Part shown: in pieces, positions 1 to 64,000 of the stretch
How positions within the stretch are numbered: the first letter of the stretch is position 1
Layout of the letters: each line of letters opens with the position of its first letter
DNA from: an uncultured Maribacter sp.
GTDB lineage: Bacteria; Bacteroidota; Bacteroidia; Flavobacteriales; Flavobacteriaceae
Direction of reading: 5' to 3'
Assembly (NCBI RefSeq): GCF_947495965.1
Contig: NZ_CANMBB010000001.1
Coordinates: 310,001 to 374,000, forward strand
Length of the DNA stretch: 64,000 bases
Made by a program: the position numbers and the translations under genes
The notes under the pieces: model-generated
The model's database searches: none
Told to the model about the DNA's origin: nothing
Seen by the model: the letters and a program-made list of their open reading frames with translations, nothing else

Positions 1-225
1 AAAACTTTGCTCTTTCTTTAGACTATAAATTTCATTATTTATATGAAAGGAAATATCTCCTTCTAAAACTACTAATTGAGCATCTGTAGGAGAGCTGTGT
101 TTTGGAAAAACGGCCAATTTTTCCATACTTATGCTAAGAATCTCTAAAGTATCGGTTTTTGCTAGTTTACTTATTTGTAAACCGTTAAACTTTGCTTCTC
201 TTATACTATTATTTATTTTGTACAT
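1..225 (-). CDS. Cupin-fold protein, 3' part outside the window
   Basis: Only the first 75 codons are present; the gene runs off the left edge. The start is the ATG whose complement ends at 225. The visible residues contain the segment FPKHSSPTDAQLVVLEGDIS, which looks like the first beta-strand motif of a small single-domain cupin, with a His followed by a Gly-Asp turn. Such proteins bind a metal or small ligand in a beta barrel, but no substrate can be inferred here. A terminator for the next gene lies just upstream of it (251-284), so it is probably transcribed separately. The function is unknown and the family assignment is moderate because the second cupin motif is not visible. Confidence 0.6.
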   Translation of the reverse strand, partial: MYKINNSIREAKFNGLQISKLAKTDTLEILSISMEKLAVFPKHSSPTDAQLVVLEGDISFHINNEIYSLKKEQSF

Positions 226-250
226 AATCCTATTATTTTAAATTTTACAT

Positions 251-284
251 AAAAAAGGGGAAGGCCAACTACAACCTCCCCCTT
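251..284 (-). terminator. Rho-independent terminator of the hemN-usp operon
   Basis: Read on the minus strand, AAGGGGGAGG pairs with CCTTCCCCTT (one G-U pair) around a 12-base loop, and a run of six T follows. It lies about 30 bases after the stop of the universal stress protein gene. Confidence 0.75.
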
Positions 285-315
285 CACATCAACTAAATGT
301 ATATAAAATTAGTCC

Positions 316-1137
316 TTACATTTTAAAAGTTACTACAGGCATATCTGCATGGTTTACAATATCTTCTCCTATACTGCCCATAAAAAAATGAGACAGACCT
401 TTACGACCATGTGTAGGAATCCCTATAATATCTGCACTACTAGCTTCACTATAATTTAAAATCCCTTCTTCTACACTATAATCGTTATATATAGTAACCT
501 CAGCTCCTATATTTCCTTCTTGCAAAAAAAGATTAATTTTCTCATAAGCATCTGAAGTACTTAAAAAATTATCTCCAGGGACATTTATATATACCAAGTC
601 TAATTTTGCACGTAACATAGCTGCAAAATCTTTTGCCTTTTTAAATGCAGGTAGTTTATCTAATTCAAAATCTGAAGCAAAAACAAAACGATCTATCTTA
701 AAGTTTACGTGCTCTTTTTTAATTACCAAAACAGGAATTTCAGCATTTCTAACCACTTTTTCTGCATTAGAACCTATGAATATTTCTTTTAACCCATCAG
801 TACCATGAGAGCCCATAATAATCATATCTGCATTGTGCTTTTTGGCTACCTCATTAACTTCAGAAAAAACTTTAAAATGCTTAATTATTGGCGTTATTGT
901 ACTATCTGCTACATAGTCTTTATTTAAAAAATCTTTGAAACGTTTTTCCGCAAGTTTTAAAAAGAACACCGTTTGTTCTGGATGCATTCCTGCCTCCGAT
1001 GAAATTAAAGCAGAGTTAAGTTCTAACATATGCAATGCTAAAATTTCTGAATCGTGCTTTTTTGCGATAGAAACAGCCACTTTTAGTGCATTTTCTGACT
1101 GTTCTGAAAAATCTATAAGAACTATTATTTTTTTCAT
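316..1137 (-). CDS. Universal stress protein, tandem UspA domains
   Basis: This 273-residue protein has two UspA domains in tandem. The first (about 1-140) opens with MKKIIVLIDFSEQSENAL and ends with the nucleotide-binding style motif GSHGTDGLKEIFIGSNAEKV. The second (about 150-273) carries the matching PTHGRKGLSHFFMGSIGEDI. UspA proteins are cytoplasmic and many bind ATP through a G-x2-G-x9-G(S/T) motif; both copies here retain a version of it. The gene starts 11 bases after the hemN stop and shares its direction, so it is probably co-transcribed from the hemN promoter and its FNR-type site. That would suggest a role at low oxygen, which is inference. A terminator follows at 251-284. Confidence 0.9.
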   Translation of the reverse strand: MKKIIVLIDFSEQSENALKVAVSIAKKHDSEILALHMLELNSALISSEAGMHPEQTVFFLKLAEKRFKDFLNKDYVADSTITPIIKHFKVFSEVNEVAKKHNADMIIMGSHGTDGLKEIFIGSNAEKVVRNAEIPVLVIKKEHVNFKIDRFVFASDFELDKLPAFKKAKDFAAMLRAKLDLVYINVPGDNFLSTSDAYEKINLFLQEGNIGAEVTIYNDYSVEEGILNYSEASSADIIGIPTHGRKGLSHFFMGSIGEDIVNHADMPVVTFKM

Positions 1138-1148
1138 AGTGGTAGGGT

Positions 1149-2510
1149 TTAAATTGTCATTGAAAATAATTTTGTTTCTGGTGCTTTTCTATACAAATGC
1201 ACATCAAAAGCCATGCATATATTTCTAATAAAAGGCTTTCCTTTTTTGGTTACTTCCAATTTGTTGTCAGAAATAATCACTAAATTATCTAAGTGCATTT
1301 CCTTTAGGTTTTCTAAAACGGTATCTACATCATTAAAACTCATTGTTTCATAGGCCCAAGAAGTTTGGTAAGTACACATAAGGTTTAAAATATGCTTTCT
1401 TATTACTTGGTCTTCTTTGGTTAAGATATGTCCTCTATAAATTGGAATTATATTATTGTTTACCAAGTGCTTATACTCCTCTATACTTTTTACATTTTGC
1501 GCAAAACTATACCAACTATCGCTAATACTAGATGCCCCTAAACCAACCATAAGTTGGGTTTTAGATGCCGTGTACCCCATAAAATTACGATGCAATTTCC
1601 CTGATTTCATGGAGGTATATAAACTATCATTAGAAAGTGCAAAATGGTCCATTCCTATTTCTGTATATCCTACTTGTGCTAATAATTTTTTACCCTCTTC
1701 ATACTGCGCTCTTTTTTCCTCTGCAGATGGTAAATCTGTATCCTTATATCCTCTTTGTCCATTACCTTTTAACCATGGCACATGTGCGTAACTGTAAAAT
1801 GCTAAACGGTCCGGTCGCAACTCTTTAGTTTTTAAAATAGTTTCCTTAACGTGGTCTAAAGTTTGGTGCGGTAAACCAAAAATAATATCATGTCCTACAG
1901 AGGTGTACCCTATTTCTCTAGCAATTTCTGTGACCTTTTTTACATTTTTAAAAGGTTGTACTCTATGTATTGCTTTTTGTACGGTTTCATTATAATCTTG
2001 TACTCCATAACTTACCCTTCTAAAACCTACATCATATAAAGCTTGTAAATGTTCTCTAGTGGTATTATTTGGGTGTCCTTCAAAACTAAACTCATATCCA
2101 TCCGCTTTATCCGCTTTTCTAAAAATTCCTATTATAAGTTTTTTTAAGTTTTCAGGAGCAAAAAACGTTGGCGTACCGCCACCTAAGTGTAATTCTTTTA
2201 TTTTAGGCTTTTCCGAAAACAATTGGGTGTATAAATCCCATTCTTTTAAAACGGCATCTATATAAGGTTCTTCTACATTGTGTTTTTTTGTTATGCGTTT
2301 ATGGCATCCGCAAAAGGTACACATACTCTCACAAAAAGGTAAGTGTATATATAAGCTAATTCCTTCTTTAGAATTACTTTCTTTAAAACTTTTTACAAGG
2401 GTAGTTTCCCATTTTTTTCCAGAAAATGTATCCATATTCCAGTAAGGAACCGTAGGGTAACTAGTATACCTAGGACCCGAAACATTATATTTTTTTATTA
2501 AACTGCACAT
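1149..2510 (-). CDS. hemN: Oxygen-independent coproporphyrinogen III oxidase
   Basis: A radical-SAM enzyme of 453 residues that oxidatively decarboxylates coproporphyrinogen III to protoporphyrinogen IX without oxygen, in cytoplasmic haem synthesis. The N-terminus (SGPRYTSYPTVPYW) is typical of true HemN rather than HemW. The cluster-binding motif C60-x3-C64-x2-C67-x-C69 is complete, and the Gly-rich SAM motif (LHLGGGTPTF) follows. The length matches the family. The gene is first in a two-gene operon with the universal stress protein. Upstream lies a perfect ATGAT-N4-ATCAT palindrome 22 bp from a consensus -7 box, consistent with FNR-type activation, as is known for hemN in many bacteria. Confidence 0.96.
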   Translation of the reverse strand: MCSLIKKYNVSGPRYTSYPTVPYWNMDTFSGKKWETTLVKSFKESNSKEGISLYIHLPFCESMCTFCGCHKRITKKHNVEEPYIDAVLKEWDLYTQLFSEKPKIKELHLGGGTPTFFAPENLKKLIIGIFRKADKADGYEFSFEGHPNNTTREHLQALYDVGFRRVSYGVQDYNETVQKAIHRVQPFKNVKKVTEIAREIGYTSVGHDIIFGLPHQTLDHVKETILKTKELRPDRLAFYSYAHVPWLKGNGQRGYKDTDLPSAEEKRAQYEEGKKLLAQVGYTEIGMDHFALSNDSLYTSMKSGKLHRNFMGYTASKTQLMVGLGASSISDSWYSFAQNVKSIEEYKHLVNNNIIPIYRGHILTKEDQVIRKHILNLMCTYQTSWAYETMSFNDVDTVLENLKEMHLDNLVIISDNKLEVTKKGKPFIRNICMAFDVHLYRKAPETKLFSMTI

Positions 2511-2527
2511 ACCTGTTATTTACAGTA

Positions 2528-2571
2528 CAAACATAGACATGTATAGTTCTAAAAAATATGATAATTATCAT
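2528..2571 (-). promoter_or_regulatory. hemN promoter with FNR-type site
   Basis: The minus strand has the palindrome ATGATAATTATCAT at 2558-2571, then a 22-bp spacer, then TATGTTTG at 2528-2535, an exact TAnnTTTG -7 box. The palindrome has the half-site and spacing of an FNR box (TTGAT-N4-ATCAA) with only the outermost bases changed. The geometry puts the site near -41, the usual position for CRP/FNR class II activation. The same layout recurs at 23100-23144. Confidence 0.75.
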
Positions 2572-2666
2572 GTAAATAGACCATTATTACAGCTATTTAT
2601 ATTCCTTTATTTTTTTAAATATTTTTTTTGATGATTTTCTTTTATTTACACAAAACAAAATATTAG

Positions 2667-2731
2667 ATTTAACGTTAAATTCTAATGCTAACCAAATTTT
2701 AAAATATCTTTATAGTAGTATAAATACTACT
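2667..2731 (+). promoter_or_regulatory. Promoter and palindromes before the nucleotidyltransferase gene
   Basis: Three elements lie in order. ATTTAACGTTAAAT at 2667-2680 is a perfect 14-bp palindrome. TATCTTTA at 2705-2712 is a -7-like box with one mismatch. AGTAGTAT-AA-ATACTACT at 2714-2731 is a perfect 8-2-8 inverted repeat that would sit at the transcription start. The last is a good candidate operator for a repressor; the regulator is not identifiable. Confidence 0.45.
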
Positions 2732-2749
2732 TTTTAACATTTTTAAATT

Positions 2750-3640
2750 ATGACATTATTATTAATGGCTGCCGGACGCGGAAGCCGATATGGAAAATTA
2801 AAACAGTTTGATGATTTAGGGCCTAATGGTGAGCTCTTAATGGAGTATAGTATTTTTGATGCTATAGAAGCCGGCTTTACGCAAATTGTGGTTATTACCC
2901 AAAAAGATAAAGTAGACTTTACACACAACCACTTAGACGAACGTATTCCTGAAGATATAGAGTTAGATGTAATTGCACAAGAAACTTCTGATATTCCTTA
3001 TGGTGTTACATTTATGGAAGATAGAGAAAAACCTTGGGGTACTGCCCATGCCGTATGGTCTGCTCGTAATGTAATTGAAGAGGCTTTTGTGGTAATAAAT
3101 GCGGATGATTATTACGGTAAAGAAGCTTTTATTAATGCTGCAAAATTCTTAAATAATCCGGATAGCGAAAATAACTATGGCTTGGTTGGCTATACCTTAA
3201 AAGACACCTTATCTACCAACGGTTCTGTTTCTAGAGGAATTTGTAAAATAGATGGTGATAATAATTTAATTGCCATAGAAGAGCATTTAAAAATTGAAAA
3301 GAAAGCCAATGTAATTACCGATATTACCACCGGAGAAAATTTTAATGGAGAAGAATTAGTTAGTTTAAATTTTTGGGTATGCCAACCAGAAATTTTCCAA
3401 ACTATTGAAGAAGAATTCATTACCTTTTTAGAAGACGATAGATTAGTAAAAACCAGTGAATTATACCTACCTTTAATTATTAAAAAAATAGTGGAGTCTG
3501 GCGAGGATACTATTAAGACGATCCCTTCTAATGAACAGTGGTTTGGTATTACCTATGCTGCAGATCGTGAAGAAGTGGTAAAAGCTTTAAAAGAAAGGAC
3601 AGATAATGAACAATACCCTGTTCCTATGTGGCAAGATTAA
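2750..3640 (+). CDS. Sugar-1-phosphate nucleotidyltransferase
   Basis: The 296-residue protein begins with the nucleotidyltransferase signature LLMAAGRGSRYGKLKQF (a G-x-G-x-R loop with a downstream Lys). It also contains a VINADDYYGKEAF segment, where Asp residues would hold the catalytic metal. Proteins of this fold join a sugar-1-phosphate to UTP, GTP or CTP in the cytoplasm. It is three bases upstream of an APH-type kinase gene and almost certainly shares its mRNA. The pair suggests salvage of a free sugar by anomeric phosphorylation and nucleotide transfer. The layout recalls AmgK/MurU, but this protein is longer than MurU (about 220 residues), so the sugar is not assigned. Two palindromes sit in its promoter. 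Confidence 0.85.
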   Translation: MTLLLMAAGRGSRYGKLKQFDDLGPNGELLMEYSIFDAIEAGFTQIVVITQKDKVDFTHNHLDERIPEDIELDVIAQETSDIPYGVTFMEDREKPWGTAHAVWSARNVIEEAFVVINADDYYGKEAFINAAKFLNNPDSENNYGLVGYTLKDTLSTNGSVSRGICKIDGDNNLIAIEEHLKIEKKANVITDITTGENFNGEELVSLNFWVCQPEIFQTIEEEFITFLEDDRLVKTSELYLPLIIKKIVESGEDTIKTIPSNEQWFGITYAADREEVVKALKERTDNEQYPVPMWQD

Positions 3641-3643
3641 ATT

Positions 3644-4714
3644 ATGCAAACGTATTCTAATACTGCATTACAAAACATACTATCTAACTTTATAGACGAT
3701 GCTAAAAAGTATCATTTTTCTCCTATTACAAACGGATTAATTAATACTACTTTTTTAGTCTCTGATACCAATAATTACCCTACATATATTTTACAACGAG
3801 TAAATTCTGATGTTTTTCCAGACACAGCTGCTATAATGCAAAACATAACAAATGCTTTAAATGTTTTGCAGCAAGATAGGTATGCTAAAATTGAGTTTTT
3901 AAAATCAAAAGAAAACAAAAAATACGTTTCTACTCTAGATGGAGATTGGCGAGTACTTACGTATTTAAATAGTAGTGTTGTTTACAACACTACTACTAAT
4001 CCCAATATTGCTTTTGAAGCTGGTAAAATTATTAGCATATTTCATTCTCTACTAGAAAAAGAAGATACTACAAAGTATAAAGACATTATTCCAAATTTTC
4101 ACAATTTAGAAGTACGAAAAAAGCAATTTTTAAAAGCTCTAAAAACTACCTCTGTAGAACAAAAAACAATTGCAAAAAAAGCAATTGCTTTTACCAATAC
4201 TCTTTTCCCAATTCTAAACCCTCTAGAGAATATAAAAATCCCTATTAGAGTTTGCCATAATGACACCAAGCTAAATAATATTTTATTTTCCAAAATAGAT
4301 AATAAGGCCCTTTGTCTTATTGATCTAGATACTATCATGAAAGGACATTTCTTTTATGATTTTGGAGATGCGTTACGCACCATTGTAAATACTGCCCCAG
4401 AAGACGAAAAAGATTTAGATAAAATAACGTTTAATAAAGAATTATGTATTGCATTTATAAATGGACTAAATACAAGCTCCAGGTTTTTAACTGAAGTTGA
4501 AGTAAAAACATTGCCACTAGGCTCTGTATTTATGCCTTTTATACATGGTCTAAGAGCCTTAACCGATTATTTGAACGGAAATAAGTACTACAAAGTTAGT
4601 TACAAGAACCAAAATTTAGACCGTGCTATAAGCTTATTTACTTTTGCCGAAAAAGCTGCTAAAGAACTAGATTTTATGACCAACCTAATTTATTACGGTA
4701 ACCCCTCTACTTAG
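3644..4714 (+). CDS. APH-fold sugar kinase, NahK-like
   Basis: A 356-residue aminoglycoside-phosphotransferase-fold kinase. The Brenner-type catalytic loop is HNDTKLNN (H205, D207, N212), and the metal-binding motif is LIDLDT with D227 and D229. The N-terminal segment PITNGLINTTFLV resembles the nucleotide-binding part of N-acetylhexosamine 1-kinases (NahK) more than antibiotic kinases. By family it would phosphorylate the anomeric hydroxyl of a free N-acetylhexosamine or a related sugar, giving the substrate for the upstream nucleotidyltransferase three bases away. Its 3' end overlaps the convergent rubredoxin-fusion gene by 8 bases. The substrate is inferred from the pairing; an antibiotic-resistance role is unlikely. 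Confidence 0.8.
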   Translation: MQTYSNTALQNILSNFIDDAKKYHFSPITNGLINTTFLVSDTNNYPTYILQRVNSDVFPDTAAIMQNITNALNVLQQDRYAKIEFLKSKENKKYVSTLDGDWRVLTYLNSSVVYNTTTNPNIAFEAGKIISIFHSLLEKEDTTKYKDIIPNFHNLEVRKKQFLKALKTTSVEQKTIAKKAIAFTNTLFPILNPLENIKIPIRVCHNDTKLNNILFSKIDNKALCLIDLDTIMKGHFFYDFGDALRTIVNTAPEDEKDLDKITFNKELCIAFINGLNTSSRFLTEVEVKTLPLGSVFMPFIHGLRALTDYLNGNKYYKVSYKNQNLDRAISLFTFAEKAAKELDFMTNLIYYGNPST

Positions 4715-6149
4715 TTCCTAAAACTAAATGTGTTTTTTTAAAACTACTTTTTGGAGCTTCACAAACAGGACAAGAATAATTCTCTGGTAACGCTTCAAAA
4801 GAAGTACCTGCTTTTACATTTCTTTTAAAATCTCCATAAAAAGGATCATAAATAGTAAAGCAAGAATTACATTGGTAAACTTCAGATGGTTCTTCTGGGT
4901 TAGCCTTAACTTTCTTTTTAGTTGGTACCGATATACTTCCTAATTGTCCAAAATATTTTTTACTAAGCTCCATTAACAAGCCAGGTAATTCTATTTTATC
5001 TACATCTTGGGCATACATTTGATACACTTGTGTATTAGGGTCAAAGTTTTTAAAATGTAGCACATTATACGTTGGCCTTACCTCATAGTCTTTTACAATA
5101 GTTGGCGGTGTGTTTTTTTCTATTAACACCGATGCAAAATGCGTTCTTTTACCAGGAGTATTACTAATACCAAAGGTAAGCCCGTACGTACTAATATCAT
5201 TTTGGTCAAAACTACGAACTAAGAATTTTTTAAGCTCTAAGGCTTCTTTATCGTCTACAGGTAAATGCCAATTCATTTCTAATTGGGAATGACGAATATT
5301 AATTCCCCATTGTCCTAAAAAACGTTCTAATAATGGTCTAGCTTCTACTTTTATTCCTTTTACGATAAAAGATTTCCAAGGGGTAATACATATTTTCCCA
5401 ATACTATTATCCAAGCAAAAATCACAAAAATGCTTTAAAAAGTCTAAATCATATTTGTTGTTTCGCCAGTATAAACCTAGCCAATACTCATCTAACCCCA
5501 TACGGTTCATACCTTCATAATACGGAAAAGTTAAATATGGAATTTGTAGTTCTTTTTCCATAATCTTATTATTGGTATCTAGCTTTTTATTTAGCAGAAA
5601 AAAGATATCGTCTATAGATGCTACCTCCTCATAAATCTCCTCTATAGCACTAGATATTTTAGTAATATCCCAGCTATAAACTAATACAGGATAATAGGCA
5701 CCCTCTTCCCATTCTGGCAATTTTATATATAAATACCAATAATCTTCATTTTCTGATGCTATAAAGTTTAGGTTTCCACTAAAAATTGGCACCAGTCTTT
5801 GCTTTGGGTCTGTAATATTAATTTTAAGAAGTGGTTGGTAATTAAAACCTTCTAAAATATAGAGATAGGTAGAACCTTTTAGCCAATGCGTCATATTAAA
5901 AATATCGGCAGAAACGTAGGAACATACTATATTTTGATAGCTTCTTTTAGATTCTATATCCGTATTAAACTGTGACAAACTTTCTAATTGTTTTTCACTC
6001 ACATCTTTAAGCGGAAAAAGTAAATCTTGGCGAGAACCAAAATACACTTCTTTTAACCCAGCAGCTTCTAACATAGTAATACTATCTTTTAATTCTCCTG
6101 GAGAAGTAATCCCGCCTTTTATTAAAATTCTATGCAAATCATCATTCAT
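4707..6149 (-). CDS. Sirohaem-reductase-like protein fused to rubredoxin
   Basis: The 480-residue protein ends in a rubredoxin domain with C427-x2-C430 and C460-x2-C463, which should bind one iron. The N-terminal 400 residues resemble nitrite/sulfite reductase ferredoxin-like half domains. GGITSPGELKDSITMLEAAG and FGSRQDLLFPL are near the start, and a second copy with ICITPWKSFIV lies near residue 255. No C-x5-C / C-x3-C pair for sirohaem and [4Fe-4S] is present, so catalysis of nitrite reduction is unlikely. It starts 11 bases after the nitrate reductase stop and is surely co-transcribed. A role as electron carrier, scaffold or maturation factor for nitrate reductase is inference. Its end overlaps the convergent kinase gene by 8 bases. 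Confidence 0.8.
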   Translation of the reverse strand: MNDDLHRILIKGGITSPGELKDSITMLEAAGLKEVYFGSRQDLLFPLKDVSEKQLESLSQFNTDIESKRSYQNIVCSYVSADIFNMTHWLKGSTYLYILEGFNYQPLLKINITDPKQRLVPIFSGNLNFIASENEDYWYLYIKLPEWEEGAYYPVLVYSWDITKISSAIEEIYEEVASIDDIFFLLNKKLDTNNKIMEKELQIPYLTFPYYEGMNRMGLDEYWLGLYWRNNKYDLDFLKHFCDFCLDNSIGKICITPWKSFIVKGIKVEARPLLERFLGQWGINIRHSQLEMNWHLPVDDKEALELKKFLVRSFDQNDISTYGLTFGISNTPGKRTHFASVLIEKNTPPTIVKDYEVRPTYNVLHFKNFDPNTQVYQMYAQDVDKIELPGLLMELSKKYFGQLGSISVPTKKKVKANPEEPSEVYQCNSCFTIYDPFYGDFKRNVKAGTSFEALPENYSCPVCEAPKSSFKKTHLVLGTK

Positions 6150-6160
6150 ACCACTTCTTT

Positions 6161-9100
6161 TTAAACTGTTGCTAATTGGGAATTTAAAATATCTTTAATC
6201 TCTGGCTTACAACTACCACAACCTAATCCGCCACCTGTTTCGGAGCATAATTTAGAAAACTCTGTACATCCATTTTGTATAGCCTCTATAATATTACCTT
6301 CGCCTACTTGGCTACAAGAACAAACCAATTTCCCTTTTAAAGGAACTGTATTTGTAGCACCACGGAGGAGTTCATTCCTTTTTTCTGATAATTCTATTTC
6401 CTCTTCTATAAGTCTTTTAAATTCTGCAAACTCATTTTTGTCTCCCATTAAAATAGCGCCTTTTAACATATCATCTTTTACAATACATTTTTTATAAAAA
6501 CGCTTACTCACATCCATTAAAATAATTTCTTCATAGCTAGGGTCGTTTGCAGGAGCATAAGCCATACCAATACTACAAAGGTCTAGATTCTCGAACTTTA
6601 AAATATTCATTAATACAGAACCAGAATACATACTACCATAATCTCCTAAAATATAGTTTGCAGCTATATCTGCTTGTTGTTCTGCTGCGGATGTTATTCC
6701 AAAGAGAGAGCTATTAAATTCTGCAATTTCTCCTAAAGCAAAAATAGAAGGCTCACTAGTTTCTAAATAAGAATTTACCACTACGCCCCTTCTTGTTTTT
6801 AAATTACTTTGCTTTGCAAGTTCTATATTTGGTCTGGTACCAATTGCGTATACAATAGCGTTACATTTAATAGTTCGGCCAGTTTTTAGATTTACTAAAA
6901 GAGAATGCTTGCTATCTTTTTCTTGAAAAACGGTACTTACCTCATTATCAAAATAAATTTCAATACCACGTTCTCTAACATCTTCTGCTAATAACCTACT
7001 TGCAATACGATCTAATTGGCGTTCCATTAAACGAGGGGCACGTTGTACAATACTAATGTTTACTTTATTTTTTTTAAGAGCGGCAGCAAGTTCTAGTCCT
7101 AACAAACCACCTCCAACAATTACTACATGCTGCTCTTCTGCAGGCAAGCCAGTTTCTCCTAAATATTTTTTAAGTTTATCTGCATCACCGCGCTCTCGCA
7201 TAGTAAAACGCCCAGGTAATTTTATTTGCACATCTGCAGGAACAAAAGCTCTACTTCCTGTTGCCATAATAAGTAAATCGTAAGAATGCGTATTCCCGTT
7301 TTCGTCTACTACGGTTTTTTGTTCTGCATTAATTTTTGCTATTCCGTTTCCAGGATGTAAGTCTACCTCTAGTTTTTCTAACTCTCCTTTTTTAAGTTTT
7401 TCTAACGCTTCCCAAGAAAGTTCATCACTTACATATTCTGGTAAAAGTACTCGATTGTAAAAAGGGTCTTTTTCTTTAGAAAAAACATGAATTTCATCTA
7501 CCTCATTCTTTTCTCTGTAGGATTGTATAAAGCGGTAGGCTGCTGCTCCCGCACCAATTACAATAATTTTTTGTTCTTTTTTTGTAAACTTTTCTACCTG
7601 TACCGCACAATACTTAAAATCTGGCTCTTTAGAAATTGGGTCTACCAACTCACTAGTAAGGTTGTTAGCCCTACCAAAATCATTATTTAATATTTTTCCC
7701 CAGTGCATTGGTAAAAACACAACAGACTCTCTAATATCATAATTAATCTGAACTTTTACTTGCACCTCTCCCCTACGGCTTTTTACTATTGCAATATCGC
7801 CTTCTTTTAGTTGGCGTAAATAGGCATCTACCTTATTCATTTCTAAATAGGGTTGTGGTATATGAGTAAGCAACCTATTTACTTTTCCTGTTTTAGTTCT
7901 TGTATGCCATTGGTCCCGAACTCTTCCTGTATTTAAGATTAAAGGAAACTCAGTATTTGTTTCTTCGGATTTATTATAGATATTTTTTGGAGCATTAAAA
8001 TGCGCCTTACTGTCTCCTGTATAAAACTCCTTATCTTCAAAAAGTCTTGGCGTTCCTGGGTGCGTACGGTGTGGCACTGGCCATTGAAAACTACCTTCTT
8101 CCTTTAATCTATCATAAGAAAGACCAGAAATATCTATTTTTGTGCCTTTGGTAAGTAAGCAATGCTCATCATACACCTCACTAGCAGATTCATAATCAAA
8201 ACCTTTATAATCCATTGCCTGTGCAAATTTCCAAAGAATTTCTGCATCTGGCAATGCTTCTCCTGGAGCATCTATAACCTTAGGCAAATAACTAATTCTA
8301 CGTTCCGAGTTGGTCATAGTACCCTCTTTCTCTAACCAACCAGCAGCTGGTAAAAGTAAATCTGCATATTTAGAAGTTTCAGAATTATGAGAGATATCTT
8401 GTACCACAACAAAACTTGCATTTTTAAGGGCGCGCTCTATTTTTTTTGCATTTGGCATAGATACTACTGGGTTGGTACAAATTACCCATATGGCTTTTAA
8501 ATCTCCTTTGTCTAAAGCATCAAACATTTCGGTAGCAGTATAACCTGCTTCTGCTTGTATTTCTTTTCCGCCCCAAAAATCGGATACTTCTTTTCGGTGT
8601 TCTGGGTTTTCTAAATCTTTATGCGCAGCCAATAAACTTGCCATACCACCAACTTCACGACCACCCATAGCATTTGGTTGTCCTGTAAGTGAAAATGGCC
8701 CGGAACCGGGTTTTCCTATTTGCCCTGTTAGTAAAGACAAGTTAAACAAAGACACATTCTTATCTACTCCAATAATACTTTGGTTAAGTCCCATAGTCCA
8801 CATACTAATAAACCCAGAAGCATCGCCAATATATTTGGCAGCTCTACGAATATCTTCTGCAGGAATACCACATTTTTCTGCTGCTTGGCGTACCGATAAT
8901 TGGTAGGCACTTTCTTTACAAGCTTCAAAATTTACCGTATGTTGTTTTATAAATTTTTTATCTATTTTTTTCTTGTCTATTAAACAACGAGCAATAGCAT
9001 TAAAAAGAATAACATCGGTTCCTGGAAGAATTTGCAAATGCAAATCTGCAGAGGCACATGTTTGCGTTTTTCTAGGATCTACTACTATTATTTTAATATC

Positions 9101-9688
9101 TGGATTCTCTTCCTTATGTTTCTCTATACGCCTAAAAAGAATTGGATGACACCATGCTGGATTTGCTCCTGCTATTAAAAAACAATCTGCCAATTCTATA
9201 TCTGCATACGCAATGGGAACCGAATCTTCTCCTACTGTTTTTTTATAGCCTACAACCGCAGAACTCATACACAAACGCGAGTTGGTATCTATATTATTAG
9301 TACCTATAAAACCTTTGGTAAGTTTATTTACCAAATAATATTCTTCTGTTAAACATTGTCCAGATACATAAAACCCTACACTATTTGGGCCATGCTTATC
9401 TATAATACTTTTAAAAACACCAGCTGCACGCTTAAAAGCAGTATCCCAAGACACTCTTTGCATAGGGTGGTTACGGCTATAACGCATTTCTGGATACAAA
9501 ATACGGTCTGTAGTATCTTGTGCTACGTAATTAAGATTCATGCCCTTGGAACATAACATTCCTTTATTCACAGGATAGTCTTGATCTCCTGTTACTGCAA
9601 TGGTTCCTTTGTTGTCTACCGATACGTCTATGCCGCAGCCTACACCGCAATAGCTACATATAGTTTTATGAATCTTATTTTCCTGCAT
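6161..9688 (-). CDS. Assimilatory nitrate reductase fused to NADH-dehydrogenase module
   Basis: The protein has three parts (numbering from the ATG at 9688, 1175 residues). Residues 1 to about 700 are a molybdopterin oxidoreductase with N-terminal [4Fe-4S] cysteines C11, C14, C18 and C46, as in NasA/NarB cytoplasmic nitrate reductases. Residues 703 to about 1110 are a NirB/NasB-type FAD- and NAD(P)-binding module with two Gly-rich dinucleotide motifs (IVIGAGAAA and VVIVGGGLLGLE). The C-terminus is a BFD-like [2Fe-2S] domain with C1123, C1125, C1157 and C1160. It should take electrons from NAD(P)H and reduce nitrate to nitrite without a separate reductase subunit. A GTG at 9709 would add seven residues; I prefer the ATG. 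It heads an operon with the rubredoxin protein behind a TACGTA-type operator. Confidence 0.92.
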   Translation of the reverse strand: MQENKIHKTICSYCGVGCGIDVSVDNKGTIAVTGDQDYPVNKGMLCSKGMNLNYVAQDTTDRILYPEMRYSRNHPMQRVSWDTAFKRAAGVFKSIIDKHGPNSVGFYVSGQCLTEEYYLVNKLTKGFIGTNNIDTNSRLCMSSAVVGYKKTVGEDSVPIAYADIELADCFLIAGANPAWCHPILFRRIEKHKEENPDIKIIVVDPRKTQTCASADLHLQILPGTDVILFNAIARCLIDKKKIDKKFIKQHTVNFEACKESAYQLSVRQAAEKCGIPAEDIRRAAKYIGDASGFISMWTMGLNQSIIGVDKNVSLFNLSLLTGQIGKPGSGPFSLTGQPNAMGGREVGGMASLLAAHKDLENPEHRKEVSDFWGGKEIQAEAGYTATEMFDALDKGDLKAIWVICTNPVVSMPNAKKIERALKNASFVVVQDISHNSETSKYADLLLPAAGWLEKEGTMTNSERRISYLPKVIDAPGEALPDAEILWKFAQAMDYKGFDYESASEVYDEHCLLTKGTKIDISGLSYDRLKEEGSFQWPVPHRTHPGTPRLFEDKEFYTGDSKAHFNAPKNIYNKSEETNTEFPLILNTGRVRDQWHTRTKTGKVNRLLTHIPQPYLEMNKVDAYLRQLKEGDIAIVKSRRGEVQVKVQINYDIRESVVFLPMHWGKILNNDFGRANNLTSELVDPISKEPDFKYCAVQVEKFTKKEQKIIVIGAGAAAYRFIQSYREKNEVDEIHVFSKEKDPFYNRVLLPEYVSDELSWEALEKLKKGELEKLEVDLHPGNGIAKINAEQKTVVDENGNTHSYDLLIMATGSRAFVPADVQIKLPGRFTMRERGDADKLKKYLGETGLPAEEQHVVIVGGGLLGLELAAALKKNKVNISIVQRAPRLMERQLDRIASRLLAEDVRERGIEIYFDNEVSTVFQEKDSKHSLLVNLKTGRTIKCNAIVYAIGTRPNIELAKQSNLKTRRGVVVNSYLETSEPSIFALGEIAEFNSSLFGITSAAEQQADIAANYILGDYGSMYSGSVLMNILKFENLDLCSIGMAYAPANDPSYEEIILMDVSKRFYKKCIVKDDMLKGAILMGDKNEFAEFKRLIEEEIELSEKRNELLRGATNTVPLKGKLVCSCSQVGEGNIIEAIQNGCTEFSKLCSETGGGLGCGSCKPEIKDILNSQLATV

Positions 9689-9709
9689 TGTCTTTGTATT
9701 ATGGGACAC

Positions 9710-10010
9710 TTATATTCTATGCATGCAAGATATAAAATTACGTATAAATACGTAGTAAATATATCATAATTGTTTAGGGCTTAAAAAACAGAATTCTCAA
9801 AAAACAATAGTTCTAAACAAGAAATATGTATAACAAATCTATACAATTACGTAGACTATACCTTAATACTAAAACCCTAGTTTATATTTTTAATTTCTAA
9901 ATAATTGCTCTTAAAATTACCTTTTTTTATCGTAGGAAAAATTACAATTTACCTAAATAAATATCTTAACAATTAGGAGTTTTTGGCATACTAATTGTCG
10001 CCTTTCTGAA
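9710..10010. other. Intergenic region upstream of nitrate reductase
   Basis: This spacer of about 300 bases separates the divergent nitrate reductase and beta-barrel genes. The left part holds the nitrate reductase promoter and operator (9733-9754). A single extra TACGTA occurs at 9848-9853 without a partner half-site. The remainder is AT-rich. I see no convincing ORF, hairpin terminator or RNA gene in it, and no clear -7 box for the rightward gene. Confidence 0.6.
9733..9754 (-). promoter_or_regulatory. Nitrate reductase promoter and TACGTA operator
   Basis: On the minus strand TACGTATTTATACGTA (9754 to 9739) is a 7-2-7 inverted repeat of TACGTAT. Its last TA is the first TA of the -7-like box TAATTTTA at 9740-9733. 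The 16-bp element matches the consensus TAMGTAWWWATACGTA shared with four other promoters of the nitrate island. Confidence 0.7.
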
Positions 10011-10655
10011 ATGATTAAAATTTTCTTGTATTGCCTTTTCGTATTTCCTGTTTTGGTTTTTAGCCAATTTTCCACTCCAAAAGTATTTGGTGAAATTGGC
10101 GGCTTCTATGAAGAACAATTTGAACCTATTCCAAACGTATATTTAAAATTGTCTGCTGGGGCTGAATTGTTTTCCTATAAATTCTTAGCTCCTGAAATTG
10201 ATATTTCATATTATAAAGGTAATGATGAAGATGAAAATTCAGATTTTGACAACCTTGGAATGGTAAACTACAAATCTTTTTTAGAACGGGATGCCAGTGC
10301 TGTTATTTGGGGTTTTGCTCCTAAATTATTCTATGGTGATGAAGAATATCGTTTGGTACTAATACCTAAATATAGTTTCGGAACTATTCATGCAACTGGA
10401 AATTTAATGGATTCTAATTCTCTTGAAATTGAAAAAAAATCGAAAGCAAATATTCATTTTTGGTCTTTTGCATTTGGGATTGAAGGCTACGGATGGTCAG
10501 ACAATACCGTATGTGGCCTTTATCTAATTTACACAGGATTTAATGCAGGGAAAGCACTAAACAAACTAGATTTTTCCAACGAAAATTATAATACCAAAGC
10601 AATTGGTTTAAGTTTTAGAATTGCTTACAATTTTAAAAAAAATAAACACAAGTAA
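10011..10655 (+). CDS. Hypothetical secreted or outer-membrane beta-barrel protein
   Basis: The 214-residue product starts with a signal peptide (MIKIFLYCLFVFPVLVFSQF, cleavage probably after the Ser of VFS). The mature part is rich in alternating aromatic and polar strands such as YLKLSAGAELF and IGLSFRIAYNF and ends with a strand followed by a Lys-rich tail. This suggests a small outer-membrane beta barrel. I do not recognise a named family and see no catalytic motif. It is divergent from nitrate reductase and separated from the next gene by about 210 bases, so it is probably monocistronic. No link to nitrate metabolism is shown beyond adjacency. Confidence 0.7.
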   Translation: MIKIFLYCLFVFPVLVFSQFSTPKVFGEIGGFYEEQFEPIPNVYLKLSAGAELFSYKFLAPEIDISYYKGNDEDENSDFDNLGMVNYKSFLERDASAVIWGFAPKLFYGDEEYRLVLIPKYSFGTIHATGNLMDSNSLEIEKKSKANIHFWSFAFGIEGYGWSDNTVCGLYLIYTGFNAGKALNKLDFSNENYNTKAIGLSFRIAYNFKKNKHK

Positions 10656-10838
10656 TAAATTAGATTGAAATTATCTTAGTAAACTTTTCTTTAATTAAAG
10701 CACAAAGTATAATTACTGAAAATCGAAGAAATTTAAACCTATAAACGCACTTGCAAGACCACTTTAATTCTATTAAAATTATATATTTTACTACACCTAA
10801 AATTAACCTTACTAAGCAATACTTCTTTACAATTAGTC

Positions 10839-10846
10839 TAATTTTG
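10839..10846 (+). promoter_or_regulatory. -7 box of the FUSC-family gene
   Basis: TAATTTTG is an exact TAnnTTTG match 18 bases before the TTG start at 10865. This supports that unusual start and gives a leader of only about a dozen bases. Confidence 0.6.
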
Positions 10847-10864
10847 CATTCTAATTAATAATTT

Positions 10865-13126
10865 TTGAAAGAAAAACTAAAACAACTAGAGTTATTTCTA
10901 AAAAGCACCAACTTTGAAAGAGGAATTAAAGTTGGCGTTGGTATTATAGTTCCTTTTACACTACTCTATTTTTTAGGGTATTTTGAATATGCCCCTGCAG
11001 TTGTTCTCGGTTTATTTTTAAATGTTCCTGGAGATATTCCTGGAAGCGCAAAACGTAAAGTAAATGCCATATTAATTAGCATAGGACTAACTATGGTTAT
11101 TACTGCCATTATCCTTTTTTCAAAACCTTTTTTACCCCTTTTATTAGTAGCCCTTACTGTTATTTCGTTTTTTGTTTCTCTAATTTCAGTTTACGGATTT
11201 AGAGCCTCTTTAGTATCCTTTTCTGGCTTATTAGCAATGGTACTAGCATTTGCAATACAAAAAGAAACGGCACAAGAAATAATGTTGCAAATTGCTTTAA
11301 TGGGTATTGGTGGTCTTTGGTATTTATTTGTAACCTTTATTTTTAAAAAAATTACTCCAAAAAAAGACCAAAACCAATTACTATCAGATACACTTTTACT
11401 TATTGGTGAATATTTAAAATTACGAGGAAAATTACTAACTAAAGAGGCCAAACGTGATGACCGTCTTAAGAAAACCTTTGCCCTGCAACACCAAATAAGT
11501 GAAAAACATGAAACGTTAAGAGAAGCATTACTTACAGATCGTAAACGTTCTGGACGCTCCCGATACGAGGAAAAACAACTATTAATTTTTATTTCCTCTA
11601 TAAATATATTAGAATTAATAGAAGCAAAACATTTAGATTATAAAATGATTGATGCCATTTTTGGCGAGCGAAAAGAATTTTTAAAAGCTTCTAAAAAGTT
11701 AAATAAAATTATGGGAAATCATTTAATTCGATTGTCAGAATTATTGATTCAGAAAGATAAAATTCCTAATAAAAATACGCTACTAAAGGCTCTCTCAGAA
11801 GCTAACAATTCTATCACAAATTATATAGATACTATAAAGTTACCCGAAGCGCGTGAGGGAGCTCTAGTATTAAAAAACTTATACGATTACCAAGAGCAAC
11901 TTGTCTATGAAATAAGGGCAATTAGGCGTGTAATGGCTAATGTAAAAAGTGCCTCTAAAGTATCTTTAAAAAAACAAGATTCCAATCAGTTTTTAACGCT
12001 ACAGGAATATAATATAAATATTCTTCTTCAGAATTTTAGTCTAAATTCTTCCATGTTTAGACACTCTTTGCGACTTACTATTGCATTGGTTTTTGCATAT
12101 TTACTCGGCTTTGTTTTTAATATCCAAAACACTTATTGGATTTTACTTACTATTATTGTTATTATGCGTCCTAGTTATGGTTTAACAAAAGAACGTTCCA
12201 AAGACCGTATTATTGGTACACTTATTGGCGCTGCAGTTGCCGTTGGCATTGTACTTATTACTCAAAACATAATAATCTATTCTGTTCTAGCAATTGTATC
12301 GTTAATTTTAGCTTTCGCTTTAGTACAACAGAATTACAAATTTGCCGCCTTCTTAATTACCATTAGTGTTATATTCATGTATTCTTTAGCTAACCCTAAT
12401 GCTTTTGAAGTAATACAATACCGTGTACTTGATACTATTATTGGTGCAACCATATCTATAGTTGCTAACTACCTACTTTTTCCAAGTTGGGAAGTAAATA
12501 ATATAAAACAGGTACTTCTAGAAACTTTAAAAATGAACAGGGAATATCTTTTAGCAATGCAAAACCTTTATAAAGAACCCTCAAAAAACAGATTGCCTTA
12601 TAATTTAGCTAGAAAAGAAGCCTTTTTAGCTATTAGTAATTTAAATGCGGCGTTTCAGCGTTTAACACAAGACCCAAAATCTAAGCAAAAAGAATTTCAA
12701 TTAATTTATGAAATTGTAACCCTTAACCAAACAATGATTTCTGCTATTGCGTCTATAGGAAATTTTATAATAAACCATAAAACTACTCCTGCTTCTAAAG
12801 ACTTTAATAATCTTATAAAAAAGATTTCTATTAGTTTACAATTATCTTTAAACAGTCTAGAATCTAATGAAGATAAAAATAAAATTACAGAAGAGGTCAT
12901 TGAAGATGCTCAGGAGAAATTATTAGACAAATACACAAAATTATCTAATTTAAGAGACAAAAATATTGAGCAAGGTAAGACAGAAATAGATACAGCAACT
13001 CTCCATGGTCTACAAGAAGCCTTCTTAATATCTAACCATATGAGCTGGTTAAGAACGCTTTCCGAAAATTTACAAAAAGCTACTAAAAAATATCGTTCTT
13101 CTATGGAGCATACTTCGTATAGATAA
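10865..13126 (+). CDS. FUSC/YccS-type inner-membrane protein
   Basis: A 753-residue membrane protein with two similar halves. Each half has a cluster of hydrophobic helices (about 20-160 and 405-525) followed by a long charged helical region, the layout of the FUSC/YccS family. The segment NTYWILLTIIVIMRPSYGLT is typical of the second FUSC domain. Relatives include the AaeB aromatic-acid efflux subunit, but no substrate can be assigned here. The start is TTG (10865); no in-frame ATG lies nearby, and a consensus -7 box at 10839-10846 fits this start. Neighbours are unrelated small genes, so it is likely a single-gene unit. Confidence 0.88.
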   Translation: MKEKLKQLELFLKSTNFERGIKVGVGIIVPFTLLYFLGYFEYAPAVVLGLFLNVPGDIPGSAKRKVNAILISIGLTMVITAIILFSKPFLPLLLVALTVISFFVSLISVYGFRASLVSFSGLLAMVLAFAIQKETAQEIMLQIALMGIGGLWYLFVTFIFKKITPKKDQNQLLSDTLLLIGEYLKLRGKLLTKEAKRDDRLKKTFALQHQISEKHETLREALLTDRKRSGRSRYEEKQLLIFISSINILELIEAKHLDYKMIDAIFGERKEFLKASKKLNKIMGNHLIRLSELLIQKDKIPNKNTLLKALSEANNSITNYIDTIKLPEAREGALVLKNLYDYQEQLVYEIRAIRRVMANVKSASKVSLKKQDSNQFLTLQEYNINILLQNFSLNSSMFRHSLRLTIALVFAYLLGFVFNIQNTYWILLTIIVIMRPSYGLTKERSKDRIIGTLIGAAVAVGIVLITQNIIIYSVLAIVSLILAFALVQQNYKFAAFLITISVIFMYSLANPNAFEVIQYRVLDTIIGATISIVANYLLFPSWEVNNIKQVLLETLKMNREYLLAMQNLYKEPSKNRLPYNLARKEAFLAISNLNAAFQRLTQDPKSKQKEFQLIYEIVTLNQTMISAIASIGNFIINHKTTPASKDFNNLIKKISISLQLSLNSLESNEDKNKITEEVIEDAQEKLLDKYTKLSNLRDKNIEQGKTEIDTATLHGLQEAFLISNHMSWLRTLSENLQKATKKYRSSMEHTSYR

Positions 13127-13209
13127 TCCTCCTTTTTAACATTTAAAAAAGAGTACCTAATTACTTTAGAAATATGCTTAATTTAGACTAAATATTACAT
13201 TTTACTTAA

Positions 13210-13602
13210 ATGAGTAAAACTTTAAACATAGAAGAAAGAAAACCTATTTGGATTGCCTTATCCAATTTTTATCTGGATACCAAACTTGAAGAATATGTCT
13301 TAAAATCCATTGCAAAAAAAATTATAGAAAGTCCATACTCTTTAAAGAAAGTAAAAGAAATTAATACCTATGAGCTTTTTCCGGTTTTACATTATAACTT
13401 GATAAGTTTTGCAGGTGTCTGGACTGGTTTCGATGAAGATTGGCTAATAAATAGCATTATAGAGTCCTTATCTAAAAGAAATAAATTAAAAACTATTATC
13501 ATTAAAGCTTATTTTCAAATTAATAAAAGAATGTTTGCTACGTATTGGGAAAAACTAGAAAAAGTGTATAACACTATAAAACAAGACTCCAAATCTTCTT
13601 GA
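13210..13602 (+). CDS. Conserved hypothetical protein, DUF7079-like
   Basis: This small soluble protein of 130 residues contains the segments IEERKPIWIALSNFYLDTKL and YELFPVLHYNLISFAGVW. They look like a family of uncharacterised proteins (I believe DUF7079, not certain). It has no signal peptide, membrane helix or catalytic motif that I can see. It lies alone between the FUSC gene and a lipoprotein gene in the same direction, with gaps of about 80 bases on both sides. The function is unknown. Confidence 0.65.
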   Translation: MSKTLNIEERKPIWIALSNFYLDTKLEEYVLKSIAKKIIESPYSLKKVKEINTYELFPVLHYNLISFAGVWTGFDEDWLINSIIESLSKRNKLKTIIIKAYFQINKRMFATYWEKLEKVYNTIKQDSKSS

Positions 13603-13683
13603 AATTAGTTAAAATAATAAAAGGAATTTAGGAGTATTTAAAACCTAGAAGTGTTGAATTTAAAAAGACTGCGAACTATACTA

Positions 13684-14247
13684 ATGAATAAATTTATAAT
13701 TGCAACGCTATTATTAATTGGATTTATATCCTGTAAAAATTCTGAAGAAAAAATAGGGAAACTTACAATTGCAAAAGAATACTACAAAGCCCTTAACAAT
13801 TCTAATGCTATAAGAATAGAAGCTTTATTAAGAGACAGCCTTTTAACTAAAGAGAGTAATTATAAACAAACATTTTCTATAGCAGAATATAAAGAATGGC
13901 TCCAATGGGATGCTATATTTGAACCTACTTACAAAACACTTGACATTAAAGAAGAAAACGGAGTTGTTAAAGCCACCATTTCCAAAATGGATAAGAGAAT
14001 ATTATTTTTACATGAAGAACCAATTGTAACTAAGCAAACTATACATTTTAAAAATGCTAAAATAAGTAGTATTGAAACAACAGATTATCTAAATTTTAAG
14101 GATACAATATTTATTAAAAACAGAACTAAACTTTTAAACTGGGTTAGTACAAAACATCCAGAATTGGATGGTTTTATTTATGACCAAACTAAAAAAGGAG
14201 CGCAAAAATATATAAAAGCAATAAATTTATATAATAAAGAAAATTAA
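13684..14247 (+). CDS. Hypothetical lipoprotein
   Basis: The start was moved to the ATG at 13684 because it gives a clean lipoprotein signal (MNKFIIATLLLIGFISCKN, lipobox Cys at 17). An in-frame TTG at 13651 would place 11 charged residues in front of it. The mature 170 residues contain AKEYYKALNNSN, which resembles the first helix of SnoaL/NTF2-like proteins. The rest is a set of short strands, compatible with that fold, but the match is weak. It would be anchored in the periplasmic face of a membrane. The function is unknown. The downstream metallo-beta-lactamase gene follows after 46 bases in the same direction. Confidence 0.65.
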   Translation: MNKFIIATLLLIGFISCKNSEEKIGKLTIAKEYYKALNNSNAIRIEALLRDSLLTKESNYKQTFSIAEYKEWLQWDAIFEPTYKTLDIKEENGVVKATISKMDKRILFLHEEPIVTKQTIHFKNAKISSIETTDYLNFKDTIFIKNRTKLLNWVSTKHPELDGFIYDQTKKGAQKYIKAINLYNKEN

Positions 14248-14293
14248 GTCCTTTTAATCTAAAAAACAGAATTATTATAATTTTTATTTTTCT

Positions 14294-15034
14294 ATGTACA
14301 AGGCTCTTTTATCTCTACTTAGTATCTTTATTTGCTACTCCTGTTCTACCTCAAAAAAAACTGTAAAAGGGGTAACTACAGATAATTTAAAAATTAAACA
14401 GGTTAGTACTAACACTTTTGTTCATACCTCCTATTTACAAACTAACGACTTTGGAAATGTTGCCTGTAATGGTATGGTGTATTTTAATGAAGATGAAGCT
14501 ATAGTTTTTGATACTCCCACAAATAATACAGTTTCTAGACAACTCATAAATTGGATAGAAAACGTACAAAAAAAGAAACTTACAGCCGTAGTAGCTACTC
14601 ATTTTCATAACGATTGTTTAGGAGGACTTGAAGAATTTCATGCAAACGGGACAAAAAGTTACGCTAGTACTAAAACAATTTCACTAGCAAAGAAAAACAA
14701 AGTTATAGTGTTGCCCCAAGAAGGGTTTACTAAAGAATTAAAACTAATTATTGGGAAAAAACCTGTTTTTACAAACTTTTATGGAGAAGGGCATACCAAA
14801 GACAATGTAGTTAGTTACATCCCAGAAGAACAAGTTCTTTTTGGAGGTTGCCTAATTAAAGCTCTAAATGCAACAAAAGGCTATTTAGGAGATGCTAATG
14901 AAAATGAATGGTCTGCAACTGTGGCTAAAATAAAAAAAGAAAAACCAGAGATAAAAGTGGTTATTCCTGGCCATGGAAAAATAGGTGGCACAGAACTTTT
15001 GGACTATACAATTAGTTTATTTTCTACAAATTAA
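14294..15034 (+). CDS. Subclass B1 metallo-beta-lactamase, lipoprotein
   Basis: The 246-residue protein has every zinc ligand of subclass B1 enzymes. H103, H105 and D107 are in THFHNDCLGGLEEFH, H167 in GEGHTKDN, C186 in LFGGCLIK and H227 in IPGHGKIGG. The Cys ligand, the Lys three residues later (K189) and the GYLGDAN segment distinguish it from glyoxalase-II-like relatives. By family it would hydrolyse beta-lactams, including carbapenems, in the periplasm. The N-terminus carries a lipobox (IFICYSC, Cys 17), so it is probably membrane-anchored like NDM enzymes. No mobile element is near, so it looks chromosomal. Activity and spectrum are unknown. Confidence 0.85.
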   Translation: MYKALLSLLSIFICYSCSTSKKTVKGVTTDNLKIKQVSTNTFVHTSYLQTNDFGNVACNGMVYFNEDEAIVFDTPTNNTVSRQLINWIENVQKKKLTAVVATHFHNDCLGGLEEFHANGTKSYASTKTISLAKKNKVIVLPQEGFTKELKLIIGKKPVFTNFYGEGHTKDNVVSYIPEEQVLFGGCLIKALNATKGYLGDANENEWSATVAKIKKEKPEIKVVIPGHGKIGGTELLDYTISLFSTN

Positions 15035-15098
15035 ATAAAGCCATTCTTAAGTAAACCAATACCTTACAAAATCACTATTTAGATTTATTATAAATAAT

Positions 15099-15129
15099 TT
15101 GGAGAACTAAGCTTCAAAGAATACATTTG
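15099..15129 (+). promoter_or_regulatory. Promoter of the TonB-dependent receptor gene
   Basis: TTG at 15099-15101 and the exact -7 box TACATTTG at 15122-15129 are separated by 20 bases, a normal Bacteroidota promoter. The receptor start codon follows 40 bases later. I could not identify a convincing Fur box. Confidence 0.55.
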
Positions 15130-15169
15130 TTAAAAACAAATTATTTTTAATAAGTCTAAATAAATATAA

Positions 15170-17569
15170 ATGAACAAACCATTACTTATCCTATTACTTT
15201 TTCTAGTAACACAATTAGGATTATCACAAAGTGCAAGCATTACGGGAGTTATTACTGACAATTCCAAACAACCATTATTAGGTGTAAATGTTATACTTAA
15301 AAACACTATAAACGGTTCACAAACAAATGAGAATGGACAGTTTAAAATAGAAAATGTAACAAAAGGAAAATACATTCTTTCTATATCCTACCTTGGTTTT
15401 AAAACTAAAGAAGTAGCAATTAGTATTATCAATAATACCTCTGTAAATTTGGAACCTATTTTCCTATTAGAAGGGAATGAAATGCTTAATGAAGTTGTTG
15501 TTGAAGCAAGCCGAACGAATAAGTTTTCTAGAAAAAAAAGTGCTTATGTTTCTAAAATGCCTTTAAAAAACATAGAAAACGCGCAGGTTTATAATACCAT
15601 TACCAGTCAATTACTAATATCACAGTCTGTAAATACCTTTGAAGATGCCTTAAAAAATGCTGCAGGTATTTCTAAATTATGGTCCTCTACTGGTAGAAGT
15701 GGCGATGGTGCTGGTTACTATTCTAGTCGCGGATTTGCAGTACAACCACAATTAGTAAATGGTGTAGCCGGTATTACTAATGGTTTTATAAACCCATCAA
15801 ACGTAGAAAGAGTTGAAGTTATTAAAGGACCTTCAGGAACTTTATTTGGAAGCTCTGTTACCTCTTACGGAGGCTTAATAAATATTATCACTAAAAAACC
15901 ATATAACAGTACAGGAGGAGAAATTACTATGTCTGGCGGTTCTAATGATTTTGCAAAATTAAATGCCGATGTAAATATTTCTAATAATAAAAAACTGTCT
16001 TTACGCTTTAACACTGGCTTTCAGAAAGACAATAGTTTCCAAGATGCAGGCTTTAAAAAATCTGTTTTTGTAGCCCCTTCATTAACCTATAAAGTAAATA
16101 ATAAATTGGCTTTCAACTTTGCATATGAAGCCTCTAGTAATGAACAAACTAATGAAACCTTTTTATTCCTGAATAGATATGGCCCTATAGCATTTAATAC
16201 TATTGAAGAACTAGGGTACAACTCCAATTTATCATTCACCAATAATGATGTAACCATAGATAATGTAACACAAAATTACCGCGGAGAAATTGCATGGAAA
16301 ATAACAGACAATTGGTCTTCACAAACTATTATTGCTGGTGGTATTGCAAAATCTAACGGGTATTATACCTACTTATGGAATGTTGCAGATTATACAGATC
16401 CAAGTGCTCCAATAGGTACAGAAAATTTTAGTTTATTTGTACAAGATACAGATGCAAGAACAAAAACTTTAAATCTGCAACAGAATTTTACTGGCGATTT
16501 AAAACTAGGAGACTTACAAAACAAATTGCTTGTTGGGGTAGATTATCTAGATACAAAAGTTATAGACAATAGTTCTAACTGGGGGTATTTACACACCATA
16601 AATATTGATGGAGATTTAATTTTTGGAGAGCCAGAAATTAATGCACAAAATCTAAATACAGCATTAACAAGTTTAGGAAATGTAGATAGTGATGTTCGTC
16701 AAAATATTTTAGGAGCTTATGTTTCTGATGTTATAAATATACTTCCTTCTTTATCTATTATGGGTAGTGTACGTTATGATAGATTTGATTATAATGGAGA
16801 CCAAAATACAGATACTGATAATGAAACAGAATACACCCAATCTACTTGGTCACCAAAATTTGGTATTGTTTTTCAACCAATACTTAATGAAGTATCTATT
16901 TTTGCAAACTACCAAAACGGATTTTCTTATGTTAACCCACAATACATAACAGATTTTGGCACTGGAGAAACTATGTTACAATCGTATGATGTAGAGGAAG
17001 CCAATCAACTAGAATTTGGTATTAAAACCAACTTATTTCATAACAAGTTAGAAACAACTTTAAGCTACTATAATATTACTGTAGATAACAAGTATTATTG
17101 GGCTACAAAAACACAAGACCTTAAAATAAACAGCCAAGGGATAGAACTAGAGCTAAATGCCAGCCCAGTTAAAGGGTTAAACTTACATAGCGGATTTAGT
17201 TATAATGATTCTGAAATTAAAAGCTCTCCTTCTGCTATTGGTTTAGAAGGAAATCGCTACGGAGAATCAGGACCAGAAATTACATATAACTTTTGGGCAG
17301 ACTATAAATTCCTAAGTAAGTTTGGAGTTGGAGCAGGATGCAATGGAGCATCAGAATACGACACAATGGTAGATTATAAATCTATTACTGGTAGCTTCTA
17401 TATTCCATCTTATACTATATACAATGCGTCTGTATATTATGAAACAGACAAATTTAGATGTAGTATTAAAGGAAACAATTTAAGTAATAAAACATATTAC
17501 TCCGGATGGAGCACAGTAACTCCGCAACAACAAAGAGTAATTTTAGCAGCAATAAATTATAAATTTTAG
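15170..17569 (+). CDS. TonB-dependent receptor, probable siderophore uptake
   Basis: A 799-residue outer-membrane receptor. A signal peptide (about 1-20) is followed by a carboxypeptidase-regulatory-like domain (about 23-105, ITGVITDNSKQPLLGVNVIL). Next come a plug domain (about 145-240, with ERVEVIKGPSGTLFGSS) and a 22-strand-type barrel ending in an aromatic strand (RVILAAINYKF). The plug motif and length resemble ferric-siderophore receptors rather than SusC glycan receptors, and no SusD follows. The next gene is a PepSY membrane protein, a common partner of siderophore receptors in this phylum. An iron role is inferred from that pairing; the ligand is unknown. A terminator follows at 17580-17622. 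Confidence 0.9.
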   Translation: MNKPLLILLLFLVTQLGLSQSASITGVITDNSKQPLLGVNVILKNTINGSQTNENGQFKIENVTKGKYILSISYLGFKTKEVAISIINNTSVNLEPIFLLEGNEMLNEVVVEASRTNKFSRKKSAYVSKMPLKNIENAQVYNTITSQLLISQSVNTFEDALKNAAGISKLWSSTGRSGDGAGYYSSRGFAVQPQLVNGVAGITNGFINPSNVERVEVIKGPSGTLFGSSVTSYGGLINIITKKPYNSTGGEITMSGGSNDFAKLNADVNISNNKKLSLRFNTGFQKDNSFQDAGFKKSVFVAPSLTYKVNNKLAFNFAYEASSNEQTNETFLFLNRYGPIAFNTIEELGYNSNLSFTNNDVTIDNVTQNYRGEIAWKITDNWSSQTIIAGGIAKSNGYYTYLWNVADYTDPSAPIGTENFSLFVQDTDARTKTLNLQQNFTGDLKLGDLQNKLLVGVDYLDTKVIDNSSNWGYLHTINIDGDLIFGEPEINAQNLNTALTSLGNVDSDVRQNILGAYVSDVINILPSLSIMGSVRYDRFDYNGDQNTDTDNETEYTQSTWSPKFGIVFQPILNEVSIFANYQNGFSYVNPQYITDFGTGETMLQSYDVEEANQLEFGIKTNLFHNKLETTLSYYNITVDNKYYWATKTQDLKINSQGIELELNASPVKGLNLHSGFSYNDSEIKSSPSAIGLEGNRYGESGPEITYNFWADYKFLSKFGVGAGCNGASEYDTMVDYKSITGSFYIPSYTIYNASVYYETDKFRCSIKGNNLSNKTYYSGWSTVTPQQQRVILAAINYKF

Positions 17570-17579
17570 TTTTAAACTT

Positions 17580-17622
17580 AATTATAGGTGTAGTTCCCCA
17601 CACCTATAATTAGGCTTTTTTT
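17580..17622 (+). terminator. Rho-independent terminator after the TonB receptor gene
   Basis: AATTATAGGTGT pairs perfectly with ACACCTATAATT around an 8-base loop, and a run of eight T follows. The PepSY gene begins 15 bases later, so its expression would depend on read-through or an unseen promoter. Confidence 0.85.
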
Positions 17623-17637
17623 TAACAAAATAGCAAA

Positions 17638-18759
17638 GTGAAAAAAGTTATCTTTCAACTCCATAAAATATTAGGTTTAGCTACTGGTATAGTAGTATTT
17701 ATTGTTTCTATAACTGGCTGTTGTTGGGCTTTTAGAGAAGAAATAGAAAGTTTATATGATGACTACAAAAAAGTTGAAATACAAGATAAAAACATACTAA
17801 CACCAACACAAGCAAAAAAAATTGCCGAAAAAGCACTCCCAAAAAACACCATTCATGGTACTATTTTTAGAAAAGCAGGATATGCTATTGAAGTAATTTT
17901 TTATGATGCAGAACCAGAATTTTATCAAAGTGTTTTTTTAAATCCGTATACTGGAAAAGTAATTCAAATAGACAACCACCTTTCAGGTTTTTTTGCTTTT
18001 ATCTTAAAGGGACATATGCGTTTGTGGCTTCCTAAAGGTATTGGAGAGCAAGTAGTGGGTGCATCTATATTAATTTTTATACTAATTATTATTTCAGGTT
18101 TTATATTATGGATTCCCAAAAAAAGAAAAAACTTAAAACAACGCCTAAAATTTGATTGGAAAGATACCACCAAATGGAAACGCAAAAATTTTGATTTACA
18201 TACCGTAGTTGGTTTTTATATTTGCTCTCTTGCATTAATTCTGGCTTTCACTGGAGCTATGATTTCTTATAACTGGCTTAAATATGTAGTTTACATTGCA
18301 TCTGGCGGAGAAAAAGAAGCTCGTTTTATAATCCCAGAAAACACAAGCGAACCTGTAATGGATGAAAAAACGGTTCCTATGGATTTTTTAATCACAAAAC
18401 TTTTAAAAGAGTCACCCGAAGCCGATAGTTTTGAACTACACTACCCAAAAACTAAAAAAGAAAGTATTTATATAGAAGTCTCTAATAATAAAAGTACATT
18501 TTACGATTCGGACTTTCGTTTTTTTGACCAAAACACTTTAGAAGAATTAGAGACAACTAGTATTTATGGTAAATATGAAAATGCTAAAGTGGCCGATAAA
18601 ATTTTGCGCATGCATTATGATATTCATATTGGAGCTATTGGCGGAATTTTTGGCAAAACAATTGCTTTTTTAGTTAGCTTACTTACCGCAACCTTACCCG
18701 TTACTGGAGTTTTACTTTGGTACGGAAGAACTTATAAAAAGAAAAATAGCTATAACTAA
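17638..18759 (+). CDS. PepSY-domain transmembrane protein
   Basis: The 373-residue membrane protein opens with an N-terminal helix (LHKILGLATGIVVFIVSITGC). A periplasmic PepSY segment with the ITGCCWAF and LTPTQAKKIAEKAL motifs follows, then further helices near 135-155, 190-215 and 340-365. Such PepSY_TM proteins accompany siderophore receptors and are thought to reduce or process ferric siderophores at the inner membrane; conserved His residues (HMRL, HTVVG, HYDIHIG) could bind haem. The start is GTG; no ATG is available close by. It follows the TonB receptor but a terminator lies between, suggesting reduced expression relative to the receptor. Confidence 0.85.
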   Translation: MKKVIFQLHKILGLATGIVVFIVSITGCCWAFREEIESLYDDYKKVEIQDKNILTPTQAKKIAEKALPKNTIHGTIFRKAGYAIEVIFYDAEPEFYQSVFLNPYTGKVIQIDNHLSGFFAFILKGHMRLWLPKGIGEQVVGASILIFILIIISGFILWIPKKRKNLKQRLKFDWKDTTKWKRKNFDLHTVVGFYICSLALILAFTGAMISYNWLKYVVYIASGGEKEARFIIPENTSEPVMDEKTVPMDFLITKLLKESPEADSFELHYPKTKKESIYIEVSNNKSTFYDSDFRFFDQNTLEELETTSIYGKYENAKVADKILRMHYDIHIGAIGGIFGKTIAFLVSLLTATLPVTGVLLWYGRTYKKKNSYN

Positions 18760-18812
18760 ATAATAAACAAATTCTATATCTTTAGACTTGTTTATTACTA
18801 CCATAGCAAATA

Positions 18813-19313
18813 ATGCAAGACGAAAAACCTTTAGTTAATAAAGAATATTTACTTCAAAAATTCCCAGGTAAAGGCGGCTGGACATATGCCGAAATACCGG
18901 AGATACTTCAGAACAAAAACACCCCTTTTGGATGGGTAAAAGTAAAAGGCTCCATTGATTCGTATGCTTTAAAACAATACAAATTAATGCCAATGGGGAA
19001 TGGCAAATTATTTTTGCCAGTAAAGGCTGAGATTCGCAAAAAAATTAAAAAACAGTCTGGAGACTATGTTCATGTTGTTCTATATTCTGATTTATCTACA
19101 TTGGAAATTCCGTCTGAGATTTTAGCATGCTTTAAAAATGAACCTAAACAAATCCTACAAAACTTTACCTCTTTTACAGAAGGAGAACAAAAGACGTATT
19201 TAGATTGGATATACCAAGCAAAGACCGAAGAAACTAAAGCAAATAGGATAGCACAAATGCTTGAAAAAGTGGAGAAAAAATTGCGTTTTAAAGATAAAGA
19301 AAACTCCCTATAA
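18813..19313 (+). CDS. DUF1905 plus YdeI/OmpD-associated family protein
   Basis: This 166-residue cytoplasmic protein has an N-terminal DUF1905-type beta domain (about 10-90; GGWTYAEIPEI, GWVKVKGSID, GNGKLFLPVKAEIRK). A C-terminal YdeI/OmpD-associated helical segment follows (about 105-160; the family motif FTSFTEGEQKTYLDWIYQAK, with a cluster of Lys and Arg after it). The family's biochemical role is poorly known; some members are linked to bacteriocin resistance. It is followed after 17 bases by a small P-loop protein gene in the same direction. An inverted repeat TAATAAACAA/TTGTTTATTA lies just before it (18761-18797) without a T run. Confidence 0.8.
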   Translation: MQDEKPLVNKEYLLQKFPGKGGWTYAEIPEILQNKNTPFGWVKVKGSIDSYALKQYKLMPMGNGKLFLPVKAEIRKKIKKQSGDYVHVVLYSDLSTLEIPSEILACFKNEPKQILQNFTSFTEGEQKTYLDWIYQAKTEETKANRIAQMLEKVEKKLRFKDKENSL

Positions 19314-19330
19314 ATAATAAAAAAAATAGA

Positions 19331-19819
19331 ATGATACATTTAATTGTTGGTAATACAGGTTCTGGAAAAACAACATATTCTAACTCTTTAAAAACAAAAA
19401 ACAATGGTATCATTTTTTCAATAGACACATGGAACAATACTTTATTCCTTGTAGATAAAAAAGAAATCGATGGTTTAAGTTGGTTCTTAGAAAGAATTGA
19501 AAGGGCCGAAAAAATGATATGCAATTTAATAGAACAATTAGAAGCTTCTGGTGTAGATTCTATTCTAGACTTAGGTCTTTCTACATTAGAACATCGTGAA
19601 AAATTTAGAACGTTTGCTGCATTAAAAGGCTTTAAAACAACTACACATTTTTTAGATATTTCTAAAGAAATAAGACTGCGGAGAGTATTACAAAGAAATA
19701 CAGAAAAAGGGGAAACCTTTGAATTTGAGGTGAGTCAGGAAAATTTTGATTTTATGGAAACTTGGTTCGAGAAACCTTCAGAATTAGAAGTGAAAAACGG
19801 AATTATAATAAAGGAATAA
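19331..19819 (+). CDS. P-loop ATPase/kinase-like protein (AAA_33)
   Basis: The 162-residue protein starts with a Walker A motif (VGNTGSGKTTYS) within its first 18 residues. It also has a lid-like segment (RLRRVLQRNTEKG) with paired Arg residues near 117-125, as in small nucleoside or sugar kinases of the AAA_33/zeta-toxin-like group. It contains a DLGLST motif that could be Walker B. The substrate is not identifiable. It is preceded closely by the DUF1905 gene and followed by a VOC-family gene in the same direction. A toxin-antitoxin arrangement is not seen. Confidence 0.75.
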   Translation: MIHLIVGNTGSGKTTYSNSLKTKNNGIIFSIDTWNNTLFLVDKKEIDGLSWFLERIERAEKMICNLIEQLEASGVDSILDLGLSTLEHREKFRTFAALKGFKTTTHFLDISKEIRLRRVLQRNTEKGETFEFEVSQENFDFMETWFEKPSELEVKNGIIIKE

Positions 19820-19887
19820 ATTTCATAACTTACCATAACATAGAACTTCCCCCAACAAAAAATTGTATAACCTTTAATTTATTTGTC

Positions 19888-20259
19888 ATGAAACTAGGAG
19901 CATTTTCTGTTAGTCTTACCGTTAAAGACCTTAAAAAATCTAAACTATTTTATGAAAAAATAGGATTTACTGTTTTTGCAGGAGAAATGGATAAGCAGTA
20001 TTTAATTATGAAAAATCAAAAAACATTAATTGGACTTTTTCAAGACATGTTTCATAAAAACATATTAACTTTTAACCCTGGTTGGGATGAAAATGCTCAA
20101 AAATTAGATTCGTATACAGATATTAGAGATATTCAAAAACAATTACATGAAAAAGGAATTTCTATTCCTAACAAAATAGACACAACAAAAACAGGCCCTG
20201 CAAGTTTTATAATAACCGACCCCGACGGTAACCCAATTTTATTTGACCAACATGTATAG
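19888..20259 (+). CDS. VOC (glyoxalase/bleomycin-resistance) family protein
   Basis: The ATG at 19888 is chosen because the family fold starts at MKLGAFSVSLTVKDLKKSK. An upstream in-frame ATG at 19762 overlaps the previous gene and adds 42 unrelated residues. The 123-residue protein has the two beta-alpha-beta-beta-beta halves of one VOC module, ending in TDPDGNPILFDQH. In active members a Glu or His at the start and end binds a metal; here the start has Ser and the end has Asp and His, so metal binding is uncertain. The function cannot be assigned. Confidence 0.8.
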   Translation: MKLGAFSVSLTVKDLKKSKLFYEKIGFTVFAGEMDKQYLIMKNQKTLIGLFQDMFHKNILTFNPGWDENAQKLDSYTDIRDIQKQLHEKGISIPNKIDTTKTGPASFIITDPDGNPILFDQHV

Positions 20260-20277
20260 CTTAACTTTTACACAAAC

Positions 20278-21033
20278 ATGCATAAACCTACTACAATATC
20301 CGAGGTTTTAGTAGAACTAGACCTTATAATTGATGACGCTATTGCAAATAATGATCGTTTAGGTCTGTTTGCTTATGTATATAGAAGAACAACTGCTGAA
20401 GTTCTTAAAGAAGTAGAACTTGGAAATTTTGAAGATAATAACCAACTACAAAAAATGGATGTTGCTTTTGCTAATCTATATTTAGAAGCGTACCATAACT
20501 ATAAAAAAGGGTTACCCGTAAGTAAATGTTGGGAATTTTCATTTCAATGTAAAACAGAGCCTCTTACCATTTTACAACATATTATGCTTGGTATTAATGC
20601 GCATATAAATTTAGATTTAGGCATTGCTACAAGCCAAACTATGAAAGGGAAAGATATTGGAGCTATTGCAAACGATTTTAACAAAGTAAATACCGTTCTT
20701 TTTAACATTACCAACGAACTTCAAAAAAGATTAGGAAGAGTATCTCCACTATTATTCTTATTAGATGTTGTTGGTGTAAAATCTGATGAACAAATTATAG
20801 ATTTTAGCATGCGAAAAGCCAGAGAACAATCTTGGATTAGCGCAATGCATTTACACGCTTTAGATGGCAATGCAAATAAAAAAGCTATTGAAGACCTAGA
20901 CCAATTAGTAGTTTCTTTAAGTGCAATTATAAAAGCCCCAAAGGCTTTTCTCATAAGAACAGGTTTAAGGCTAATCAGCTTTTTTGAAGAAAAAAATGTT
21001 GGTAAAATTATTCAAAGACTAAAAGAGGACTAA
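20278..21033 (+). CDS. DUF5995 family protein
   Basis: The 251-residue soluble alpha-helical protein carries the DUF5995 hallmarks: DRLGLFAYVYRRTTAEVLK near residue 23, then LQHIMLGINAHINLDLGIA with two His, and HLHALDGN later. Family members are common in flavobacteria and cyanobacteria, but no biochemical role is established. The His, Asp and Arg clusters suggest a metal site, which is inference. It converges with the NarL-type regulator gene, whose stop begins at the next base (21034). No signal peptide is present. Confidence 0.78.
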   Translation: MHKPTTISEVLVELDLIIDDAIANNDRLGLFAYVYRRTTAEVLKEVELGNFEDNNQLQKMDVAFANLYLEAYHNYKKGLPVSKCWEFSFQCKTEPLTILQHIMLGINAHINLDLGIATSQTMKGKDIGAIANDFNKVNTVLFNITNELQKRLGRVSPLLFLLDVVGVKSDEQIIDFSMRKAREQSWISAMHLHALDGNANKKAIEDLDQLVVSLSAIIKAPKAFLIRTGLRLISFFEEKNVGKIIQRLKED

Positions 21034-21711
21034 TTAGATACTAGTTAAATTATAATCTTGGGCTTTTTTAGAAAGCTCCATTAAATTTTTAACCTCCATT
21101 TTGCGCATTAAATTAAACCTATGCGTTTCTACAGTACGCTTACTATTTTGTAATTTTTCTGATATTTCTTTGTTTGTTAGTCCAGATAATACTAACTCAA
21201 GTACTTTTAATTCTTTATTTGTAAGATTAAAAGGAGTTTCTTTTTCTGCATCTTTACTAACCTCTTCTGAGGCTTCCTTAGAAGGGTTTAATAAATTATT
21301 TACCAATACATTAGATATTGCTCCACTAAAATACTTACCTCCTTCTCTAACCGTATGTATAGCCTTTATAAATTCTGTTTTACCAGTATCTTTTAATAAA
21401 TAGCCATTTGCACCAGCACTAACAGACTTTAAAATATATTCTTCCGAATCGTGCATAGAAAGTATTATAGTTTTAACCGCTACATTTTGTTTATTTAAAA
21501 GTGCAACAGCATCTATTCCATTTAAAACAGGCATACGTATATCTATGATTAAAACATCGGGTTTTTTATCTTTAACCATTGCAATAGCTTCTTGTCCATT
21601 AGAAGCTTCCCCAATAACCACTAAGTCCTGTTCACTTTCTAATAATGCTCTAATACCGTCTCTTACTAAAGAATGATCATCTGCTAGAACTATGCTTGTA
21701 GTTGTACTCAT
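21034..21711 (-). CDS. NarL/FixJ-type response regulator
   Basis: The 225-residue regulator has a receiver domain (about 5-125) with the acidic pair D11-D12 (LADDHS), the phosphoacceptor D57 (LIIDIRMP) and the conserved Lys in LLKDTG. A LuxR/NarL-type helix-turn-helix follows (about 155-220; LTNKELKVLELVLSGLTNKE, RTVETHRFNLMRKM). It stands next to the porin and nitrate ABC transporter genes without an adjacent kinase. The PilJ-type histidine kinase of the NirBD operon 17 kb away is the likely partner, which is inference. This regulator is the best candidate to bind the 7-2-7 TACGTA elements. A single TACGTA lies in its own promoter spacer. Confidence 0.92.
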   Translation of the reverse strand: MSTTTSIVLADDHSLVRDGIRALLESEQDLVVIGEASNGQEAIAMVKDKKPDVLIIDIRMPVLNGIDAVALLNKQNVAVKTIILSMHDSEEYILKSVSAGANGYLLKDTGKTEFIKAIHTVREGGKYFSGAISNVLVNNLLNPSKEASEEVSKDAEKETPFNLTNKELKVLELVLSGLTNKEISEKLQNSKRTVETHRFNLMRKMEVKNLMELSKKAQDYNLTSI

Positions 21712-21729
21712 AAAATATTCAAATTTTTA

Positions 21730-21757
21730 CAAATATAATTTAAAATACGTAGTACAA
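21730..21757 (-). promoter_or_regulatory. Promoter of the NarL-type regulator gene
   Basis: On the minus strand TTG (21757-21755) is followed after 17 bases by the exact -7 box TATATTTG (21737-21730). A lone TACGTA half-site (21746-21751) lies in the spacer. Confidence 0.6.
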
Positions 21758-21799
21758 AAAAAGCTACCACAGCCACTGAAACTAAAGGACCATGGTAGC
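21756..21799 (-). terminator. Terminator of the porin gene
   Basis: On the minus strand GCTACCA (21799-21793) pairs with TGGTAGC (21769-21763) around a 23-base loop, and a run of seven T follows. It lies 28 bases after the porin stop. Confidence 0.65.
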
Positions 21800-21826
21800 A
21801 TGCTTGAAGCAAAGCTTCTTTATAAC

Positions 21827-23080
21827 TTATTCTTTTGTTGTATTTAAAAATTTAGGCTTAAGAATTAACATAGCCCAAGCCCAATTTTGTGTTGATTTAG
21901 CTTCTGGGTTTCCTGCTGGATTTGGAAAATCATCGCTTTCAAAAAATTGCGAATACCCTGCTACTAACTTATACCCTTTAAAGCCTTTTGCAATTACAAA
22001 ATCTATTTCTGATCCTAAAGAATTTTTGTCGCTAGATGCTTCAGAGAATGTGTGCCCTTTTAAAGTTATATTGTATCCCTTACCTACTTTAAAACTAGCT
22101 CCAAGGTTTAAATCTACCAAGCCATTCCCTACAGCGTGGTTACCTACATAAAACCTATCCATTAAACCATTAAATTTATGGTTTGTTCCATATAAAGGGA
22201 AGAAAGGAGCTGAATCATCTTCCTTACCAGAAATTACTTCTACACCTCCAAGAACTGTAAATTTTTCTGTTGCTTTAAGTGTAGCATCTAAACTCAATAA
22301 ATAAGCGCCTTTTACATCTACGGCACCGGCTCTTTCACCAGATTGTATGTAAGCGTTTGCAGCTAAACCTAATTTACCAATTTTAGCCCCTGCATGCACA
22401 CCAGCAGTTAAAAGGTTTGATTTGTCATCTGTTCCATTTTGAAAAGTAGTATTCATTACTAAACCACTAATATTAAACTTTTCAGATTCTTTACTAATAT
22501 GGGCAAAAGCTAAGTTTCTGTATGAAAATAATAAGGCAGTATCATAAATATTATCTCCAAGAGTATTTACAGAATAACCTGCATCTAATGCAAAGCCAGA
22601 TTTCTTATATTTTAATACCCCTACATCATGGGTACGTGCTTGTTGCGCCCAACCTAAGCCTCCTAAAATTCTTTGATCATCATAAGAAAGCGGTTGCCTA
22701 CCTAATTTAAAACTCCAAAATTCAGAAAGTTTTAAATCTGCCCAAGCCTCTTGAATCCTAAAATTACCATTGCCAGCGGCAGATATTTGTGTTCTATCTC
22801 CAAATCTAAATACTTCTTGTATACCAATATATACCTTATAAGACTCCGTCATATAGGTGCTATTTAGAGCTACTCTTACAGAAGTACCTACAAAAGCATC
22901 TGTACCTTCACGACCAGAAAGGTTTCCTGCTGGAGCAGCAGTAGCTGGCTGGTATCTATAATTAAATCCGTTATTAAATAGTTCTGCTCTTGGACGAAAT
23001 TCGCCTTCTAAAATAAATTGCGAATATCCAAATTGGATGCTTAGTAAGGCTATACCTAAAAGTAATAATTGTTTTTTCAT
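21827..23080 (-). CDS. Alginate-export-type outer-membrane porin
   Basis: The 417-residue protein has a signal peptide (MKKQLLLLGIALLSIQFGYSQ) and a body of alternating strands. It has the alginate-export-family features LEGEFRPRAELFNNG, IQEAWADLKL and LGRQPLSYDDQRILGG. The last strand ends MLILKPKF. Such barrels are passive channels for anions or small solutes. Its place between the nitrate regulator and the NrtABCD genes suggests nitrate or nitrite entry across the outer membrane, which is inference. It has its own promoter with an ATGAT-N4-ATCAT site (23100-23144) and its own terminator. It is transcribed in the same direction as the ABC operon but separated from it by 106 bases. Confidence 0.88.
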   Translation of the reverse strand: MKKQLLLLGIALLSIQFGYSQFILEGEFRPRAELFNNGFNYRYQPATAAPAGNLSGREGTDAFVGTSVRVALNSTYMTESYKVYIGIQEVFRFGDRTQISAAGNGNFRIQEAWADLKLSEFWSFKLGRQPLSYDDQRILGGLGWAQQARTHDVGVLKYKKSGFALDAGYSVNTLGDNIYDTALLFSYRNLAFAHISKESEKFNISGLVMNTTFQNGTDDKSNLLTAGVHAGAKIGKLGLAANAYIQSGERAGAVDVKGAYLLSLDATLKATEKFTVLGGVEVISGKEDDSAPFFPLYGTNHKFNGLMDRFYVGNHAVGNGLVDLNLGASFKVGKGYNITLKGHTFSEASSDKNSLGSEIDFVIAKGFKGYKLVAGYSQFFESDDFPNPAGNPEAKSTQNWAWAMLILKPKFLNTTKE

Positions 23081-23099
23081 AATAGTTTGTTTGATGTGA

Positions 23100-23144
23100 T
23101 AAAAATATTTTTTTTTAATTACTTAATTTTATGATGCTTATCAT
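23100..23144 (-). promoter_or_regulatory. Porin promoter with FNR-type site
   Basis: The palindrome ATGATGCTTATCAT (23131-23144; ATGAT-N4-ATCAT) lies 23 bp upstream of the -7-like box TATTTTTA (23107-23100 on the minus strand, last base differing from consensus). Half-sites and spacing match the hemN promoter, so both genes probably share a CRP/FNR-family activator. Confidence 0.65.
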
Positions 23145-23186
23145 GTTTTAACCAAAGCTTAAACATCTTCTTTTTAATACTATATT

Positions 23187-24017
23187 TTAATGCTCTAAAA
23201 ATTCAATTAAATGTTTTCTGTATTTGTAATAATCGTCATGCTCTAAGACAGACTTTCTAGTTCTTGGTCTTTCAAAATCTATGTTTAAAATATCTCCAAT
23301 TTTTGCTCTAGGGCCACTCGTCATCATAACCACACGATCCGCAAGAAAAATTGCTTCATCCACATCATGTGTAATCATTACTGCTGTTATCTTTTCTTTA
23401 TTCCAAATTTCAATTAATATGTCTTGTAATTCTCCTCTGGTTAAAGAATCTAACATTCCAAAGGGCTCATCTAAAAGAAGTACTTTAGGTTTTATTGCAA
23501 AAGCTCTAGCTATACCTACACGTTGTTGCATACCTTGCGAAAGTGCTATTGCTTTTTTATCAAAAGAACCATCTAAACCAACTTTATGTAAATAATACTT
23601 AGCAATATCTTTACGCTCCTTTTTAGATGCATGAGGAAAAACTTGGTTTACTCCTAGTAACACATTCTCTAACGCGGTCATCCAAGGCATAAGACTTGGG
23701 GCTTGAAAAATTACACCGCGGTCTGGACCTGGCCCTTTTACAGGATTTCCTAATACTGCTATGTTTCCACCAGAAATAGGGTTTAAACCAGCAATCATAG
23801 ATAACATGGTTGTTTTTCCGCATCCAGAATGCCCAATTATTGTCACAAATTCTTCCTTCATAATCTGAAGGTTTAAATCTTCTAACACTACATAATCTCC
23901 TTTTGGAGTTGGGTACACTTTTTTTAAGTTATGTAGATCTAACATTACTTTAGAAGGAAACTGAATTCCGTTTTCCGATAATATATTAGTGTCTGTATTT
24001 ATTGTCGCTGTTTTCAT
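23187..24017 (-). CDS. nrtD: Nitrate ABC transporter ATPase, NrtD-type
   Basis: A 276-residue ABC ATPase with Walker [10 protein letters not shown], Walker [12 protein letters not shown], an intact H-loop (ITHDVDEA) and the nitrate/taurine-family C-terminal pattern (FERPRTRKS). Its signature motif is LSQGMQQR instead of LSGGMQQR. It is the last gene of the nrtA-B-C-D-type operon, 11 bases after the other ATPase. The two ATPases should form a heterodimer under the permease. The altered signature here and the altered H-loop in the partner imply one normal and one degenerate ATP site. The substrate (nitrate or nitrite) is inferred from the operon and its nitrate reductase neighbours. Confidence 0.88.
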
Positions 24018-24028
24018 CTTATATATTT

Positions 24029-24868
24029 TTATGCAACAAAACTTTTTGGACTTATTTCTGGAAGCTCATAGGTTTCATTAGAAACAGATTTACGTTCATT
24101 TCCTATATCCATTAAGTATTCTATGATAGCGTTTCTATTCTTCTTGTAAGTTTCATTATCATTTAATGAAGTTTTATCTCTTGGCCTTTCAATATCTATA
24201 ATAAACTCTGGTCCCAAAGTTGCATTTGGCCCTGGCTTTAGAGGAATTATACGGTCTGCCATATAAATACCCTCATCTACATCATTCGTAATTAACAAAG
24301 CAGTACGTTTATCTTTAGACCAAATATTTAAAATTTCATCTTGTAAATTTCCTCTAGTTAACGCATCTAAAGCTCCTAAAGGTTCGTCCATAATTATCAT
24401 TTCTGGGTTCATTGCCAAAGCTCTTGCAACAGCAACTCTTTGACGCATACCTCCAGAAAGTTCTTTTGGCCTTTTATTAATTGCAGGAGATAAACTAACC
24501 ATAGCAACATAGTCTTTTACGATAGCCTGTAATTTTTCTTTACTTTCTTTTGGAAAAGCTTCTTTTACTGCCATATAAACATTTTGACCAACCGTAAGCC
24601 ATGGTAGCAAAGAGTAGTTTTGAAAAATAACGCCACGTTCATGACTAGTATCTGTAACAGGCTCTCCTTTAAATAAAACTTCTCCGCTAGTAGGTTTAAT
24701 TAATCCGTTTATTAAGTTTACAAGTGTTGTTTTTCCACTTCCTGTAAAACCTACTATAGCAACAAATTCTCCTTCTTCAATAGTTAAATTAATATTAGAA
24801 AGAACCTTTGTCCCTCCTGAAGCGTCTTCATATGTTTTACAAACATTTTTTAGTTCTAAATATGCCAT
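24029..24868 (-). CDS. nrtC: Nitrate ABC transporter ATPase, NrtC-type without sensor domain
   Basis: A 279-residue ABC ATPase with Walker [10 protein letters not shown], a canonical signature (LSGGMRQR) and Walker [12 protein letters not shown]. The H-loop reads ITNDVDEG, with Asn in place of the His that normally contacts the gamma phosphate. It is similar to the N-terminal half of cyanobacterial NrtC but lacks the C-terminal nitrate-binding domain, so that mode of feedback inhibition is absent. It lies between the permease gene (18 bases) and the second ATPase gene (11 bases). The heterodimer would energise nitrate import at the inner membrane. Confidence 0.88.
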
Positions 24869-24886
24869 AGTCGTAATTTTTAGTGG

Positions 24887-25993
24887 TTATACTCCTTCAT
24901 TTTTATTAAATGAAACCATATTTTGTATGGTTAGCATAATACGGTCTAACAAGAATCCAATAATTCCAATAATAAACATTGCTACAATTATTTTAGAATT
25001 AGAATCTATTGCTCCATTCTGAAATTCTTCCCAAACAAAGGATCCTAATCCAGGACTTTGTGCTAAAAGTTCAATAGCAATAAGTACCATCCAAGCAACT
25101 GATAGCGTAATACGTAATCCTGTGAAAATTAACGGCAATGAGGAAGGTAATATAACTTTAAACACTTTTTGCATTGGCCCCAATTTTAAAACCTTTGCTA
25201 CATTTATATAATCTTTATCCACGGATGAAACCCCCATTGCCGTATTCACTAATGTTGCCCACATAGAACACAAACCAACACTTATAAAAGAAATGATAAA
25301 TGCACTATCTGAATTTGAATCTTTAGTTAATGTTTTAACAATCATGAAAACTAAAAGCAACCATACTACTGGTGATACTGGTTTAAATATTTGAATTAAC
25401 CAATTAAAAGAACTTCTTAATGTTGTACTTAACCCTATTACAACCCCAATAGGAACTGCAATAACTAATGCTAATAAGAACCCAGCAAATACCGTTTTTA
25501 AACTTGTAAATATTTGATCTACAAAAGAAGGTCTTCCTGTATATGTAATGGGTTCTTTTCCTGCAGCAATTCTTTTTTCATTCATTACTGCAGTCTTTTC
25601 TTTAAAAGCAAGTTTATCTGCGCTAATAACTTTATGATCTTCTAATAAAGTTTTAAAAGAAGTCCAAACCTGAGATGGAGAAGGCAATGTATTTGGCTGG
25701 CAACTAATTTCTCCAGAAGCAATACAAGCTCTAATTTCATCTGCAGCTGCTTGTCCTTGATCTGCTAGGGCTTTTTCTATCTTAAAGTTTGCTTCCTTAT
25801 TAAAAAGAGCTTTAGATCCTCCTTGCCAAACTCCTAAAAATAAAAGAATAGACAATAATGGTACAATAATTTTCTTTAAAAAGTTTACAATATCTTCTTT
25901 TTGCGGTTTTCCAGTAAATAGCGCTGTAATGGGTTTTAAAAAACCAAAACCCATTAGTTGCGTTATTTTATTTAAAGTAATACTTTGCTTCAT
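24887..25993 (-). CDS. nrtB: Nitrate ABC transporter permease, NrtB-type
   Basis: The 368-residue inner-membrane permease of the binding-protein-dependent family has a first helix near 42-60 and then a large loop of about 100 residues (roughly 62-165). The core helices near 170-355 follow, with the ATPase-contact segment NVAKVLKLGPMQKVF (EAA-like). The loop contains two Cys (CIASGEISC) and is much longer than in cyanobacterial NrtB as I recall it. It probably faces the periplasm and may dock the lipoprotein-bound receptor. The gene follows nrtA by 25 bases and precedes the ATPases. The specificity is inferred from the operon. Confidence 0.87.
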   Translation of the reverse strand: MKQSITLNKITQLMGFGFLKPITALFTGKPQKEDIVNFLKKIIVPLLSILLFLGVWQGGSKALFNKEANFKIEKALADQGQAAADEIRACIASGEISCQPNTLPSPSQVWTSFKTLLEDHKVISADKLAFKEKTAVMNEKRIAAGKEPITYTGRPSFVDQIFTSLKTVFAGFLLALVIAVPIGVVIGLSTTLRSSFNWLIQIFKPVSPVVWLLLVFMIVKTLTKDSNSDSAFIISFISVGLCSMWATLVNTAMGVSSVDKDYINVAKVLKLGPMQKVFKVILPSSLPLIFTGLRITLSVAWMVLIAIELLAQSPGLGSFVWEEFQNGAIDSNSKIIVAMFIIGIIGFLLDRIMLTIQNMVSFNKNEGV

Positions 25994-26018
25994 AATTATT
26001 AGTTTAAATAGTTAGTGT

Positions 26019-27389
26019 TTAGTCTTTGTTTCCTATTGAAAAACTATTGATGTACCCTATTGGATCTTTTGCATCATATTTAGTACCGTCTATAAAATCT
26101 GTTGTAGCTGGCTTATACCCGTCTGTATCTGGAATATCTGTTGCAGGAATATGCCCTTCTGTTACTAATATTTTCGCTGCTTTTTCCCAGATATCTGGTC
26201 TATAAATATCTTTGATAGTATTTGAGTACCACTCTACTGGCTTAGCATCTGGAATTTGCCCCCATCTTCTCATTTGTGTTAAGAACCAAGTACCATCAGA
26301 ATAGAATGGGTAAGTTGCATTATACTTGTAGAATACATTAAAGTCTGGCATTGCACGCTTGTCTCCTTTTTCGAACTCAAAAGTACCTGTCATAGAGTTT
26401 GCTAAAACCGCTTCATCTGCACCTACGTATTGCGACATAGATAATATTTTTACAGCTTCAGCTCTATTACTTGGCTCATCTAACCATTTACCAGCTCTAA
26501 TAAGTGCTTTAGTAACTGCTACTGCCGTATTAGGATTTTCCTCAACAAATTTCTTTGTCATTACAAATACTTTTTCTGGGTTATTTTTCCAGATATCATA
26601 GTTTGTTGTAACTGGCACACCAATACCTTTAAATACTGCTTGTTGGTTCCATGGTTCTCCTACACAGTATCCATATATTGTACCTGCTTCAAGAGTAGCT
26701 GGCATTTGTGGCGGAGGAGTTACTGATAATAATACCTCAGCATCAATCTGCCCTTGCACATTATCTTTTGTGTACATTCCTGGGTGAATACCCGCTGCTG
26801 CTAACCAATAACGAATTTCATAGTTATGTGTAGATACTGGAAATACCATTCCCATTTTAAAAGCTTTACCAGAATTTTTATACTCTGTAATTACTGGTTT
26901 TAAAGCATCTGCTTTAATTGGGTGTACTGGTTTACCATCTGCTCCTTTAGGGACATTTGGCTTCATTTTAGACCAAACATCATTAGATACCGTAATTCCA
27001 TTTCCATTTAAATCCATAGAAAAAGGAGTAACCAATTCTGCTTGTCTACCAAAACCTGCTCCTGCAGCAATTGGCTGTCCTGCTAACATATGAGAACCAT
27101 CTAACTGACCATCAATAACACGATCTAAAATATTTTTCCAGTTAGATTGCGCTTCTACAGAAACAAACAATCCTTCTTCTTCAAAAAAGCCTTTTTCTTT
27201 TGCAATGGCTAAAGGCGCCATATCTGTTAATTTTATAAAGCCAAAAGTTAATTGTGGTTTTTCAATTTCTAATGTTGTAGCTGCAGCTTCAGTTGCTGTT
27301 TCCGTAGCTGCCTTTTTTGTTTTATCACCACAGGATGCCGCTAGGACAAAAAGTAACAAAAAAGCGGTTTTTTTAAAGATAGTTTTCAT
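26019..27389 (-). CDS. nrtA: Nitrate-binding lipoprotein, NrtA-type
   Basis: A 456-residue solute-binding protein of the NrtA/SsuA/TauA class. It has a lipoprotein signal peptide ([11 protein letters not shown], Cys near 20) and an Ala/Thr-rich linker, followed by the NrtA-type body with [38 protein letters not shown] and [15 protein letters not shown]. The matching of long segments with NrtA rather than taurine or sulfonate receptors supports nitrate as ligand, and so does the location beside nitrate and nitrite reductases. It is anchored outside the inner membrane and hands the anion to NrtB. It heads the operon behind a TACGTA-type operator that begins just downstream of the -7 box. Confidence 0.92.
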
Positions 27390-27409
27390 ATTTATAATTT
27401 TAAATGTTC

Positions 27410-27446
27410 TACGTATTAATACTTATTCAAGACAAATATATACGTA
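27410..27446 (-). promoter_or_regulatory. nrtA promoter and TACGTA operator
   Basis: On the minus strand the -7 box TATATTTG (27440-27433) is preceded directly by TACGTA (27446-27441). It is followed after 7 bases by TAAGTATTAATACGTA (27425-27410), a copy identical to the narK operator. The full site would lie at or just after the transcription start, a position that favours repression. Confidence 0.7.
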
Positions 27447-27637
27447 ACACTAAAAGTATTCTATGGCATTACCCATCTTAAATCCGTCTTTTACACCATA
27501 GTTATACCATGAAACTAACAGTTTAAAAACTATCAAAAAACACATTTACACAATAACACTATGTTTTACAGCACTTTACAAAAAATAATCAATACGTATA
27601 ATCTAATAAAAAAGGCTACGTAACTACTACTTAGAAT
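27447..27637. other. Intergenic region between nrtA promoter and redox-operon terminator
   Basis: This AT-rich spacer has no supported gene. It holds two more TACGTA words (27593-27598 and 27617-27622) without full partner half-sites. With those in the nrtA promoter and the terminator, this 290-bp region has five TACGTA words. Confidence 0.5.
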
Positions 27638-27677
27638 AAAAAAAGCCAACTAAATACGTATTTAGTTGGCTTTTTTT
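27638..27677 (-). terminator. Perfect 40-bp palindromic terminator of the redox operon
   Basis: The 40 bases are a perfect palindrome. The GC-containing stem is AGCCAACTAAATAC and the ends are A and T runs, so it could terminate transcription on either strand. It sits 22 bases after the stop of the pentahaem gene. Its centre is TACGTA. Confidence 0.9.
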
Positions 27678-27698
27678 TATAATATATGTACTCTTATT

Positions 27699-28412
27699 TT
27701 ATTTCTTATTTAAATTTAATTTAATCCATTCTGGCTCAGACAAACCAATATATTTTTTATCCGTTCCATAAGGATCTTTCCCTCCTTTTAAATAAGCATT
27801 AATTGTTTGCATAGGAATGGTATCTTGTAATTTTGTTGGAACTTCATATCTATGATTTCCATGAAAATCATGACACTGTATACATGTATTCCATTGTTCT
27901 TCTGCAATAAGTGTTTCATGAGCAACATCTATAGGATCCTCTTCTACTTTTAAATCTTGATGACAGTTCATACAATAATTAACAGCTGCAACAGTAACCC
28001 TCTCTCCATTATGTTCTGAGTGGCAAGTAATACAAGTTGTAGCGTCTATTACTTTTATAATTTCTTTAAATCTTGGTTCCGAAAAACGATGATTAGGGTG
28101 CCTGTCATTTGGTCTATCATGGCATTGCAAACAATTTTCAACCGTAACATCTTGGGTTCCAAAATCTACATTATGTTCTCTCATACCAATTGCAAATTGT
28201 ATATTAGATTGGATTTGTTGGGATAAATTTCCTTTAGCATCGGCATGGCAAGTAACACAAGATAAATCATCATGCCCTTCATTCATTGGACCAAGTGAGA
28301 TATATTCCTCAGAAGACTTTAAGGTTAAAAACAAAACAACACATATTCCTATTAGCACCCCTACAATACCTCCAGTAAATTGTCTTTTTCTTAATGGACT
28401 TATTTTAAACAT
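27699..28412 (-). CDS. Membrane-anchored pentahaem c-type cytochrome
   Basis: The 237-residue protein has one N-terminal membrane anchor (about 12-31) and five CxxCH haem motifs, with Cys pairs at 52/55, 94/97, 127/130, 147/150 and 177/180. Several extra His residues (H46, H80, H105, H108, H134) could act as distal ligands, as in cytochrome c3 or NapC/NirT-like proteins, but I cannot assign it to a named family. It should lie in the periplasm. It is last in the globin operon, five bases after a NADH-type flavoprotein gene. It probably accepts or donates electrons across the periplasm; the terminal partner is unknown. Confidence 0.88.
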   Translation of the reverse strand: MFKISPLRKRQFTGGIVGVLIGICVVLFLTLKSSEEYISLGPMNEGHDDLSCVTCHADAKGNLSQQIQSNIQFAIGMREHNVDFGTQDVTVENCLQCHDRPNDRHPNHRFSEPRFKEIIKVIDATTCITCHSEHNGERVTVAAVNYCMNCHQDLKVEEDPIDVAHETLIAEEQWNTCIQCHDFHGNHRYEVPTKLQDTIPMQTINAYLKGGKDPYGTDKKYIGLSEPEWIKLNLNKK

Positions 28413-28417
28413 ACCTT

Positions 28418-29446
28418 TTAAAAATTAATTACAACATTTTCACTAGCAGGATAGCTTATACAGGTTAATATTTTACCATCTTCTACTTCTTCTGGCGGCA
28501 TAAAATGCCCCTCTGTCATTACCACATCTCCTTTAGAGCAAGATGCTTTACAAGTAGAACACATACCAGACCTACAAGAATATGGTAAAGCAATATTATT
28601 TACCATTGCCATTTGTAAAATAGATTTGTTTTTAGGAACTTTAATTTTATAGGATTCATTATCATAATTAATCTCTACATCGCATTCTTGATTTTCTCCG
28701 ACAACTGCTATTTTTGGACTTGCAAAAACTTCGACCTTAATATTAGAAGGAGAAACGTTCTTAGTATTTAAAATTTCTTTAACACACTCCATATATCCAA
28801 AGGGACCACAAATCATATATTCATTTGAATTGAATTTTAAATTGTGCTTTTCCATAATTGCTATCAAAACTTCCTCTGTAAGCAAACCTGAATAATAATT
28901 TAATGGAGCATTATCACTTTTAGAAAGTATATGTTCTACTCTGAATGAGGAAGCATACTTCTTAGTTAAGTTTTCAATCTCTTTATTAAAAATAATCCCT
29001 TCGTAATTTTGATTAGCATACACCAAGAGAATTTTAGAATTTGGTTCTTTTTCTAGAACAGATTTTACAATAGAAAATATTGGGGTTATACCACTACCAC
29101 CAGCAAAAAAAACATATTGTTTTGTAGTCTCTTTTTTTGGGGCTAAACAAAAACTTCCTGTAGGTTTATCTACTTCATACTTATCTCCTACTTTAAAATT
29201 ATCATGAATATAATTAGATACCAACCCCTGATCTACCCTCTTTATTGTTATTCTTAAATCTGAATCGGTATAAGGATTACTACTAAAGGAGTAGGCTCTT
29301 TTATGCACTGTATTATCTATAGGAACATTAATAGACATAAACTGCCCTGGTTTATAGGCTAGCCTTTTAAAAAAATTTCCATTTTTAAAACAGATGGTTA
29401 CAGCATCTTTTGTCTCCTGTATTATTTCTTTTACTAATAACTTCAT
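28418..29446 (-). CDS. FAD/NAD(P)-dependent oxidoreductase with C-terminal [2Fe-2S] domain
   Basis: The 342-residue soluble protein has three domains. First is an FAD-binding barrel (about 1-100) with the R50-A-Y-S motif. Next is a NAD(P)-binding domain (about 105-240) with GGSGITP at 116-122. Last is a plant-type ferredoxin domain with C291-x4-C296-x2-C299-x29-C329. Relatives are PaaE-, HmpX- and phenol-hydroxylase-type reductases. It should move electrons from NAD(P)H through FAD and [2Fe-2S] to a partner. In this operon likely partners are the globin or the adjacent di-haem membrane protein, whose gene starts 8 bases upstream. It is not the usual flavohaemoglobin, where globin and reductase are fused. 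Confidence 0.9.
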   Translation of the reverse strand: MKLLVKEIIQETKDAVTICFKNGNFFKRLAYKPGQFMSINVPIDNTVHKRAYSFSSNPYTDSDLRITIKRVDQGLVSNYIHDNFKVGDKYEVDKPTGSFCLAPKKETTKQYVFFAGGSGITPIFSIVKSVLEKEPNSKILLVYANQNYEGIIFNKEIENLTKKYASSFRVEHILSKSDNAPLNYYSGLLTEEVLIAIMEKHNLKFNSNEYMICGPFGYMECVKEILNTKNVSPSNIKVEVFASPKIAVVGENQECDVEINYDNESYKIKVPKNKSILQMAMVNNIALPYSCRSGMCSTCKASCSKGDVVMTEGHFMPPEEVEDGKILTCISYPASENVVINF

Positions 29447-29454
29447 TTATAGAC

Positions 29455-29934
29455 TTATTTATAATAAAACACCATTACTATATGGAAACACATTAAAATG
29501 GAGATGATTATTGAAAATGCCACATGAAAAATCATCCAACCTTTAAATAAAATTTCTCCTTTACTTTTTATAACATCTAAATTTATATACCCCAAAAGAG
29601 CATTAGCAAAAAACAAATAAGACATAAGAGCTATATAGCCATATCCTAATTTTACACTATGAATATAAAAAAGAAGAGGACTCATTGCTCCTAGCCACTT
29701 ATGAATTGTTGCCATTTTCATGGCACTTTGTCTAAACCTTTTAATTATACGTGAAAAGGTTAACAGCCACTGAAAAATGATAAACAATGCCACTCCTAAA
29801 CCAGACCATCTTTTATAGTTTTCTTGTTGTTGCAGTTCTTGTAACCACACCCATTCTATATTTCCAAAATAGAATACAAAAAAGGCGGATAACAATACCA
29901 ATCCTAAAACAGTAGAGTTGTTATTACTTTTCAC
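29455..29934 (-). CDS. Four-helix membrane protein, probable di-haem b type
   Basis: The 159-residue protein has four hydrophobic segments (about 8-24, 44-60, 80-115 and 132-156). Two His pairs are spaced 14 residues apart: H78/H92 and H137/H151. That spacing is the bis-haem pattern of ferric-reductase/NOX-type transmembrane domains, in which two b haems are stacked across the membrane. I do not recognise a named family. The gene sits between a haem lipoprotein gene (41-base gap) and an FAD/[2Fe-2S] reductase gene (8-base gap). The arrangement fits transmembrane electron transfer from cytoplasmic NAD(P)H to periplasmic cytochromes. Haem binding is inferred from His spacing only. Confidence 0.7.
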   Translation of the reverse strand: MKSNNNSTVLGLVLLSAFFVFYFGNIEWVWLQELQQQENYKRWSGLGVALFIIFQWLLTFSRIIKRFRQSAMKMATIHKWLGAMSPLLFYIHSVKLGYGYIALMSYLFFANALLGYINLDVIKSKGEILFKGWMIFHVAFSIIISILMCFHIVMVFYYK

Positions 29935-29975
29935 TAATATAAAATCTAATAGAGGTTAAAAAATTGCTATTTAGT

Positions 29976-30809
29976 TTACTCCCTTACAGCTACTAATTTT
30001 TTCATTGTTTTGTAAGAAGTTAATTTCTTAACACTATCTAAAAACACTTCAGATGTTGGCAAGTAATTCCCTTCTACTGGCCATTTATCTCCAATAATTG
30101 GTTTTTCACTTTCTTTAAATGCAGCTATTTCATTTAAGTATTCTACATATATATCTACAGTACCCATTGCATAAGAGTTTAACACATCTACTGTTTCTTT
30201 ATAGGTTAAAGAATCTTTAGGATATTGCCATGTTGTAGCCCCCATTACGTCTCCTAGTTTCCAGTCATCCTTTGTCGTTTGCGGATGTTTATTATGACAT
30301 GTAACACATGCTCCTGCACTAGCCAAATCTGCAAACATAGCGGTATGTAATTTTGTATCCTCTTCATAAAAAAATTGTGGTTTTTGGTCAACTTTTATTT
30401 TTTTAAAAAGCTCTGCTTGTTTCCCTTCAAACTTATTTGCTGCATTTACAGGAAAATCAGAACCCAAATATAGTCCTAATGGCACTGGGCTTTTTCTTAT
30501 ACTTGTTGCTACACCTCTTAAAAAAAGAGCTGGTAAAGGTCCAGCTTCAACATCATCTTTTCTCCAATCCTCATCAAACTTCATACCTTGTAATTTTCCT
30601 TTTCCAACAATAGCTTTAGTGTACAGGGTTCTTGTAACATCATTCTCTTCTGCAACCATTTCCAGAACTTCTTCCACAGAAAAAGCATTATTAGCCATCT
30701 CCCCATCTTTTACTTTTTCTTCAGGAACCCCTCCACATGAATTAAGAAGAATAAGACTAGTTAATAAAATAGCGATTACTAAAACTGGATTTTTTTCTAT
30801 ATTTTTCAT
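29976..30809 (-). CDS. DUF3365-type monohaem c lipoprotein
   Basis: The 277-residue lipoprotein has a lipobox Cys at 25 (LILLNSC) and one haem c motif, C168-V-T-C171-H172 with NKHP after it. The preceding segments PVPLGLYLGSDFPVNAANKF and QFFYEEDTKLHTAMFADLAS match the DUF3365/Tll0287-like fold, a PAS-like monohaem domain. Family members are linked to sensing or electron transfer. It is the second gene of the globin operon (20 bases after the globin). It is expected on the periplasmic side of a membrane. Partner and role are unknown; redox sensing or electron relay are both possible. Confidence 0.82.
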   Translation of the reverse strand: MKNIEKNPVLVIAILLTSLILLNSCGGVPEEKVKDGEMANNAFSVEEVLEMVAEENDVTRTLYTKAIVGKGKLQGMKFDEDWRKDDVEAGPLPALFLRGVATSIRKSPVPLGLYLGSDFPVNAANKFEGKQAELFKKIKVDQKPQFFYEEDTKLHTAMFADLASAGACVTCHNKHPQTTKDDWKLGDVMGATTWQYPKDSLTYKETVDVLNSYAMGTVDIYVEYLNEIAAFKESEKPIIGDKWPVEGNYLPTSEVFLDSVKKLTSYKTMKKLVAVRE

Positions 30810-30829
30810 ACGAGTAAATTTTAGGCTTA

Positions 30830-31243
30830 TTAATAAGATGCTTTTATCATTACGTCAGACATAGTTCCATAAACCGATGCCCATGCTTCTTTAACTTCTG
30901 GAGTAAAATCATCTCCTAACCCCACAGAAAGTGTATCTAACAAAGCTGCGCCTACAGTATTATAATGAGAGGGCTCTACTTTGTATTCCACGTGTTTTTT
31001 TCCAAGATTTTCTAAAACAGGAACCAACATATCTAGATTACTTAATCCTGCAACGGCACTACCTAACATAGTCATTAACTTATTTCCTTGTACTGCCATT
31101 TTTTCTTGATCCGATGGAAATAAAGGCTTTAATGCTGGATCCAGCTCAAATAACTTAGTATAAAATATCTCTGCTGCTGTAGAGGCAATTGGTTTTACCT
31201 TTTCGAATGATTCTTGAACAAGAGAAATTGTTTTTTCTTCCAT
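30830..31243 (-). CDS. Single-domain bacterial globin (Vitreoscilla haemoglobin type)
   Basis: The 137-residue globin has the proximal His H84 in LGKKHVEYKV, a Tyr at the B10 position (FYTKLF, Y28) and a Gln near E7 (VQGNKL). These match the haemoglobin domain of flavohaemoglobins and VHb, proteins that oxidise NO to nitrate or handle oxygen. No reductase domain is fused, but a separate NAD(P)H reductase gene lies three genes downstream in the same operon. It heads the five-gene redox operon. Its promoter has a TACGTA operator immediately after the -7 box, which ties it to nitrate or nitrite metabolism. NO dioxygenase activity is a family-based inference. Confidence 0.9.
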   Translation of the reverse strand: MEEKTISLVQESFEKVKPIASTAAEIFYTKLFELDPALKPLFPSDQEKMAVQGNKLMTMLGSAVAGLSNLDMLVPVLENLGKKHVEYKVEPSHYNTVGAALLDTLSVGLGDDFTPEVKEAWASVYGTMSDVMIKASY

Positions 31244-31285
31244 AATAGATTGTTTTAGTTTAATGGTTATTCTAAAAATAAAGAT

Positions 31286-31320
31286 TACGTATTTTACGTA
31301 TTTTTACTTAGACAAATGTA
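31286..31320 (-). promoter_or_regulatory. Globin operon promoter and TACGTA operator
   Basis: On the minus strand the exact -7 box TACATTTG (31320-31313) is followed after two bases by TAAGTAAAAATACGTA (31310-31295). A further TACGTA at 31291-31286 follows. The 16-bp element fits TAMGTAWWWATACGTA and would cover the transcription start. Confidence 0.7.
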
Positions 31321-31420
31321 AAGACCAAAACTTAAATATTGTATGATTAAAGACAGAAGTAAATATTTATTATTTCATAAAGCAACAATGTTTTTCACCC
31401 TTATTAAATATGATTTTAAA

Positions 31421-31452
31421 CCATAAAAAAGGCTGCATAAATGCAGCCTTTT
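31421..31452 (-). terminator. Terminator of the narK-fnr operon
   Basis: AAAAGGCTGCAT pairs perfectly with ATGCAGCCTTTT around a two-base loop, with more T on the minus-strand side. It lies 47 bases after the stop of the FNR-type regulator. Confidence 0.85.
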
Positions 31453-31498
31453 CAGAAAGGTTTGAAAAAAATAAACAACTAACTATTACAAACACTTA

Positions 31499-32251
31499 CT
31501 ATGTATCTAAATAGAAATTGTGTTCCGATATTTCTCTTTTGAGAAGTTTTACATCTGGAATACCTATACGCTTTCCTTTTGCTATTACTAAGTTTTCTTT
31601 CTTTAAAACTGATAAAATACGTATTACTTGCTCTTCTGTTGTGCCAGCATAATCTGCATATTCTTTTCTACTTAATTGAAGGTTTATATAACCATTAAGT
31701 TGCCCAAATTTTCTATTAACATAGAGAAGTGTATCTATTACTCTTTCCCTAACTGTCATTTGAGATATTGATTTTACTTTAGCCTCACTCTTATTGAGTT
31801 CGTTTGCATAAAAAAGCATTAAATCATAGGTAAAACTTGCATCTTCTTTTAAAGCATATTGCAACAAATTTTTAGAAAAATAACATAATGTAGTATTTTC
31901 TAAGGCTATTGCAGATATGGAATAATATTCCTCAGTTCCAAAACCTCTGTGACCAATTATTTCTCCTTCTTTTGCAAAACGTACTATTTGCTCTCTACCA
32001 TTAATACCTGTTCTAAAAACTTTTACTTTTCCTTTTAATATAAAAAACAATCCATTTACAGGTGCTCCTTCCATAATAAACTGCTGTCCTTTTTTACAGT
32101 TTATGTCTGTTTTTTCATAAGAAAAGTCTAAAACTATTTTAGATGTAATGTTTTTTTTCATCAAACACTTTACATTTTCACACGTATCACAAGAAATACC
32201 AGACATGGACTTTCTTCTCATTTTTTGTATGTTATCTGTGTTTGATTGCAT
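31499..32251 (-). CDS. FNR-type CRP-family transcriptional regulator
   Basis: The 250-residue regulator has a cyclic-nucleotide-binding-like domain (about 50-160) and a winged helix (about 165-235). Cysteines at 21, 24, 29 and 123 match almost exactly the [4Fe-4S] ligands of E. coli FNR (20, 23, 29, 122), so it probably senses oxygen or NO. The recognition helix reads TTEEQVIRILSVL, with the Glu and Arg that contact the conserved G-C pair of FNR half-sites and Ile where FNR has Ser. It starts 40 bases after narK with no promoter between, so it is co-transcribed and under the narK operator. It is a candidate for binding the ATGAT-N4-ATCAT sites of hemN and the porin. Confidence 0.9.
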   Translation of the reverse strand: MQSNTDNIQKMRRKSMSGISCDTCENVKCLMKKNITSKIVLDFSYEKTDINCKKGQQFIMEGAPVNGLFFILKGKVKVFRTGINGREQIVRFAKEGEIIGHRGFGTEEYYSISAIALENTTLCYFSKNLLQYALKEDASFTYDLMLFYANELNKSEAKVKSISQMTVRERVIDTLLYVNRKFGQLNGYINLQLSRKEYADYAGTTEEQVIRILSVLKKENLVIAKGKRIGIPDVKLLKREISEHNFYLDT

Positions 32252-32291
32252 ATCTACTGTTTTAAATTACTAATGCTCGGCTACTAAACCA

Positions 32292-33683
32292 TTATTTATC
32301 TGCCTTTAAAACCAATTCTGGACTCTCTTCTGCTACAGGAGCAAACTTAATAGTCAATGCTAATATTCCTGCAAGAACAACAAAACCTCCAATGATAAAA
32401 TAACCGCTAGAAACCGCTGATGCTGATGCCGCCATTTGTGCAGATTTAACTGCCTGTTCTCCAAGCTCAGAATTGGAAGCTATTGCAGCACTTTCTGCTA
32501 CTGCCGATTTAGATTTTAAAAGCATAGCTGCAACAAAGGCACCTACGTTACCTCCAGCTCCTACAATTCCAGAAATAGAGCCTATTGCTTTTTTATTTAT
32601 AAAAGGAACTACAGAAAATGTTGCACCTTCTGCCATTTGTACACTTAAACTAAAGGCTATTAAAAATCCCATACCCACTACTATACTAGTTGTAGTAGAA
32701 AAAGTGGTAAGAACAATACCCTCTATAGCAAGAATTACAGCCAAGAAAATTACACGACCTCTTAAACCTTTGAGTCTTCCAAACATGTCTCCAAAATACC
32801 CTCCTAAGGTTCTTGCAAAAATGTTCATTAAAGCAAAAGACAGCACTAAATTTCCTGCAAAACTCCTACTTAATCCAAATCTATTTTGCAAATAATCGTC
32901 CATAGTACCATAAACGGTAAGTTCCATTCCAAAACAAGCAGCGTATATTAAAAAAAGTATCCAAACTCTATAATCTTTTAAAACTTCTAAAAAACCTATT
33001 TCGTCTTTTTTACTTGTAGGTAACTCTCCTCTTTCTTTTAATTCTTTATAGTTGCCTTCTGGCGTATCTTGTGTAAAAAAGAAATATACAATACCCATTA
33101 TAAAACAAGTAACACCAGCAATAATCATAGAATACCTCCAAGCATTTTCCGCTTCGGCAATTCCCAAACTCACTACCGCAGCCGCAATAATTGGCATTCC
33201 TAATCTATTGGCTCCACCTCCAAGGTTACCCCATCCTGCAGAAGTTGCGTTTGCTGTACCAACAATATTTGATGCAAACATTATAGAGGTATGCACTTGG
33301 GTAATTACAAAAGAAGCCCCAATAAAACCTATAAATAACCTACATATTAAAAATTGTTCTGGCGTTTGCACAAACCCTATTAATATAACTGGCAAAGCTC
33401 CAATCATTAACATCCAGGTGTAACATAAACGCGGTCCATATTTATCACATAATTTACCAATTGCTAATCTTGCAAATACAGTCCCTGAAACGGCAAGAAT
33501 AATAGAGTTCCATTTTTGTTCTGGTGTTAACCCTAAATCCTTAACTACATCTGGCATAAAAGGCACTATACCAAACCATGAAAAGAAGCACAAGAAGAAT
33601 GCTATAGAGGTTATCCAAAATGTTCTTGTAGAAATACTTTTAAAATTAAGTAACTGTAGCTTTGTTGCTTTTTTATTTTCCAT
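32292..33683 (-). CDS. narK: NarK/NasA-type nitrate/nitrite transporter (MFS)
   Basis: A 463-residue inner-membrane transporter with 12 predicted helices. The two nitrate-signature motifs of the nitrate/nitrite porter family are visible: SAGWGNLGGGANRLG in the first half and GIVGAGGNVGAFVAAML in the second. Arg residues in the conserved helices (ICRLFIG, NRLG) fit substrate-binding positions. It would import nitrate or exchange nitrate for nitrite. It is followed after 40 bases by the FNR-type regulator gene, and they share a terminator at 31421-31452. Its promoter has one full TACGTA operator and a second looser one. Transport direction cannot be told from sequence. Confidence 0.92.
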   Translation of the reverse strand: MENKKATKLQLLNFKSISTRTFWITSIAFFLCFFSWFGIVPFMPDVVKDLGLTPEQKWNSIILAVSGTVFARLAIGKLCDKYGPRLCYTWMLMIGALPVILIGFVQTPEQFLICRLFIGFIGASFVITQVHTSIMFASNIVGTANATSAGWGNLGGGANRLGMPIIAAAVVSLGIAEAENAWRYSMIIAGVTCFIMGIVYFFFTQDTPEGNYKELKERGELPTSKKDEIGFLEVLKDYRVWILFLIYAACFGMELTVYGTMDDYLQNRFGLSRSFAGNLVLSFALMNIFARTLGGYFGDMFGRLKGLRGRVIFLAVILAIEGIVLTTFSTTTSIVVGMGFLIAFSLSVQMAEGATFSVVPFINKKAIGSISGIVGAGGNVGAFVAAMLLKSKSAVAESAAIASNSELGEQAVKSAQMAASASAVSSGYFIIGGFVVLAGILALTIKFAPVAEESPELVLKADK

Positions 33684-33685
33684 GA

Positions 33686-33735
33686 TACGTATTTATATAC
33701 TTAAATTGTAAATCAAAACTACGTATTAATACTTA
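33686..33735 (-). promoter_or_regulatory. narK promoter and TACGTA operators
   Basis: On the minus strand TAAGTATTAATACGTA (33735-33720) is identical to the nrtA element, and its last TA is the first TA of the exact -7 box TAGTTTTG (33721-33714). A second, more widely spaced pair, TAAGTA-N6-TACGTA, lies downstream at 33703-33686, next to the start codon. Confidence 0.75.
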
Positions 33736-33840
33736 AAAATAAAATTGAATTCTAAAAAAGTGAGAAATTTTATGAAAATGAAAAAAAGTAGGTGCGTAAA
33801 AACAGAAAATCATAAATAAAACTATTAAAAAACATAGAAA

Positions 33841-34614
33841 TTACATGTAATCATGCAGGACTCGTTGTAACTCTTCTTCAAAAAATGCAGGATGTTCTGA
33901 TACAACATTACCAATTATAATAATACCTGGCTGTGTAACATCTACTTTACGATACAAACTCATAGCCTCTCCTAAAGTTCCCACAACACAGGTTTCATTT
34001 TTCAAAGTTCCATTTTGTATAAGTGCCACAGGAGTAGCTTCTCCTCTATACTTAGACACATTCTTAGCTATAGCATCAAATTTACGAACCCCCATTAAAA
34101 TAACCATAGTTGCAGAGGATTGCGCAGCTAACTTTAAATCTTCAGAAAAGCTATTGTCTTTTTTTGTTGCAGTCATTACCCAAAAACTACTACTAACTCC
34201 CCTTTTAGTAACCGGAATACCTTGGCTTTGCGGAACAGCAATTGCACTAGTTACCCCAGGAACTACAGTTACTGGAATACCAAAATTTTCTGCATATTCT
34301 ATTTCTTCACTAGCTCTACCAAAAACAAAAGGATCCCCACCTTTTAAACGTACTACATGACCACATTCAAATGCTTTTTCTACTAACAACTTATTTATAG
34401 AATCTTGTGTATAAGAATGCTTATTACATCTTTTACCTACGTATATTTTTGGAATATTTTCATCAATCTCACATAAGAGTTCTTTACTAATTAAAGCATC
34501 ATATAAAATTACATCTGCAGACTGTAAAAGCTTAAAACCTCTACGCGTTATTAGGTCGCTACTACCAGGACCAGCTCCTACTAAAGATATTCTTGGTTTT
34601 TTGCTTTTAATCAT
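33841..34614 (-). CDS. cobA: Uroporphyrinogen-III C-methyltransferase (SUMT)
   Basis: A 257-residue SAM-dependent enzyme that methylates uroporphyrinogen III twice to precorrin-2, the first step towards sirohaem. It has the family motifs LVGAGPGSSDLITRRG at the start, VVRLKGGDPFVFGRASEE in the middle and GVTSAIAVPQSQGIPVTKRG. The length is normal for stand-alone SUMT. It is divergent from nirB and needed for its cofactor; the second sirohaem gene is at 40162. Its promoter carries a half TACGTA element on the -7 box (34656-34667), linking it to the same control as nirB. Confidence 0.95.
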   Translation of the reverse strand: MIKSKKPRISLVGAGPGSSDLITRRGFKLLQSADVILYDALISKELLCEIDENIPKIYVGKRCNKHSYTQDSINKLLVEKAFECGHVVRLKGGDPFVFGRASEEIEYAENFGIPVTVVPGVTSAIAVPQSQGIPVTKRGVSSSFWVMTATKKDNSFSEDLKLAAQSSATMVILMGVRKFDAIAKNVSKYRGEATPVALIQNGTLKNETCVVGTLGEAMSLYRKVDVTQPGIIIIGNVVSEHPAFFEEELQRVLHDYM

Positions 34615-34655
34615 AATTTCTAATTTTTTAGGACTAACAATTGTGAATTCTGCAA

Positions 34656-34667
34656 CAAAACTACGTG
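34656..34667 (-). promoter_or_regulatory. cobA -7 box with half TACGTA element
   Basis: The minus strand reads CACGTAGTTTTG, where TAGTTTTG (34663-34656) is an exact -7 box. The left half-site is poor, so this is a weak relative of the narK element (TACGTAGTTTTG). Confidence 0.5.
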
Positions 34668-34694
34668 TTTATTTTGATAAAATTATATAAAAAA

Positions 34695-34716
34695 TACGTA
34701 ATTATACGTATTTTTG
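34695..34716 (+). promoter_or_regulatory. nirB promoter and TACGTA operator
   Basis: TACGTAATTATACGTA (34695-34710) ends on the TA of the exact -7 box TATTTTTG (34709-34716). No TTG box is found at the usual -33 distance. The start codon follows 25 bases later. Confidence 0.75.
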
Positions 34717-34741
34717 TAATGTAATATCTAAACAAGTACGT

Positions 34742-37258
34742 ATGAAAACTATAATAGTAGTTGGAAATGGGATGGTGGGTTATAAATTTTGTGAAAAATT
34801 TGTAGCTAAAGAAGGAAGTGAAAAATTTAAGGTAATAGTTTTTGGTGAAGAACCAAGACCTGCTTATGACCGTGTACATTTAAGTGAGTTTTTTGAAAAT
34901 CAAGATGCAAAAGCATTAGAAATGGCTCCTGCCGAATGGTATGCGGAAAATAATATAGATTTAATTGTTGGCGAACGCGTTACAGATATTCACAAGGCCT
35001 CTAAAAAAATTACCACAGCAAAAGACCGTGAGTTATCTTACGATTATTTAGTATTAGCAACTGGTTCTTCTGCCTTTGTACCTCCTATTAAAGGCGTAGA
35101 AAAAGAAGGGGTTTTTGTGTACAGAACTATTGAAGATTTAGAAGGTATGCTTGCTTATGCCGCTAAACTAAAACAAACTAATCCTAATGCAAAAGCAGCT
35201 GTACTTGGTGGCGGATTATTAGGTTTAGAGGCTGGAAAAGCAGTAATGGATATGGGACTAGAGCCACATATTGTAGAATTTGCACCTAAACTAATGCCAA
35301 GGCAACTAGATTCTAGAAGTAGTCAGGTATTACAACTTAAGTTAGAATCTATAGGACTAAACATACATTTAAGTAAAGCTACTAACCAAATTTTAGGAGA
35401 TAAAGCTATTACAGGAATGGAATTTGGAGAAGATGATGTATTAGATGTAGAAATGCTAATTATATCTGCAGGTATTCGTCCAAGAGACGAGCTAGCTAAA
35501 ACATGTGATTTAGAAATGGGTGTTCGTGGTGGTATCGTTGTAGATAACAAAATGCAAACCTCGGACCCTAATATTTATGCTATAGGAGAAATTGCTCTTT
35601 ACAACCAAATGATATATGGTTTAGTTGCTCCAGGTTATGATATGGCAGGGGTTGCTGCAGACCAAATATTAGGAGAAAGCAAGAGTGTAATGGCAGAAGA
35701 AATAGACATGTCTACCAAACTTAAACTTATTGGAGTAGATGTTGCTAGTTTTGGGGAACCTTTTATGCCTGCGGCAAAAGGACATTCTATAATATTTGAA
35801 AATAAAACCCAACATTTATACAAAAGAATAAACGTAAGTCTTGATGGTAAAAAATTATTAGGTGGTATTCTAGTTGGCGATGCTACAGATTATAGCATGT
35901 TACACCAAATTTATTTAAACGGAATGGCCATTCCTGAAGACCCTGCACAGTTAATTTTACCCGCTACTGAAGGTGGTGGTTCTTTTGGCGATGTTATGGA
36001 CTTACCAGATGAAGCGCAAATATGTTCTTGTGAAAATGTTACAAAAGGGCAAATTTGCGGAACTATTGAAAGTGGGGAATCTAAAGATTTAGCAGATGTA
36101 GTTAGTTGCACCAAAGCAGGTACTGGTTGCGGCGGTTGCAAACCAATGGTAAAAGACCTTACGGAAGCTACTCTAAAATCTTTAGGCATAGAAGTAAAAG
36201 ATACCGTTTGTGAACACTTTGATTTAAACAGACAAGATTTATATAAAATTATACAAGTAAAAGGATATAAAACTTTTGATGAAGTTCTAGACAATCACGG
36301 AAATGGTGGCCATGGTTGTGAGTTATGTAAACCCGTTGTAGCATCTTTAATGGCTAGTATAAATGCTGATACTGCTAATAAAGAATACGCTATACAAGAT
36401 TCTAATGATAGGTTCTTAGCTAACATTCAGCGTAACGGAACGTATTCTGTTGTTCCTCGTGTTCCTGGTGGAGAAATTACACCAGATAAGTTAATTGCAC
36501 TAGGAGAAATTGCTAAGAAATACGACTTATATACAAAAGTAACTGGTGGTGTTCGCATCGATTTATTTGGTGCTACTCTAAACCAGTTACCTTTAATCTG
36601 GAAAGATTTAATAGGTCATGGTTTTGAAAGTGGCCATGCTTACGGAAAATCTTTACGTACTGTAAAAACTTGTGTAGGTTCTACATGGTGTCGTTACGGT
36701 ATGGATGAAAGTGTAAGTTTTGGTATTGAATTAGAAAATAGATACCGAGGAATACGTGCACCTCACAAAATTAAAGGTGGCGTTTCTGGTTGTATTCGTG
36801 AATGTGCCGAAGCCCGTGGCAAAGATTTTGGTTTAATTGCTGTAGAAGGTGGCTGGAACTTATATCTTGGTGGTAATGGTGGCGCTACACCAAGACATGC
36901 CGAGTTATTTGCAGAGCAAATAGATAACAAAACGGTAATTAAATATATAGACCGTTACCTAATGTTATACATGCGTACTGCAAAACCATTACAAAGAACT
37001 GCGGCATGGCAAGAACGTTTAGAAGGTGGTCTTGATTATTTAAAAGAAGTAATTATTGAAGATAAATTAGGAATTGCAGAAGATTTAGAAAATGAAATGC
37101 AAACGCTAGTGAATAAGTTTGAATGCGAATGGACACAAGCTATTAATGACCCTGAAATGATGAAACGTTTTAACCACTTTGTAAATAGCGACGAAGAAGA
37201 TGATAACTTAGTTTTTGTGCCATTAAGAGAACAAAAAATGCCAGAAAAATGGGTCTAA
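34742..37258 (+). CDS. nirB: NADH-dependent nitrite reductase large subunit
   Basis: The 838-residue cytoplasmic enzyme reduces nitrite to ammonium. It has an FAD/NAD module (about 1-410; IVVGNGMVGYKF, AVLGGGLLGLEAG) and a BFD-like [2Fe-2S] domain with C428, C430, C463 and C466. A second BFD-like segment with C490, C526 and C529 follows, and a sirohaem/[4Fe-4S] reductase module with C644, C650, C684 and C688. The second BFD-like segment has CEH in place of C-x-C, so it has lost a ligand. It heads a rightward operon with nirD, DUF4202, a sensor kinase, a sirohaem-synthesis gene and DUF7009. The TACGTA operator on its -7 box suggests nitrate- or nitrite-dependent control. Confidence 0.96.
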   Translation: MKTIIVVGNGMVGYKFCEKFVAKEGSEKFKVIVFGEEPRPAYDRVHLSEFFENQDAKALEMAPAEWYAENNIDLIVGERVTDIHKASKKITTAKDRELSYDYLVLATGSSAFVPPIKGVEKEGVFVYRTIEDLEGMLAYAAKLKQTNPNAKAAVLGGGLLGLEAGKAVMDMGLEPHIVEFAPKLMPRQLDSRSSQVLQLKLESIGLNIHLSKATNQILGDKAITGMEFGEDDVLDVEMLIISAGIRPRDELAKTCDLEMGVRGGIVVDNKMQTSDPNIYAIGEIALYNQMIYGLVAPGYDMAGVAADQILGESKSVMAEEIDMSTKLKLIGVDVASFGEPFMPAAKGHSIIFENKTQHLYKRINVSLDGKKLLGGILVGDATDYSMLHQIYLNGMAIPEDPAQLILPATEGGGSFGDVMDLPDEAQICSCENVTKGQICGTIESGESKDLADVVSCTKAGTGCGGCKPMVKDLTEATLKSLGIEVKDTVCEHFDLNRQDLYKIIQVKGYKTFDEVLDNHGNGGHGCELCKPVVASLMASINADTANKEYAIQDSNDRFLANIQRNGTYSVVPRVPGGEITPDKLIALGEIAKKYDLYTKVTGGVRIDLFGATLNQLPLIWKDLIGHGFESGHAYGKSLRTVKTCVGSTWCRYGMDESVSFGIELENRYRGIRAPHKIKGGVSGCIRECAEARGKDFGLIAVEGGWNLYLGGNGGATPRHAELFAEQIDNKTVIKYIDRYLMLYMRTAKPLQRTAAWQERLEGGLDYLKEVIIEDKLGIAEDLENEMQTLVNKFECEWTQAINDPEMMKRFNHFVNSDEEDDNLVFVPLREQKMPEKWV

Positions 37259-37296
37259 TTAAGTTTTAAAACAACCAATTTCTAAATTTTTAAGCA

Positions 37297-37674
37297 ATGA
37301 ATATACTTTCAGATAAATATACCACAGTAAAACCAGAAAATGTAACTATTTGGTTTAAAGCAGCACCAGTTACTGCGTTTCCAAAAGATGGAGGCGCATG
37401 TGTAAAATATAAAGATTTGCAAATTGCCGTATTTAATTTTAAAAGACTAAATACATGGTATGCTTGCCAAAACCTATCTCCAGAAAAACAAGAAATGGTT
37501 TTAAGTAGAGGAATGATTGGGGACCACAAGGGTATTCCTATGGTTGCTTGCCCTTTACACAAAAAGATATTTTCATTAGAAAATGGCGAGAATCTAAATG
37601 GCGATTTAGAAGCAATTGCAACATATCCTGTAAAAATTGAAAATGACTTTGTGTATGTAGGTTTTTCTGAATAG
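37297..37674 (+). CDS. nirD: Nitrite reductase small subunit
   Basis: The 125-residue protein has the Rieske-like fold of NirD. The first ligand pair reads CQN (no His) while the second is CPLH, so a Rieske [2Fe-2S] cluster cannot be fully coordinated. That is normal for NirD, which lacks a cluster. It completes the NADH-nitrite reductase with NirB, 38 bases upstream. The GDHKGIPMVACPLHKKIFSL segment is typical. The downstream DUF4202 gene follows after 27 bases. Confidence 0.93.
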   Translation: MNILSDKYTTVKPENVTIWFKAAPVTAFPKDGGACVKYKDLQIAVFNFKRLNTWYACQNLSPEKQEMVLSRGMIGDHKGIPMVACPLHKKIFSLENGENLNGDLEAIATYPVKIENDFVYVGFSE

Positions 37675-37701
37675 CTTTGGATTTACTAATCCTAGTTATA
37701 T

Positions 37702-38289
37702 ATGGCAACTACAGAAAAATCACAAAAAGCATATTCTTTATTTGATGCTGCAAATGAAAAAGACCCAAATAAAGAAGAATACCAAGGAAAAACTTACGCA
37801 AAAGAAGTATTATATGCTATAAGGATGACAAACAAATTAAATGTGTTTGCACCAAATGCATCAGAAGCATTACAACTTACTGCACGTTGCCAACATATTT
37901 GCAGATGGGAAATAGCAAGAGATAGCTACGAAATGAATAGAGCTGGTTATCTTAAATGGAGACAAGATTTAAAAAAATATCATGCTAAAAAATCTTCTGA
38001 AATATTAAAAGAAGTAGGCTATGATCAAGAAACCATAGATAAAGTTGCTTTCCTTCTAGAAAAGAAACAACTTAAAAAAAACGAAGAAACGCAAATACTC
38101 GAAGATGTAATTTGTTTAGTCTTTTTAGAGTTTTATTTTGAACCTTTTGCTAAAAAATATGAAGAGGACAAACTAATAGATATTTTACAAAAAACATGGC
38201 GCAAAATGTCTGATAAAGGACACCAAGCAGCTTTAAAACTACCTTTATCAGATGCTTCTTTAGCATTAGTAACAAAAGCACTAGCCTAA
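37702..38289 (+). CDS. DUF4202 family protein
   Basis: The 195-residue helical cytoplasmic protein begins with an N-terminal segment (SLFDAANEKDPNKEEYQGK) typical of DUF4202. It also has the conserved ARCQHICRWEIARDSY motif and the later EDVICLVFLEFYFEPF. His and Arg clusters recall HD-type hydrolases, but no HD pair is complete, so an enzyme activity is only possible. It lies between nirD and the sensor kinase in the nirB operon, so it probably has a part in nitrite reduction or its control. No biochemical function is known to me. Confidence 0.8.
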   Translation: MATTEKSQKAYSLFDAANEKDPNKEEYQGKTYAKEVLYAIRMTNKLNVFAPNASEALQLTARCQHICRWEIARDSYEMNRAGYLKWRQDLKKYHAKKSSEILKEVGYDQETIDKVAFLLEKKQLKKNEETQILEDVICLVFLEFYFEPFAKKYEEDKLIDILQKTWRKMSDKGHQAALKLPLSDASLALVTKALA

Positions 38290-38324
38290 AAAATCACCCT
38301 TATTGGGAATAATTTTATTCTAAT

Positions 38325-40172
38325 ATGAGCGAAGATAAATTGCAACAACCATTAGATACTGAAACCTTTAATAGGATTCGCAAATGGTATTTGCTTGCTT
38401 TATCTGCAATAGCACTTACAGTTATTATAGCGCAAATATTAATACAAACAAATATTAACACCCAACTAGACGATTCTAGAATAATAAATATTGCAGGTAG
38501 ACAGCGGGCTTTTAGTCAAAAACTAGTAAAGGAAATATTACTTTTAAAAGAGGTGAAAAATGAAAATGAAAAAGACCTAATTACTAGAGAAATAAAAACT
38601 ACCTTATCTAAATGGATTGCTTCTCATAAAGCATTACAATTTGGCGACAAAGAAATGGATATTGTTGTTGAAAACTACACTCCAATTAAAAAACTATTTA
38701 AAGATTTAAATCCGCACCATAATGCAATGGTAAGTGCCATTACTAAAATTCTTAAGGCTTCTAACACCCCAAACTACCTTACCACAAAAGAATACCAAGA
38801 AAACACATCTATCTTACTAAAAAAAGAAAGGATTTTTCTTAATATAATGGACACTATTGTTAATACGTATGACAAACAAAGTAGAAAGGAACTTCAAAAA
38901 TTAAAAAATAAAGAATACCTACTTTTAGCTTTTTCTTTATTGATTCTATTTCTAGAAATGGTTTTTATTTTTAGACCTCTTTCCATCCAAATTAGAAATA
39001 GTATTTCTAAGTTAATGAAACACAAATTAGTCTCTGATAAAAATGCTTCTCAAATACAAAAACTATATGATGAGAAAGAGAAGTCTTTACAGGAGCTACA
39101 AGAATTAAATTTTGTAATTGATAATGCTGCCTTATTTGCAAGTGCTAGAGAAGACGGTAGTATTGTTTTTATTAGTAAAAAATTTATTACCCTACTTGGT
39201 TGCTCTCATGAAGATTTAAAAAAACCACTGCAAGAACTCTTAACTACAGATCAAGGGCAACAAAAGTATTTAAAAGAAATTTTAAAAAGTAATAAAAAAA
39301 ATAGCATAAGGAACGAAGAAATAAAAATTACCACTGCAAGTAAAAACATTTGGTTAGACATTTCTATAATACCTATGTACCAATCTAGCAGACAACAAAG
39401 TGTTTTAATTTTATGTTCTGATATTACAGAAAGAAAAAAACACTTAATGCAAGTTGAAAAACTTACAAAAGAAAATTATGAAGAAAGAATACTTCAGAAA
39501 AAGAGAAAAGCAAGCCAAATAGTAGAAGGGCAGGAAGAGGAACGAAAACGTATTGCCAAAGATATTCATGATGGCATTGGCCAAATGTTAACAGCTTTAC
39601 GGTTTAATATAGAATCTATTGACTTAGAAAACCAAGAAAAAGCAGAAGAAAAAATCATCTATTTAAAAGAATTAACTTCTGACTTAATAAAAGGAGTACG
39701 TACTGCCACTTTTAATTTAACCCCTCCAGAATTAAGTGATCATGGTATATTACCTGCATTACAAAAAATGACTACAGAACTTTCTAGATTAACTGGAAAG
39801 AACATTCTTTTTGATAATAAAACTGAAGTTAATTTTAGATTTGATTCTCTAGCGGAAACCAATATTTATAGAGTTACGCAAGAAGCTATAAATAATGCCA
39901 TAAAATACGCAGAATCTAATTATATTTTACTAACCATAAATTACACCGATCATATTTTAAGTGTAGTCATAGATGATGATGGTAAAGGGTTTAACCCTGT
40001 TATTTTAAAAGAACCTCCTAAAAATAATAGTGATGGCGGCATGGGGTTATTTTTTATGAAAGAAAGAATAAGTTATATTAATGGCAGATTGTTTATAAAC
40101 TCTATTCCAGGGGAAGGCACTAGGGTAACTATAAACTACAAAACAAATAAAGAAGATAACAATGGAGCGTAA
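38325..40172 (+). CDS. PilJ-type nitrate-sensing histidine kinase
   Basis: A 615-residue sensor kinase. Helix 1 (about 22-45) is followed by a periplasmic PilJ/NarX-like region with DSRIINIAGRQRAFSQKL, similar to the P-box of NarX that binds nitrate. Helix 2 (about 197-222) precedes a PAS domain (about 255-380). A HisKA_3 domain has H415 in DIHDGIGQML, and the HATPase ends in GGMGLFFMKERIS. HisKA_3 kinases pair with NarL-type regulators, so the regulator at 21034 or the atypical one at 41492 is the likely partner. It sits in the nirB operon; its stop overlaps the next gene by 11 bases. Nitrate sensing is inferred from the P-box-like motif and location. Confidence 0.9.
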   Translation: MSEDKLQQPLDTETFNRIRKWYLLALSAIALTVIIAQILIQTNINTQLDDSRIINIAGRQRAFSQKLVKEILLLKEVKNENEKDLITREIKTTLSKWIASHKALQFGDKEMDIVVENYTPIKKLFKDLNPHHNAMVSAITKILKASNTPNYLTTKEYQENTSILLKKERIFLNIMDTIVNTYDKQSRKELQKLKNKEYLLLAFSLLILFLEMVFIFRPLSIQIRNSISKLMKHKLVSDKNASQIQKLYDEKEKSLQELQELNFVIDNAALFASAREDGSIVFISKKFITLLGCSHEDLKKPLQELLTTDQGQQKYLKEILKSNKKNSIRNEEIKITTASKNIWLDISIIPMYQSSRQQSVLILCSDITERKKHLMQVEKLTKENYEERILQKKRKASQIVEGQEEERKRIAKDIHDGIGQMLTALRFNIESIDLENQEKAEEKIIYLKELTSDLIKGVRTATFNLTPPELSDHGILPALQKMTTELSRLTGKNILFDNKTEVNFRFDSLAETNIYRVTQEAINNAIKYAESNYILLTINYTDHILSVVIDDDGKGFNPVILKEPPKNNSDGGMGLFFMKERISYINGRLFINSIPGEGTRVTINYKTNKEDNNGA

Positions 40173-40755
40173 CGAGTTATATCCAATATTTTTAAAAGTA
40201 TCGCAACTTAATATTTTGGTTGTTGGCGGGGGTAATGTTGGGTTAGAAAAACTTACTTTTTTATTAAAATCAAGTCCTAATGCAAAAGTAGAAATGGTTT
40301 CTCTAGATTTTTTAGATAAAACACTTGCCTTAGCAAGAAAGCACCATGTAACTATTATTAAAGATGCTTATCATGAGAAATATTTAAAAGGAAAGCACAT
40401 TGCTATAGCTACAACAGACAATGTTGCTGTTAATGAGCAAGTATACCATGATTGTAGAGAAAGGAGTATTCTTGTTAATGTTGCCGACAATCCCCCTTTT
40501 TGCGACTTCTATATGGGTGGTATTGTTACTAAAGGGAATGTAAAAGTTGCAATTTCCACAAACGGAAAATCGCCTACCACAGCAAAAAGATTACGACAAT
40601 TCTTTGAAGATGTTATTCCAGATAATATTGACGATTTGGTAAAAAATCTTAATGAATTTAGAAAAACTATTAAAGGAGATTTTGAAGAAAAAGTAGAAAC
40701 ATTAAATGAATTTACTAAAGGTTTAGTAAGTAAAAAAGATACTCATGAAAATTAG
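40162..40755 (+). CDS. Precorrin-2 dehydrogenase / sirohydrochlorin ferrochelatase
   Basis: The 197-residue protein matches the N-terminal (CysG-B/Met8p) part of sirohaem synthase. It has the dinucleotide motif VVGGGNVGLEK and the active-site-like VNVADNPPFCDFYMGGIV, followed by the STNGKSPTTAKRLRQFFED segment. It oxidises precorrin-2 with NAD and inserts iron, giving sirohaem for NirB. The methyltransferase is separate (33841), so sirohaem synthesis is split between two genes of the same island. It overlaps the kinase gene by 11 bases and the next gene by 11 bases, pointing to translational coupling. Confidence 0.92.
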   Translation: MERNELYPIFLKVSQLNILVVGGGNVGLEKLTFLLKSSPNAKVEMVSLDFLDKTLALARKHHVTIIKDAYHEKYLKGKHIAIATTDNVAVNEQVYHDCRERSILVNVADNPPFCDFYMGGIVTKGNVKVAISTNGKSPTTAKRLRQFFEDVIPDNIDDLVKNLNEFRKTIKGDFEEKVETLNEFTKGLVSKKDTHEN

Positions 40756-41113
40756 AATAAGAGGAAATTCTGTACGTCTTAGACTTACAAAAACAGAAGT
40801 AGACGGTTTAGCAAAAACTGGTGTATTTTCAGAAAAAATTGTGTTTCCAGATAATACACTAATCTATACAATTACTGCTAAAGAAGCTATAAATACAATG
40901 GAAGCTTCTTATGTAGAGAACACAATTACCATCTATATACCAAAAAAAGATTGTTTAGAATGGCCTACCAATAGTATAATTGGCCATAAACACACTCTAA
41001 AAATTGATGCTAAAAATTCTTTATCTATACTTGTAGAAAAAGATTTTGTTTGCATGGATGAAACCGTAGAAGATCAATCCGATAATTATCCTAATCCTAA
41101 AGCATTAATTTAA
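40745..41113 (+). CDS. DUF7009-like conserved hypothetical protein
   Basis: The 122-residue protein, with LRLTKTEVDGLAKTGVFSE, IYIPKKDCLEWPTNSIIGH and a Cys-Met-Asp near the C-terminus, matches an uncharacterised family that I believe is DUF7009. It is predominantly beta with no signal peptide. It is the last gene of the nirB operon, overlapping the sirohaem gene by 11 bases (ATG inside the preceding stop region). The tight coupling suggests a role in nitrite reduction or sirohaem handling, but there is no direct evidence. Confidence 0.7.
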   Translation: MKIRIRGNSVRLRLTKTEVDGLAKTGVFSEKIVFPDNTLIYTITAKEAINTMEASYVENTITIYIPKKDCLEWPTNSIIGHKHTLKIDAKNSLSILVEKDFVCMDETVEDQSDNYPNPKALI

Positions 41114-41491
41114 TTTTCTACAAACTCTTCTTATAATAACAAATTTCATACAATAAGCGTTAGTTTTTTTATTTTTTAAATATTCTTGAGGCAATACCTT
41201 ATTCATAAATATTAATACTCCTTTGGTAACAAGAATAGCGCATAAACACATTATAATGTGATGGTTTTTCCTTCTATTTTACTAAAAAACAGTGTTTTTA
41301 GGCAATAAGTGAGAACTTACTTACGTAAAGTAAAATCATCTTATAAAGTAATTTTTATATTGCGCAATTATTAACACTAACCATTAATTACATAAAAAAA
41401 AGTACTGTGGTACTCCTGTAATAATTTTACAATTGTTACAGAAACTTATGTATTAAAAAATATATCTGGCATAAACTAGATTTTTGAAATT
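41114..41491. other. 378-bp intergenic region before the atypical response regulator
   Basis: There is no supported ORF. It holds the near-palindrome TTACTTACGTAAAGTAA at 41317-41333, with TACTTAC halves similar to the NarL heptamer and a central ACGT, about 165 bases before the next start. Other short repeats (for example around 41401-41440) are weak. I see no clear terminator for the nirB operon here. Confidence 0.5.
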
Positions 41492-42154
41492 TTGAAACTT
41501 ATAATAAAAATTTTAATGGTCGATGACCATCCAATAATCCTAAAAGGTTATGAACTGTCATTAAATGAATTTAGTGATAATTATGTATTTGAATTTTACA
41601 AAGCGCAAAATAGCGTAGAAGCTATAAATTTAATTGAACAAAATGAGCAAGATTTTTTTCATATAGTCTTCTTAGATATACGCTTACCTGTTAATAATGA
41701 TTATGCTTTAATAAATGGGGAAGATTTAGGAATTAAAATTAGAAAAACAACGAACTCAAAAATCATTGTTTTAAGCTCTATAGGAGATACCCAAAGAATA
41801 TACAGTATTCTTAATAATTTAGAGCCAGATGGGTATATTATTAAAACAGAAACAACTCCAGAAATATTACTAGATGCTATTGATGCTGTTCTAAATGATA
41901 GAAACTACTTTTCTAGTAAAATAACAAAACTAAAGAATGTTCAAAACTCAGAGAACCCTACTCTAGATGTTTATGATATTAAAATTTTATACTTTTTATC
42001 GGTGGGTGAAAAAATGAAGAACTTACCAGATTTTGTACACCTTTCTATTGCTAGTATAGAAAGACGTAAAAAGAAAATAAAGGCGTATTTTGGAAACAAA
42101 GAAGCATCAGACAGGGAGCTTATAGAAACTGCCAAAGAAAAAGGGTTTATATAG
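41492..42154 (+). CDS. Atypical response regulator with divergent HTH
   Basis: The 220-residue protein has a receiver domain with acidic residues (MVDDHP) and the phosphoacceptor region FLDIRLPVNN, where the Asp is kept. A C-terminal helix-turn-helix is degenerate compared with LuxR/NarL (LPDFVHLSIASIERRKKKI). The start is TTG; the next ATG would fall inside the acidic motif MVDDHP, so the TTG is needed to keep it. It lies 378 bases after the nirB operon and is not adjacent to another kinase. It may pair with the PilJ-type kinase along with or instead of the regulator at 21034. Binding sites are unknown. Confidence 0.8.
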   Translation: MKLIIKILMVDDHPIILKGYELSLNEFSDNYVFEFYKAQNSVEAINLIEQNEQDFFHIVFLDIRLPVNNDYALINGEDLGIKIRKTTNSKIIVLSSIGDTQRIYSILNNLEPDGYIIKTETTPEILLDAIDAVLNDRNYFSSKITKLKNVQNSENPTLDVYDIKILYFLSVGEKMKNLPDFVHLSIASIERRKKKIKAYFGNKEASDRELIETAKEKGFI

Positions 42155-42173
42155 TTTATTAAATTATTTCTCC

Positions 42174-42827
42174 TTACATTTTTTCTCCATAAGACAAATC
42201 TCCAGAGTCTCCTAAACCAGGAATAATATAACCTTTGGAATTAAGCTCAGAATCTATATCAGCAATCCAAAGATGTGTGTTTTCAGGAAATACATTTTCA
42301 ATAAACTTTACACCTTCTTCTGAGCCTATTACCGCAACAATATGTATTTGTTCTGGTGTGCCATGAGATTCTAATGCCCTTAAAACATTCTCTAATGTTT
42401 TACCTGTTGCCAACATTGGGTCTGCTAAAATCAAAGTCTTTTTTTCTATAGAAGGAGCTGCTAAATATTTTACAATTACATCAAAGTCATCTTTCCCATC
42501 TGGGTGATGCCTATATGCAGATATAAATGCATTTTCTGCATCATCAAAATAATTTAATATTCCTTGGTGCAAAGGTAATCCTGCACGCATAATGGAACAA
42601 AGAACAATATTATCTATACATTTTGATGTTTTTTTTATACCTAAAGGGGTTTGCACTTCTGTAGCTTTAAAATGTAAAGTTTTACTTAACTCATAACTTA
42701 AAACCTCCCCAATACGCTCTATATTTTTCCGAAAACGCATGGTATCTTTCTGAATTGTACTATCTCTTATTTCTGTTATAAATTTGCTTAAAATTGAGTT
42801 TTCTAAAGCAAGGTGATGTATGATCAT
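42174..42827 (-). CDS. upp: Uracil phosphoribosyltransferase
   Basis: The 217-residue enzyme converts uracil and PRPP to UMP in pyrimidine salvage. It has the PRPP loop LILADPMLATGKTLENVL, the CSIMRAGLPLHQGIL segment and the uracil-binding GYIIPGLGDSGDLSYG at the C-terminus. The length matches the family. It converges with the response regulator gene and is divergent from the membrane hydrolase gene, so it is probably monocistronic. It has no functional tie to the neighbours. Confidence 0.95.
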   Translation of the reverse strand: MIIHHLALENSILSKFITEIRDSTIQKDTMRFRKNIERIGEVLSYELSKTLHFKATEVQTPLGIKKTSKCIDNIVLCSIMRAGLPLHQGILNYFDDAENAFISAYRHHPDGKDDFDVIVKYLAAPSIEKKTLILADPMLATGKTLENVLRALESHGTPEQIHIVAVIGSEEGVKFIENVFPENTHLWIADIDSELNSKGYIIPGLGDSGDLSYGEKM

Positions 42828-42890
42828 AAGGCATTTAAATTTCTATTACTAAATTACAGATTTATACTGGTAAAGTATGTTGCTATAACT

Positions 42891-42898
42891 TACTTTTG
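42891..42898 (+). promoter_or_regulatory. -7 box of the membrane hydrolase gene
   Basis: TACTTTTG is an exact TAnnTTTG match 10 bases before the ATG at 42909, implying an almost leaderless mRNA. Confidence 0.5.
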
Positions 42899-42908
42899 AA
42901 TACATACT

Positions 42909-43907
42909 ATGGATTCACTCACACAAATTGTATTAGGAGCAGCAGTTGGCGAAGTTGTTTTAGGAAAAAAAAATGGAAATAAGGCAATGCTTTATGGTGC
43001 CATTGCTGGTACTATTCCAGATTTAGATGTATTTGCTTCTTACTTTACAGATACTGTTTCAGCGTTAGAAATTCATCGCGGATTTACGCACTCTATTTTA
43101 TTTTCTATTGTTTTTGCGCCAATATTTGGTTGGCTAGTAACTAGATATGAAAAATATAAAGATATTAAAGCATGGTCTTGGTTATTCTTTTGGGCTTTTA
43201 TAACGCATCCAATATTAGATGCACATACTACCTGGGGAACGCAACTATTTTGGCCTTTAGATGTACGATTAGCCTTTAAAAACATATTTGTTATTGACCC
43301 TCTGTATACATTACCTTTTTTAGTGTTTTTATTACTAGCCATGCGGCAAAAACGTACTACAAAAAAACGCAGTTACTATAATAAGATGGGATTATTGGTA
43401 AGTTCTGGTTATTTGCTACTTACACTTTTATTAAAATGGATTGCTTTTAATAAATTTAAAGATGCCTTAGAAAGACAAAATATAGCGTATATACAATTAG
43501 ACACAAGGCCATCTGCTTTAAATACTATTTTGTGGAGTGCAAATGTAGAAACTAAGGACAATTATTTATTAGGAAACTATTCTTTTTTTGATTCCCAACC
43601 AGTACGTTTTGAAACCTACCCCAAAAACCATCATCTTTTAGAAAACTTAATTAAAGATAAGAGTGTACAACGAATGATTGCTATCTCTGAGGGCTGGTAC
43701 ATTATCCAAAAGAACGACAAAAATTTATATTTTAATGATTTACGATTTGGACTTTTAAGCTTAGAACCAAACTCACAAAACTTTGTTTTTAAGTATAAGG
43801 TTACTGTAAATGATGCTAACGAAGTTATGTTTACTGAAGTTCCAAAAAACTCGAAGAACGGAAAAAAATTACTTAGCGATTTATGGGACCGATTAAAGGG
43901 AAACTAA
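42909..43907 (+). CDS. YdjM-type membrane-bound metal-dependent hydrolase
   Basis: The 332-residue membrane protein has the YdjM/DUF457 signature at the start (MDSLTQIVLGAAVGEVVLGKK). GFTHSI and FITHPILDAHTTWGTQL follow, with several His and Asp residues typical of the family's putative metal site. Helices lie in the first 190 residues; the C-terminal 140 residues are hydrophilic. Some members are linked to the SOS response, but the activity is not established. It is convergent with the small membrane protein gene and overlaps it by 4 bases (43904-43907). Confidence 0.85.
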   Translation: MDSLTQIVLGAAVGEVVLGKKNGNKAMLYGAIAGTIPDLDVFASYFTDTVSALEIHRGFTHSILFSIVFAPIFGWLVTRYEKYKDIKAWSWLFFWAFITHPILDAHTTWGTQLFWPLDVRLAFKNIFVIDPLYTLPFLVFLLLAMRQKRTTKKRSYYNKMGLLVSSGYLLLTLLLKWIAFNKFKDALERQNIAYIQLDTRPSALNTILWSANVETKDNYLLGNYSFFDSQPVRFETYPKNHHLLENLIKDKSVQRMIAISEGWYIIQKNDKNLYFNDLRFGLLSLEPNSQNFVFKYKVTVNDANEVMFTEVPKNSKNGKKLLSDLWDRLKGN

Positions 43908-44197
43908 TTAATCTTATTGTAAAGCAATTTTGCTAAAATTAGACCTACAACTCCGCCTAAAGCAGAAACTACTATATTTATAACTAGTCGTAAACCTACA
44001 AAATCTTCGTTATTCATAATAGACCAAGGGTCAAAGCCTAATCTTCCAAAAGATTTAATTAAAAATACACTTCCAAAAACGCCAACTATGGTATTACCCA
44101 TTATACCAAAGGAATATTTTTTAACTGTATACCCAAAACCATTAGCAGCTATTATTCCTACTAGAATACTAATTAATGCTATTAGCGTACCTGTCAT
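43904..44197 (-). CDS. Small membrane protein, GlsB/YeaQ-like
   Basis: The 97-residue protein has three predicted helices with many Gly residues (LISILVGIIAANGFGYTV, GIMGNTIVGVFGSVFLI, LGGVVGLILAKLLY). This is the pattern of the GlsB/YeaQ/YmgE transglycosylase-associated family. It lies 9 bases after cydB in the same direction and may be part of the cyd transcript, though the typical cydX gene is shorter. The role is unknown. Its 3' end overlaps the convergent hydrolase gene by 4 bases. Confidence 0.65.
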   Translation of the reverse strand: MTGTLIALISILVGIIAANGFGYTVKKYSFGIMGNTIVGVFGSVFLIKSFGRLGFDPWSIMNNEDFVGLRLVINIVVSALGGVVGLILAKLLYNKIN

Positions 44198-44206
44198 ACC
44201 AGAATA

Positions 44207-45280
44207 TTAATGGCCATAATCCATATTATCTATCTTCCCTCCCATTAATCTTTTTTGTATAATCATGTATACAAAAAGAAGAATAAAACCAATTATTCCC
44301 CAATTTAGAGCAACAGACAAACCATATTCTGTACCAGCAGTATTATAAATAGTTAAGGGTTCATTTACGGTATTTACAGAAGGTAACAACACTGGAAACA
44401 AAGAAGCTAAGGAAGATGTAATTCCTCCTAATATTAGCAAAGTAGATAGTGCAAAAGCATATACATCTTTCTTTAATTTCTTAATAAAAAACAGTCCTAT
44501 TAAACCAGTAAAATAAATAATAGGAAAAACTAATAAATAGGGCTTCTCTATAAAATTATCAAAGGAATTTGGGTTAATAATTTTCCAAACAATTAAAGAG
44601 AAAATGGTAAGTGCAGCAAGTACAATATTTAGTTTTAAAATTACTCCTTTAAGTTTATTATTTATGGCTGCATTTGTTTTTAAAATAATCCAATTGGCTC
44701 CATGAATTGCTAAAGTAACTACAGATATTATTCCTATAATAATAGTGAACCAATCTATAACTCCAGGAGTTTTGCTTAACGGGCTAAAACTACTATCCCA
44801 TAATGGCAAGAAAAAATAATGTGCTTCATATTCCGAAACTCCTTTCTCTACCCCACCAAAATTTACACCTCTGACAACATTACCTAAAGCAATACCAAAA
44901 AATAAGGCTAATAATAAACTAGAAACCCCAAAAGAAGCATCCCAAATATCCTTCCACATTTGAAATTTAAATTGACCTCTAAGTTCTAATCCTATTGCTC
45001 TAAAAATAATTAACCACAGAACTAAAATTAAAGGCAAATAAAAGCCGCTAAATACAGATGCATAAAAGGTTGGAAAAGCCATAAAAAGCATTCCTCCTGC
45101 GGCTACTAACCAAACCTCATTAGAATCCCAAAATAAACCTGCAGCTTTTGTAATTACTTCTTTGTCTTTCTCTTCTTTTGCAAAGAATAAATGAATTATT
45201 CCTGTTCCAAAATCATATCCATCTAAAATAAAAAACATTGCTAAAACAACTGCTATTGCTATGTACCAAAATAGTTCCAT
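44207..45280 (-). CDS. cydB: Cytochrome bd oxidase subunit II
   Basis: A 357-residue membrane subunit with eight or nine predicted helices and the typical N-terminus (WYIAIAVVLAMFFILDGYDFG) and DSNEVWLVAAGG segment. With CydA it forms the high-affinity quinol oxidase that works at low oxygen and resists NO and sulphide. It starts three bases after the cydA stop. The small membrane protein gene follows closely, so a three-gene operon is likely. I did not find an FNR-type site in front of cydA. Confidence 0.95.
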   Translation of the reverse strand: MELFWYIAIAVVLAMFFILDGYDFGTGIIHLFFAKEEKDKEVITKAAGLFWDSNEVWLVAAGGMLFMAFPTFYASVFSGFYLPLILVLWLIIFRAIGLELRGQFKFQMWKDIWDASFGVSSLLLALFFGIALGNVVRGVNFGGVEKGVSEYEAHYFFLPLWDSSFSPLSKTPGVIDWFTIIIGIISVVTLAIHGANWIILKTNAAINNKLKGVILKLNIVLAALTIFSLIVWKIINPNSFDNFIEKPYLLVFPIIYFTGLIGLFFIKKLKKDVYAFALSTLLILGGITSSLASLFPVLLPSVNTVNEPLTIYNTAGTEYGLSVALNWGIIGFILLFVYMIIQKRLMGGKIDNMDYGH

Positions 45281-45283
45281 AAT

Positions 45284-46615
45284 TTAATGTGTTTGGTGTT
45301 TTGGACCTTCGTTAATAGTTTTTCCTACCAGGACTAAAAATAATAACCCTAGAAGCATATACAAGGCTACAAAACCCAGTAAAGTAAATAATGTATTCCC
45401 AGAAGAAACTGTGGGAGAAATACCTTCGGTTGTTCTTAACAAACCGTAAACCAAATATGGTTGCCTTCCAAGCTCTGCAGTGTACCACCCTGTAAGATTA
45501 GCGATATAAGGAAAAGGAACTAAAAACATAATAGTCCATAATAGTGGTTTTAATGTATATAACTTTTTTCGCCACAAAAAGAAAGCCGACAAAAACATAA
45601 CCCCAATAAAAATAGTTCCTAAACCAACCATAATATGATAAGAGTAATAAAGTGCCGGAATGTTATCTGGCAATTCTTCCTTTTTAAAATGGTCCATTCC
45701 TGGAATTTGCCTATCCCATTCTTGGTAGGTTAAGAAGCTTAATATATTAGGCACGGCTATTTTATTATCCAACTTTTTTTCTACCATATTGGGCTGTCCA
45801 ATAAGTACAATCTCTGCTCCTGCCTCTTCCGTTTCAAAAATTCCTTCCATAGCAGCAAAAGAAGCTGGCTGGTATTTTGCAACGTTTTTTGCATTCCAAT
45901 CTCCTGTAGGGAAAGCTACTAAAAGGCTAGATATTAATCCAAAAATTACTCCTGTTTTTAAAAACAGTTTTCCGTATTCTATTTGTTTATTTCTTAACAC
46001 ATAAAAAGCACCTATACTTGCTACAACAAAAGAAGAGGTTACAACGGATGCCAATTGGTTATGCAAAAAAGCAGGTATAAGCCAAGGATTACTAAAGAGT
46101 GCCGAAAAATTCTCTAAAACAAATTTACCATTATCCAAAATTTCATATCCTACTGGGTGTTGCATCCAAGCATTAGTTGCCAAAATAAACCAACCACTAG
46201 CCCAGGAACCTAAAAAAACTAAAAAACCTGTTAAAAAATGTAGCTTTTGCCCCATTAGTTTTTCCCCAAAAATAAACAAGGCTAAAAAAGAGGATTCCAA
46301 AAAGAAAGAAAACATGCCTTCCATTGCCAAAGTTTGGCCTATAACATTCCCTGTTAATTCTGAAAACTTTGCCCAATTGGTACCAAATTGAAATTCCATA
46401 GGAATTCCCGTTACCACTCCCATCGTAAAATTAATGGCAAAAATTTTCATAAAAAATTTAGCGGCATCATTATACTTCTCAATATTATTCCTTAAGTATT
46501 TCCCTTTAAAAAAGACTATCAACAAAGACAATCCCATGGTTAATTGCGGAAATATGTAGTGAAATGTGATAGTGAAAGCAAATTGCAACCTATCATAAAA
46601 AAGCATGTCTTCCAT
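45284..46615 (-). CDS. cydA: Cytochrome bd oxidase subunit I
   Basis: The 443-residue subunit carries the haem-ligand region FHYIFPQLTMGL near the start and EGMFSFFLESSFL further on. The length indicates the short Q-loop type. The usual GRQPW motif reads GRQPY in ELGRQPYLVYGLLRT, a substitution to note. It reduces oxygen to water using menaquinol at the inner membrane. It heads the cydAB operon. A terminator of the preceding rhodanese operon (46696-46727) lies upstream. Confidence 0.95.
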   Translation of the reverse strand: MEDMLFYDRLQFAFTITFHYIFPQLTMGLSLLIVFFKGKYLRNNIEKYNDAAKFFMKIFAINFTMGVVTGIPMEFQFGTNWAKFSELTGNVIGQTLAMEGMFSFFLESSFLALFIFGEKLMGQKLHFLTGFLVFLGSWASGWFILATNAWMQHPVGYEILDNGKFVLENFSALFSNPWLIPAFLHNQLASVVTSSFVVASIGAFYVLRNKQIEYGKLFLKTGVIFGLISSLLVAFPTGDWNAKNVAKYQPASFAAMEGIFETEEAGAEIVLIGQPNMVEKKLDNKIAVPNILSFLTYQEWDRQIPGMDHFKKEELPDNIPALYYSYHIMVGLGTIFIGVMFLSAFFLWRKKLYTLKPLLWTIMFLVPFPYIANLTGWYTAELGRQPYLVYGLLRTTEGISPTVSSGNTLFTLLGFVALYMLLGLLFLVLVGKTINEGPKHQTH

Positions 46616-46695
46616 ACTAAAGAAATTTATTGAAGCTTATTTTATTTAAACAACTGCAAGGTACTCCATAGAACTAAAAAAGGGAATTATTATAG

Positions 46696-46727
46696 CATAA
46701 AAAAGGCGAAACATTTGTTTCACCTTT
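46696..46727 (-). terminator. Terminator of the rhodanese operon
   Basis: On the minus strand AAAGGTGAAAC pairs with GTTTCGCCTTT around AAAT (one G-U pair), and six T follow. It lies about 27 bases after the DUF2892 gene stop. Confidence 0.85.
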
Positions 46728-46753
46728 AACAAAATTTTGTTTTAAAAAATTAC

Positions 46754-46966
46754 TTACTTATTGCTTTTTATTTTACAGGTACTTATTCCAAAAATTCTAT
46801 ACAATGGGCAAAAACTCACAAAACCTGTAACAATAAAAATTACAGATAAAGCCATAAGTACATATGCTAAAGTTCCCCCTATTACATTTGTGTAATATAA
46901 TGCTAAAACTACTCCTGCAATTATAAAACGAATAATACGGTCTGTGGTATTCATATTTTTTTTCAT
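46754..46966 (-). CDS. DUF2892 (YgaP-like) inner-membrane protein
   Basis: The 70-residue protein has two helices (FIIAGVVLALYYTNVIGG and LMALSVIFIVTGFVSFCPLY) and the conserved CPLYRIFGI end of the DUF2892 family. In YgaP this domain is fused to a rhodanese; here the rhodanese is the gene 24 bases upstream. Both probably act together in handling sulphane sulphur at the membrane. An alternative start at Met5 is possible. Confidence 0.85.
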   Translation of the reverse strand: MKKNMNTTDRIIRFIIAGVVLALYYTNVIGGTLAYVLMALSVIFIVTGFVSFCPLYRIFGISTCKIKSNK

Positions 46967-46990
46967 ACTATTAAATTTTAGTTTAAACTT

Positions 46991-47338
46991 TTATAACTTC
47001 CAATTAGAATATCCTCCTTGTAAATCGTAAATTTTCTCAAAACCCATATCGGCTAATTTGTGAGATGCTTTTTTACTGCGTGCTCCAGAGCGGCAATAAA
47101 TATATAATGGGTCTTTTTTATCTATCTTCTTAAAATAATTAGTAAAACTATATTGATTAAAAAAATCTACATTCATTGCGTTTTTTATGTGTCCCTGTCC
47201 AAATTCATTTGGAGTTCTTACATCTATAATCCTGACTTTTTTATCAGAAATAGCAGATTTAAAAGATGTTTTATGTAACACCTCAACAATTCCTGAATAA
47301 TCTTTCTTTGCGCCAAACAAACTACGTAATAATGACAT
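46991..47338 (-). CDS. Single-domain rhodanese sulfurtransferase
   Basis: The 115-residue protein has one rhodanese domain with the active-site loop YCRSGARSKKA (catalytic Cys near 83) and the VRTPNEFGQGHIKNAMNVD signature. It transfers sulphane sulphur, for example from thiosulphate or persulphides, in the cytoplasm. It is followed by a DUF2892 membrane gene. It is transcribed from a promoter carrying a GTAAC-N4-GTTAC palindrome, which also stands before the DUF983 and CRP genes. This suggests control by that CRP-type regulator. Confidence 0.92.
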   Translation of the reverse strand: MSLLRSLFGAKKDYSGIVEVLHKTSFKSAISDKKVRIIDVRTPNEFGQGHIKNAMNVDFFNQYSFTNYFKKIDKKDPLYIYCRSGARSKKASHKLADMGFEKIYDLQGGYSNWKL

Positions 47339-47449
47339 ATTCTATTTTTAAAATAAATAAGCCGACAAAAGAAAACGATTATTTTTCCATAACCGTTTCC
47401 TTAAACAACCAATCAAAATGCATTTAAATAGTACTATTTAAACACTATG

Positions 47450-47493
47450 TAAATTTAGGTTATGGAATTCTATACTACAGTAACATATGTTAC
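47450..47493 (-). promoter_or_regulatory. Rhodanese operon promoter with CRP-type palindrome
   Basis: GTAACATATGTTAC (47480-47493) is a perfect 14-bp palindrome of form GTAAC-N4-GTTAC. It lies 22 bp upstream of the -7-like box TAAATTTA (47450-47457; last base differs from consensus). The rhodanese start is about 110 bases downstream, leaving an untranslated leader of roughly 100 bases. Confidence 0.65.
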
Positions 47494-47505
47494 ATTGGAA
47501 AAAAA

Positions 47506-48138
47506 TTATAATTCTACTAAACGAATATGATTTCTATTTAACTCTATTTTACCCATGTTTTCCAACTTTTTAAGAAGTCTAGAAACTACTACTCTAGAAG
47601 TGTGTAGTTCATAAGCTATTTCTTGGTGGGTATTATGTATACTATTATTATGTGTAACTCTTGCTTTATCTTTAAGGTACTTTAGCAAACGTTCATCCAT
47701 TTTTAGAAAAGCAATACTATCTACCGTCTCCATAACTTCATTTAAACGGTTATGATAGCTATTTAAAACAAAAGTGCGCCAGCTGTTATATTTAGCCATC
47801 CATTCTTCCATTTTTTGAACAGGAATCATAAGTAACTTAACCTGTGTTTCTGTAACTGCCCTAATTTCACTTTTAGATTGTCCTATACAACAACTTAAGG
47901 TCATGGCACAAGTATCTCCATTCTCTAAAAAATAAAGTAACAGCTCGTCTCCATTAGTATCCTCTCTAAATATTTTTATTACTCCAGATAATAGTAAAGG
48001 CATAGATTTAATATAATCTCCTATCTCTATTATCTTAAAATTTTCTGGAATTTCTTTAAAGGTAGCTACTTGGTTAATTTCATTAATTAAACCCTCTTCA
48101 AAAACGTCTTTGTAGTTATCCTTTAATTCTTGAATCAT
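47506..48138 (-). CDS. CRP/FNR-family regulator, Cys-rich sensor domain
   Basis: The 210-residue protein has an N-terminal cyclic-nucleotide-like domain and a C-terminal winged helix (TSRVVVSRLLKKLENMG). The FNR iron-sulphur cysteines are absent, but a local cluster C77, C83, C84 (CAMTLSCC) lies in the sensor domain, which could be redox- or persulphide-responsive. It overlaps the DUF983 gene by 23 bases and is transcribed from its promoter. It lies beside the rhodanese operon. It is the obvious candidate to bind GTAAC-N4-GTTAC and to control both operons; that is inference. Confidence 0.9.
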   Translation of the reverse strand: MIQELKDNYKDVFEEGLINEINQVATFKEIPENFKIIEIGDYIKSMPLLLSGVIKIFREDTNGDELLLYFLENGDTCAMTLSCCIGQSKSEIRAVTETQVKLLMIPVQKMEEWMAKYNSWRTFVLNSYHNRLNEVMETVDSIAFLKMDERLLKYLKDKARVTHNNSIHNTHQEIAYELHTSRVVVSRLLKKLENMGKIELNRNHIRLVEL

Positions 48139-48538
48139 TTTGCTTTTTCTTTTTTACTTTAAACGCAATATCTGTATCATAATTAAAAAAAATATTGGCC
48201 CAAATTGACTTTGAAACAGCACCTATATATGGCATTGTTACTACTAACCCTATAATAGTACTAATAAAGGTAGAAAAAAGGCTAAACTCTAAGTTAAAAA
48301 TTTGAATTAATACATAAATTGCTACTGCAACAGCAATACCAACACCATAGGAAACATACATAGAACCATAGTAAAAACTAGGTTCTATACTATATTTTAA
48401 ATTACAACAAGGGCAGTTTTTTTTAACCTTATTAAACTTATTTATTTTATAAGGGTTAGCCTCCAAAAAATTACCTTCATGACACCTTGGGCATTTTAGA
48501 AATAAAATACTGTAAAGTTTTGTTCCCTTAAAAGACAT
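48116..48538 (-). CDS. DUF983 family membrane protein
   Basis: The 140-residue protein has a zinc-ribbon-like start with C15-x2-C18 (CPRCHEGNF) and a second pair in CPCCNLKYS. Two membrane helices follow (about 60-80 and 87-110). DUF983 proteins are common in Bacteroidota and often neighbour oxidase or sulphur genes, but their role is not known. It heads a two-gene operon with the CRP-type regulator; the regulator start lies 23 bases inside this gene, so translational coupling is likely. Confidence 0.85.
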   Translation of the reverse strand: MSFKGTKLYSILFLKCPRCHEGNFLEANPYKINKFNKVKKNCPCCNLKYSIEPSFYYGSMYVSYGVGIAVAVAIYVLIQIFNLEFSLFSTFISTIIGLVVTMPYIGAVSKSIWANIFFNYDTDIAFKVKKKKQNDSRIKG

Positions 48539-48554
48539 AGTATGCTTTTACCCA

Positions 48555-48598
48555 CAAAAATAGTACTTTACACTAACTATAAAAGTAACAAATGTTAC
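48555..48598 (-). promoter_or_regulatory. DUF983-crp promoter with CRP-type palindrome
   Basis: GTAACAAATGTTAC (48585-48598) has the same half-sites as the rhodanese promoter. On the minus strand it lies 22 bp upstream of the exact -7 box TATTTTTG (48562-48555). The layout suggests autoregulation by the CRP-family protein of this operon. Confidence 0.75.
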
Positions 48599-48599
48599 A

Positions 48600-49508
48600 C
48601 TATTCTTTTTGAGTTTGCGTACTAAACGTACTTTCAAAAATTTTATCTGCATTTGCAGATTCAAAACCTTCTCTTCTTTGCTCTCTGGTTAATTTAGAAG
48701 GATCCATATTTGCAAATTCTGGTAAAGGCAAGCGTTCCGCAAACTCTACATAACTACCAGATATTTTGGCTTTTTTATGGTTAGAAAACTCTGCATCTAT
48801 CATTTTAGCAACAGTACTACTTTGCTTTAAAAGCCCGTCTGCACTAGTTTTAATTTTTCCGCCAGCAGTATTTAAACGTATCCCTATAGACTCTAAAAAA
48901 TCATTAAACTTGGCTACGGTATTATACGCTTCTGGTAACTCATGTACGCTAATTGTATAATGGTTTAAATAATACCTGTTATAAATTACCCAAGAAGCAT
49001 ATTCGCTCTCTGCAAGCAACGCTTTATAATCTTCTAAAGAAGGTAATTGCCAAAGTGATTTATAAAAGAAGTCTCCTACTTCCTCTGCATTATTTAAATC
49101 TAATTTATCTACCGGGTCCTTAGTAATATTTTTAGTATATTTTAGAATAATATCTTGTACATTCTTTGATAAATCTTTTACACGTAACTCACTAATAAAT
49201 ATTCGTGGATATTCTGAAGAAGGTGGTGCATACCAGTAAGCATCTAGCTTTTTACCTTCAAAAAAAAAGTAATCTTCTTTGGTATACCCGTAATGCAAAA
49301 ATATTTTTTCAAAAGAGTTTATTCCTAAATTAGGAACTCCTAAAGTTCTAAAAGCTATATGATCATTTACAATATCGTCTTGACTTGTTATAAGGCCATT
49401 ACTAACCATTGCAGCAGTTATTTTACTAACATCTGGCACGCGCTCTAAATACGGTTTAAACAAACCTTCTAAAACCTTACCTAACCCATTTTTTTTATCA
49501 AAATTCAT
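48600..49508 (-). CDS. DUF1338 protein, 2-oxoadipate dioxygenase/decarboxylase type
   Basis: The start at the ATG ending at 49508 (MNFDKKNGLGKVLEGLF) is preferred over one 20 codons upstream, because the family begins here and the extra residues are basic and unlike it. It is about 302 residues. It has the DUF1338 motifs DHIAFRTLGVP and HYTISVHELPE, where His residues would bind iron. Family members (HglS/YdcJ) convert 2-oxoadipate to D-2-hydroxyglutarate in lysine breakdown. It is divergent from a LysR-type gene, which likely regulates it. Iron dependence is family knowledge, not visible here. Confidence 0.88.
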   Translation of the reverse strand: MNFDKKNGLGKVLEGLFKPYLERVPDVSKITAAMVSNGLITSQDDIVNDHIAFRTLGVPNLGINSFEKIFLHYGYTKEDYFFFEGKKLDAYWYAPPSSEYPRIFISELRVKDLSKNVQDIILKYTKNITKDPVDKLDLNNAEEVGDFFYKSLWQLPSLEDYKALLAESEYASWVIYNRYYLNHYTISVHELPEAYNTVAKFNDFLESIGIRLNTAGGKIKTSADGLLKQSSTVAKMIDAEFSNHKKAKISGSYVEFAERLPLPEFANMDPSKLTREQRREGFESANADKIFESTFSTQTQKE

Positions 49509-49549
49509 AATAGCATATTTTTTGCATCTATATTTTTTAAAATTAATAG

Positions 49550-49557
49550 TACTTTTG
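49550..49557 (+). promoter_or_regulatory. -7 box of the lysR gene
   Basis: TACTTTTG is an exact -7 box 29 bases before the ATG at 49586. It lies in the 77-bp divergent region shared with the DUF1338 gene. Confidence 0.5.
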
Positions 49558-49585
49558 ATTAATAACAATTCTTATTAATTATTAA

Positions 49586-50473
49586 ATGATAAGTATTACT
49601 AATCAAATAGAATTAAGACAACTTCGCTATTTTATTGTTTTAGCAGAAATTTTGCATTTTAGAAAAGCTGCCGAGGTTTTATCTATTTCACAATCGGCTT
49701 TAAGTCAGCAAATACTTCTTTTAGAATCTATTGTCGGAACAAAACTTTTTGAACGTAATAACAGAAATGTATCTTTAAATACCTCTGGGAAATTATTTTT
49801 AATTGAAGCTAAGAAAATAATAAAACAAGTAGATTCTTCTGTTCAAAATTGGATATTACAAAATGAAGGAAAAAAAGGAGCTTTAAAAATAGGTTTTGTA
49901 GCATCGGCAATGCAACAATATTTGCCTCCTATTTTAAAATCTTTTGATGATGAACATCCTAAAATAAAACTACAACTAGAAGAGTTAACTAATATTGACC
50001 AATTAAATCATCTAGAAAATAACACTATAGATATTGGTTTTATGCGTTCCAATAAAGTAAACGCTAACATACTATTAAAACCAATTTTTAAAGAACATTT
50101 TACTTTGGTTTTACCACAGGATTACGCTATAAACACATCTAACTTTAAAACTATAAAACAACTTTCTGAGGCTTCATTTATACTTTTCCCAAACGAAAAC
50201 AGCCCATTATACTACCAACAAATACTAAACTTATGTGCAGAACATGGTTTTAGTCCAAAAGTTTCGCACAAATCTATACATGCCCCTACAATTTTTAGAT
50301 TGGTAGAAAACGGCATGGGTGTTTCTATTATCCCAAATTCTTTACGAGATAACTTTAATTATAAAGTACAGTATATAGAACTTAAAAATATTCCGCAGAA
50401 AACAGAGCTTTATGCTGCTTGGCATAAAAATAATGACAACCCAGCTTTAAAGCATCTTTTGCATCTAATCTAA
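49586..50473 (+). CDS. LysR-family transcriptional regulator
   Basis: A 295-residue regulator with the N-terminal helix-turn-helix (RQLRYFIVLAEILHFRKAAE, then LSISQSALSQQILLLESIVG) and a periplasmic-binding-like effector domain (about 95-290). It is divergent from the DUF1338 gene with a 77-bp spacer, a typical arrangement where the regulator controls its neighbour. The likely effector would be a lysine-breakdown intermediate, but that is inference. It converges with the amidohydrolase gene, ending 5 bases from it. Confidence 0.92.
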   Translation: MISITNQIELRQLRYFIVLAEILHFRKAAEVLSISQSALSQQILLLESIVGTKLFERNNRNVSLNTSGKLFLIEAKKIIKQVDSSVQNWILQNEGKKGALKIGFVASAMQQYLPPILKSFDDEHPKIKLQLEELTNIDQLNHLENNTIDIGFMRSNKVNANILLKPIFKEHFTLVLPQDYAINTSNFKTIKQLSEASFILFPNENSPLYYQQILNLCAEHGFSPKVSHKSIHAPTIFRLVENGMGVSIIPNSLRDNFNYKVQYIELKNIPQKTELYAAWHKNNDNPALKHLLHLI

Positions 50474-50477
50474 TGTA

Positions 50478-51305
50478 TTACAAATTATAAAAAGCTGTTG
50501 CATTGCCTCCCATAATGGCATTTTGTTCTGTAACACTAAGTGTACTTATAAAATTTTTGGTAAGCGAAACAACTTTTTCATAACTACCCGCTACCAAACA
50601 CACTGGCCAATCGGAACCATACATAATACGATCCACTCCAAAAGAATCTAATACTAATTGCATATAAGGTTCTACTTGCTCAGGAGTCCATGTTTTATAA
50701 TCTGCCTCAGTAATCATTCCAGAGACTTTACAATATACATTTTGATGTTTTGCAATTTCTTTCATTAAAACTGCCCAACCGTCATAAAAACCATCTTTTA
50801 TATATGGTTTTGCAATATGATCTATAACAAACTTTTGGTTAGGAAAACTTTTTACAAATTCTAAAACAGCACCTAATTGATGCGGAAAAACTAAAATATC
50901 ATAAACATAATTATAACGCTCTAGATAAGAAATACCTCTTAAAAAGTTTGAGCGCAATAAAAAATTATGGTCGGGTTCTCCTTGTACTACATGACGAAAG
51001 CCTTTCATTTTAGAAAAGTCTTGGTATTTTTCTAAATCAGATTCTACCTTACTACTTCTTAGATCTACCCACCCTACAATTCCTTTAATAAAACTATGCT
51101 CTTCTGCTAATTCTAATAGAAATTTATTTTCTTCTAAGGTTTGGTCTGCTTGTACTGCAACACACCCATCAATATTATTTTCCTTAAAAACTTTTTTTAA
51201 ATCTGTTGGAAAAAAATCTCTTCGAATAGTTGCCATTTCATCATCTATCCAACTATGTTTTTCTTCTTCGTATTTCCAAAAATGCTGATGCGAATCTATT
51301 ACCAT
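50478..51305 (-). CDS. Amidohydrolase, L-fuconolactonase-like
   Basis: The 275-residue TIM-barrel hydrolase has the family motifs DSHQHFW at the start, VIDHIAKP in the middle, CKVSGM later and MYGSDWPVC near the end. These give metal- and substrate-binding His and Asp residues of the COG3618 lactonases. Members hydrolyse sugar lactones such as L-fuconolactone or L-rhamnonolactone. It lies four bases after an alpha-L-fucosidase gene in the same direction, which favours L-fuconolactone from fucose oxidation. No fucose dehydrogenase is adjacent. It converges with the LysR gene. Confidence 0.85.
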   Translation of the reverse strand: MVIDSHQHFWKYEEEKHSWIDDEMATIRRDFFPTDLKKVFKENNIDGCVAVQADQTLEENKFLLELAEEHSFIKGIVGWVDLRSSKVESDLEKYQDFSKMKGFRHVVQGEPDHNFLLRSNFLRGISYLERYNYVYDILVFPHQLGAVLEFVKSFPNQKFVIDHIAKPYIKDGFYDGWAVLMKEIAKHQNVYCKVSGMITEADYKTWTPEQVEPYMQLVLDSFGVDRIMYGSDWPVCLVAGSYEKVVSLTKNFISTLSVTEQNAIMGGNATAFYNL

Positions 51306-51309
51306 TTAC

Positions 51310-52848
51310 TTATTGTGATATTGTTATTTTAATTACAGTTGCCATAGTATCTACTTGCTTAGAAGGTGCTTTTACCTGTAAGCCTTCTTCCTCATCATAA
51401 CTCCATTCAACCTTTTCTTCACTACCTAAAAAACTAACATTTTCTATACTTGGTGCGTCTAAAATATTCTTCTTAGCAAACGATTTTAAAAGTAACTCTT
51501 TTTCTGGAGAAACAGCACCCATAACTATGGCATAAATTTCATAATCTTTGGTAGTATACCTAATATCTTTATTAGAGTATTCTAATTCTAAAAATGCTTT
51601 ATGATTTTCAAAATGACCATCTGGTTCTTTTGTAGGTCCTTCTCCAAAAGTATACCATGCTTCTGTTCCGTAAATAGCCTCTCCATATTTCTCTAACCAA
51701 TCTCCCATTTTCAAAAGCCCTTCTTTCTGGTTGTCCGGAATAGTACCATCTGCTTTTGGTGAAACATTTAATAATAAAACTCCATTTTTACTTACAATAT
51801 CTATTAGTGTATGTAAAACGTCTTTAGATTTTTTAACTCCTAAATTATCTGTATAACACCAACTACCATCACTAATAGTAGCATCTGTCATCCAAGTTTT
51901 TGTACCTATAACATTTTTACGAGATTGCTCTAAATCTTCAACACTCATATTTAAAGGCAAATCATGCTGTTTACGAACAATAACAACTTCTTTCCCTTTT
52001 TCTGCGGCAGCATTTAAATAATATGCAGCAAATTCTTTTCTATACTTTTCTGGAATATCCCCCAAAACATAGTCGAACCAAACAATATCAGGGTTATACT
52101 TATCTATCACTTCTTTTAATTTTCCCAACCACATTTCTTTATACCATTTTTCGTGCTCCATATTACCGTATAACATTTGTAATTTAGGATCATTAGATGT
52201 AGTTGGCATTCCTTCAAAATTTGGGAAGTGACTTATTCTTATATCTTCTCCCAATTTTGTTGCTCGTTGTAAATTTTTTGCATGATGAAAAGCTGTGATT
52301 AACTTCATTCCTTTACCACGTATTGCTTTTTCTATTTCCCCTGTAACATCTCTTTTTGGCCCCATGTCCATAACATTCCAAGGTGTTATTTCACTATCCC
52401 ACATGGCAAAACCATCATGATGTTCTGCAACTGGTCCGGAAAATTTTGCTCCAGAGTCTTGAAAAAGTGTTGCCCACTCTTCTGCATCAAATTTTTCTGC
52501 CTTAAACATTGGGATAAAATCATGATACCCAAACTCAGACGGGTGCCCGTATTTTTCTACATGGTGTTTGTAAAACTTATTGTCTTTAAAATGCATCCAT
52601 CTAGGGTACCATTCATTACCATATGCCGGTACTGAATAAACACCCCAATGAAAATAAATTCCAAGTTTGGAGTCTTTAAACCATTCCGGAGATTCTTTAT
52701 GTTTTCCTAATGAATTCCAATTTTCAGTAAACGGTTTTTCTAAATCTGTTTCAGTTGCTACAGTGTCTTTCTTTTCTTTTTTGTCTGAACATGATGCTAT
52801 TAAAACAACTACTATTAGAGCTAAAAAACGAGTATGTATTGGTTTCAT
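51310..52848 (-). CDS. GH29 alpha-L-fucosidase, lipoprotein
   Basis: The start at 52848 (MKPIHTRFLALIVVVLIASC) gives a clean lipoprotein signal, with Cys at 20; an upstream ATG would add 22 residues. The GH29 catalytic domain has GVYSVPAYGNEWYPRWMH, EHHDGFAMWDS and DIVWFDYVLGD (the Asp of WFD is the expected nucleophile). A short C-terminal beta region follows. The enzyme releases L-fucose from fucosylated glycans, probably outside the cell or in the periplasm. It is first in an operon with a fuconolactonase-like gene. The palindrome TACTATA-N6-TATAGTA lies upstream at 52934-52953. Confidence 0.93.
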   Translation of the reverse strand: MKPIHTRFLALIVVVLIASCSDKKEKKDTVATETDLEKPFTENWNSLGKHKESPEWFKDSKLGIYFHWGVYSVPAYGNEWYPRWMHFKDNKFYKHHVEKYGHPSEFGYHDFIPMFKAEKFDAEEWATLFQDSGAKFSGPVAEHHDGFAMWDSEITPWNVMDMGPKRDVTGEIEKAIRGKGMKLITAFHHAKNLQRATKLGEDIRISHFPNFEGMPTTSNDPKLQMLYGNMEHEKWYKEMWLGKLKEVIDKYNPDIVWFDYVLGDIPEKYRKEFAAYYLNAAAEKGKEVVIVRKQHDLPLNMSVEDLEQSRKNVIGTKTWMTDATISDGSWCYTDNLGVKKSKDVLHTLIDIVSKNGVLLLNVSPKADGTIPDNQKEGLLKMGDWLEKYGEAIYGTEAWYTFGEGPTKEPDGHFENHKAFLELEYSNKDIRYTTKDYEIYAIVMGAVSPEKELLLKSFAKKNILDAPSIENVSFLGSEEKVEWSYDEEEGLQVKAPSKQVDTMATVIKITISQ

Positions 52849-52933
52849 AAGTTGGTTTTTAATGATACCTAAATGTACTTGTATTAGTATGCAACTAAGA
52901 AAAGTATTGGTCATATGTATATAACATATGGTT

Positions 52934-52953
52934 TACTATAGTGTTTTATAGTA
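52934..52953. promoter_or_regulatory. Inverted repeat upstream of the fucosidase gene
   Basis: TACTATA and TATAGTA are separated by GTGTTT, a perfect 7-6-7 inverted repeat about 85 bases before the fucosidase start. It abuts the terminator of uxaB. It may be an operator for a regulator that is not identified. Confidence 0.4.
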
Positions 52954-52955
52954 GA

Positions 52956-52997
52956 AAAAACCTTAACATAAGCAAGATTAGCTCTGTTAAGGTTTTT
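52956..52997 (-). terminator. Terminator of the uxaB gene
   Basis: AAAAACCTTAACA pairs perfectly with TGTTAAGGTTTTT around a 16-base loop, with T runs on both sides. It lies about 50 bases after the uxaB stop. Confidence 0.8.
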
Positions 52998-53049
52998 GAT
53001 TCTATTTTTTTTGGCTAAATTTTATTTGGCCAATACAATGAAAACAAAA

Positions 53050-54480
53050 TTATAAATTTTCTAATGTTTTTCGCATTCCTTCCGTTATAATAGCATTTAA
53101 ATGTGCTTGTACTTTTTCTTGTAAACCATTAATTTGAGTTAAATCTGTAGCCCAAAAATTTGTATTACTTAAAACGGCTTGCGTAATTTTTGCTATATCA
53201 TTTGTTGCCCACTGCGTTTTAAAAAACTCTAATACTTTTTCATCATCTTTTAAAGTAATTTCTTCTCCGTTACGTTCCCCTTTATAAAAAGCAATCAATG
53301 CTGCTAAAGAAAATAACAATCTATTAGGCAATTCATTCTTACGTTTTACGTACTCTAAAACAGATGGCAATACTCTTGTCTTATATTTAGATACAGAGTT
53401 TAATGAAATACTCATTAACGCATGTTCTAAATAAGGGTTTCTAAAACGGTCTAAAACATCATTAGAGAATTGATTTAGCTCCTCTTCAGACAAATCTAAG
53501 GTTGGGCAAATTTCATTAAAAATAGCATCTTTTAAAAAGCCACCAACAACGGCATCTTCTAAAGATTCTCGAACTTTTTCTATTCCATATAAATAACCTA
53601 CTGGTACTAAGCTAGTATGTGCTCCATTTAAAATACGAACTTTACGTGTTCTGTAGGGTTCCATGTCATCCGTAAAAACAACATTAAGGCCACAGGCTTC
53701 TGACGGAAACTCTTCTTTAACCTCTTTAGGACCTTCTATTACCCATAAGTGAAACTGCTCCCCTTCTACTACTAAATTATCTTTATACCCTAACTCTTTT
53801 GTAATAGCATCCATTTTATCTCTTGGATATCCTGGAACAATCCTATCTACTAAAGTATTACAGAAAATATTATCTTCATTAATCCAGTTTACAAACTCCT
53901 CTCCTAGTTTCCATTCTTTAGCGTATTGCAAAATAATTCTTTTTAAATTATCGCCATTACGATCTATTAACTCACATGGAATAACAATTAAACCTTTGTC
54001 TGAAGCTCCGCTAAATTCTTGAAATCTTTTATATAATAACGCAGTTAACTTTCCTGGAAAGCTCTTCTGTGGAGCATCTTCTAAAGTATCTTCTGCATTA
54101 TACGCTATCCCTGCTTCTGTGGTATTAGAAATTACAAAACGTAAATATGGGTTTTTTGCATTTGCTAAATAACCCGCAAAATTATCATACGGATTAATAG
54201 CTCTTTGAATACAATCTATAATCTCGTGCTCACTAATTGCTTTCCCGTTTTTAATACCATTTAAATACAAAGTATATAATCCATCTTGATCGTTTAGCAT
54301 TTTTACTAAACCTTGATCAATTGGCTGTACAACTACAACACCAGCATCAAAATTTGCTTTTTTGTTCATTTCATGAATCATCCAATTGGCAAAGGCTCTT
54401 AAAAAATTACCTTCTCCAAACTGCAAAATTCTTTCTGTATACGTATTTACATTTGCCGTACTTCTATTTAATGCATCCAT
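53050..54480 (-). CDS. uxaB: Tagaturonate reductase
   Basis: A 476-residue mannitol-dehydrogenase-family enzyme that reduces D-tagaturonate to D-altronate with NADH. It has the N-terminal dinucleotide region (ILQFGEGNFLRAFANWMI), the active-site Lys/Asn/His pattern in RKVRILNGAHTSLVPVGYLYG and the length of UxaB. It lies in the same direction as uxaA, 58 bases downstream. It is the second step of galacturonate breakdown; the isomerase UxaC is not in this window. A terminator at 52956-52997 ends the unit before the fucosidase gene. Confidence 0.93.
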   Translation of the reverse strand: MDALNRSTANVNTYTERILQFGEGNFLRAFANWMIHEMNKKANFDAGVVVVQPIDQGLVKMLNDQDGLYTLYLNGIKNGKAISEHEIIDCIQRAINPYDNFAGYLANAKNPYLRFVISNTTEAGIAYNAEDTLEDAPQKSFPGKLTALLYKRFQEFSGASDKGLIVIPCELIDRNGDNLKRIILQYAKEWKLGEEFVNWINEDNIFCNTLVDRIVPGYPRDKMDAITKELGYKDNLVVEGEQFHLWVIEGPKEVKEEFPSEACGLNVVFTDDMEPYRTRKVRILNGAHTSLVPVGYLYGIEKVRESLEDAVVGGFLKDAIFNEICPTLDLSEEELNQFSNDVLDRFRNPYLEHALMSISLNSVSKYKTRVLPSVLEYVKRKNELPNRLLFSLAALIAFYKGERNGEEITLKDDEKVLEFFKTQWATNDIAKITQAVLSNTNFWATDLTQINGLQEKVQAHLNAIITEGMRKTLENL

Positions 54481-54538
54481 GTATTTTAAGCTTTTCTCTA
54501 TTAGTTTTAACCTCTAGCTTTAATAATTTGTTATTGTT

Positions 54539-56191
54539 TTATAGTGATACTCCTCTTTTCCAAGGAATAAAATCATTATTACCATGAACAACCGCCTTAG
54601 AAGCAGTTTCTCCACTTGCCACTCTAATAATATGGTCTAGTATTTTTTCTCCCATTGAGGCTATGGTATCTTCTCCAGTAATTACTGTCCCTGCATTAAT
54701 GTCTATGATGTCATACATCTTTTCATACAAATGTGTATTACTAGACATTTTTAAAACAGGCGCTACTGGATTACCTGTTGGGGTACCTAACCCTGTAGTA
54801 AATACTACAACATTACAACCAGAACCTACCAAACCTGTTGTAGATTCCACATCATTACCTGGCGTACATAATAAATTTAAACCTGGCATGGTTACTTGTT
54901 CTGCATAATCTAAAACTTGAACAACAGGAGATGTTCCTCCTTTTTTTGCTGCTCCTGCAGATTTCATTGCATCGGTAATTAAACCATCTTTTATATTTCC
55001 TGGGGATGGATTATTTTCAAACCCAGAACCAACAGCTACTGCTGCTGCAGAATAAGCTCGCATTAAGTCGTAGAATTTTTTAGAATCTTCTTCAGTATTA
55101 CATCTGTTTATTAACTCTTGCTCTACACCGTTTAATTCTGGAAATTCTGCCAATACAGGACTTCCTCCTAATGCTACTAGTAAATCTGATGCATACCCTA
55201 GTGCTGGGTTTGCAGATATTCCTGAAAAACCATCAGAACCACCGCATTCTAACCCTAAAACTAGTTTACTTAATGGTGCTGGTTGTCTTTCTATTTTATT
55301 AGCCTCTGTTAAACCAATAAAAGTATGTTTAACAGCTTCTTCTATTAATGCACGTTCGCTTTCGCTTTGTTGTTGCTCTAAATAATGTACTGGTTTCCCC
55401 ATATTAGGGTCAATAGCATCTAAAGCATCTTGTAGCATACTAATTTGGGCATTTTGGCAACCTAAACTAAAAATAGTTGCTCCTGCTACATTGGGGTTTG
55501 CTATATACCCAGCTAAAAGCTGACATAAGACTTCTGAATCTTGGCGTATACCACCACAACCACCATCGTGTTTTAAAAACTTAATGCCATCTACATTAGG
55601 AAATAATCTATTTTTAGTTAATTCTTCCTTTGTAGTTATAATTGGGGTATTAAAAATTTCCTCACTAGTAGCTCCTGCTTTATACTTCTTTATTAAAGCA
55701 TCTGTATCTACAGCAAAATCTTTTTTAGTTTCGTATCCTAATTTTTCTGAAAGCGCGCCTTCTAAAACATCTATATTTCTGTTTTCACAGAATGTTAATG
55801 GAATTACCAACCAATAGTTACTTGTACCTACCTTACCATCTTTTCTATGGTAGCCATTAAATGTTCTTCCTTTAAATTTAGAAGCATCTGGGGCTGTCCA
55901 CGTAAATTTTTCTTTTGAGTCATTAAATTCTGCTGATGCATGTTTTACATTATCTATTGTAATTGCATAACCTGCCGGAATTGACTTAACTGCTTTACCA
56001 ATTAATACACCGTACATGAATATTTCATCTCCTACTGCAAAATTGTTTAAAGCAAATTTGTGCTTTTGTTTGATGTTTTCTTTTAAAATAATTTCGGTAC
56101 AATTTATTGTTGTTACAGTTCCTTTTTCTAAAGGGTTAATAGCAACAATAATGTTGTCTCTTGGATCTATTTGAACGTAATTCTTAGACAT
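54539..56191 (-). CDS. uxaA: Altronate dehydratase
   Basis: A 550-residue enzyme that dehydrates D-altronate to 2-keto-3-deoxy-D-gluconate. The N-terminal SAF domain (about 1-100) is fused to the UxaA/GarD catalytic domain, with HDGGCGGIRQDSEVL, FSLGCQNAQ, LGLECGGSDGFSG and TGLGTPTGNPVAPVLK as family motifs. GarD-type galactarate dehydratase is the close alternative, but the neighbouring uxaB favours altronate. It lies downstream of kdgA across the hairpin at 56222-56252, so the operon may be partly attenuated there. Confidence 0.92.
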   Translation of the reverse strand: MSKNYVQIDPRDNIIVAINPLEKGTVTTINCTEIILKENIKQKHKFALNNFAVGDEIFMYGVLIGKAVKSIPAGYAITIDNVKHASAEFNDSKEKFTWTAPDASKFKGRTFNGYHRKDGKVGTSNYWLVIPLTFCENRNIDVLEGALSEKLGYETKKDFAVDTDALIKKYKAGATSEEIFNTPIITTKEELTKNRLFPNVDGIKFLKHDGGCGGIRQDSEVLCQLLAGYIANPNVAGATIFSLGCQNAQISMLQDALDAIDPNMGKPVHYLEQQQSESERALIEEAVKHTFIGLTEANKIERQPAPLSKLVLGLECGGSDGFSGISANPALGYASDLLVALGGSPVLAEFPELNGVEQELINRCNTEEDSKKFYDLMRAYSAAAVAVGSGFENNPSPGNIKDGLITDAMKSAGAAKKGGTSPVVQVLDYAEQVTMPGLNLLCTPGNDVESTTGLVGSGCNVVVFTTGLGTPTGNPVAPVLKMSSNTHLYEKMYDIIDINAGTVITGEDTIASMGEKILDHIIRVASGETASKAVVHGNNDFIPWKRGVSL

Positions 56192-56221
56192 AGCTTTTAT
56201 TTGTGTAATTATGAAAGTAAA

Positions 56222-56252
56222 AAGAGGAGATACTTTTTAACTATCTCCTCTT
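56222..56252 (-). terminator. Terminator between kdgA and uxaA
   Basis: On the minus strand AAGAGGAGATA pairs perfectly with TATCTCCTCTT around a 9-base loop, and T residues follow. It lies 8 bases after the kdgA stop and 31 bases before the uxaA start. It separates the two units or acts as an attenuator. Confidence 0.8.
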
Positions 56253-56259
56253 AAGAAAA

Positions 56260-56928
56260 TTATTTTCTAATAGACTTAATAGTAGCTAAAGCTTTTTTAA
56301 CATCTTGCTCTAATTTAGCATAGTCTTTATTTGCTATTATATCTTTACTAATAAGTTTAGACCCCATTCCAACACATGTTACACCTGCATCAAACCATCC
56401 TTTTAAGTTAGATTCTTCTGTACTAACTCCACCAGTTGGCATAACACTTGTCCACGGTTGTGGGCCTTTTATTGCGGATACAAATCCTGGTCCGTAAGTA
56501 GAGCCTGGAAATAATTTTACAATCTCGCAACCTAATTCTTCTGCTCTATTAATTTCTGTTAATGAGCCACAACCAGGAGACCATAAAACTTTTTTACGAT
56601 TACAAGCAATAGCAATATCTTCTCTTAAAGAAGGTGTTACTATAAAATTTGCTCCCATTTGCATAAATAAAGATGCAGCTCCTGCATCTGTTATAGAACC
56701 AACTCCCATAATCATTCCTGGAAGCTCTTTTATTGCATATTTATTTAATTCATTAAAAACTTCATAAGCGAAATCTCCACGAGCAGTAAATTCCATTAAT
56801 CTTGCGCCTCCATCATAACAAGCTTTTAATACTTTTTTTCCTAATTCTATATCAGGATTGTAAAATAAAGGAACCATCCCTGTTTCCTTCATTACATTAG
56901 CCACTTCTATTCTTGTGTATTGTGCCAT
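56260..56928 (-). CDS. kdgA: KHG/KDPG aldolase
   Basis: The 222-residue lyase splits 2-keto-3-deoxy-6-phosphogluconate into pyruvate and glyceraldehyde-3-phosphate. It has the family segments GGARLMEFTARGDFAYEVF, GVGSITDAGAASLFMQMGANFIVTP, LWSPGCGSLTEI, VKLFPGSTYGPGFVSAIKGP (Schiff-base Lys likely in VKLFP) and PTGGVS. It lies after kdgK with a hairpin in the 70-bp gap. Together with KdgK it completes the route from uronates to central metabolism. Confidence 0.95.
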   Translation of the reverse strand: MAQYTRIEVANVMKETGMVPLFYNPDIELGKKVLKACYDGGARLMEFTARGDFAYEVFNELNKYAIKELPGMIMGVGSITDAGAASLFMQMGANFIVTPSLREDIAIACNRKKVLWSPGCGSLTEINRAEELGCEIVKLFPGSTYGPGFVSAIKGPQPWTSVMPTGGVSTEESNLKGWFDAGVTCVGMGSKLISKDIIANKDYAKLEQDVKKALATIKSIRK

Positions 56929-56942
56929 ATCTTTTTATATAT

Positions 56943-56970
56943 AAATCCTTCCCAATTAAGAGAAGGATTT
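56943..56970 (-). other. Intergenic hairpin between kdgK and kdgA
   Basis: AAATCCTTC and GAAGGATTT form a 9-bp stem with a 10-base loop. No T run follows on the minus strand, so this is more likely an mRNA processing or stabilising hairpin than a terminator. Confidence 0.45.
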
Positions 56971-56998
56971 GTTATTTTATTATACTATAATTTAAAAT

Positions 56999-58039
56999 TT
57001 ATCTAGCAACACGACCAGATGCATCTCCGCCCATAAGCTTTTCAACCTCAGCTACAGTAACCAAGTTAGCATCCCCTTTAATAGTGTGTTTTAAACAAGA
57101 TGCTGCAACAGCAAAATCAAGAGCATTTTGGTCATCTTCTGGGTACTTTAATAATCCGTAGATTAATCCTCCCATGAAAGAATCTCCACCACCTACTCTA
57201 TCTACGATATCTGTGATTTGGTATTGACGTGTTTCATACATTTTAGAACCATCCCATAAAACACCTGCCCAAGTATTATGAGAAGCTGAGATAGACCCAC
57301 GTAACGTTGTAATTACCTTTTTAGCTTTTGGGAATTTTTTCATCATTTGTTTACACACAGATAAGAATGCTTCTGCTTTAACATCATGACCATCTTTATG
57401 TACATCTAAACCTTCTGGGTGAATTCCAAAGTGCTTTTCAGCATCTTCTTCGTTTCCTAAGATAATATCACAATAAGATGTAAGTTCCGTCATAATAGCT
57501 TCTCTATCACCACCATAATTCCAAAGTTTAGCTCTGTAATTTAAATCGGTAGAAATAGTAATTCCTTTTGCACTAGCAGCTTTTACAGCTTCCAAACAAA
57601 CATCTGCAGCTCCTTGCGAAATTGCAGGAGTAATTCCTGTCCAATGAAACCATTCTACACCTTCAAAAACAGCATCCCAATCTATCATTCCAGATTCAAT
57701 TTCAGCTATAGCAGAATGTGCTCTATCGTAAACTACTTTACTACCTCTACTTACTGCTCCTGTTTCTAAGAAATAGATTCCTAAACGGTCTCCCCCATAA
57801 ACTATTTTATCTACGCCTACTCCACGTTTGCGCATTTCCATCATTGCACACTCACCAATATCATTTTTTGGTAAACGAGTTACGAAATCTACAGGCACAC
57901 CATAGTTTGCTAATGATACTGCAACATTAGACTCTCCACCACCATAAATAACATCAAAGTTATTTGCTTGAGAAAATCTTAAAAATCCTTGAGGTGCTAA
58001 TCTTAGCATGATCTCTCCGAAGGTTACTACTTTTTTCAT
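56999..58039 (-). CDS. kdgK: 2-keto-3-deoxygluconate kinase
   Basis: The 346-residue PfkB-family kinase phosphorylates 2-keto-3-deoxygluconate with ATP. It has VIYGGGESNVAVSLANYG at the N-terminus and the PfkB ATP/anion-hole motif VDRVGGGDSFMGGLIYGL near 285-302, whose Asp is the catalytic base. The family assignment is firm; the substrate is assigned from the neighbouring kdgA, uxaA and uxaB. The gene lies 54 bases after the dehydrogenase gene and 70 bases before kdgA, all in one direction. Confidence 0.93.
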   Translation of the reverse strand: MKKVVTFGEIMLRLAPQGFLRFSQANNFDVIYGGGESNVAVSLANYGVPVDFVTRLPKNDIGECAMMEMRKRGVGVDKIVYGGDRLGIYFLETGAVSRGSKVVYDRAHSAIAEIESGMIDWDAVFEGVEWFHWTGITPAISQGAADVCLEAVKAASAKGITISTDLNYRAKLWNYGGDREAIMTELTSYCDIILGNEEDAEKHFGIHPEGLDVHKDGHDVKAEAFLSVCKQMMKKFPKAKKVITTLRGSISASHNTWAGVLWDGSKMYETRQYQITDIVDRVGGGDSFMGGLIYGLLKYPEDDQNALDFAVAASCLKHTIKGDANLVTVAEVEKLMGGDASGRVAR

Positions 58040-58093
58040 TTGATTTAAATTGATTAAAGTTTTAAAAAATATTTAGTTTTAATAATCGAGTTC

Positions 58094-59104
58094 TTAATTA
58101 AAATTTACTGTAGCTTTAATTACACCAGTAGCTGGATCTAACCAACTATCAAAATTTTGTATCATTTCAGATGCATCTACATTGTGTGTTATAAATGATT
58201 CTGTTGGAAATTCATTTAATACACTTATAACATGTTCAAAATCTTCTAATGTTGCATTTCTACTACACATAATAGTAGTTTCTTTTGCATGTATAGCAGG
58301 ATGCGAAAAGGTAAGGTCTCCTTTAGATAAACCTACTAATACATATCTACCGCCATGTGACATATAATCTGGACCAGATTCTAATGCTCCTTTATGCCCT
58401 GTAGCATCATAAACTACAGTTGCCATATCTCCTCCTGTAATTTCTTCTATTTTAGACACAGTTTCTTTTCCTCCTAATACAATATGGTCTACACCAATTT
58501 TTTCTTTAGCATAATCCAAACGTTGTTGGTTCATATCTATTGCTATTACTTTTGCTCCTTTTATTTGAGCCAGCTTCATAATCCCGATGCCTATTGGCCC
58601 GCAACCTACAACTACTACTGTTTCACCATCTTGCAACATAGACCTTCTAATAGCATGTGCTCCAATTGCTAAAGGTTCTACAATAGCCATTTGGTCGTCA
58701 CTTAAATTATTAGCAGGTATTAATAAATCTATAGGTACAGATATAACTTCTTGCATACCGCCATCTGTATGAACGCCTAGCACTTTAATATTTGGACAAC
58801 AATTTGTTTTTCCATTTTTTGAGGCAAAACTATTTTTATCGCTTATATATGGCATTACAACAACATTGTCTCCTGCTTTTATACCCTGTTCATTATCCTC
58901 AATCTCTATAACTTGTGTAGCTAGTTCATGACCTAATATTCTAGGATAGCTAAAAAAAGCTTGATTACCTGCATATGCATGCAAATCTGTACCGCAAATA
59001 CCAACCTTAGTTACTTTTAACAATGCCTCTCCTTTTTTCTTAGTTGGAGCTTCTTTTTCTTTTAATAAAAAAGTTCCTGGGGTTTCACAAACTATGTATT
59101 TCAT
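58094..59104 (-). CDS. Zinc-type alcohol dehydrogenase, sugar-acid dehydrogenase-like
   Basis: A 336-residue medium-chain dehydrogenase. It has the catalytic zinc motif GICGTDLHAYAG and GHELA, and a NAD-binding GCGPIGIG near 170. The structural-zinc lobe (PYISDKNSFASKNGKTNCC) has lost most of the usual Cys residues, keeping only the last one or two. Segments such as KVLGVHTDGGMQE resemble L-galactonate 5-dehydrogenase (LgoD/YjjN), whose product tagaturonate is the substrate of UxaB encoded nearby. That role is a plausible inference. It is the first gene of a unit with kdgK and kdgA, and is divergent from the AraC gene. Confidence 0.82.
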   Translation of the reverse strand: MKYIVCETPGTFLLKEKEAPTKKKGEALLKVTKVGICGTDLHAYAGNQAFFSYPRILGHELATQVIEIEDNEQGIKAGDNVVVMPYISDKNSFASKNGKTNCCPNIKVLGVHTDGGMQEVISVPIDLLIPANNLSDDQMAIVEPLAIGAHAIRRSMLQDGETVVVVGCGPIGIGIMKLAQIKGAKVIAIDMNQQRLDYAKEKIGVDHIVLGGKETVSKIEEITGGDMATVVYDATGHKGALESGPDYMSHGGRYVLVGLSKGDLTFSHPAIHAKETTIMCSRNATLEDFEHVISVLNEFPTESFITHNVDASEMIQNFDSWLDPATGVIKATVNFN

Positions 59105-59143
59105 ATTTATTAGGTGCTTTTACTTAAAATTTGATAATATATG

Positions 59144-59151
59144 CAAATGTA
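59144..59151 (-). promoter_or_regulatory. -7 box of the dehydrogenase-kdgK-kdgA unit
   Basis: The minus strand has TACATTTG (59151-59144), an exact -7 box 40 bases before the dehydrogenase start at 59104. Confidence 0.5.
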
Positions 59152-59188
59152 AATTGTGAAATAAAGAATAGCTACCACAAATACGACC

Positions 59189-59203
59189 AATAGTGATACT
59201 ATT
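59189..59203. promoter_or_regulatory. Palindrome between the dehydrogenase and AraC genes
   Basis: AATAGT-GAT-ACTATT is a perfect 6-3-6 inverted repeat. It lies 37 bases from the left -7 box and 25 bases from the right one, a good place for a shared operator. AraC-family sites are often direct repeats, so the binder may be another protein. Confidence 0.4.
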
Positions 59204-59228
59204 TTTGCCTTAAATAGCAATTAACTTC

Positions 59229-59236
59229 TAATTTTG
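59229..59236 (+). promoter_or_regulatory. -7 box of the araC-type gene
   Basis: TAATTTTG is an exact -7 box with TTG 21 bases upstream (59205-59207). It lies 43 bases before the ATG at 59280. Confidence 0.5.
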
Positions 59237-59279
59237 TTTTATATTGTTAAGATTAGCAGGTGCTACTTAAGTAAATACT

Positions 59280-60149
59280 ATGAAATTACACCTTATAAGC
59301 AGAGATAACCTTGAAAATACCTCTTTCATGGTTACTAGACATAACGAGCCTTCTTTTTTAAAAGTTTGGCATTACCATCCGGAGTTAGAATTGGTTTTAA
59401 CCTTAAAGAGTACTGGTACTAGGTTTGTTGGGGATAGTATTAAAAAATTTGAAGAAGGAGATCTTGTTTTAATTGGAAAGAACCTTCCACATATGTGGGT
59501 GAATGATGATTATTATTTTGAAGCAAATTCTGGCTTAATGGCCGAAGATATTGTTATCCATTTTAGAGAAGATTTTTTAGGGAAAGATTTTTTTGAAACC
59601 AAAGAAATGAGACCTATTGGAAAACTTTTAGAAAAAGCAAAATTTGGAATTAAATTCATAAATGTAAACTCTTCTATACCAAAAAAAATTGAAAACATTT
59701 CTTCATTAAATAGTTTTGAAAGAACTATAGAATTATTAAGTATTTTAAATAATCTGGCTTTACATAATAGTTATGAAGTACTATCTAGTGAAGGTTACAT
59801 TAAAACTTTTAACAAAACAAAAAATGTAACTTTAGACAATACTTACGTATACATATTTGAAAATTTTAATAATCCCATTTCTTTAGAAGATGTTGCCAAT
59901 GTTGCAAATATGAATCCTTCTGCATTTAGCAGGTATTTTAAACGTATTAATAGAAAAACCTTTTCCAGATATTTAAATGAAGTTCGCATAGGCTATGCAT
60001 GTAACCAACTTATAGAACAAAGAGGAAATATAGCAAGTATTTGTTATGAATCTGGCTTTAATAACATTTCCAATTTTAACCGACAATTTAAAAACATCAC
60101 AAGCAAAACACCTTCAGAATATCTAAAACATTTTACAGATACTAATTAG
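59280..60149 (+). CDS. AraC-family transcriptional regulator
   Basis: The 289-residue regulator has an N-terminal cupin-like sensor domain (HNEPSFLKVWHYHPELELVL, about 20-100). Two C-terminal AraC helix-turn-helix motifs follow (about 190-285; SLEDVANVANMNPSAFSRYF and ASICYESGFNNISNFNRQFK). It is divergent from the dehydrogenase gene and convergent with the TRAP genes. The likely inducer is a sugar acid or uronate, judged from the neighbours only. Confidence 0.92.
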   Translation: MKLHLISRDNLENTSFMVTRHNEPSFLKVWHYHPELELVLTLKSTGTRFVGDSIKKFEEGDLVLIGKNLPHMWVNDDYYFEANSGLMAEDIVIHFREDFLGKDFFETKEMRPIGKLLEKAKFGIKFINVNSSIPKKIENISSLNSFERTIELLSILNNLALHNSYEVLSSEGYIKTFNKTKNVTLDNTYVYIFENFNNPISLEDVANVANMNPSAFSRYFKRINRKTFSRYLNEVRIGYACNQLIEQRGNIASICYESGFNNISNFNRQFKNITSKTPSEYLKHFTDTN

Positions 60150-60155
60150 CTTTTC

Positions 60156-61451
60156 CTATAAATTAAACAAACCTGGCAACCACAAACTTAGTTCTGGAAA
60201 ATACGTTACTAAAAATAATGCTATTATCATAGCAACAAAAAGAGGCAATAGTGGTTTTACGACCTTTTCTATGGTTGTCTGTGCTACACCAACGCCGACA
60301 AATAAGACCGAGCCTACTGGTGGCGTACACAAGCCTATACATAGATTTAGAATCATTATTATTCCAAAATGTACTGGATCTAACCCTAATTTAGTAACCA
60401 CAGGTAAAAATATTGGTGTAAAAATTAATACCGCTGGCGTCATATCCATAAAAATACCTACAACTAACAATAGTAAGTTTATGATAAGAAGTATCATAAT
60501 TTTATTATCACTTAGCCCTAATAATCCTGTACTAATATCTTGTGGAATATTCTCATAAGAAAGCGCCCAAGACATACTCATAGAAGCTCCAATTAACAAC
60601 ATAACTATTGCGGTTGTGGCAGAAGAATCTAATAAAATTTGAGGCAAACTTTTAAAGGATATTTCTTTATATACAAATCCAAGAATTAAACTATACAAAA
60701 CTGCTATTGCAGAAGCCTCTGTTGCTGTAAAAATACCAGTAACAATACCCCCAATAACAACTACTAGCATGAACAAACTTGGTAAAGCTGTTATAAAAGT
60801 TTTAAAAACTTCTTTAAGAGTACTTCTTTTTCCTACTTTATATTTTTTCTTCTTTGCCCAAAATGATGCAACTATCATTAAAAACATACCTGTAAGTATC
60901 CCTGGAATATAACCTGCTAAAAATAAAGCTGCAATGGAGGCACCTCCACTTGCTAATGAATATACAATTAACACATTACTAGGAGGAATAATTAACCCAG
61001 TAGTAGCTGAAGTTATATTTACTGCTGCTCCAAATTCTTTGGAATATCCTTCTTTTTCCATCTCTGGTCCTAAAATACTACCCATTGCAGAAGCAGATGC
61101 CATTGCAGAGCCCGCAATAGCTCCCATTAGCATTGCCGAAATAACATTAATTAAAGCCAACCCTCCTGGTAAAGCCCCTACTATTGTTTTTGCAAAAGCA
61201 ATTAATCTATGTGCTATGCCTCCTTTATTCATTAACTCTCCAGAGAGAACAAAAAATGGTATTGCAAGCAGTGCAAAACTATCTAAACCAGTACCTATAC
61301 GTTGTGCTACTGTAGTAAAAGCAGGCATTGCAGGGATACTTACTAGCATTGTTAATAAAGAGGAAATAGTTATACTCCATGCTACTGGTGTACCAATAGC
61401 CAACAAACCAACAAAGCTAATTACTAGAACGAGAATTGGAAAATACTCCAT
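60156..61451 (-). CDS. TRAP transporter large permease (DctM type)
   Basis: A 431-residue inner-membrane permease with about 12 helices and typical DctM segments (GIAHRLIAFAKTIVGALPGG, ATTGLIIPPSNVLIVYSLA, PPVGSVLFVGVGV). It catalyses sodium- or proton-driven uptake of an organic acid delivered by the DctP protein. It starts one base after the DctQ gene end. Its substrate is probably a uronate or sugar acid, given the neighbouring uxaA, uxaB, kdgK and kdgA genes. The regulators in this block are AraC and LacI types. Confidence 0.93.
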   Translation of the reverse strand: MEYFPILVLVISFVGLLAIGTPVAWSITISSLLTMLVSIPAMPAFTTVAQRIGTGLDSFALLAIPFFVLSGELMNKGGIAHRLIAFAKTIVGALPGGLALINVISAMLMGAIAGSAMASASAMGSILGPEMEKEGYSKEFGAAVNITSATTGLIIPPSNVLIVYSLASGGASIAALFLAGYIPGILTGMFLMIVASFWAKKKKYKVGKRSTLKEVFKTFITALPSLFMLVVVIGGIVTGIFTATEASAIAVLYSLILGFVYKEISFKSLPQILLDSSATTAIVMLLIGASMSMSWALSYENIPQDISTGLLGLSDNKIMILLIINLLLLVVGIFMDMTPAVLIFTPIFLPVVTKLGLDPVHFGIIMILNLCIGLCTPPVGSVLFVGVGVAQTTIEKVVKPLLPLFVAMIIALFLVTYFPELSLWLPGLFNL

Positions 61452-61452
61452 A

Positions 61453-61914
61453 TTACTTATTTTTTAAGATATCAGAAATTTTATAATAGATAATTAATAT
61501 GCCACTTATTGGCAAAACCATATAAACAGCTGCTAATGGCATTTGTAATGCAGGAGAATATTGTTGTAAAACATACGTAATATAAACTAACCTTGAGCCG
61601 CCAATTACTAATGCAAAAAGGGAAAAAAGGATAATTAAAATTTTTACAATAAGCTTTAATTTTTTTTGTGTTTTTTCAGATAGTTTAGATGGCAAAACAT
61701 CTATAGCTACATGTTTATTTTTACCAGATACATATGCCGCCCCTAAAACACCAACCCATATCATAAGGTATCTTGCCAATTCATCTGTAAAAGAACTAGG
61801 CGAACCAAGAAAATATCTACTAAACACTTGCCATAAAACATTTATAACCATAATACTCATTATTAGTATTAAGATTTTCCCTAATATTTTATCTACCCTA
61901 TCTCTTAGTTCCAT
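61453..61914 (-). CDS. TRAP transporter small permease (DctQ type)
   Basis: The 153-residue protein has four helices (about 12-32, 45-66, 85-110 and 125-148) and the segment RYFLGSPSSFTDELARYLMIWVGVLG of the DctQ family. It bridges the large permease and the binding protein. It starts one base after the DctP gene end and ends one base before the DctM gene. Confidence 0.92.
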   Translation of the reverse strand: MELRDRVDKILGKILILIMSIMVINVLWQVFSRYFLGSPSSFTDELARYLMIWVGVLGAAYVSGKNKHVAIDVLPSKLSEKTQKKLKLIVKILIILFSLFALVIGGSRLVYITYVLQQYSPALQMPLAAVYMVLPISGILIIYYKISDILKNK

Positions 61915-61915
61915 A

Positions 61916-62899
61916 TTATTTTACTGCTTGTATATCTTTAATTAATGAATACATAGTTTCATCTTCCTTATATTGATCAAATATGTCTTTTGTCTTTTCT
62001 AAAAACAATGTTTTATCTGGTCTTATAATTTTTACTCCAGCTTCTTGCACCGCATCTAGAGCTTCTTTTTCTGCTTCCATCCATAGTTTTCTTTGGTAAA
62101 TAATAGAATTATTTACCGCTTCTTTTAACCAAATTCTTTCTTGTTCATTCAATTTCTCCCATAAATGAGTTCCTGCAATAAGAACATCTGGTAAAACGGT
62201 ATGCTCATCTAAACTATAAAACTTACAAACCTCATAATGTCTAGACAAATAAAAACTAGGAGGGTTATTTTCTGCACCATCAACAACACCTTGCTGTAAT
62301 GAGGTATATAGTTCTCCCCAAGAAATAGGGGTTGGCGAACCACCTAACTTATTCACCATATCCATAGCAGTAACACTTTCCATTACTCTAATTTTTAATC
62401 CTTTAAGATCCTCTGGTGTATTAACTGGGTTGCTTTTAGTATAAAAACTACGACTACCAGCATCATAATAGCCCAATCCTTTTAGCCAATATTGCTCTCC
62501 ATCATTCAATAATTTTTGCCCTATTGGGCCATCTAAAACCTTAAAAGAATGCTCTCTATCTCGGAATAAAAAAGGAAGTCCTAACACCTTCATTTTTGGA
62601 GCAAAATTTTCTAAAACCCCAACAGAAACCTTGGTCATATCTAAGCTTCCAATTTGTAGCAACTCTAAACATTGCCTTTCTGTTCCTAATTGTTGACTAG
62701 GGTAAATTTCTAAGGCCATTTTTCCACCAGATAATTCTTTTAAATCTTCACCCATTTTAACCATAGCAATATGTACAGAGTGTCCAACATCTAAACCATG
62801 TGCTAATTTTAAAGTTCTTTTTGAAGATATTTCAGAACAGCCATTTAGTATAAAAATAACAGCTAATAAAGGCAGCATTCTAATGGTTTTAATTTTCAT
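61916..62899 (-). CDS. TRAP transporter solute-binding lipoprotein (DctP type)
   Basis: A 327-residue DctP-type binding protein with a lipoprotein signal (LPLLAVIFILNGC, Cys at 21). Family segments include LKLAHGLDVGHSVHIAMVKM, LKGLKIRVMESVTAMDMVNK and GVVDGAENNPPSFYLSRHYE. The conserved Arg of the R-V-M segment usually contacts the carboxylate of the ligand. A uronate or related acid is suggested by the neighbouring catabolic genes. It is anchored in the periplasm and starts 31 bases after the LacI stop, so it may share a transcript with it. Confidence 0.93.
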   Translation of the reverse strand: MKIKTIRMLPLLAVIFILNGCSEISSKRTLKLAHGLDVGHSVHIAMVKMGEDLKELSGGKMALEIYPSQQLGTERQCLELLQIGSLDMTKVSVGVLENFAPKMKVLGLPFLFRDREHSFKVLDGPIGQKLLNDGEQYWLKGLGYYDAGSRSFYTKSNPVNTPEDLKGLKIRVMESVTAMDMVNKLGGSPTPISWGELYTSLQQGVVDGAENNPPSFYLSRHYEVCKFYSLDEHTVLPDVLIAGTHLWEKLNEQERIWLKEAVNNSIIYQRKLWMEAEKEALDAVQEAGVKIIRPDKTLFLEKTKDIFDQYKEDETMYSLIKDIQAVK

Positions 62900-62929
62900 A
62901 TATTAATGTTGTATTGGTATTTTATAAAC

Positions 62930-63958
62930 TTACTTCTTTTTTTTCTTAGATGACTCTCTAATTAATAAGGATGGCTTTACAATTATAGTTTTAGATTCTC
63001 TTTCTAACGGTTTAATTTGAAGTTGTTCAAATAATAAATTTGCAGATAACTCTCCCATTTTTCCTCCAGACTGATCAATTGTACTTAATGGCGGATCCAT
63101 AACTGCTGAAGTGGGACCATTACTAAAACCAACCATTGCTATATCTTTTGGAATATTTATACCTTTCTGTTTTAAATATTGCATAGCACCTATTGCCGCT
63201 ACATCATTTGCAGAAAAAATTCCATCTATACTTTCTGGTAGTCTTAAAACTTTTTCCGCTAATGTGATTCCGTCTTCTTGCATTAAATGAGAATTAAGCA
63301 CTAAATTTTCTCTAAAAGGAATTTCATGTTTTTCTAATGCTGCTTTATATCCCTTTAATCTATTTCTATAAACATTTAGATTCTTAGGCCCTGAAAAATG
63401 TACTATATTTATACATCCCTCTTCAATTAAATGATTAGTTGCTTCAAAAGCTCCTGCAAAATCATCTAACAAAACATTATTACGATCTGGTATATCACAA
63501 TGTCTATCAAAAATCACAATTGGTGTTCCATTTTTTTTTAGTCCATCTAAATGATTATAATTAAGAGTTTCCATGGAAACAGACATTATAATACCATCTA
63601 CCCTATTTGCTGCTAAAGTGTTAATCAAGTTTTCTTCCCTTTCTAACTGTTCTAAAGATTGGCAAATAATTACATTATACCCTTTCTCAAAAGCTGTTTT
63701 TTCTATTCCTGAAATAGCGGAAGAAAAAAAGTATCTAGATATTCTTGGAACAATTACACCTATTGTATTTGTCTTATTTCTTCTAAGATTAGATGCTAAT
63801 AAATTTCTTTGATACCCTAACTCATTTGCCTTATCTATTATTTTCTTTTTTGTCTTTAAAGAAACCCTATTACTATTGTTCAATGCTCTAGAAACCGTAG
63901 AGCTATCTATACCTAGAGCTTTGGCAATATCATGTATAGTTATTAAGTTATTTTCCAT
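62930..63958 (-). CDS. LacI-family transcriptional regulator
   Basis: A 342-residue regulator with an N-terminal helix-turn-helix (ITIHDIAKALGIDSSTVSRALN) and a hinge, followed by a periplasmic-binding-like effector domain with IGVIVPRISRYFFSSAISGIE and DGIFSANDVAAIGAMQYLK. It heads the TRAP operon and probably controls it and the uronate genes. The start codon lies only 5 bases after the -7 box at 63963-63970, implying a leaderless mRNA. Confidence 0.92.
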   Translation of the reverse strand: MENNLITIHDIAKALGIDSSTVSRALNNSNRVSLKTKKKIIDKANELGYQRNLLASNLRRNKTNTIGVIVPRISRYFFSSAISGIEKTAFEKGYNVIICQSLEQLEREENLINTLAANRVDGIIMSVSMETLNYNHLDGLKKNGTPIVIFDRHCDIPDRNNVLLDDFAGAFEATNHLIEEGCINIVHFSGPKNLNVYRNRLKGYKAALEKHEIPFRENLVLNSHLMQEDGITLAEKVLRLPESIDGIFSANDVAAIGAMQYLKQKGINIPKDIAMVGFSNGPTSAVMDPPLSTIDQSGGKMGELSANLLFEQLQIKPLERESKTIIVKPSLLIRESSKKKKK

Positions 63959-63962
63959 AGCC

Positions 63963-63970
63963 CAAAAATA
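63963..63970 (-). promoter_or_regulatory. -7 box of the lacI-TRAP unit
   Basis: The minus strand has TATTTTTG (63970-63963), an exact -7 box that ends 5 bases before the ATG at 63958. A normal TTG box is not found at the usual distance. Confidence 0.4.
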
Positions 63971-64000
63971 CGAACTTCGAATATAGGATAAATATACAAA

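Follow-up and report, generated by a model that had tools for sequence, protein, structure and literature searches.

A 16-bp inverted repeat in nitrate-gene promoters of a marine Maribacter and related bacteria as a candidate operator of a NarL-type regulator

The window, which is the whole 64,000-nucleotide stretch of Maribacter DNA analysed here, carries a nitrate island whose genes and promoter features are collected in Table 1. As predicted from an initial reading of the sequence (the original prediction), the island encodes a NarL-type response regulator (protein 21034, proteins being named by their first coordinate) and a NarX-like sensor kinase (protein 38325). The regulator belongs to the NarL/FixJ family by its Pfam domains (Response_reg, 7.1e-28; GerE, 7e-18), and its best solved match is E. 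coli NarL (6.2e-34); it scores 147 bits against the NCBIfam NarL equivalog, which has a cut-off of 250, and is not a strict NarL orthologue by that model. The kinase retains the GxxR nitrate motif (P-box) within INIAGRQR and gives no match to HAMP at E ≤ 0.001, so that it combines the NarX-like sensor, P-box GxxR, PAS domain and missing HAMP by which a Bacteroidetes narHK is recognized. A Crp/Fnr-family regulator (protein 31499) carries an N-terminal CxxCx4C motif (CxxCx5C in FNR) and one cysteine that aligns to a cysteine of FNR.

Table 1. Genes, candidate operators and promoter features of the nitrate island (window coordinates)
Feature	Position	Strand	Remark
Nitrate reductase with NirB-like C-terminal part	6161-9709	-	
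Candidate -7 boxes of nasC (two)	9725-9740	-	TAATTTTA, 9733-9740; TATCTTGC, 9725-9732
Candidate operator before fused nitrate reductase gene (nasC here)	9739-9754	-	exact match; pattern reads on both strands
NarL-family response regulator, proposed operator binder	21034-21711	-	Response_reg, GerE
Half-site TACGTA upstream of response-regulator gene	21746-21751	-	no full element there
nrtA, lipoprotein of ABC nitrate transporter	26019-27389	-	name from original prediction and sequence
Candidate operator before nrtA	27410-27425	-	exact match; class B, downstream of -7 box
-7 box TATATTTG of nrtA	27433-27440	-	7 bases before element
Single half-site TACGTA	27441-27446	-	abuts nrtA -7 box
Putative Crp/Fnr site ATG-N8-CAT	27463-27476	-	at -41.5 of nrtA
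Globin, first gene of its operon	30830-31243	-	
Extra half-site TACGTA	31286-31291	-	downstream of globin operator
Candidate operator before globin operon	31295-31310	-	exact match; class B
-7 box TACATTTG of globin operon	31313-31320	-	2 bases before element
Putative Crp/Fnr site CTG-N8-CAT	31343-31356	-	at -41.5 of globin operon
Crp/Fnr-family regulator, proposed binder of -41.5 sites	31499-32251	-	FNR-like cysteines
narK	32292-33683	-	NarK family, 299 bits, just under curated 311.7
-7 box TAGTTTTG of narK	33714-33721	-	shares operator's last TA
Candidate operator before narK	33720-33735	-	exact match; class A
cobA -7 box TAGTTTTG (34656-34663) fused to preceding half-site CACGTA	34656-34667	-	
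Candidate operator before nirB	34695-34710	+	exact match; class A, last TA common to -7 box
-7 box TATTTTTG of nirB	34709-34716	+	shares operator's last TA
nirB	34742-37258	+	name from original prediction and sequence
NarX-like sensor kinase	38325-40172	+	PilJ, PAS (PAS_9), HisKA_3, HATPase (HATPase_c)

A 16-base mirror-image word had been proposed as an operator shared by five of these promoters, and the exact pattern is matched at all five places. It occurs in none of 100 dinucleotide shuffles of the window, a zero that is partly circular because the expression was drawn from the same five sites. A scan of all 3,904,503 bases of the genome finds the exact pattern at these five places only and its reversed control nowhere. 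A looser pattern, TAMGTANNNNTACKTA, recovers the five and four others, against five control matches; two of the four lie inside open reading frames, the third is intergenic, and the fourth lies 22 bp upstream of what we take to be a formyl-THF cyclo-ligase gene. By these positions and the number of control matches, the four look like background.

At nirB and narK the -7 box shares the TA with which the element ends, and at nrtA and the globin operon the element lies downstream of that box, so that it would act inside the core promoter. The -7 boxes proposed for these four promoters stand as placed, and so does a half version of the element on the -7 box of cobA; at the nitrate reductase gene the box that overlaps the operator (TAATTTTA) is imperfect, and an alternative of the TAnnTTGY type (TATCTTGC) lies next to it. 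Two promoter classes are found. Class A comprises nirB, narK, the nitrate reductase gene in part of the genomes and nrtA where the Crp/Fnr site is missing; here the element, or an array of half-sites, in most cases extends into the -7 box, and there is no -33 TTG. Class B comprises nrtA and the globin operon, with the element just downstream of the -7 box.

Of 46 genomes compared, 45 have an exact 16-mer that ends 23-41 bp upstream of the nirB ATG, and the other has a one-mismatch copy. Among 43 non-redundant nirB promoters, 37 have an exact -7 box that includes the last TA of the element. Of 17 non-redundant nrtA elements, 16 end 18-23 bp before the ATG (the other at 70). In 80 named loci the element is matched 218 times, against once in the reversed control. 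By gene, it precedes nirB (43/44), narK (26/26), nasC (71/73) and nrtA (43/43), as well as the regulator's own gene in 17 of 81 cases, and is not found before nrtB (0/40), nrtC (0/38), the porin gene (0/69) or nirD (0/27). Globin promoters carry the exact element in 9 of 14 cases (0/2 in the named-locus set), with one-mismatch copies in G001, G003 and G007. The element is missing from the nrtA promoter of G009 and G050, from the narK promoter of G009, and from nasC in G021, G024 and G026, where nasC follows narK. Neither the genome scan nor the named-locus counts show an equal rate before unrelated genes, and specificity within the genome together with comparison among relatives strongly supports the word as a shared operator on the promoters of nitrate-use genes in this Maribacter and its relatives.

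Five genomes off the nirB list have a class A match; these are counted as chance, because the genes downstream read as unrelated in four and none is called in one, and because no island gene is matched above 38% identity.

The two halves of the element are inverted, TAMGTA-N4-TACKTA, with 58 inverted counts (29 informative places, each on both strands) and neither direct nor everted ones. A spacer of N4 is counted 632 times (316 places), whereas no other length from 0 to 15 exceeds 54. A 10-bp direct repeat, conceivable as TACGTA is its own mirror image, is rejected, with no direct against 29 inverted informative places. Written as two inverted heptamers 2 bp apart, the element has the 7-2-7 geometry of the E. 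coli NarL operator. The proposed identity with the E. coli site itself is not borne out: the NarL heptamer consensus is given as TACYYMT in the source passages available, whereas the exact sites have a constant G at the fourth position and A or C at the third, TAAGTA half-sites are used in many genomes, and the recognition helix in the window's group reads SKRT-V/I-ETHRFN against TESTVKVHVKH in NarL. Helix and half-site may shift together, which is suggestive only: genomes with an ET helix use mostly TACGTA (14/15, one tie) and those with an AEV helix mostly TAAGTA (19/28, with seven ties and two genomes, G063 and G352, the other way), a correlation over few independent changes with eight ties in all.

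The element is best read, with a probability of roughly 0.82, as the operator bound by the NarL-type regulator of the island's two-component nitrate system. An orthologue of protein 21034 is present in all 46 of the nirB genomes (14 + 32, two sets). Of the two candidates named in the original prediction, this regulator is favoured over the Crp/Fnr protein. A phylum sample outside the order holds 13 nirB genomes; only two, G602 and G587, encode a close regulator in the vicinity of nirB (53% and 50%), and one of these, G587, is without the exact spacing. In G602 the exact element precedes nirB, with TATTATTA at its end and no exact TAnnTTTG; in G587 four TACGTA copies fall within the last 61 bp before nirB, at a locus of 61% GC. 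In the nirB promoters of the other 11 genomes, which lack a close regulator orthologue, the element is not found (0/11).

The original prediction had named a Crp/Fnr alternative, in which protein 31499 would bind the element as ACGTA-N4-TACGT. In its favour are the geometry, which agrees with the CRP/FNR-family motif of HcpR2 (given as GTAACnnnnGTTAC in the available text of PMC1274295), and the position of the element upstream of the fnr gene itself in several genomes. An Fnr orthologue is missing in 7 of 36 genomes, however, and the element is kept in all six of these with a readable nirB promoter; this persistence makes the Crp/Fnr reading very improbable and leads to its rejection for the five elements. 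The Fnr helix (GTTEEQ) is also nearly constant across genomes in which the half-site varies. Protein 31499 probably has a site of its own, [AC]TG-N8-CAT, centred at -41.5 in the nrtA and globin promoters, a position that assumes a -7 box at -12 to -5, the span stated in the source passages available. The TG-N8-CA palindrome stands at this class II position at a single offset and is exact in 17 of 18 nrtA and 10 of 12 globin promoters; in a larger class B nrtA set the full palindrome is present in 21 of 36 and its right half, CAT, in 34 of 36. The site is also found before the element-less nrtA of G009 and G050, whereas none of the nirB, narK and nasC promoters examined has it.

Since regulator, kinase and targets travel together, co-occurrence alone would also be compatible with an unseen third regulator coded outside the island, such as a ModE-like winged-helix protein. 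In three Flavobacterium-like genomes (G296, G160, G410) the element lies upstream of genes that we read as ModE-like, and in others before what we take to be Mo-cofactor genes; in the genomes tested, both within the order and beyond it, co-occurrence nevertheless favours the NarL-type regulator, and a third regulator appears unlikely. An artefact of chance or promoter composition might be suspected of an A+T-rich word that partly coincides with the -7 box, whose copies with up to three mismatches are not over-represented in the window (25 against 22.2 expected). The contrast between the nitrate genes and nrtB, nrtC, porin and nirD, the near absence of reversed-control matches and the restriction of the exact pattern to five places in the genome leave it a negligible probability.

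With the NarL-type regulator as binder, kinase 38325 and protein 21034 would form the island's own nitrate-sensing pair, a regulator dimer binding the repeat within the core promoter. Repeat type, spacing, targets, regulator co-occurrence and independence from a Crp/Fnr orthologue come from comparison of genomes; binding by the regulator and the sign of its action we infer. The sign may be dual, a reading placed just short of an even chance, with nitrate-dependent activation at class A and repression of Fnr-driven class B promoters. At the latter, protein 31499 would probably activate from -41.5, and the placement of the element resembles that of the NarL 7-2-7 site near the start of the FNR-driven frdA promoter of E. 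coli, which NarL represses according to the source passages available. Pure repression by the same binder, in which the core promoter is occluded without nitrate and released by the kinase with nitrate while Fnr or basal strength activates, has somewhat lower odds, and uniform occlusion of this kind, lifted by nitrate, accounts for the data almost as well as the dual sign. By their distances from the ATG, nearly all of the nirB and nrtA elements would fall within or close to the polymerase footprint whatever the start site of transcription. They are fused to the -7 box at most nirB promoters and lie downstream of it in class B, and with pure repression both architectures of nrtA could be served by one sign. 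Against pure repression, none of 97 class A promoters has a -33 TTG, compared with 30 of 76 other TAnnTTTG boxes, which looks activator-dependent, although these promoters are orthologous, not independent, and argue only weakly for activation. Pure repression would also require a kinase sign opposite to that of E. coli NarX as the source passages describe it.

Simple activation is hard to reconcile with elements that overlap the -7 TA or lie downstream of the -7 box, and simple repression with the absence of a -33 element.

The system resembles E. coli NarX-NarL/NarQ-NarP in its NarX-type sensor with GxxR, its NarL-family regulator, its extra half-sites and its inclusion of nirB and narK, both of which belong to the E. 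coli regulon. It differs in its TAMGTAN half-site and recognition helix, in a kinase without a matched HAMP, in having assimilatory genes as targets, and in the frequent fusion of the element to the Bacteroidota -7 box, TAnnTTTG. Such pairs in Bacteroidetes are labelled narHK/narRR in a review of nitrate sensors (PMC8199190), and the window pair is like them in its nitrate sensor domain, PAS, unmatched HAMP and adjoining nitrate genes; the available text of the review gives no DNA target or regulon for narHK/narRR, for which a candidate operator is supplied here. HcpR2-type motifs (PMC1274295) share the N4-spaced palindrome and, in the text available, differ in half-site and targets, a Crp/Fnr binder being disfavoured for the five elements.

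A search of the literature, with subscription journals and preprints mostly outside its scope and so no proof that the motif is unpublished, found among the papers listed no recognized description of this motif, of a Bacteroidota nitrate operator or of the DNA target of a Bacteroidota NarL-type nitrate regulator. Bacteroidota nitrate sensors have been catalogued, and the review's available text asks what role such sensors have across all the different organisms (PMC8199190); to that catalogue are added a precise candidate operator, its proposed regulator and a target list of nitrate/nitrite reduction and uptake, in relatives probably also siroheme and Mo-cofactor genes. The proposed nitrate regulon gains a second, Fnr-type input, and all of this is testable in culturable marine flavobacteria. 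Tentatively, and at somewhat less than even odds, a NarL-family regulator would work within the core promoter from an operator fused base for base to the -7 box in place of the -33 element, the nrtA promoter being rewired among Fnr-plus-regulator, regulator-only and Fnr-only forms. Fusion of an operator to the -7 box also seems uncommon for a NarL-family protein and would reveal how regulators of this kind communicate with the atypical sigma factor of Bacteroidota.

Comparative sequence analysis shows that the 16-bp element of the nitrate island is a conserved inverted repeat, tied to a narHK/narRR-type pair and situated inside predicted core promoters. A pattern search recovered all five elements of the window at their predicted places, before nirB, nasC (nitrate reductase), narK, nrtA and the globin operon, and the exact pattern occurs at the same five places only in the whole 3.9-Mb genome, where the reversed pattern has no match. 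The looser palindrome TAMGTANNNNTACKTA returned these five elements and four extra matches across the genome, against five control matches. Two of the extra matches lie within open reading frames, one is intergenic and one stands 22 bp before a gene that we read as a putative formyl-THF cyclo-ligase; given these locations and the control count, all four were treated as background. Allowing up to three mismatches gave no excess in the window (25 copies against 22.2 expected). Among the matches listed, the closest named genome is that of Maribacter vaceletii, with a 97% match of the response-regulator protein.

Conservation was followed from nirB, for which 395 genomes of the Flavobacteriales were searched at a threshold of E <= 1e-200, giving 36 positive genomes. 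Together with the genomes searched earlier, these provided 46 readable nirB promoters, in which the element lies 23 to 41 bp upstream of the ATG; 45 carry the exact TANGTANNNNTACNTA and one, in genome G241, a one-mismatch copy. Four nirB-less genomes contained 0, 0, 1 and 0 palindromes, against 2, 0, 3 and 4 controls. The association with nitrate genes advanced in the original prediction was checked with the element plus its -7 box, TAMGTANNNNTACKTANNTTTG, in 395 genomes (those of the order-wide nirB search, as far as listed), and it held: the form occurs in 31 of 36 nirB genomes (62 matches) and in 5 of 359 others (5 matches), whereas its reversed control has 17 matches, none of them in a nirB genome. 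Among the five nirB genomes lacking TAMGTANNNNTACKTANNTTTG, four (G008, G407, G416 and G050) have the 16-mer before nirB with no exact TTTG at the TAMGTANNNNTACKTANNTTTG offset, and in G073 the nirB promoter was not readable. No island gene above 38% identity was found around the five matches outside nirB genomes.

The same distribution was examined in 80 named loci around the regulator gene, the best 80 among the matches listed, nine of which come from genomes also in our own set. The motif has 218 occurrences in these loci, compared with one for its reversed control. It precedes nirB in 43/44 cases, narK in 26/26, nasC in 71/73 and nrtA in 43/43, and is found before none of the nrtB (0/40), nrtC (0/38), porin (0/69) and nirD (0/27) genes. 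For cobA the count is 38/41, at distances that mostly fit the divergent nirB element. The counts for fnr, globin and the regulator's own gene are 1/7, 0/2 and 17/81. In our own genome set, 9 of 14 globin promoters have the exact element, and those of G001, G003 and G007 a one-mismatch copy; of 20 nrtA promoters 18 have the exact element, the exceptions being G009 and G050. It is upstream of narK in all genomes listed except G009, and is lacking upstream of nasC in G021, G024 and G026, where nasC sits behind narK.

Since TACGTA is its own reverse complement, the type of repeat can be read only from sites with TAAGTA or TACTTA. In loci that include some genomes twice, TAAGTA-N4-TACTTA gave 58 counts (29 places on both strands) and the direct and everted arrangements none. 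With the N4 spacer there were 632 counts, and no other length between 0 and 15 exceeded 54. Additional half-sites, spaced with a 10-bp period, occur in several promoters. The proposed reading as a NarL site stands in part: the element can also be written as a 7-2-7 repeat, the arrangement described as preferred by NarL, but it departs from the reported heptamer consensus TACYYMT at position 4, which is G in place of Y.

The box TAnnTTTG is reported to occupy -12 to -5 in Flavobacterium psychrophilum. The element ends on the TA of an exact TAnnTTTG, a layout termed class A, in 37 of 43 nirB promoters of the non-redundant set, in 12 of 18 for narK and in 10 of 30 for nasC. In class B the element lies downstream of the box, which starts 15-17 bp ahead of the element start in 16 of 17 nrtA promoters and 10-18 bp ahead in 9 of 9 globin promoters. 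A TTG at -33 (spacer 17-21) was found in 0 of 97 class A promoters, compared with 30 of 76 TAnnTTTG boxes before other open reading frames. As transcription must start at or before the ATG, elements that end 18-23 bp (nrtA, 16/17) or 23-41 bp (nirB) upstream of it fall within or close to the polymerase footprint, regardless of which box is the true one.

All 14 nirB genomes of the first set have an orthologue of 21034, the NarL-type response regulator of the window, whereas the 4 nirB-less genomes searched alongside have none; it is also present in all 36 nirB genomes of the order set. The Crp/Fnr protein 31499 has no orthologue in seven of these 36 (G164, G306, G008, G018, G052, G063 and G073), and the exact element is kept in all six such genomes that have a readable nirB promoter. 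Outside the order, a phylum sample contained 13 nirB genomes, two of which encode a close regulator near nirB: G602 (53%) has the exact element 23 bp before nirB, with no exact TAnnTTTG at its end, and G587 (50%) has four TACGTA in the last 61 bp before nirB, with the exact N4 spacing absent. The other 11 lack the element, their best copies having 2 to 4 mismatches, and include two with a more distant regulator beside nirB (G598, 42%; G648, 40%). The recognition helix SKRT-V/I-ETHRFN occurs in 15 genomes, 14 with mostly TACGTA half-sites and one tie, and SKRTAEVHRFN or a near variant in 28; TAAGTA predominates in 19 of the latter, seven are ties and two are opposite (G063, G352). Outside the order, G587 combines the ET helix with TACGTA only and G602 the AEV helix with mixed half-sites. 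The Fnr helix GTTEEQ-V/A-IR hardly changes across the genomes compared. Though independent changes are few, this covariation supports 21034, the predicted binder of the element.

A different palindrome, [AC]TG-N8-CAT, is conserved in the nrtA and globin promoters, its CAT lying 25 bp upstream of the -7 box. The palindrome is thereby centred at -41.5, the position of class II CRP/FNR sites. Among promoters with an exact TAnnTTTG, TG-N8-CA stands at this single offset in 17/18 nrtA, 10/12 globin and 4/6 porin promoters, and in none before nirB (0/38), narK (0/16), nasC (0/15), cobA (0/11), fnr (0/29) or the response regulator (0/21). A larger, non-redundant set comprised 36 nrtA promoters of class B: 34 have the right half CAT at the offset, and 21 have the whole palindrome. 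Among 15 nrtA promoters of class A, 12 have an exact box and lack the site, and three have no exact box. An fnr gene shares the locus with 17 of the 28 class B nrtA promoters and with none of the 15 in class A, in 80 loci of at most about 16.7 kb each, a size at which absence from the locus is not proof of absence from the genome; G306 (L297, class A nrtA) has no Fnr orthologue in its whole genome. The nrtA promoters of G009 and G050 have the -41.5 site and lack the 16-mer. From these patterns we infer that 31499 is the likely binder of the palindrome.

Coordinates of features in the window
Feature	Position	Centre
[AC]TG-N8-CAT palindrome, nrtA promoter	27463-27476	-41.5
[AC]TG-N8-CAT palindrome, globin promoter	31343-31356	-41.5
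Nitrate reductase gene	6161-9709	
Globin operon	27699-31243	

Across L233-L312 together with G009 and G050, nrtA promoters come in three forms, with Fnr and regulator sites, with a regulator array only (15) or with an Fnr site only (G009, G050), and form a natural rewiring series. G009 and G050 each have two Fnr-like genes (L078, L091), with the element upstream of one copy only.

In the proposed mechanism, the NarX-like kinase 38325, whose INIAGRQR retains the nitrate-binding GxxR, would pass on the nitrate signal, and 21034 would bind the inverted repeat within the core promoter. For E. coli NarL, published accounts describe activation of narG from upstream sites and repression of frdA through a 7-2-7 site at -4/+6, where NarL presumably keeps out both polymerase and the activator FNR; the class B layout closely resembles frdA. 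Class A is where the readings part. Its overlap with the TA of the -7 box suggests occlusion, as a regulator that only represses would produce, and such a pure repressor is a possible, if somewhat doubtful, explanation. Against it, class A promoters have no -33 and hold the element in register to the -7 box, which suggests activation in place of the -33. A dual regulator is tentatively preferred, at a probability of roughly 0.45.

Additional genes in relatives also carry the element; they are named from our own reading of their translations, except cobA, which was identified by a 48% match to the cobA of the window. Besides cobA, the element precedes a putative moeA (Mo cofactor) in three genomes (L082:3078, L091:12890, L319:5016) and, fused to the -7 box, a putative ModE-like winged-helix gene of 115 aa in three Flavobacterium-like genomes (L318:5053; L321, minus strand, 5343; L323:4538). 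In G009, sites lie between a putative glutamine synthetase gene and another gene, and before a putative porin gene; a perfect TACGTAAATATACGTA 83 bp before the putative glutamine synthetase gene (L214:3684) hints at a wider nitrogen regulon in that genome. The nitrate reductase of the window is a single 1182-aa chain that probably has its own NADH-side domain, given the similarity of its C-terminal part to the first half of NirB (~31% identity), and the globin operon encodes a Tll0287-like protein, a multihaem cytochrome and a PaaE-like reductase.
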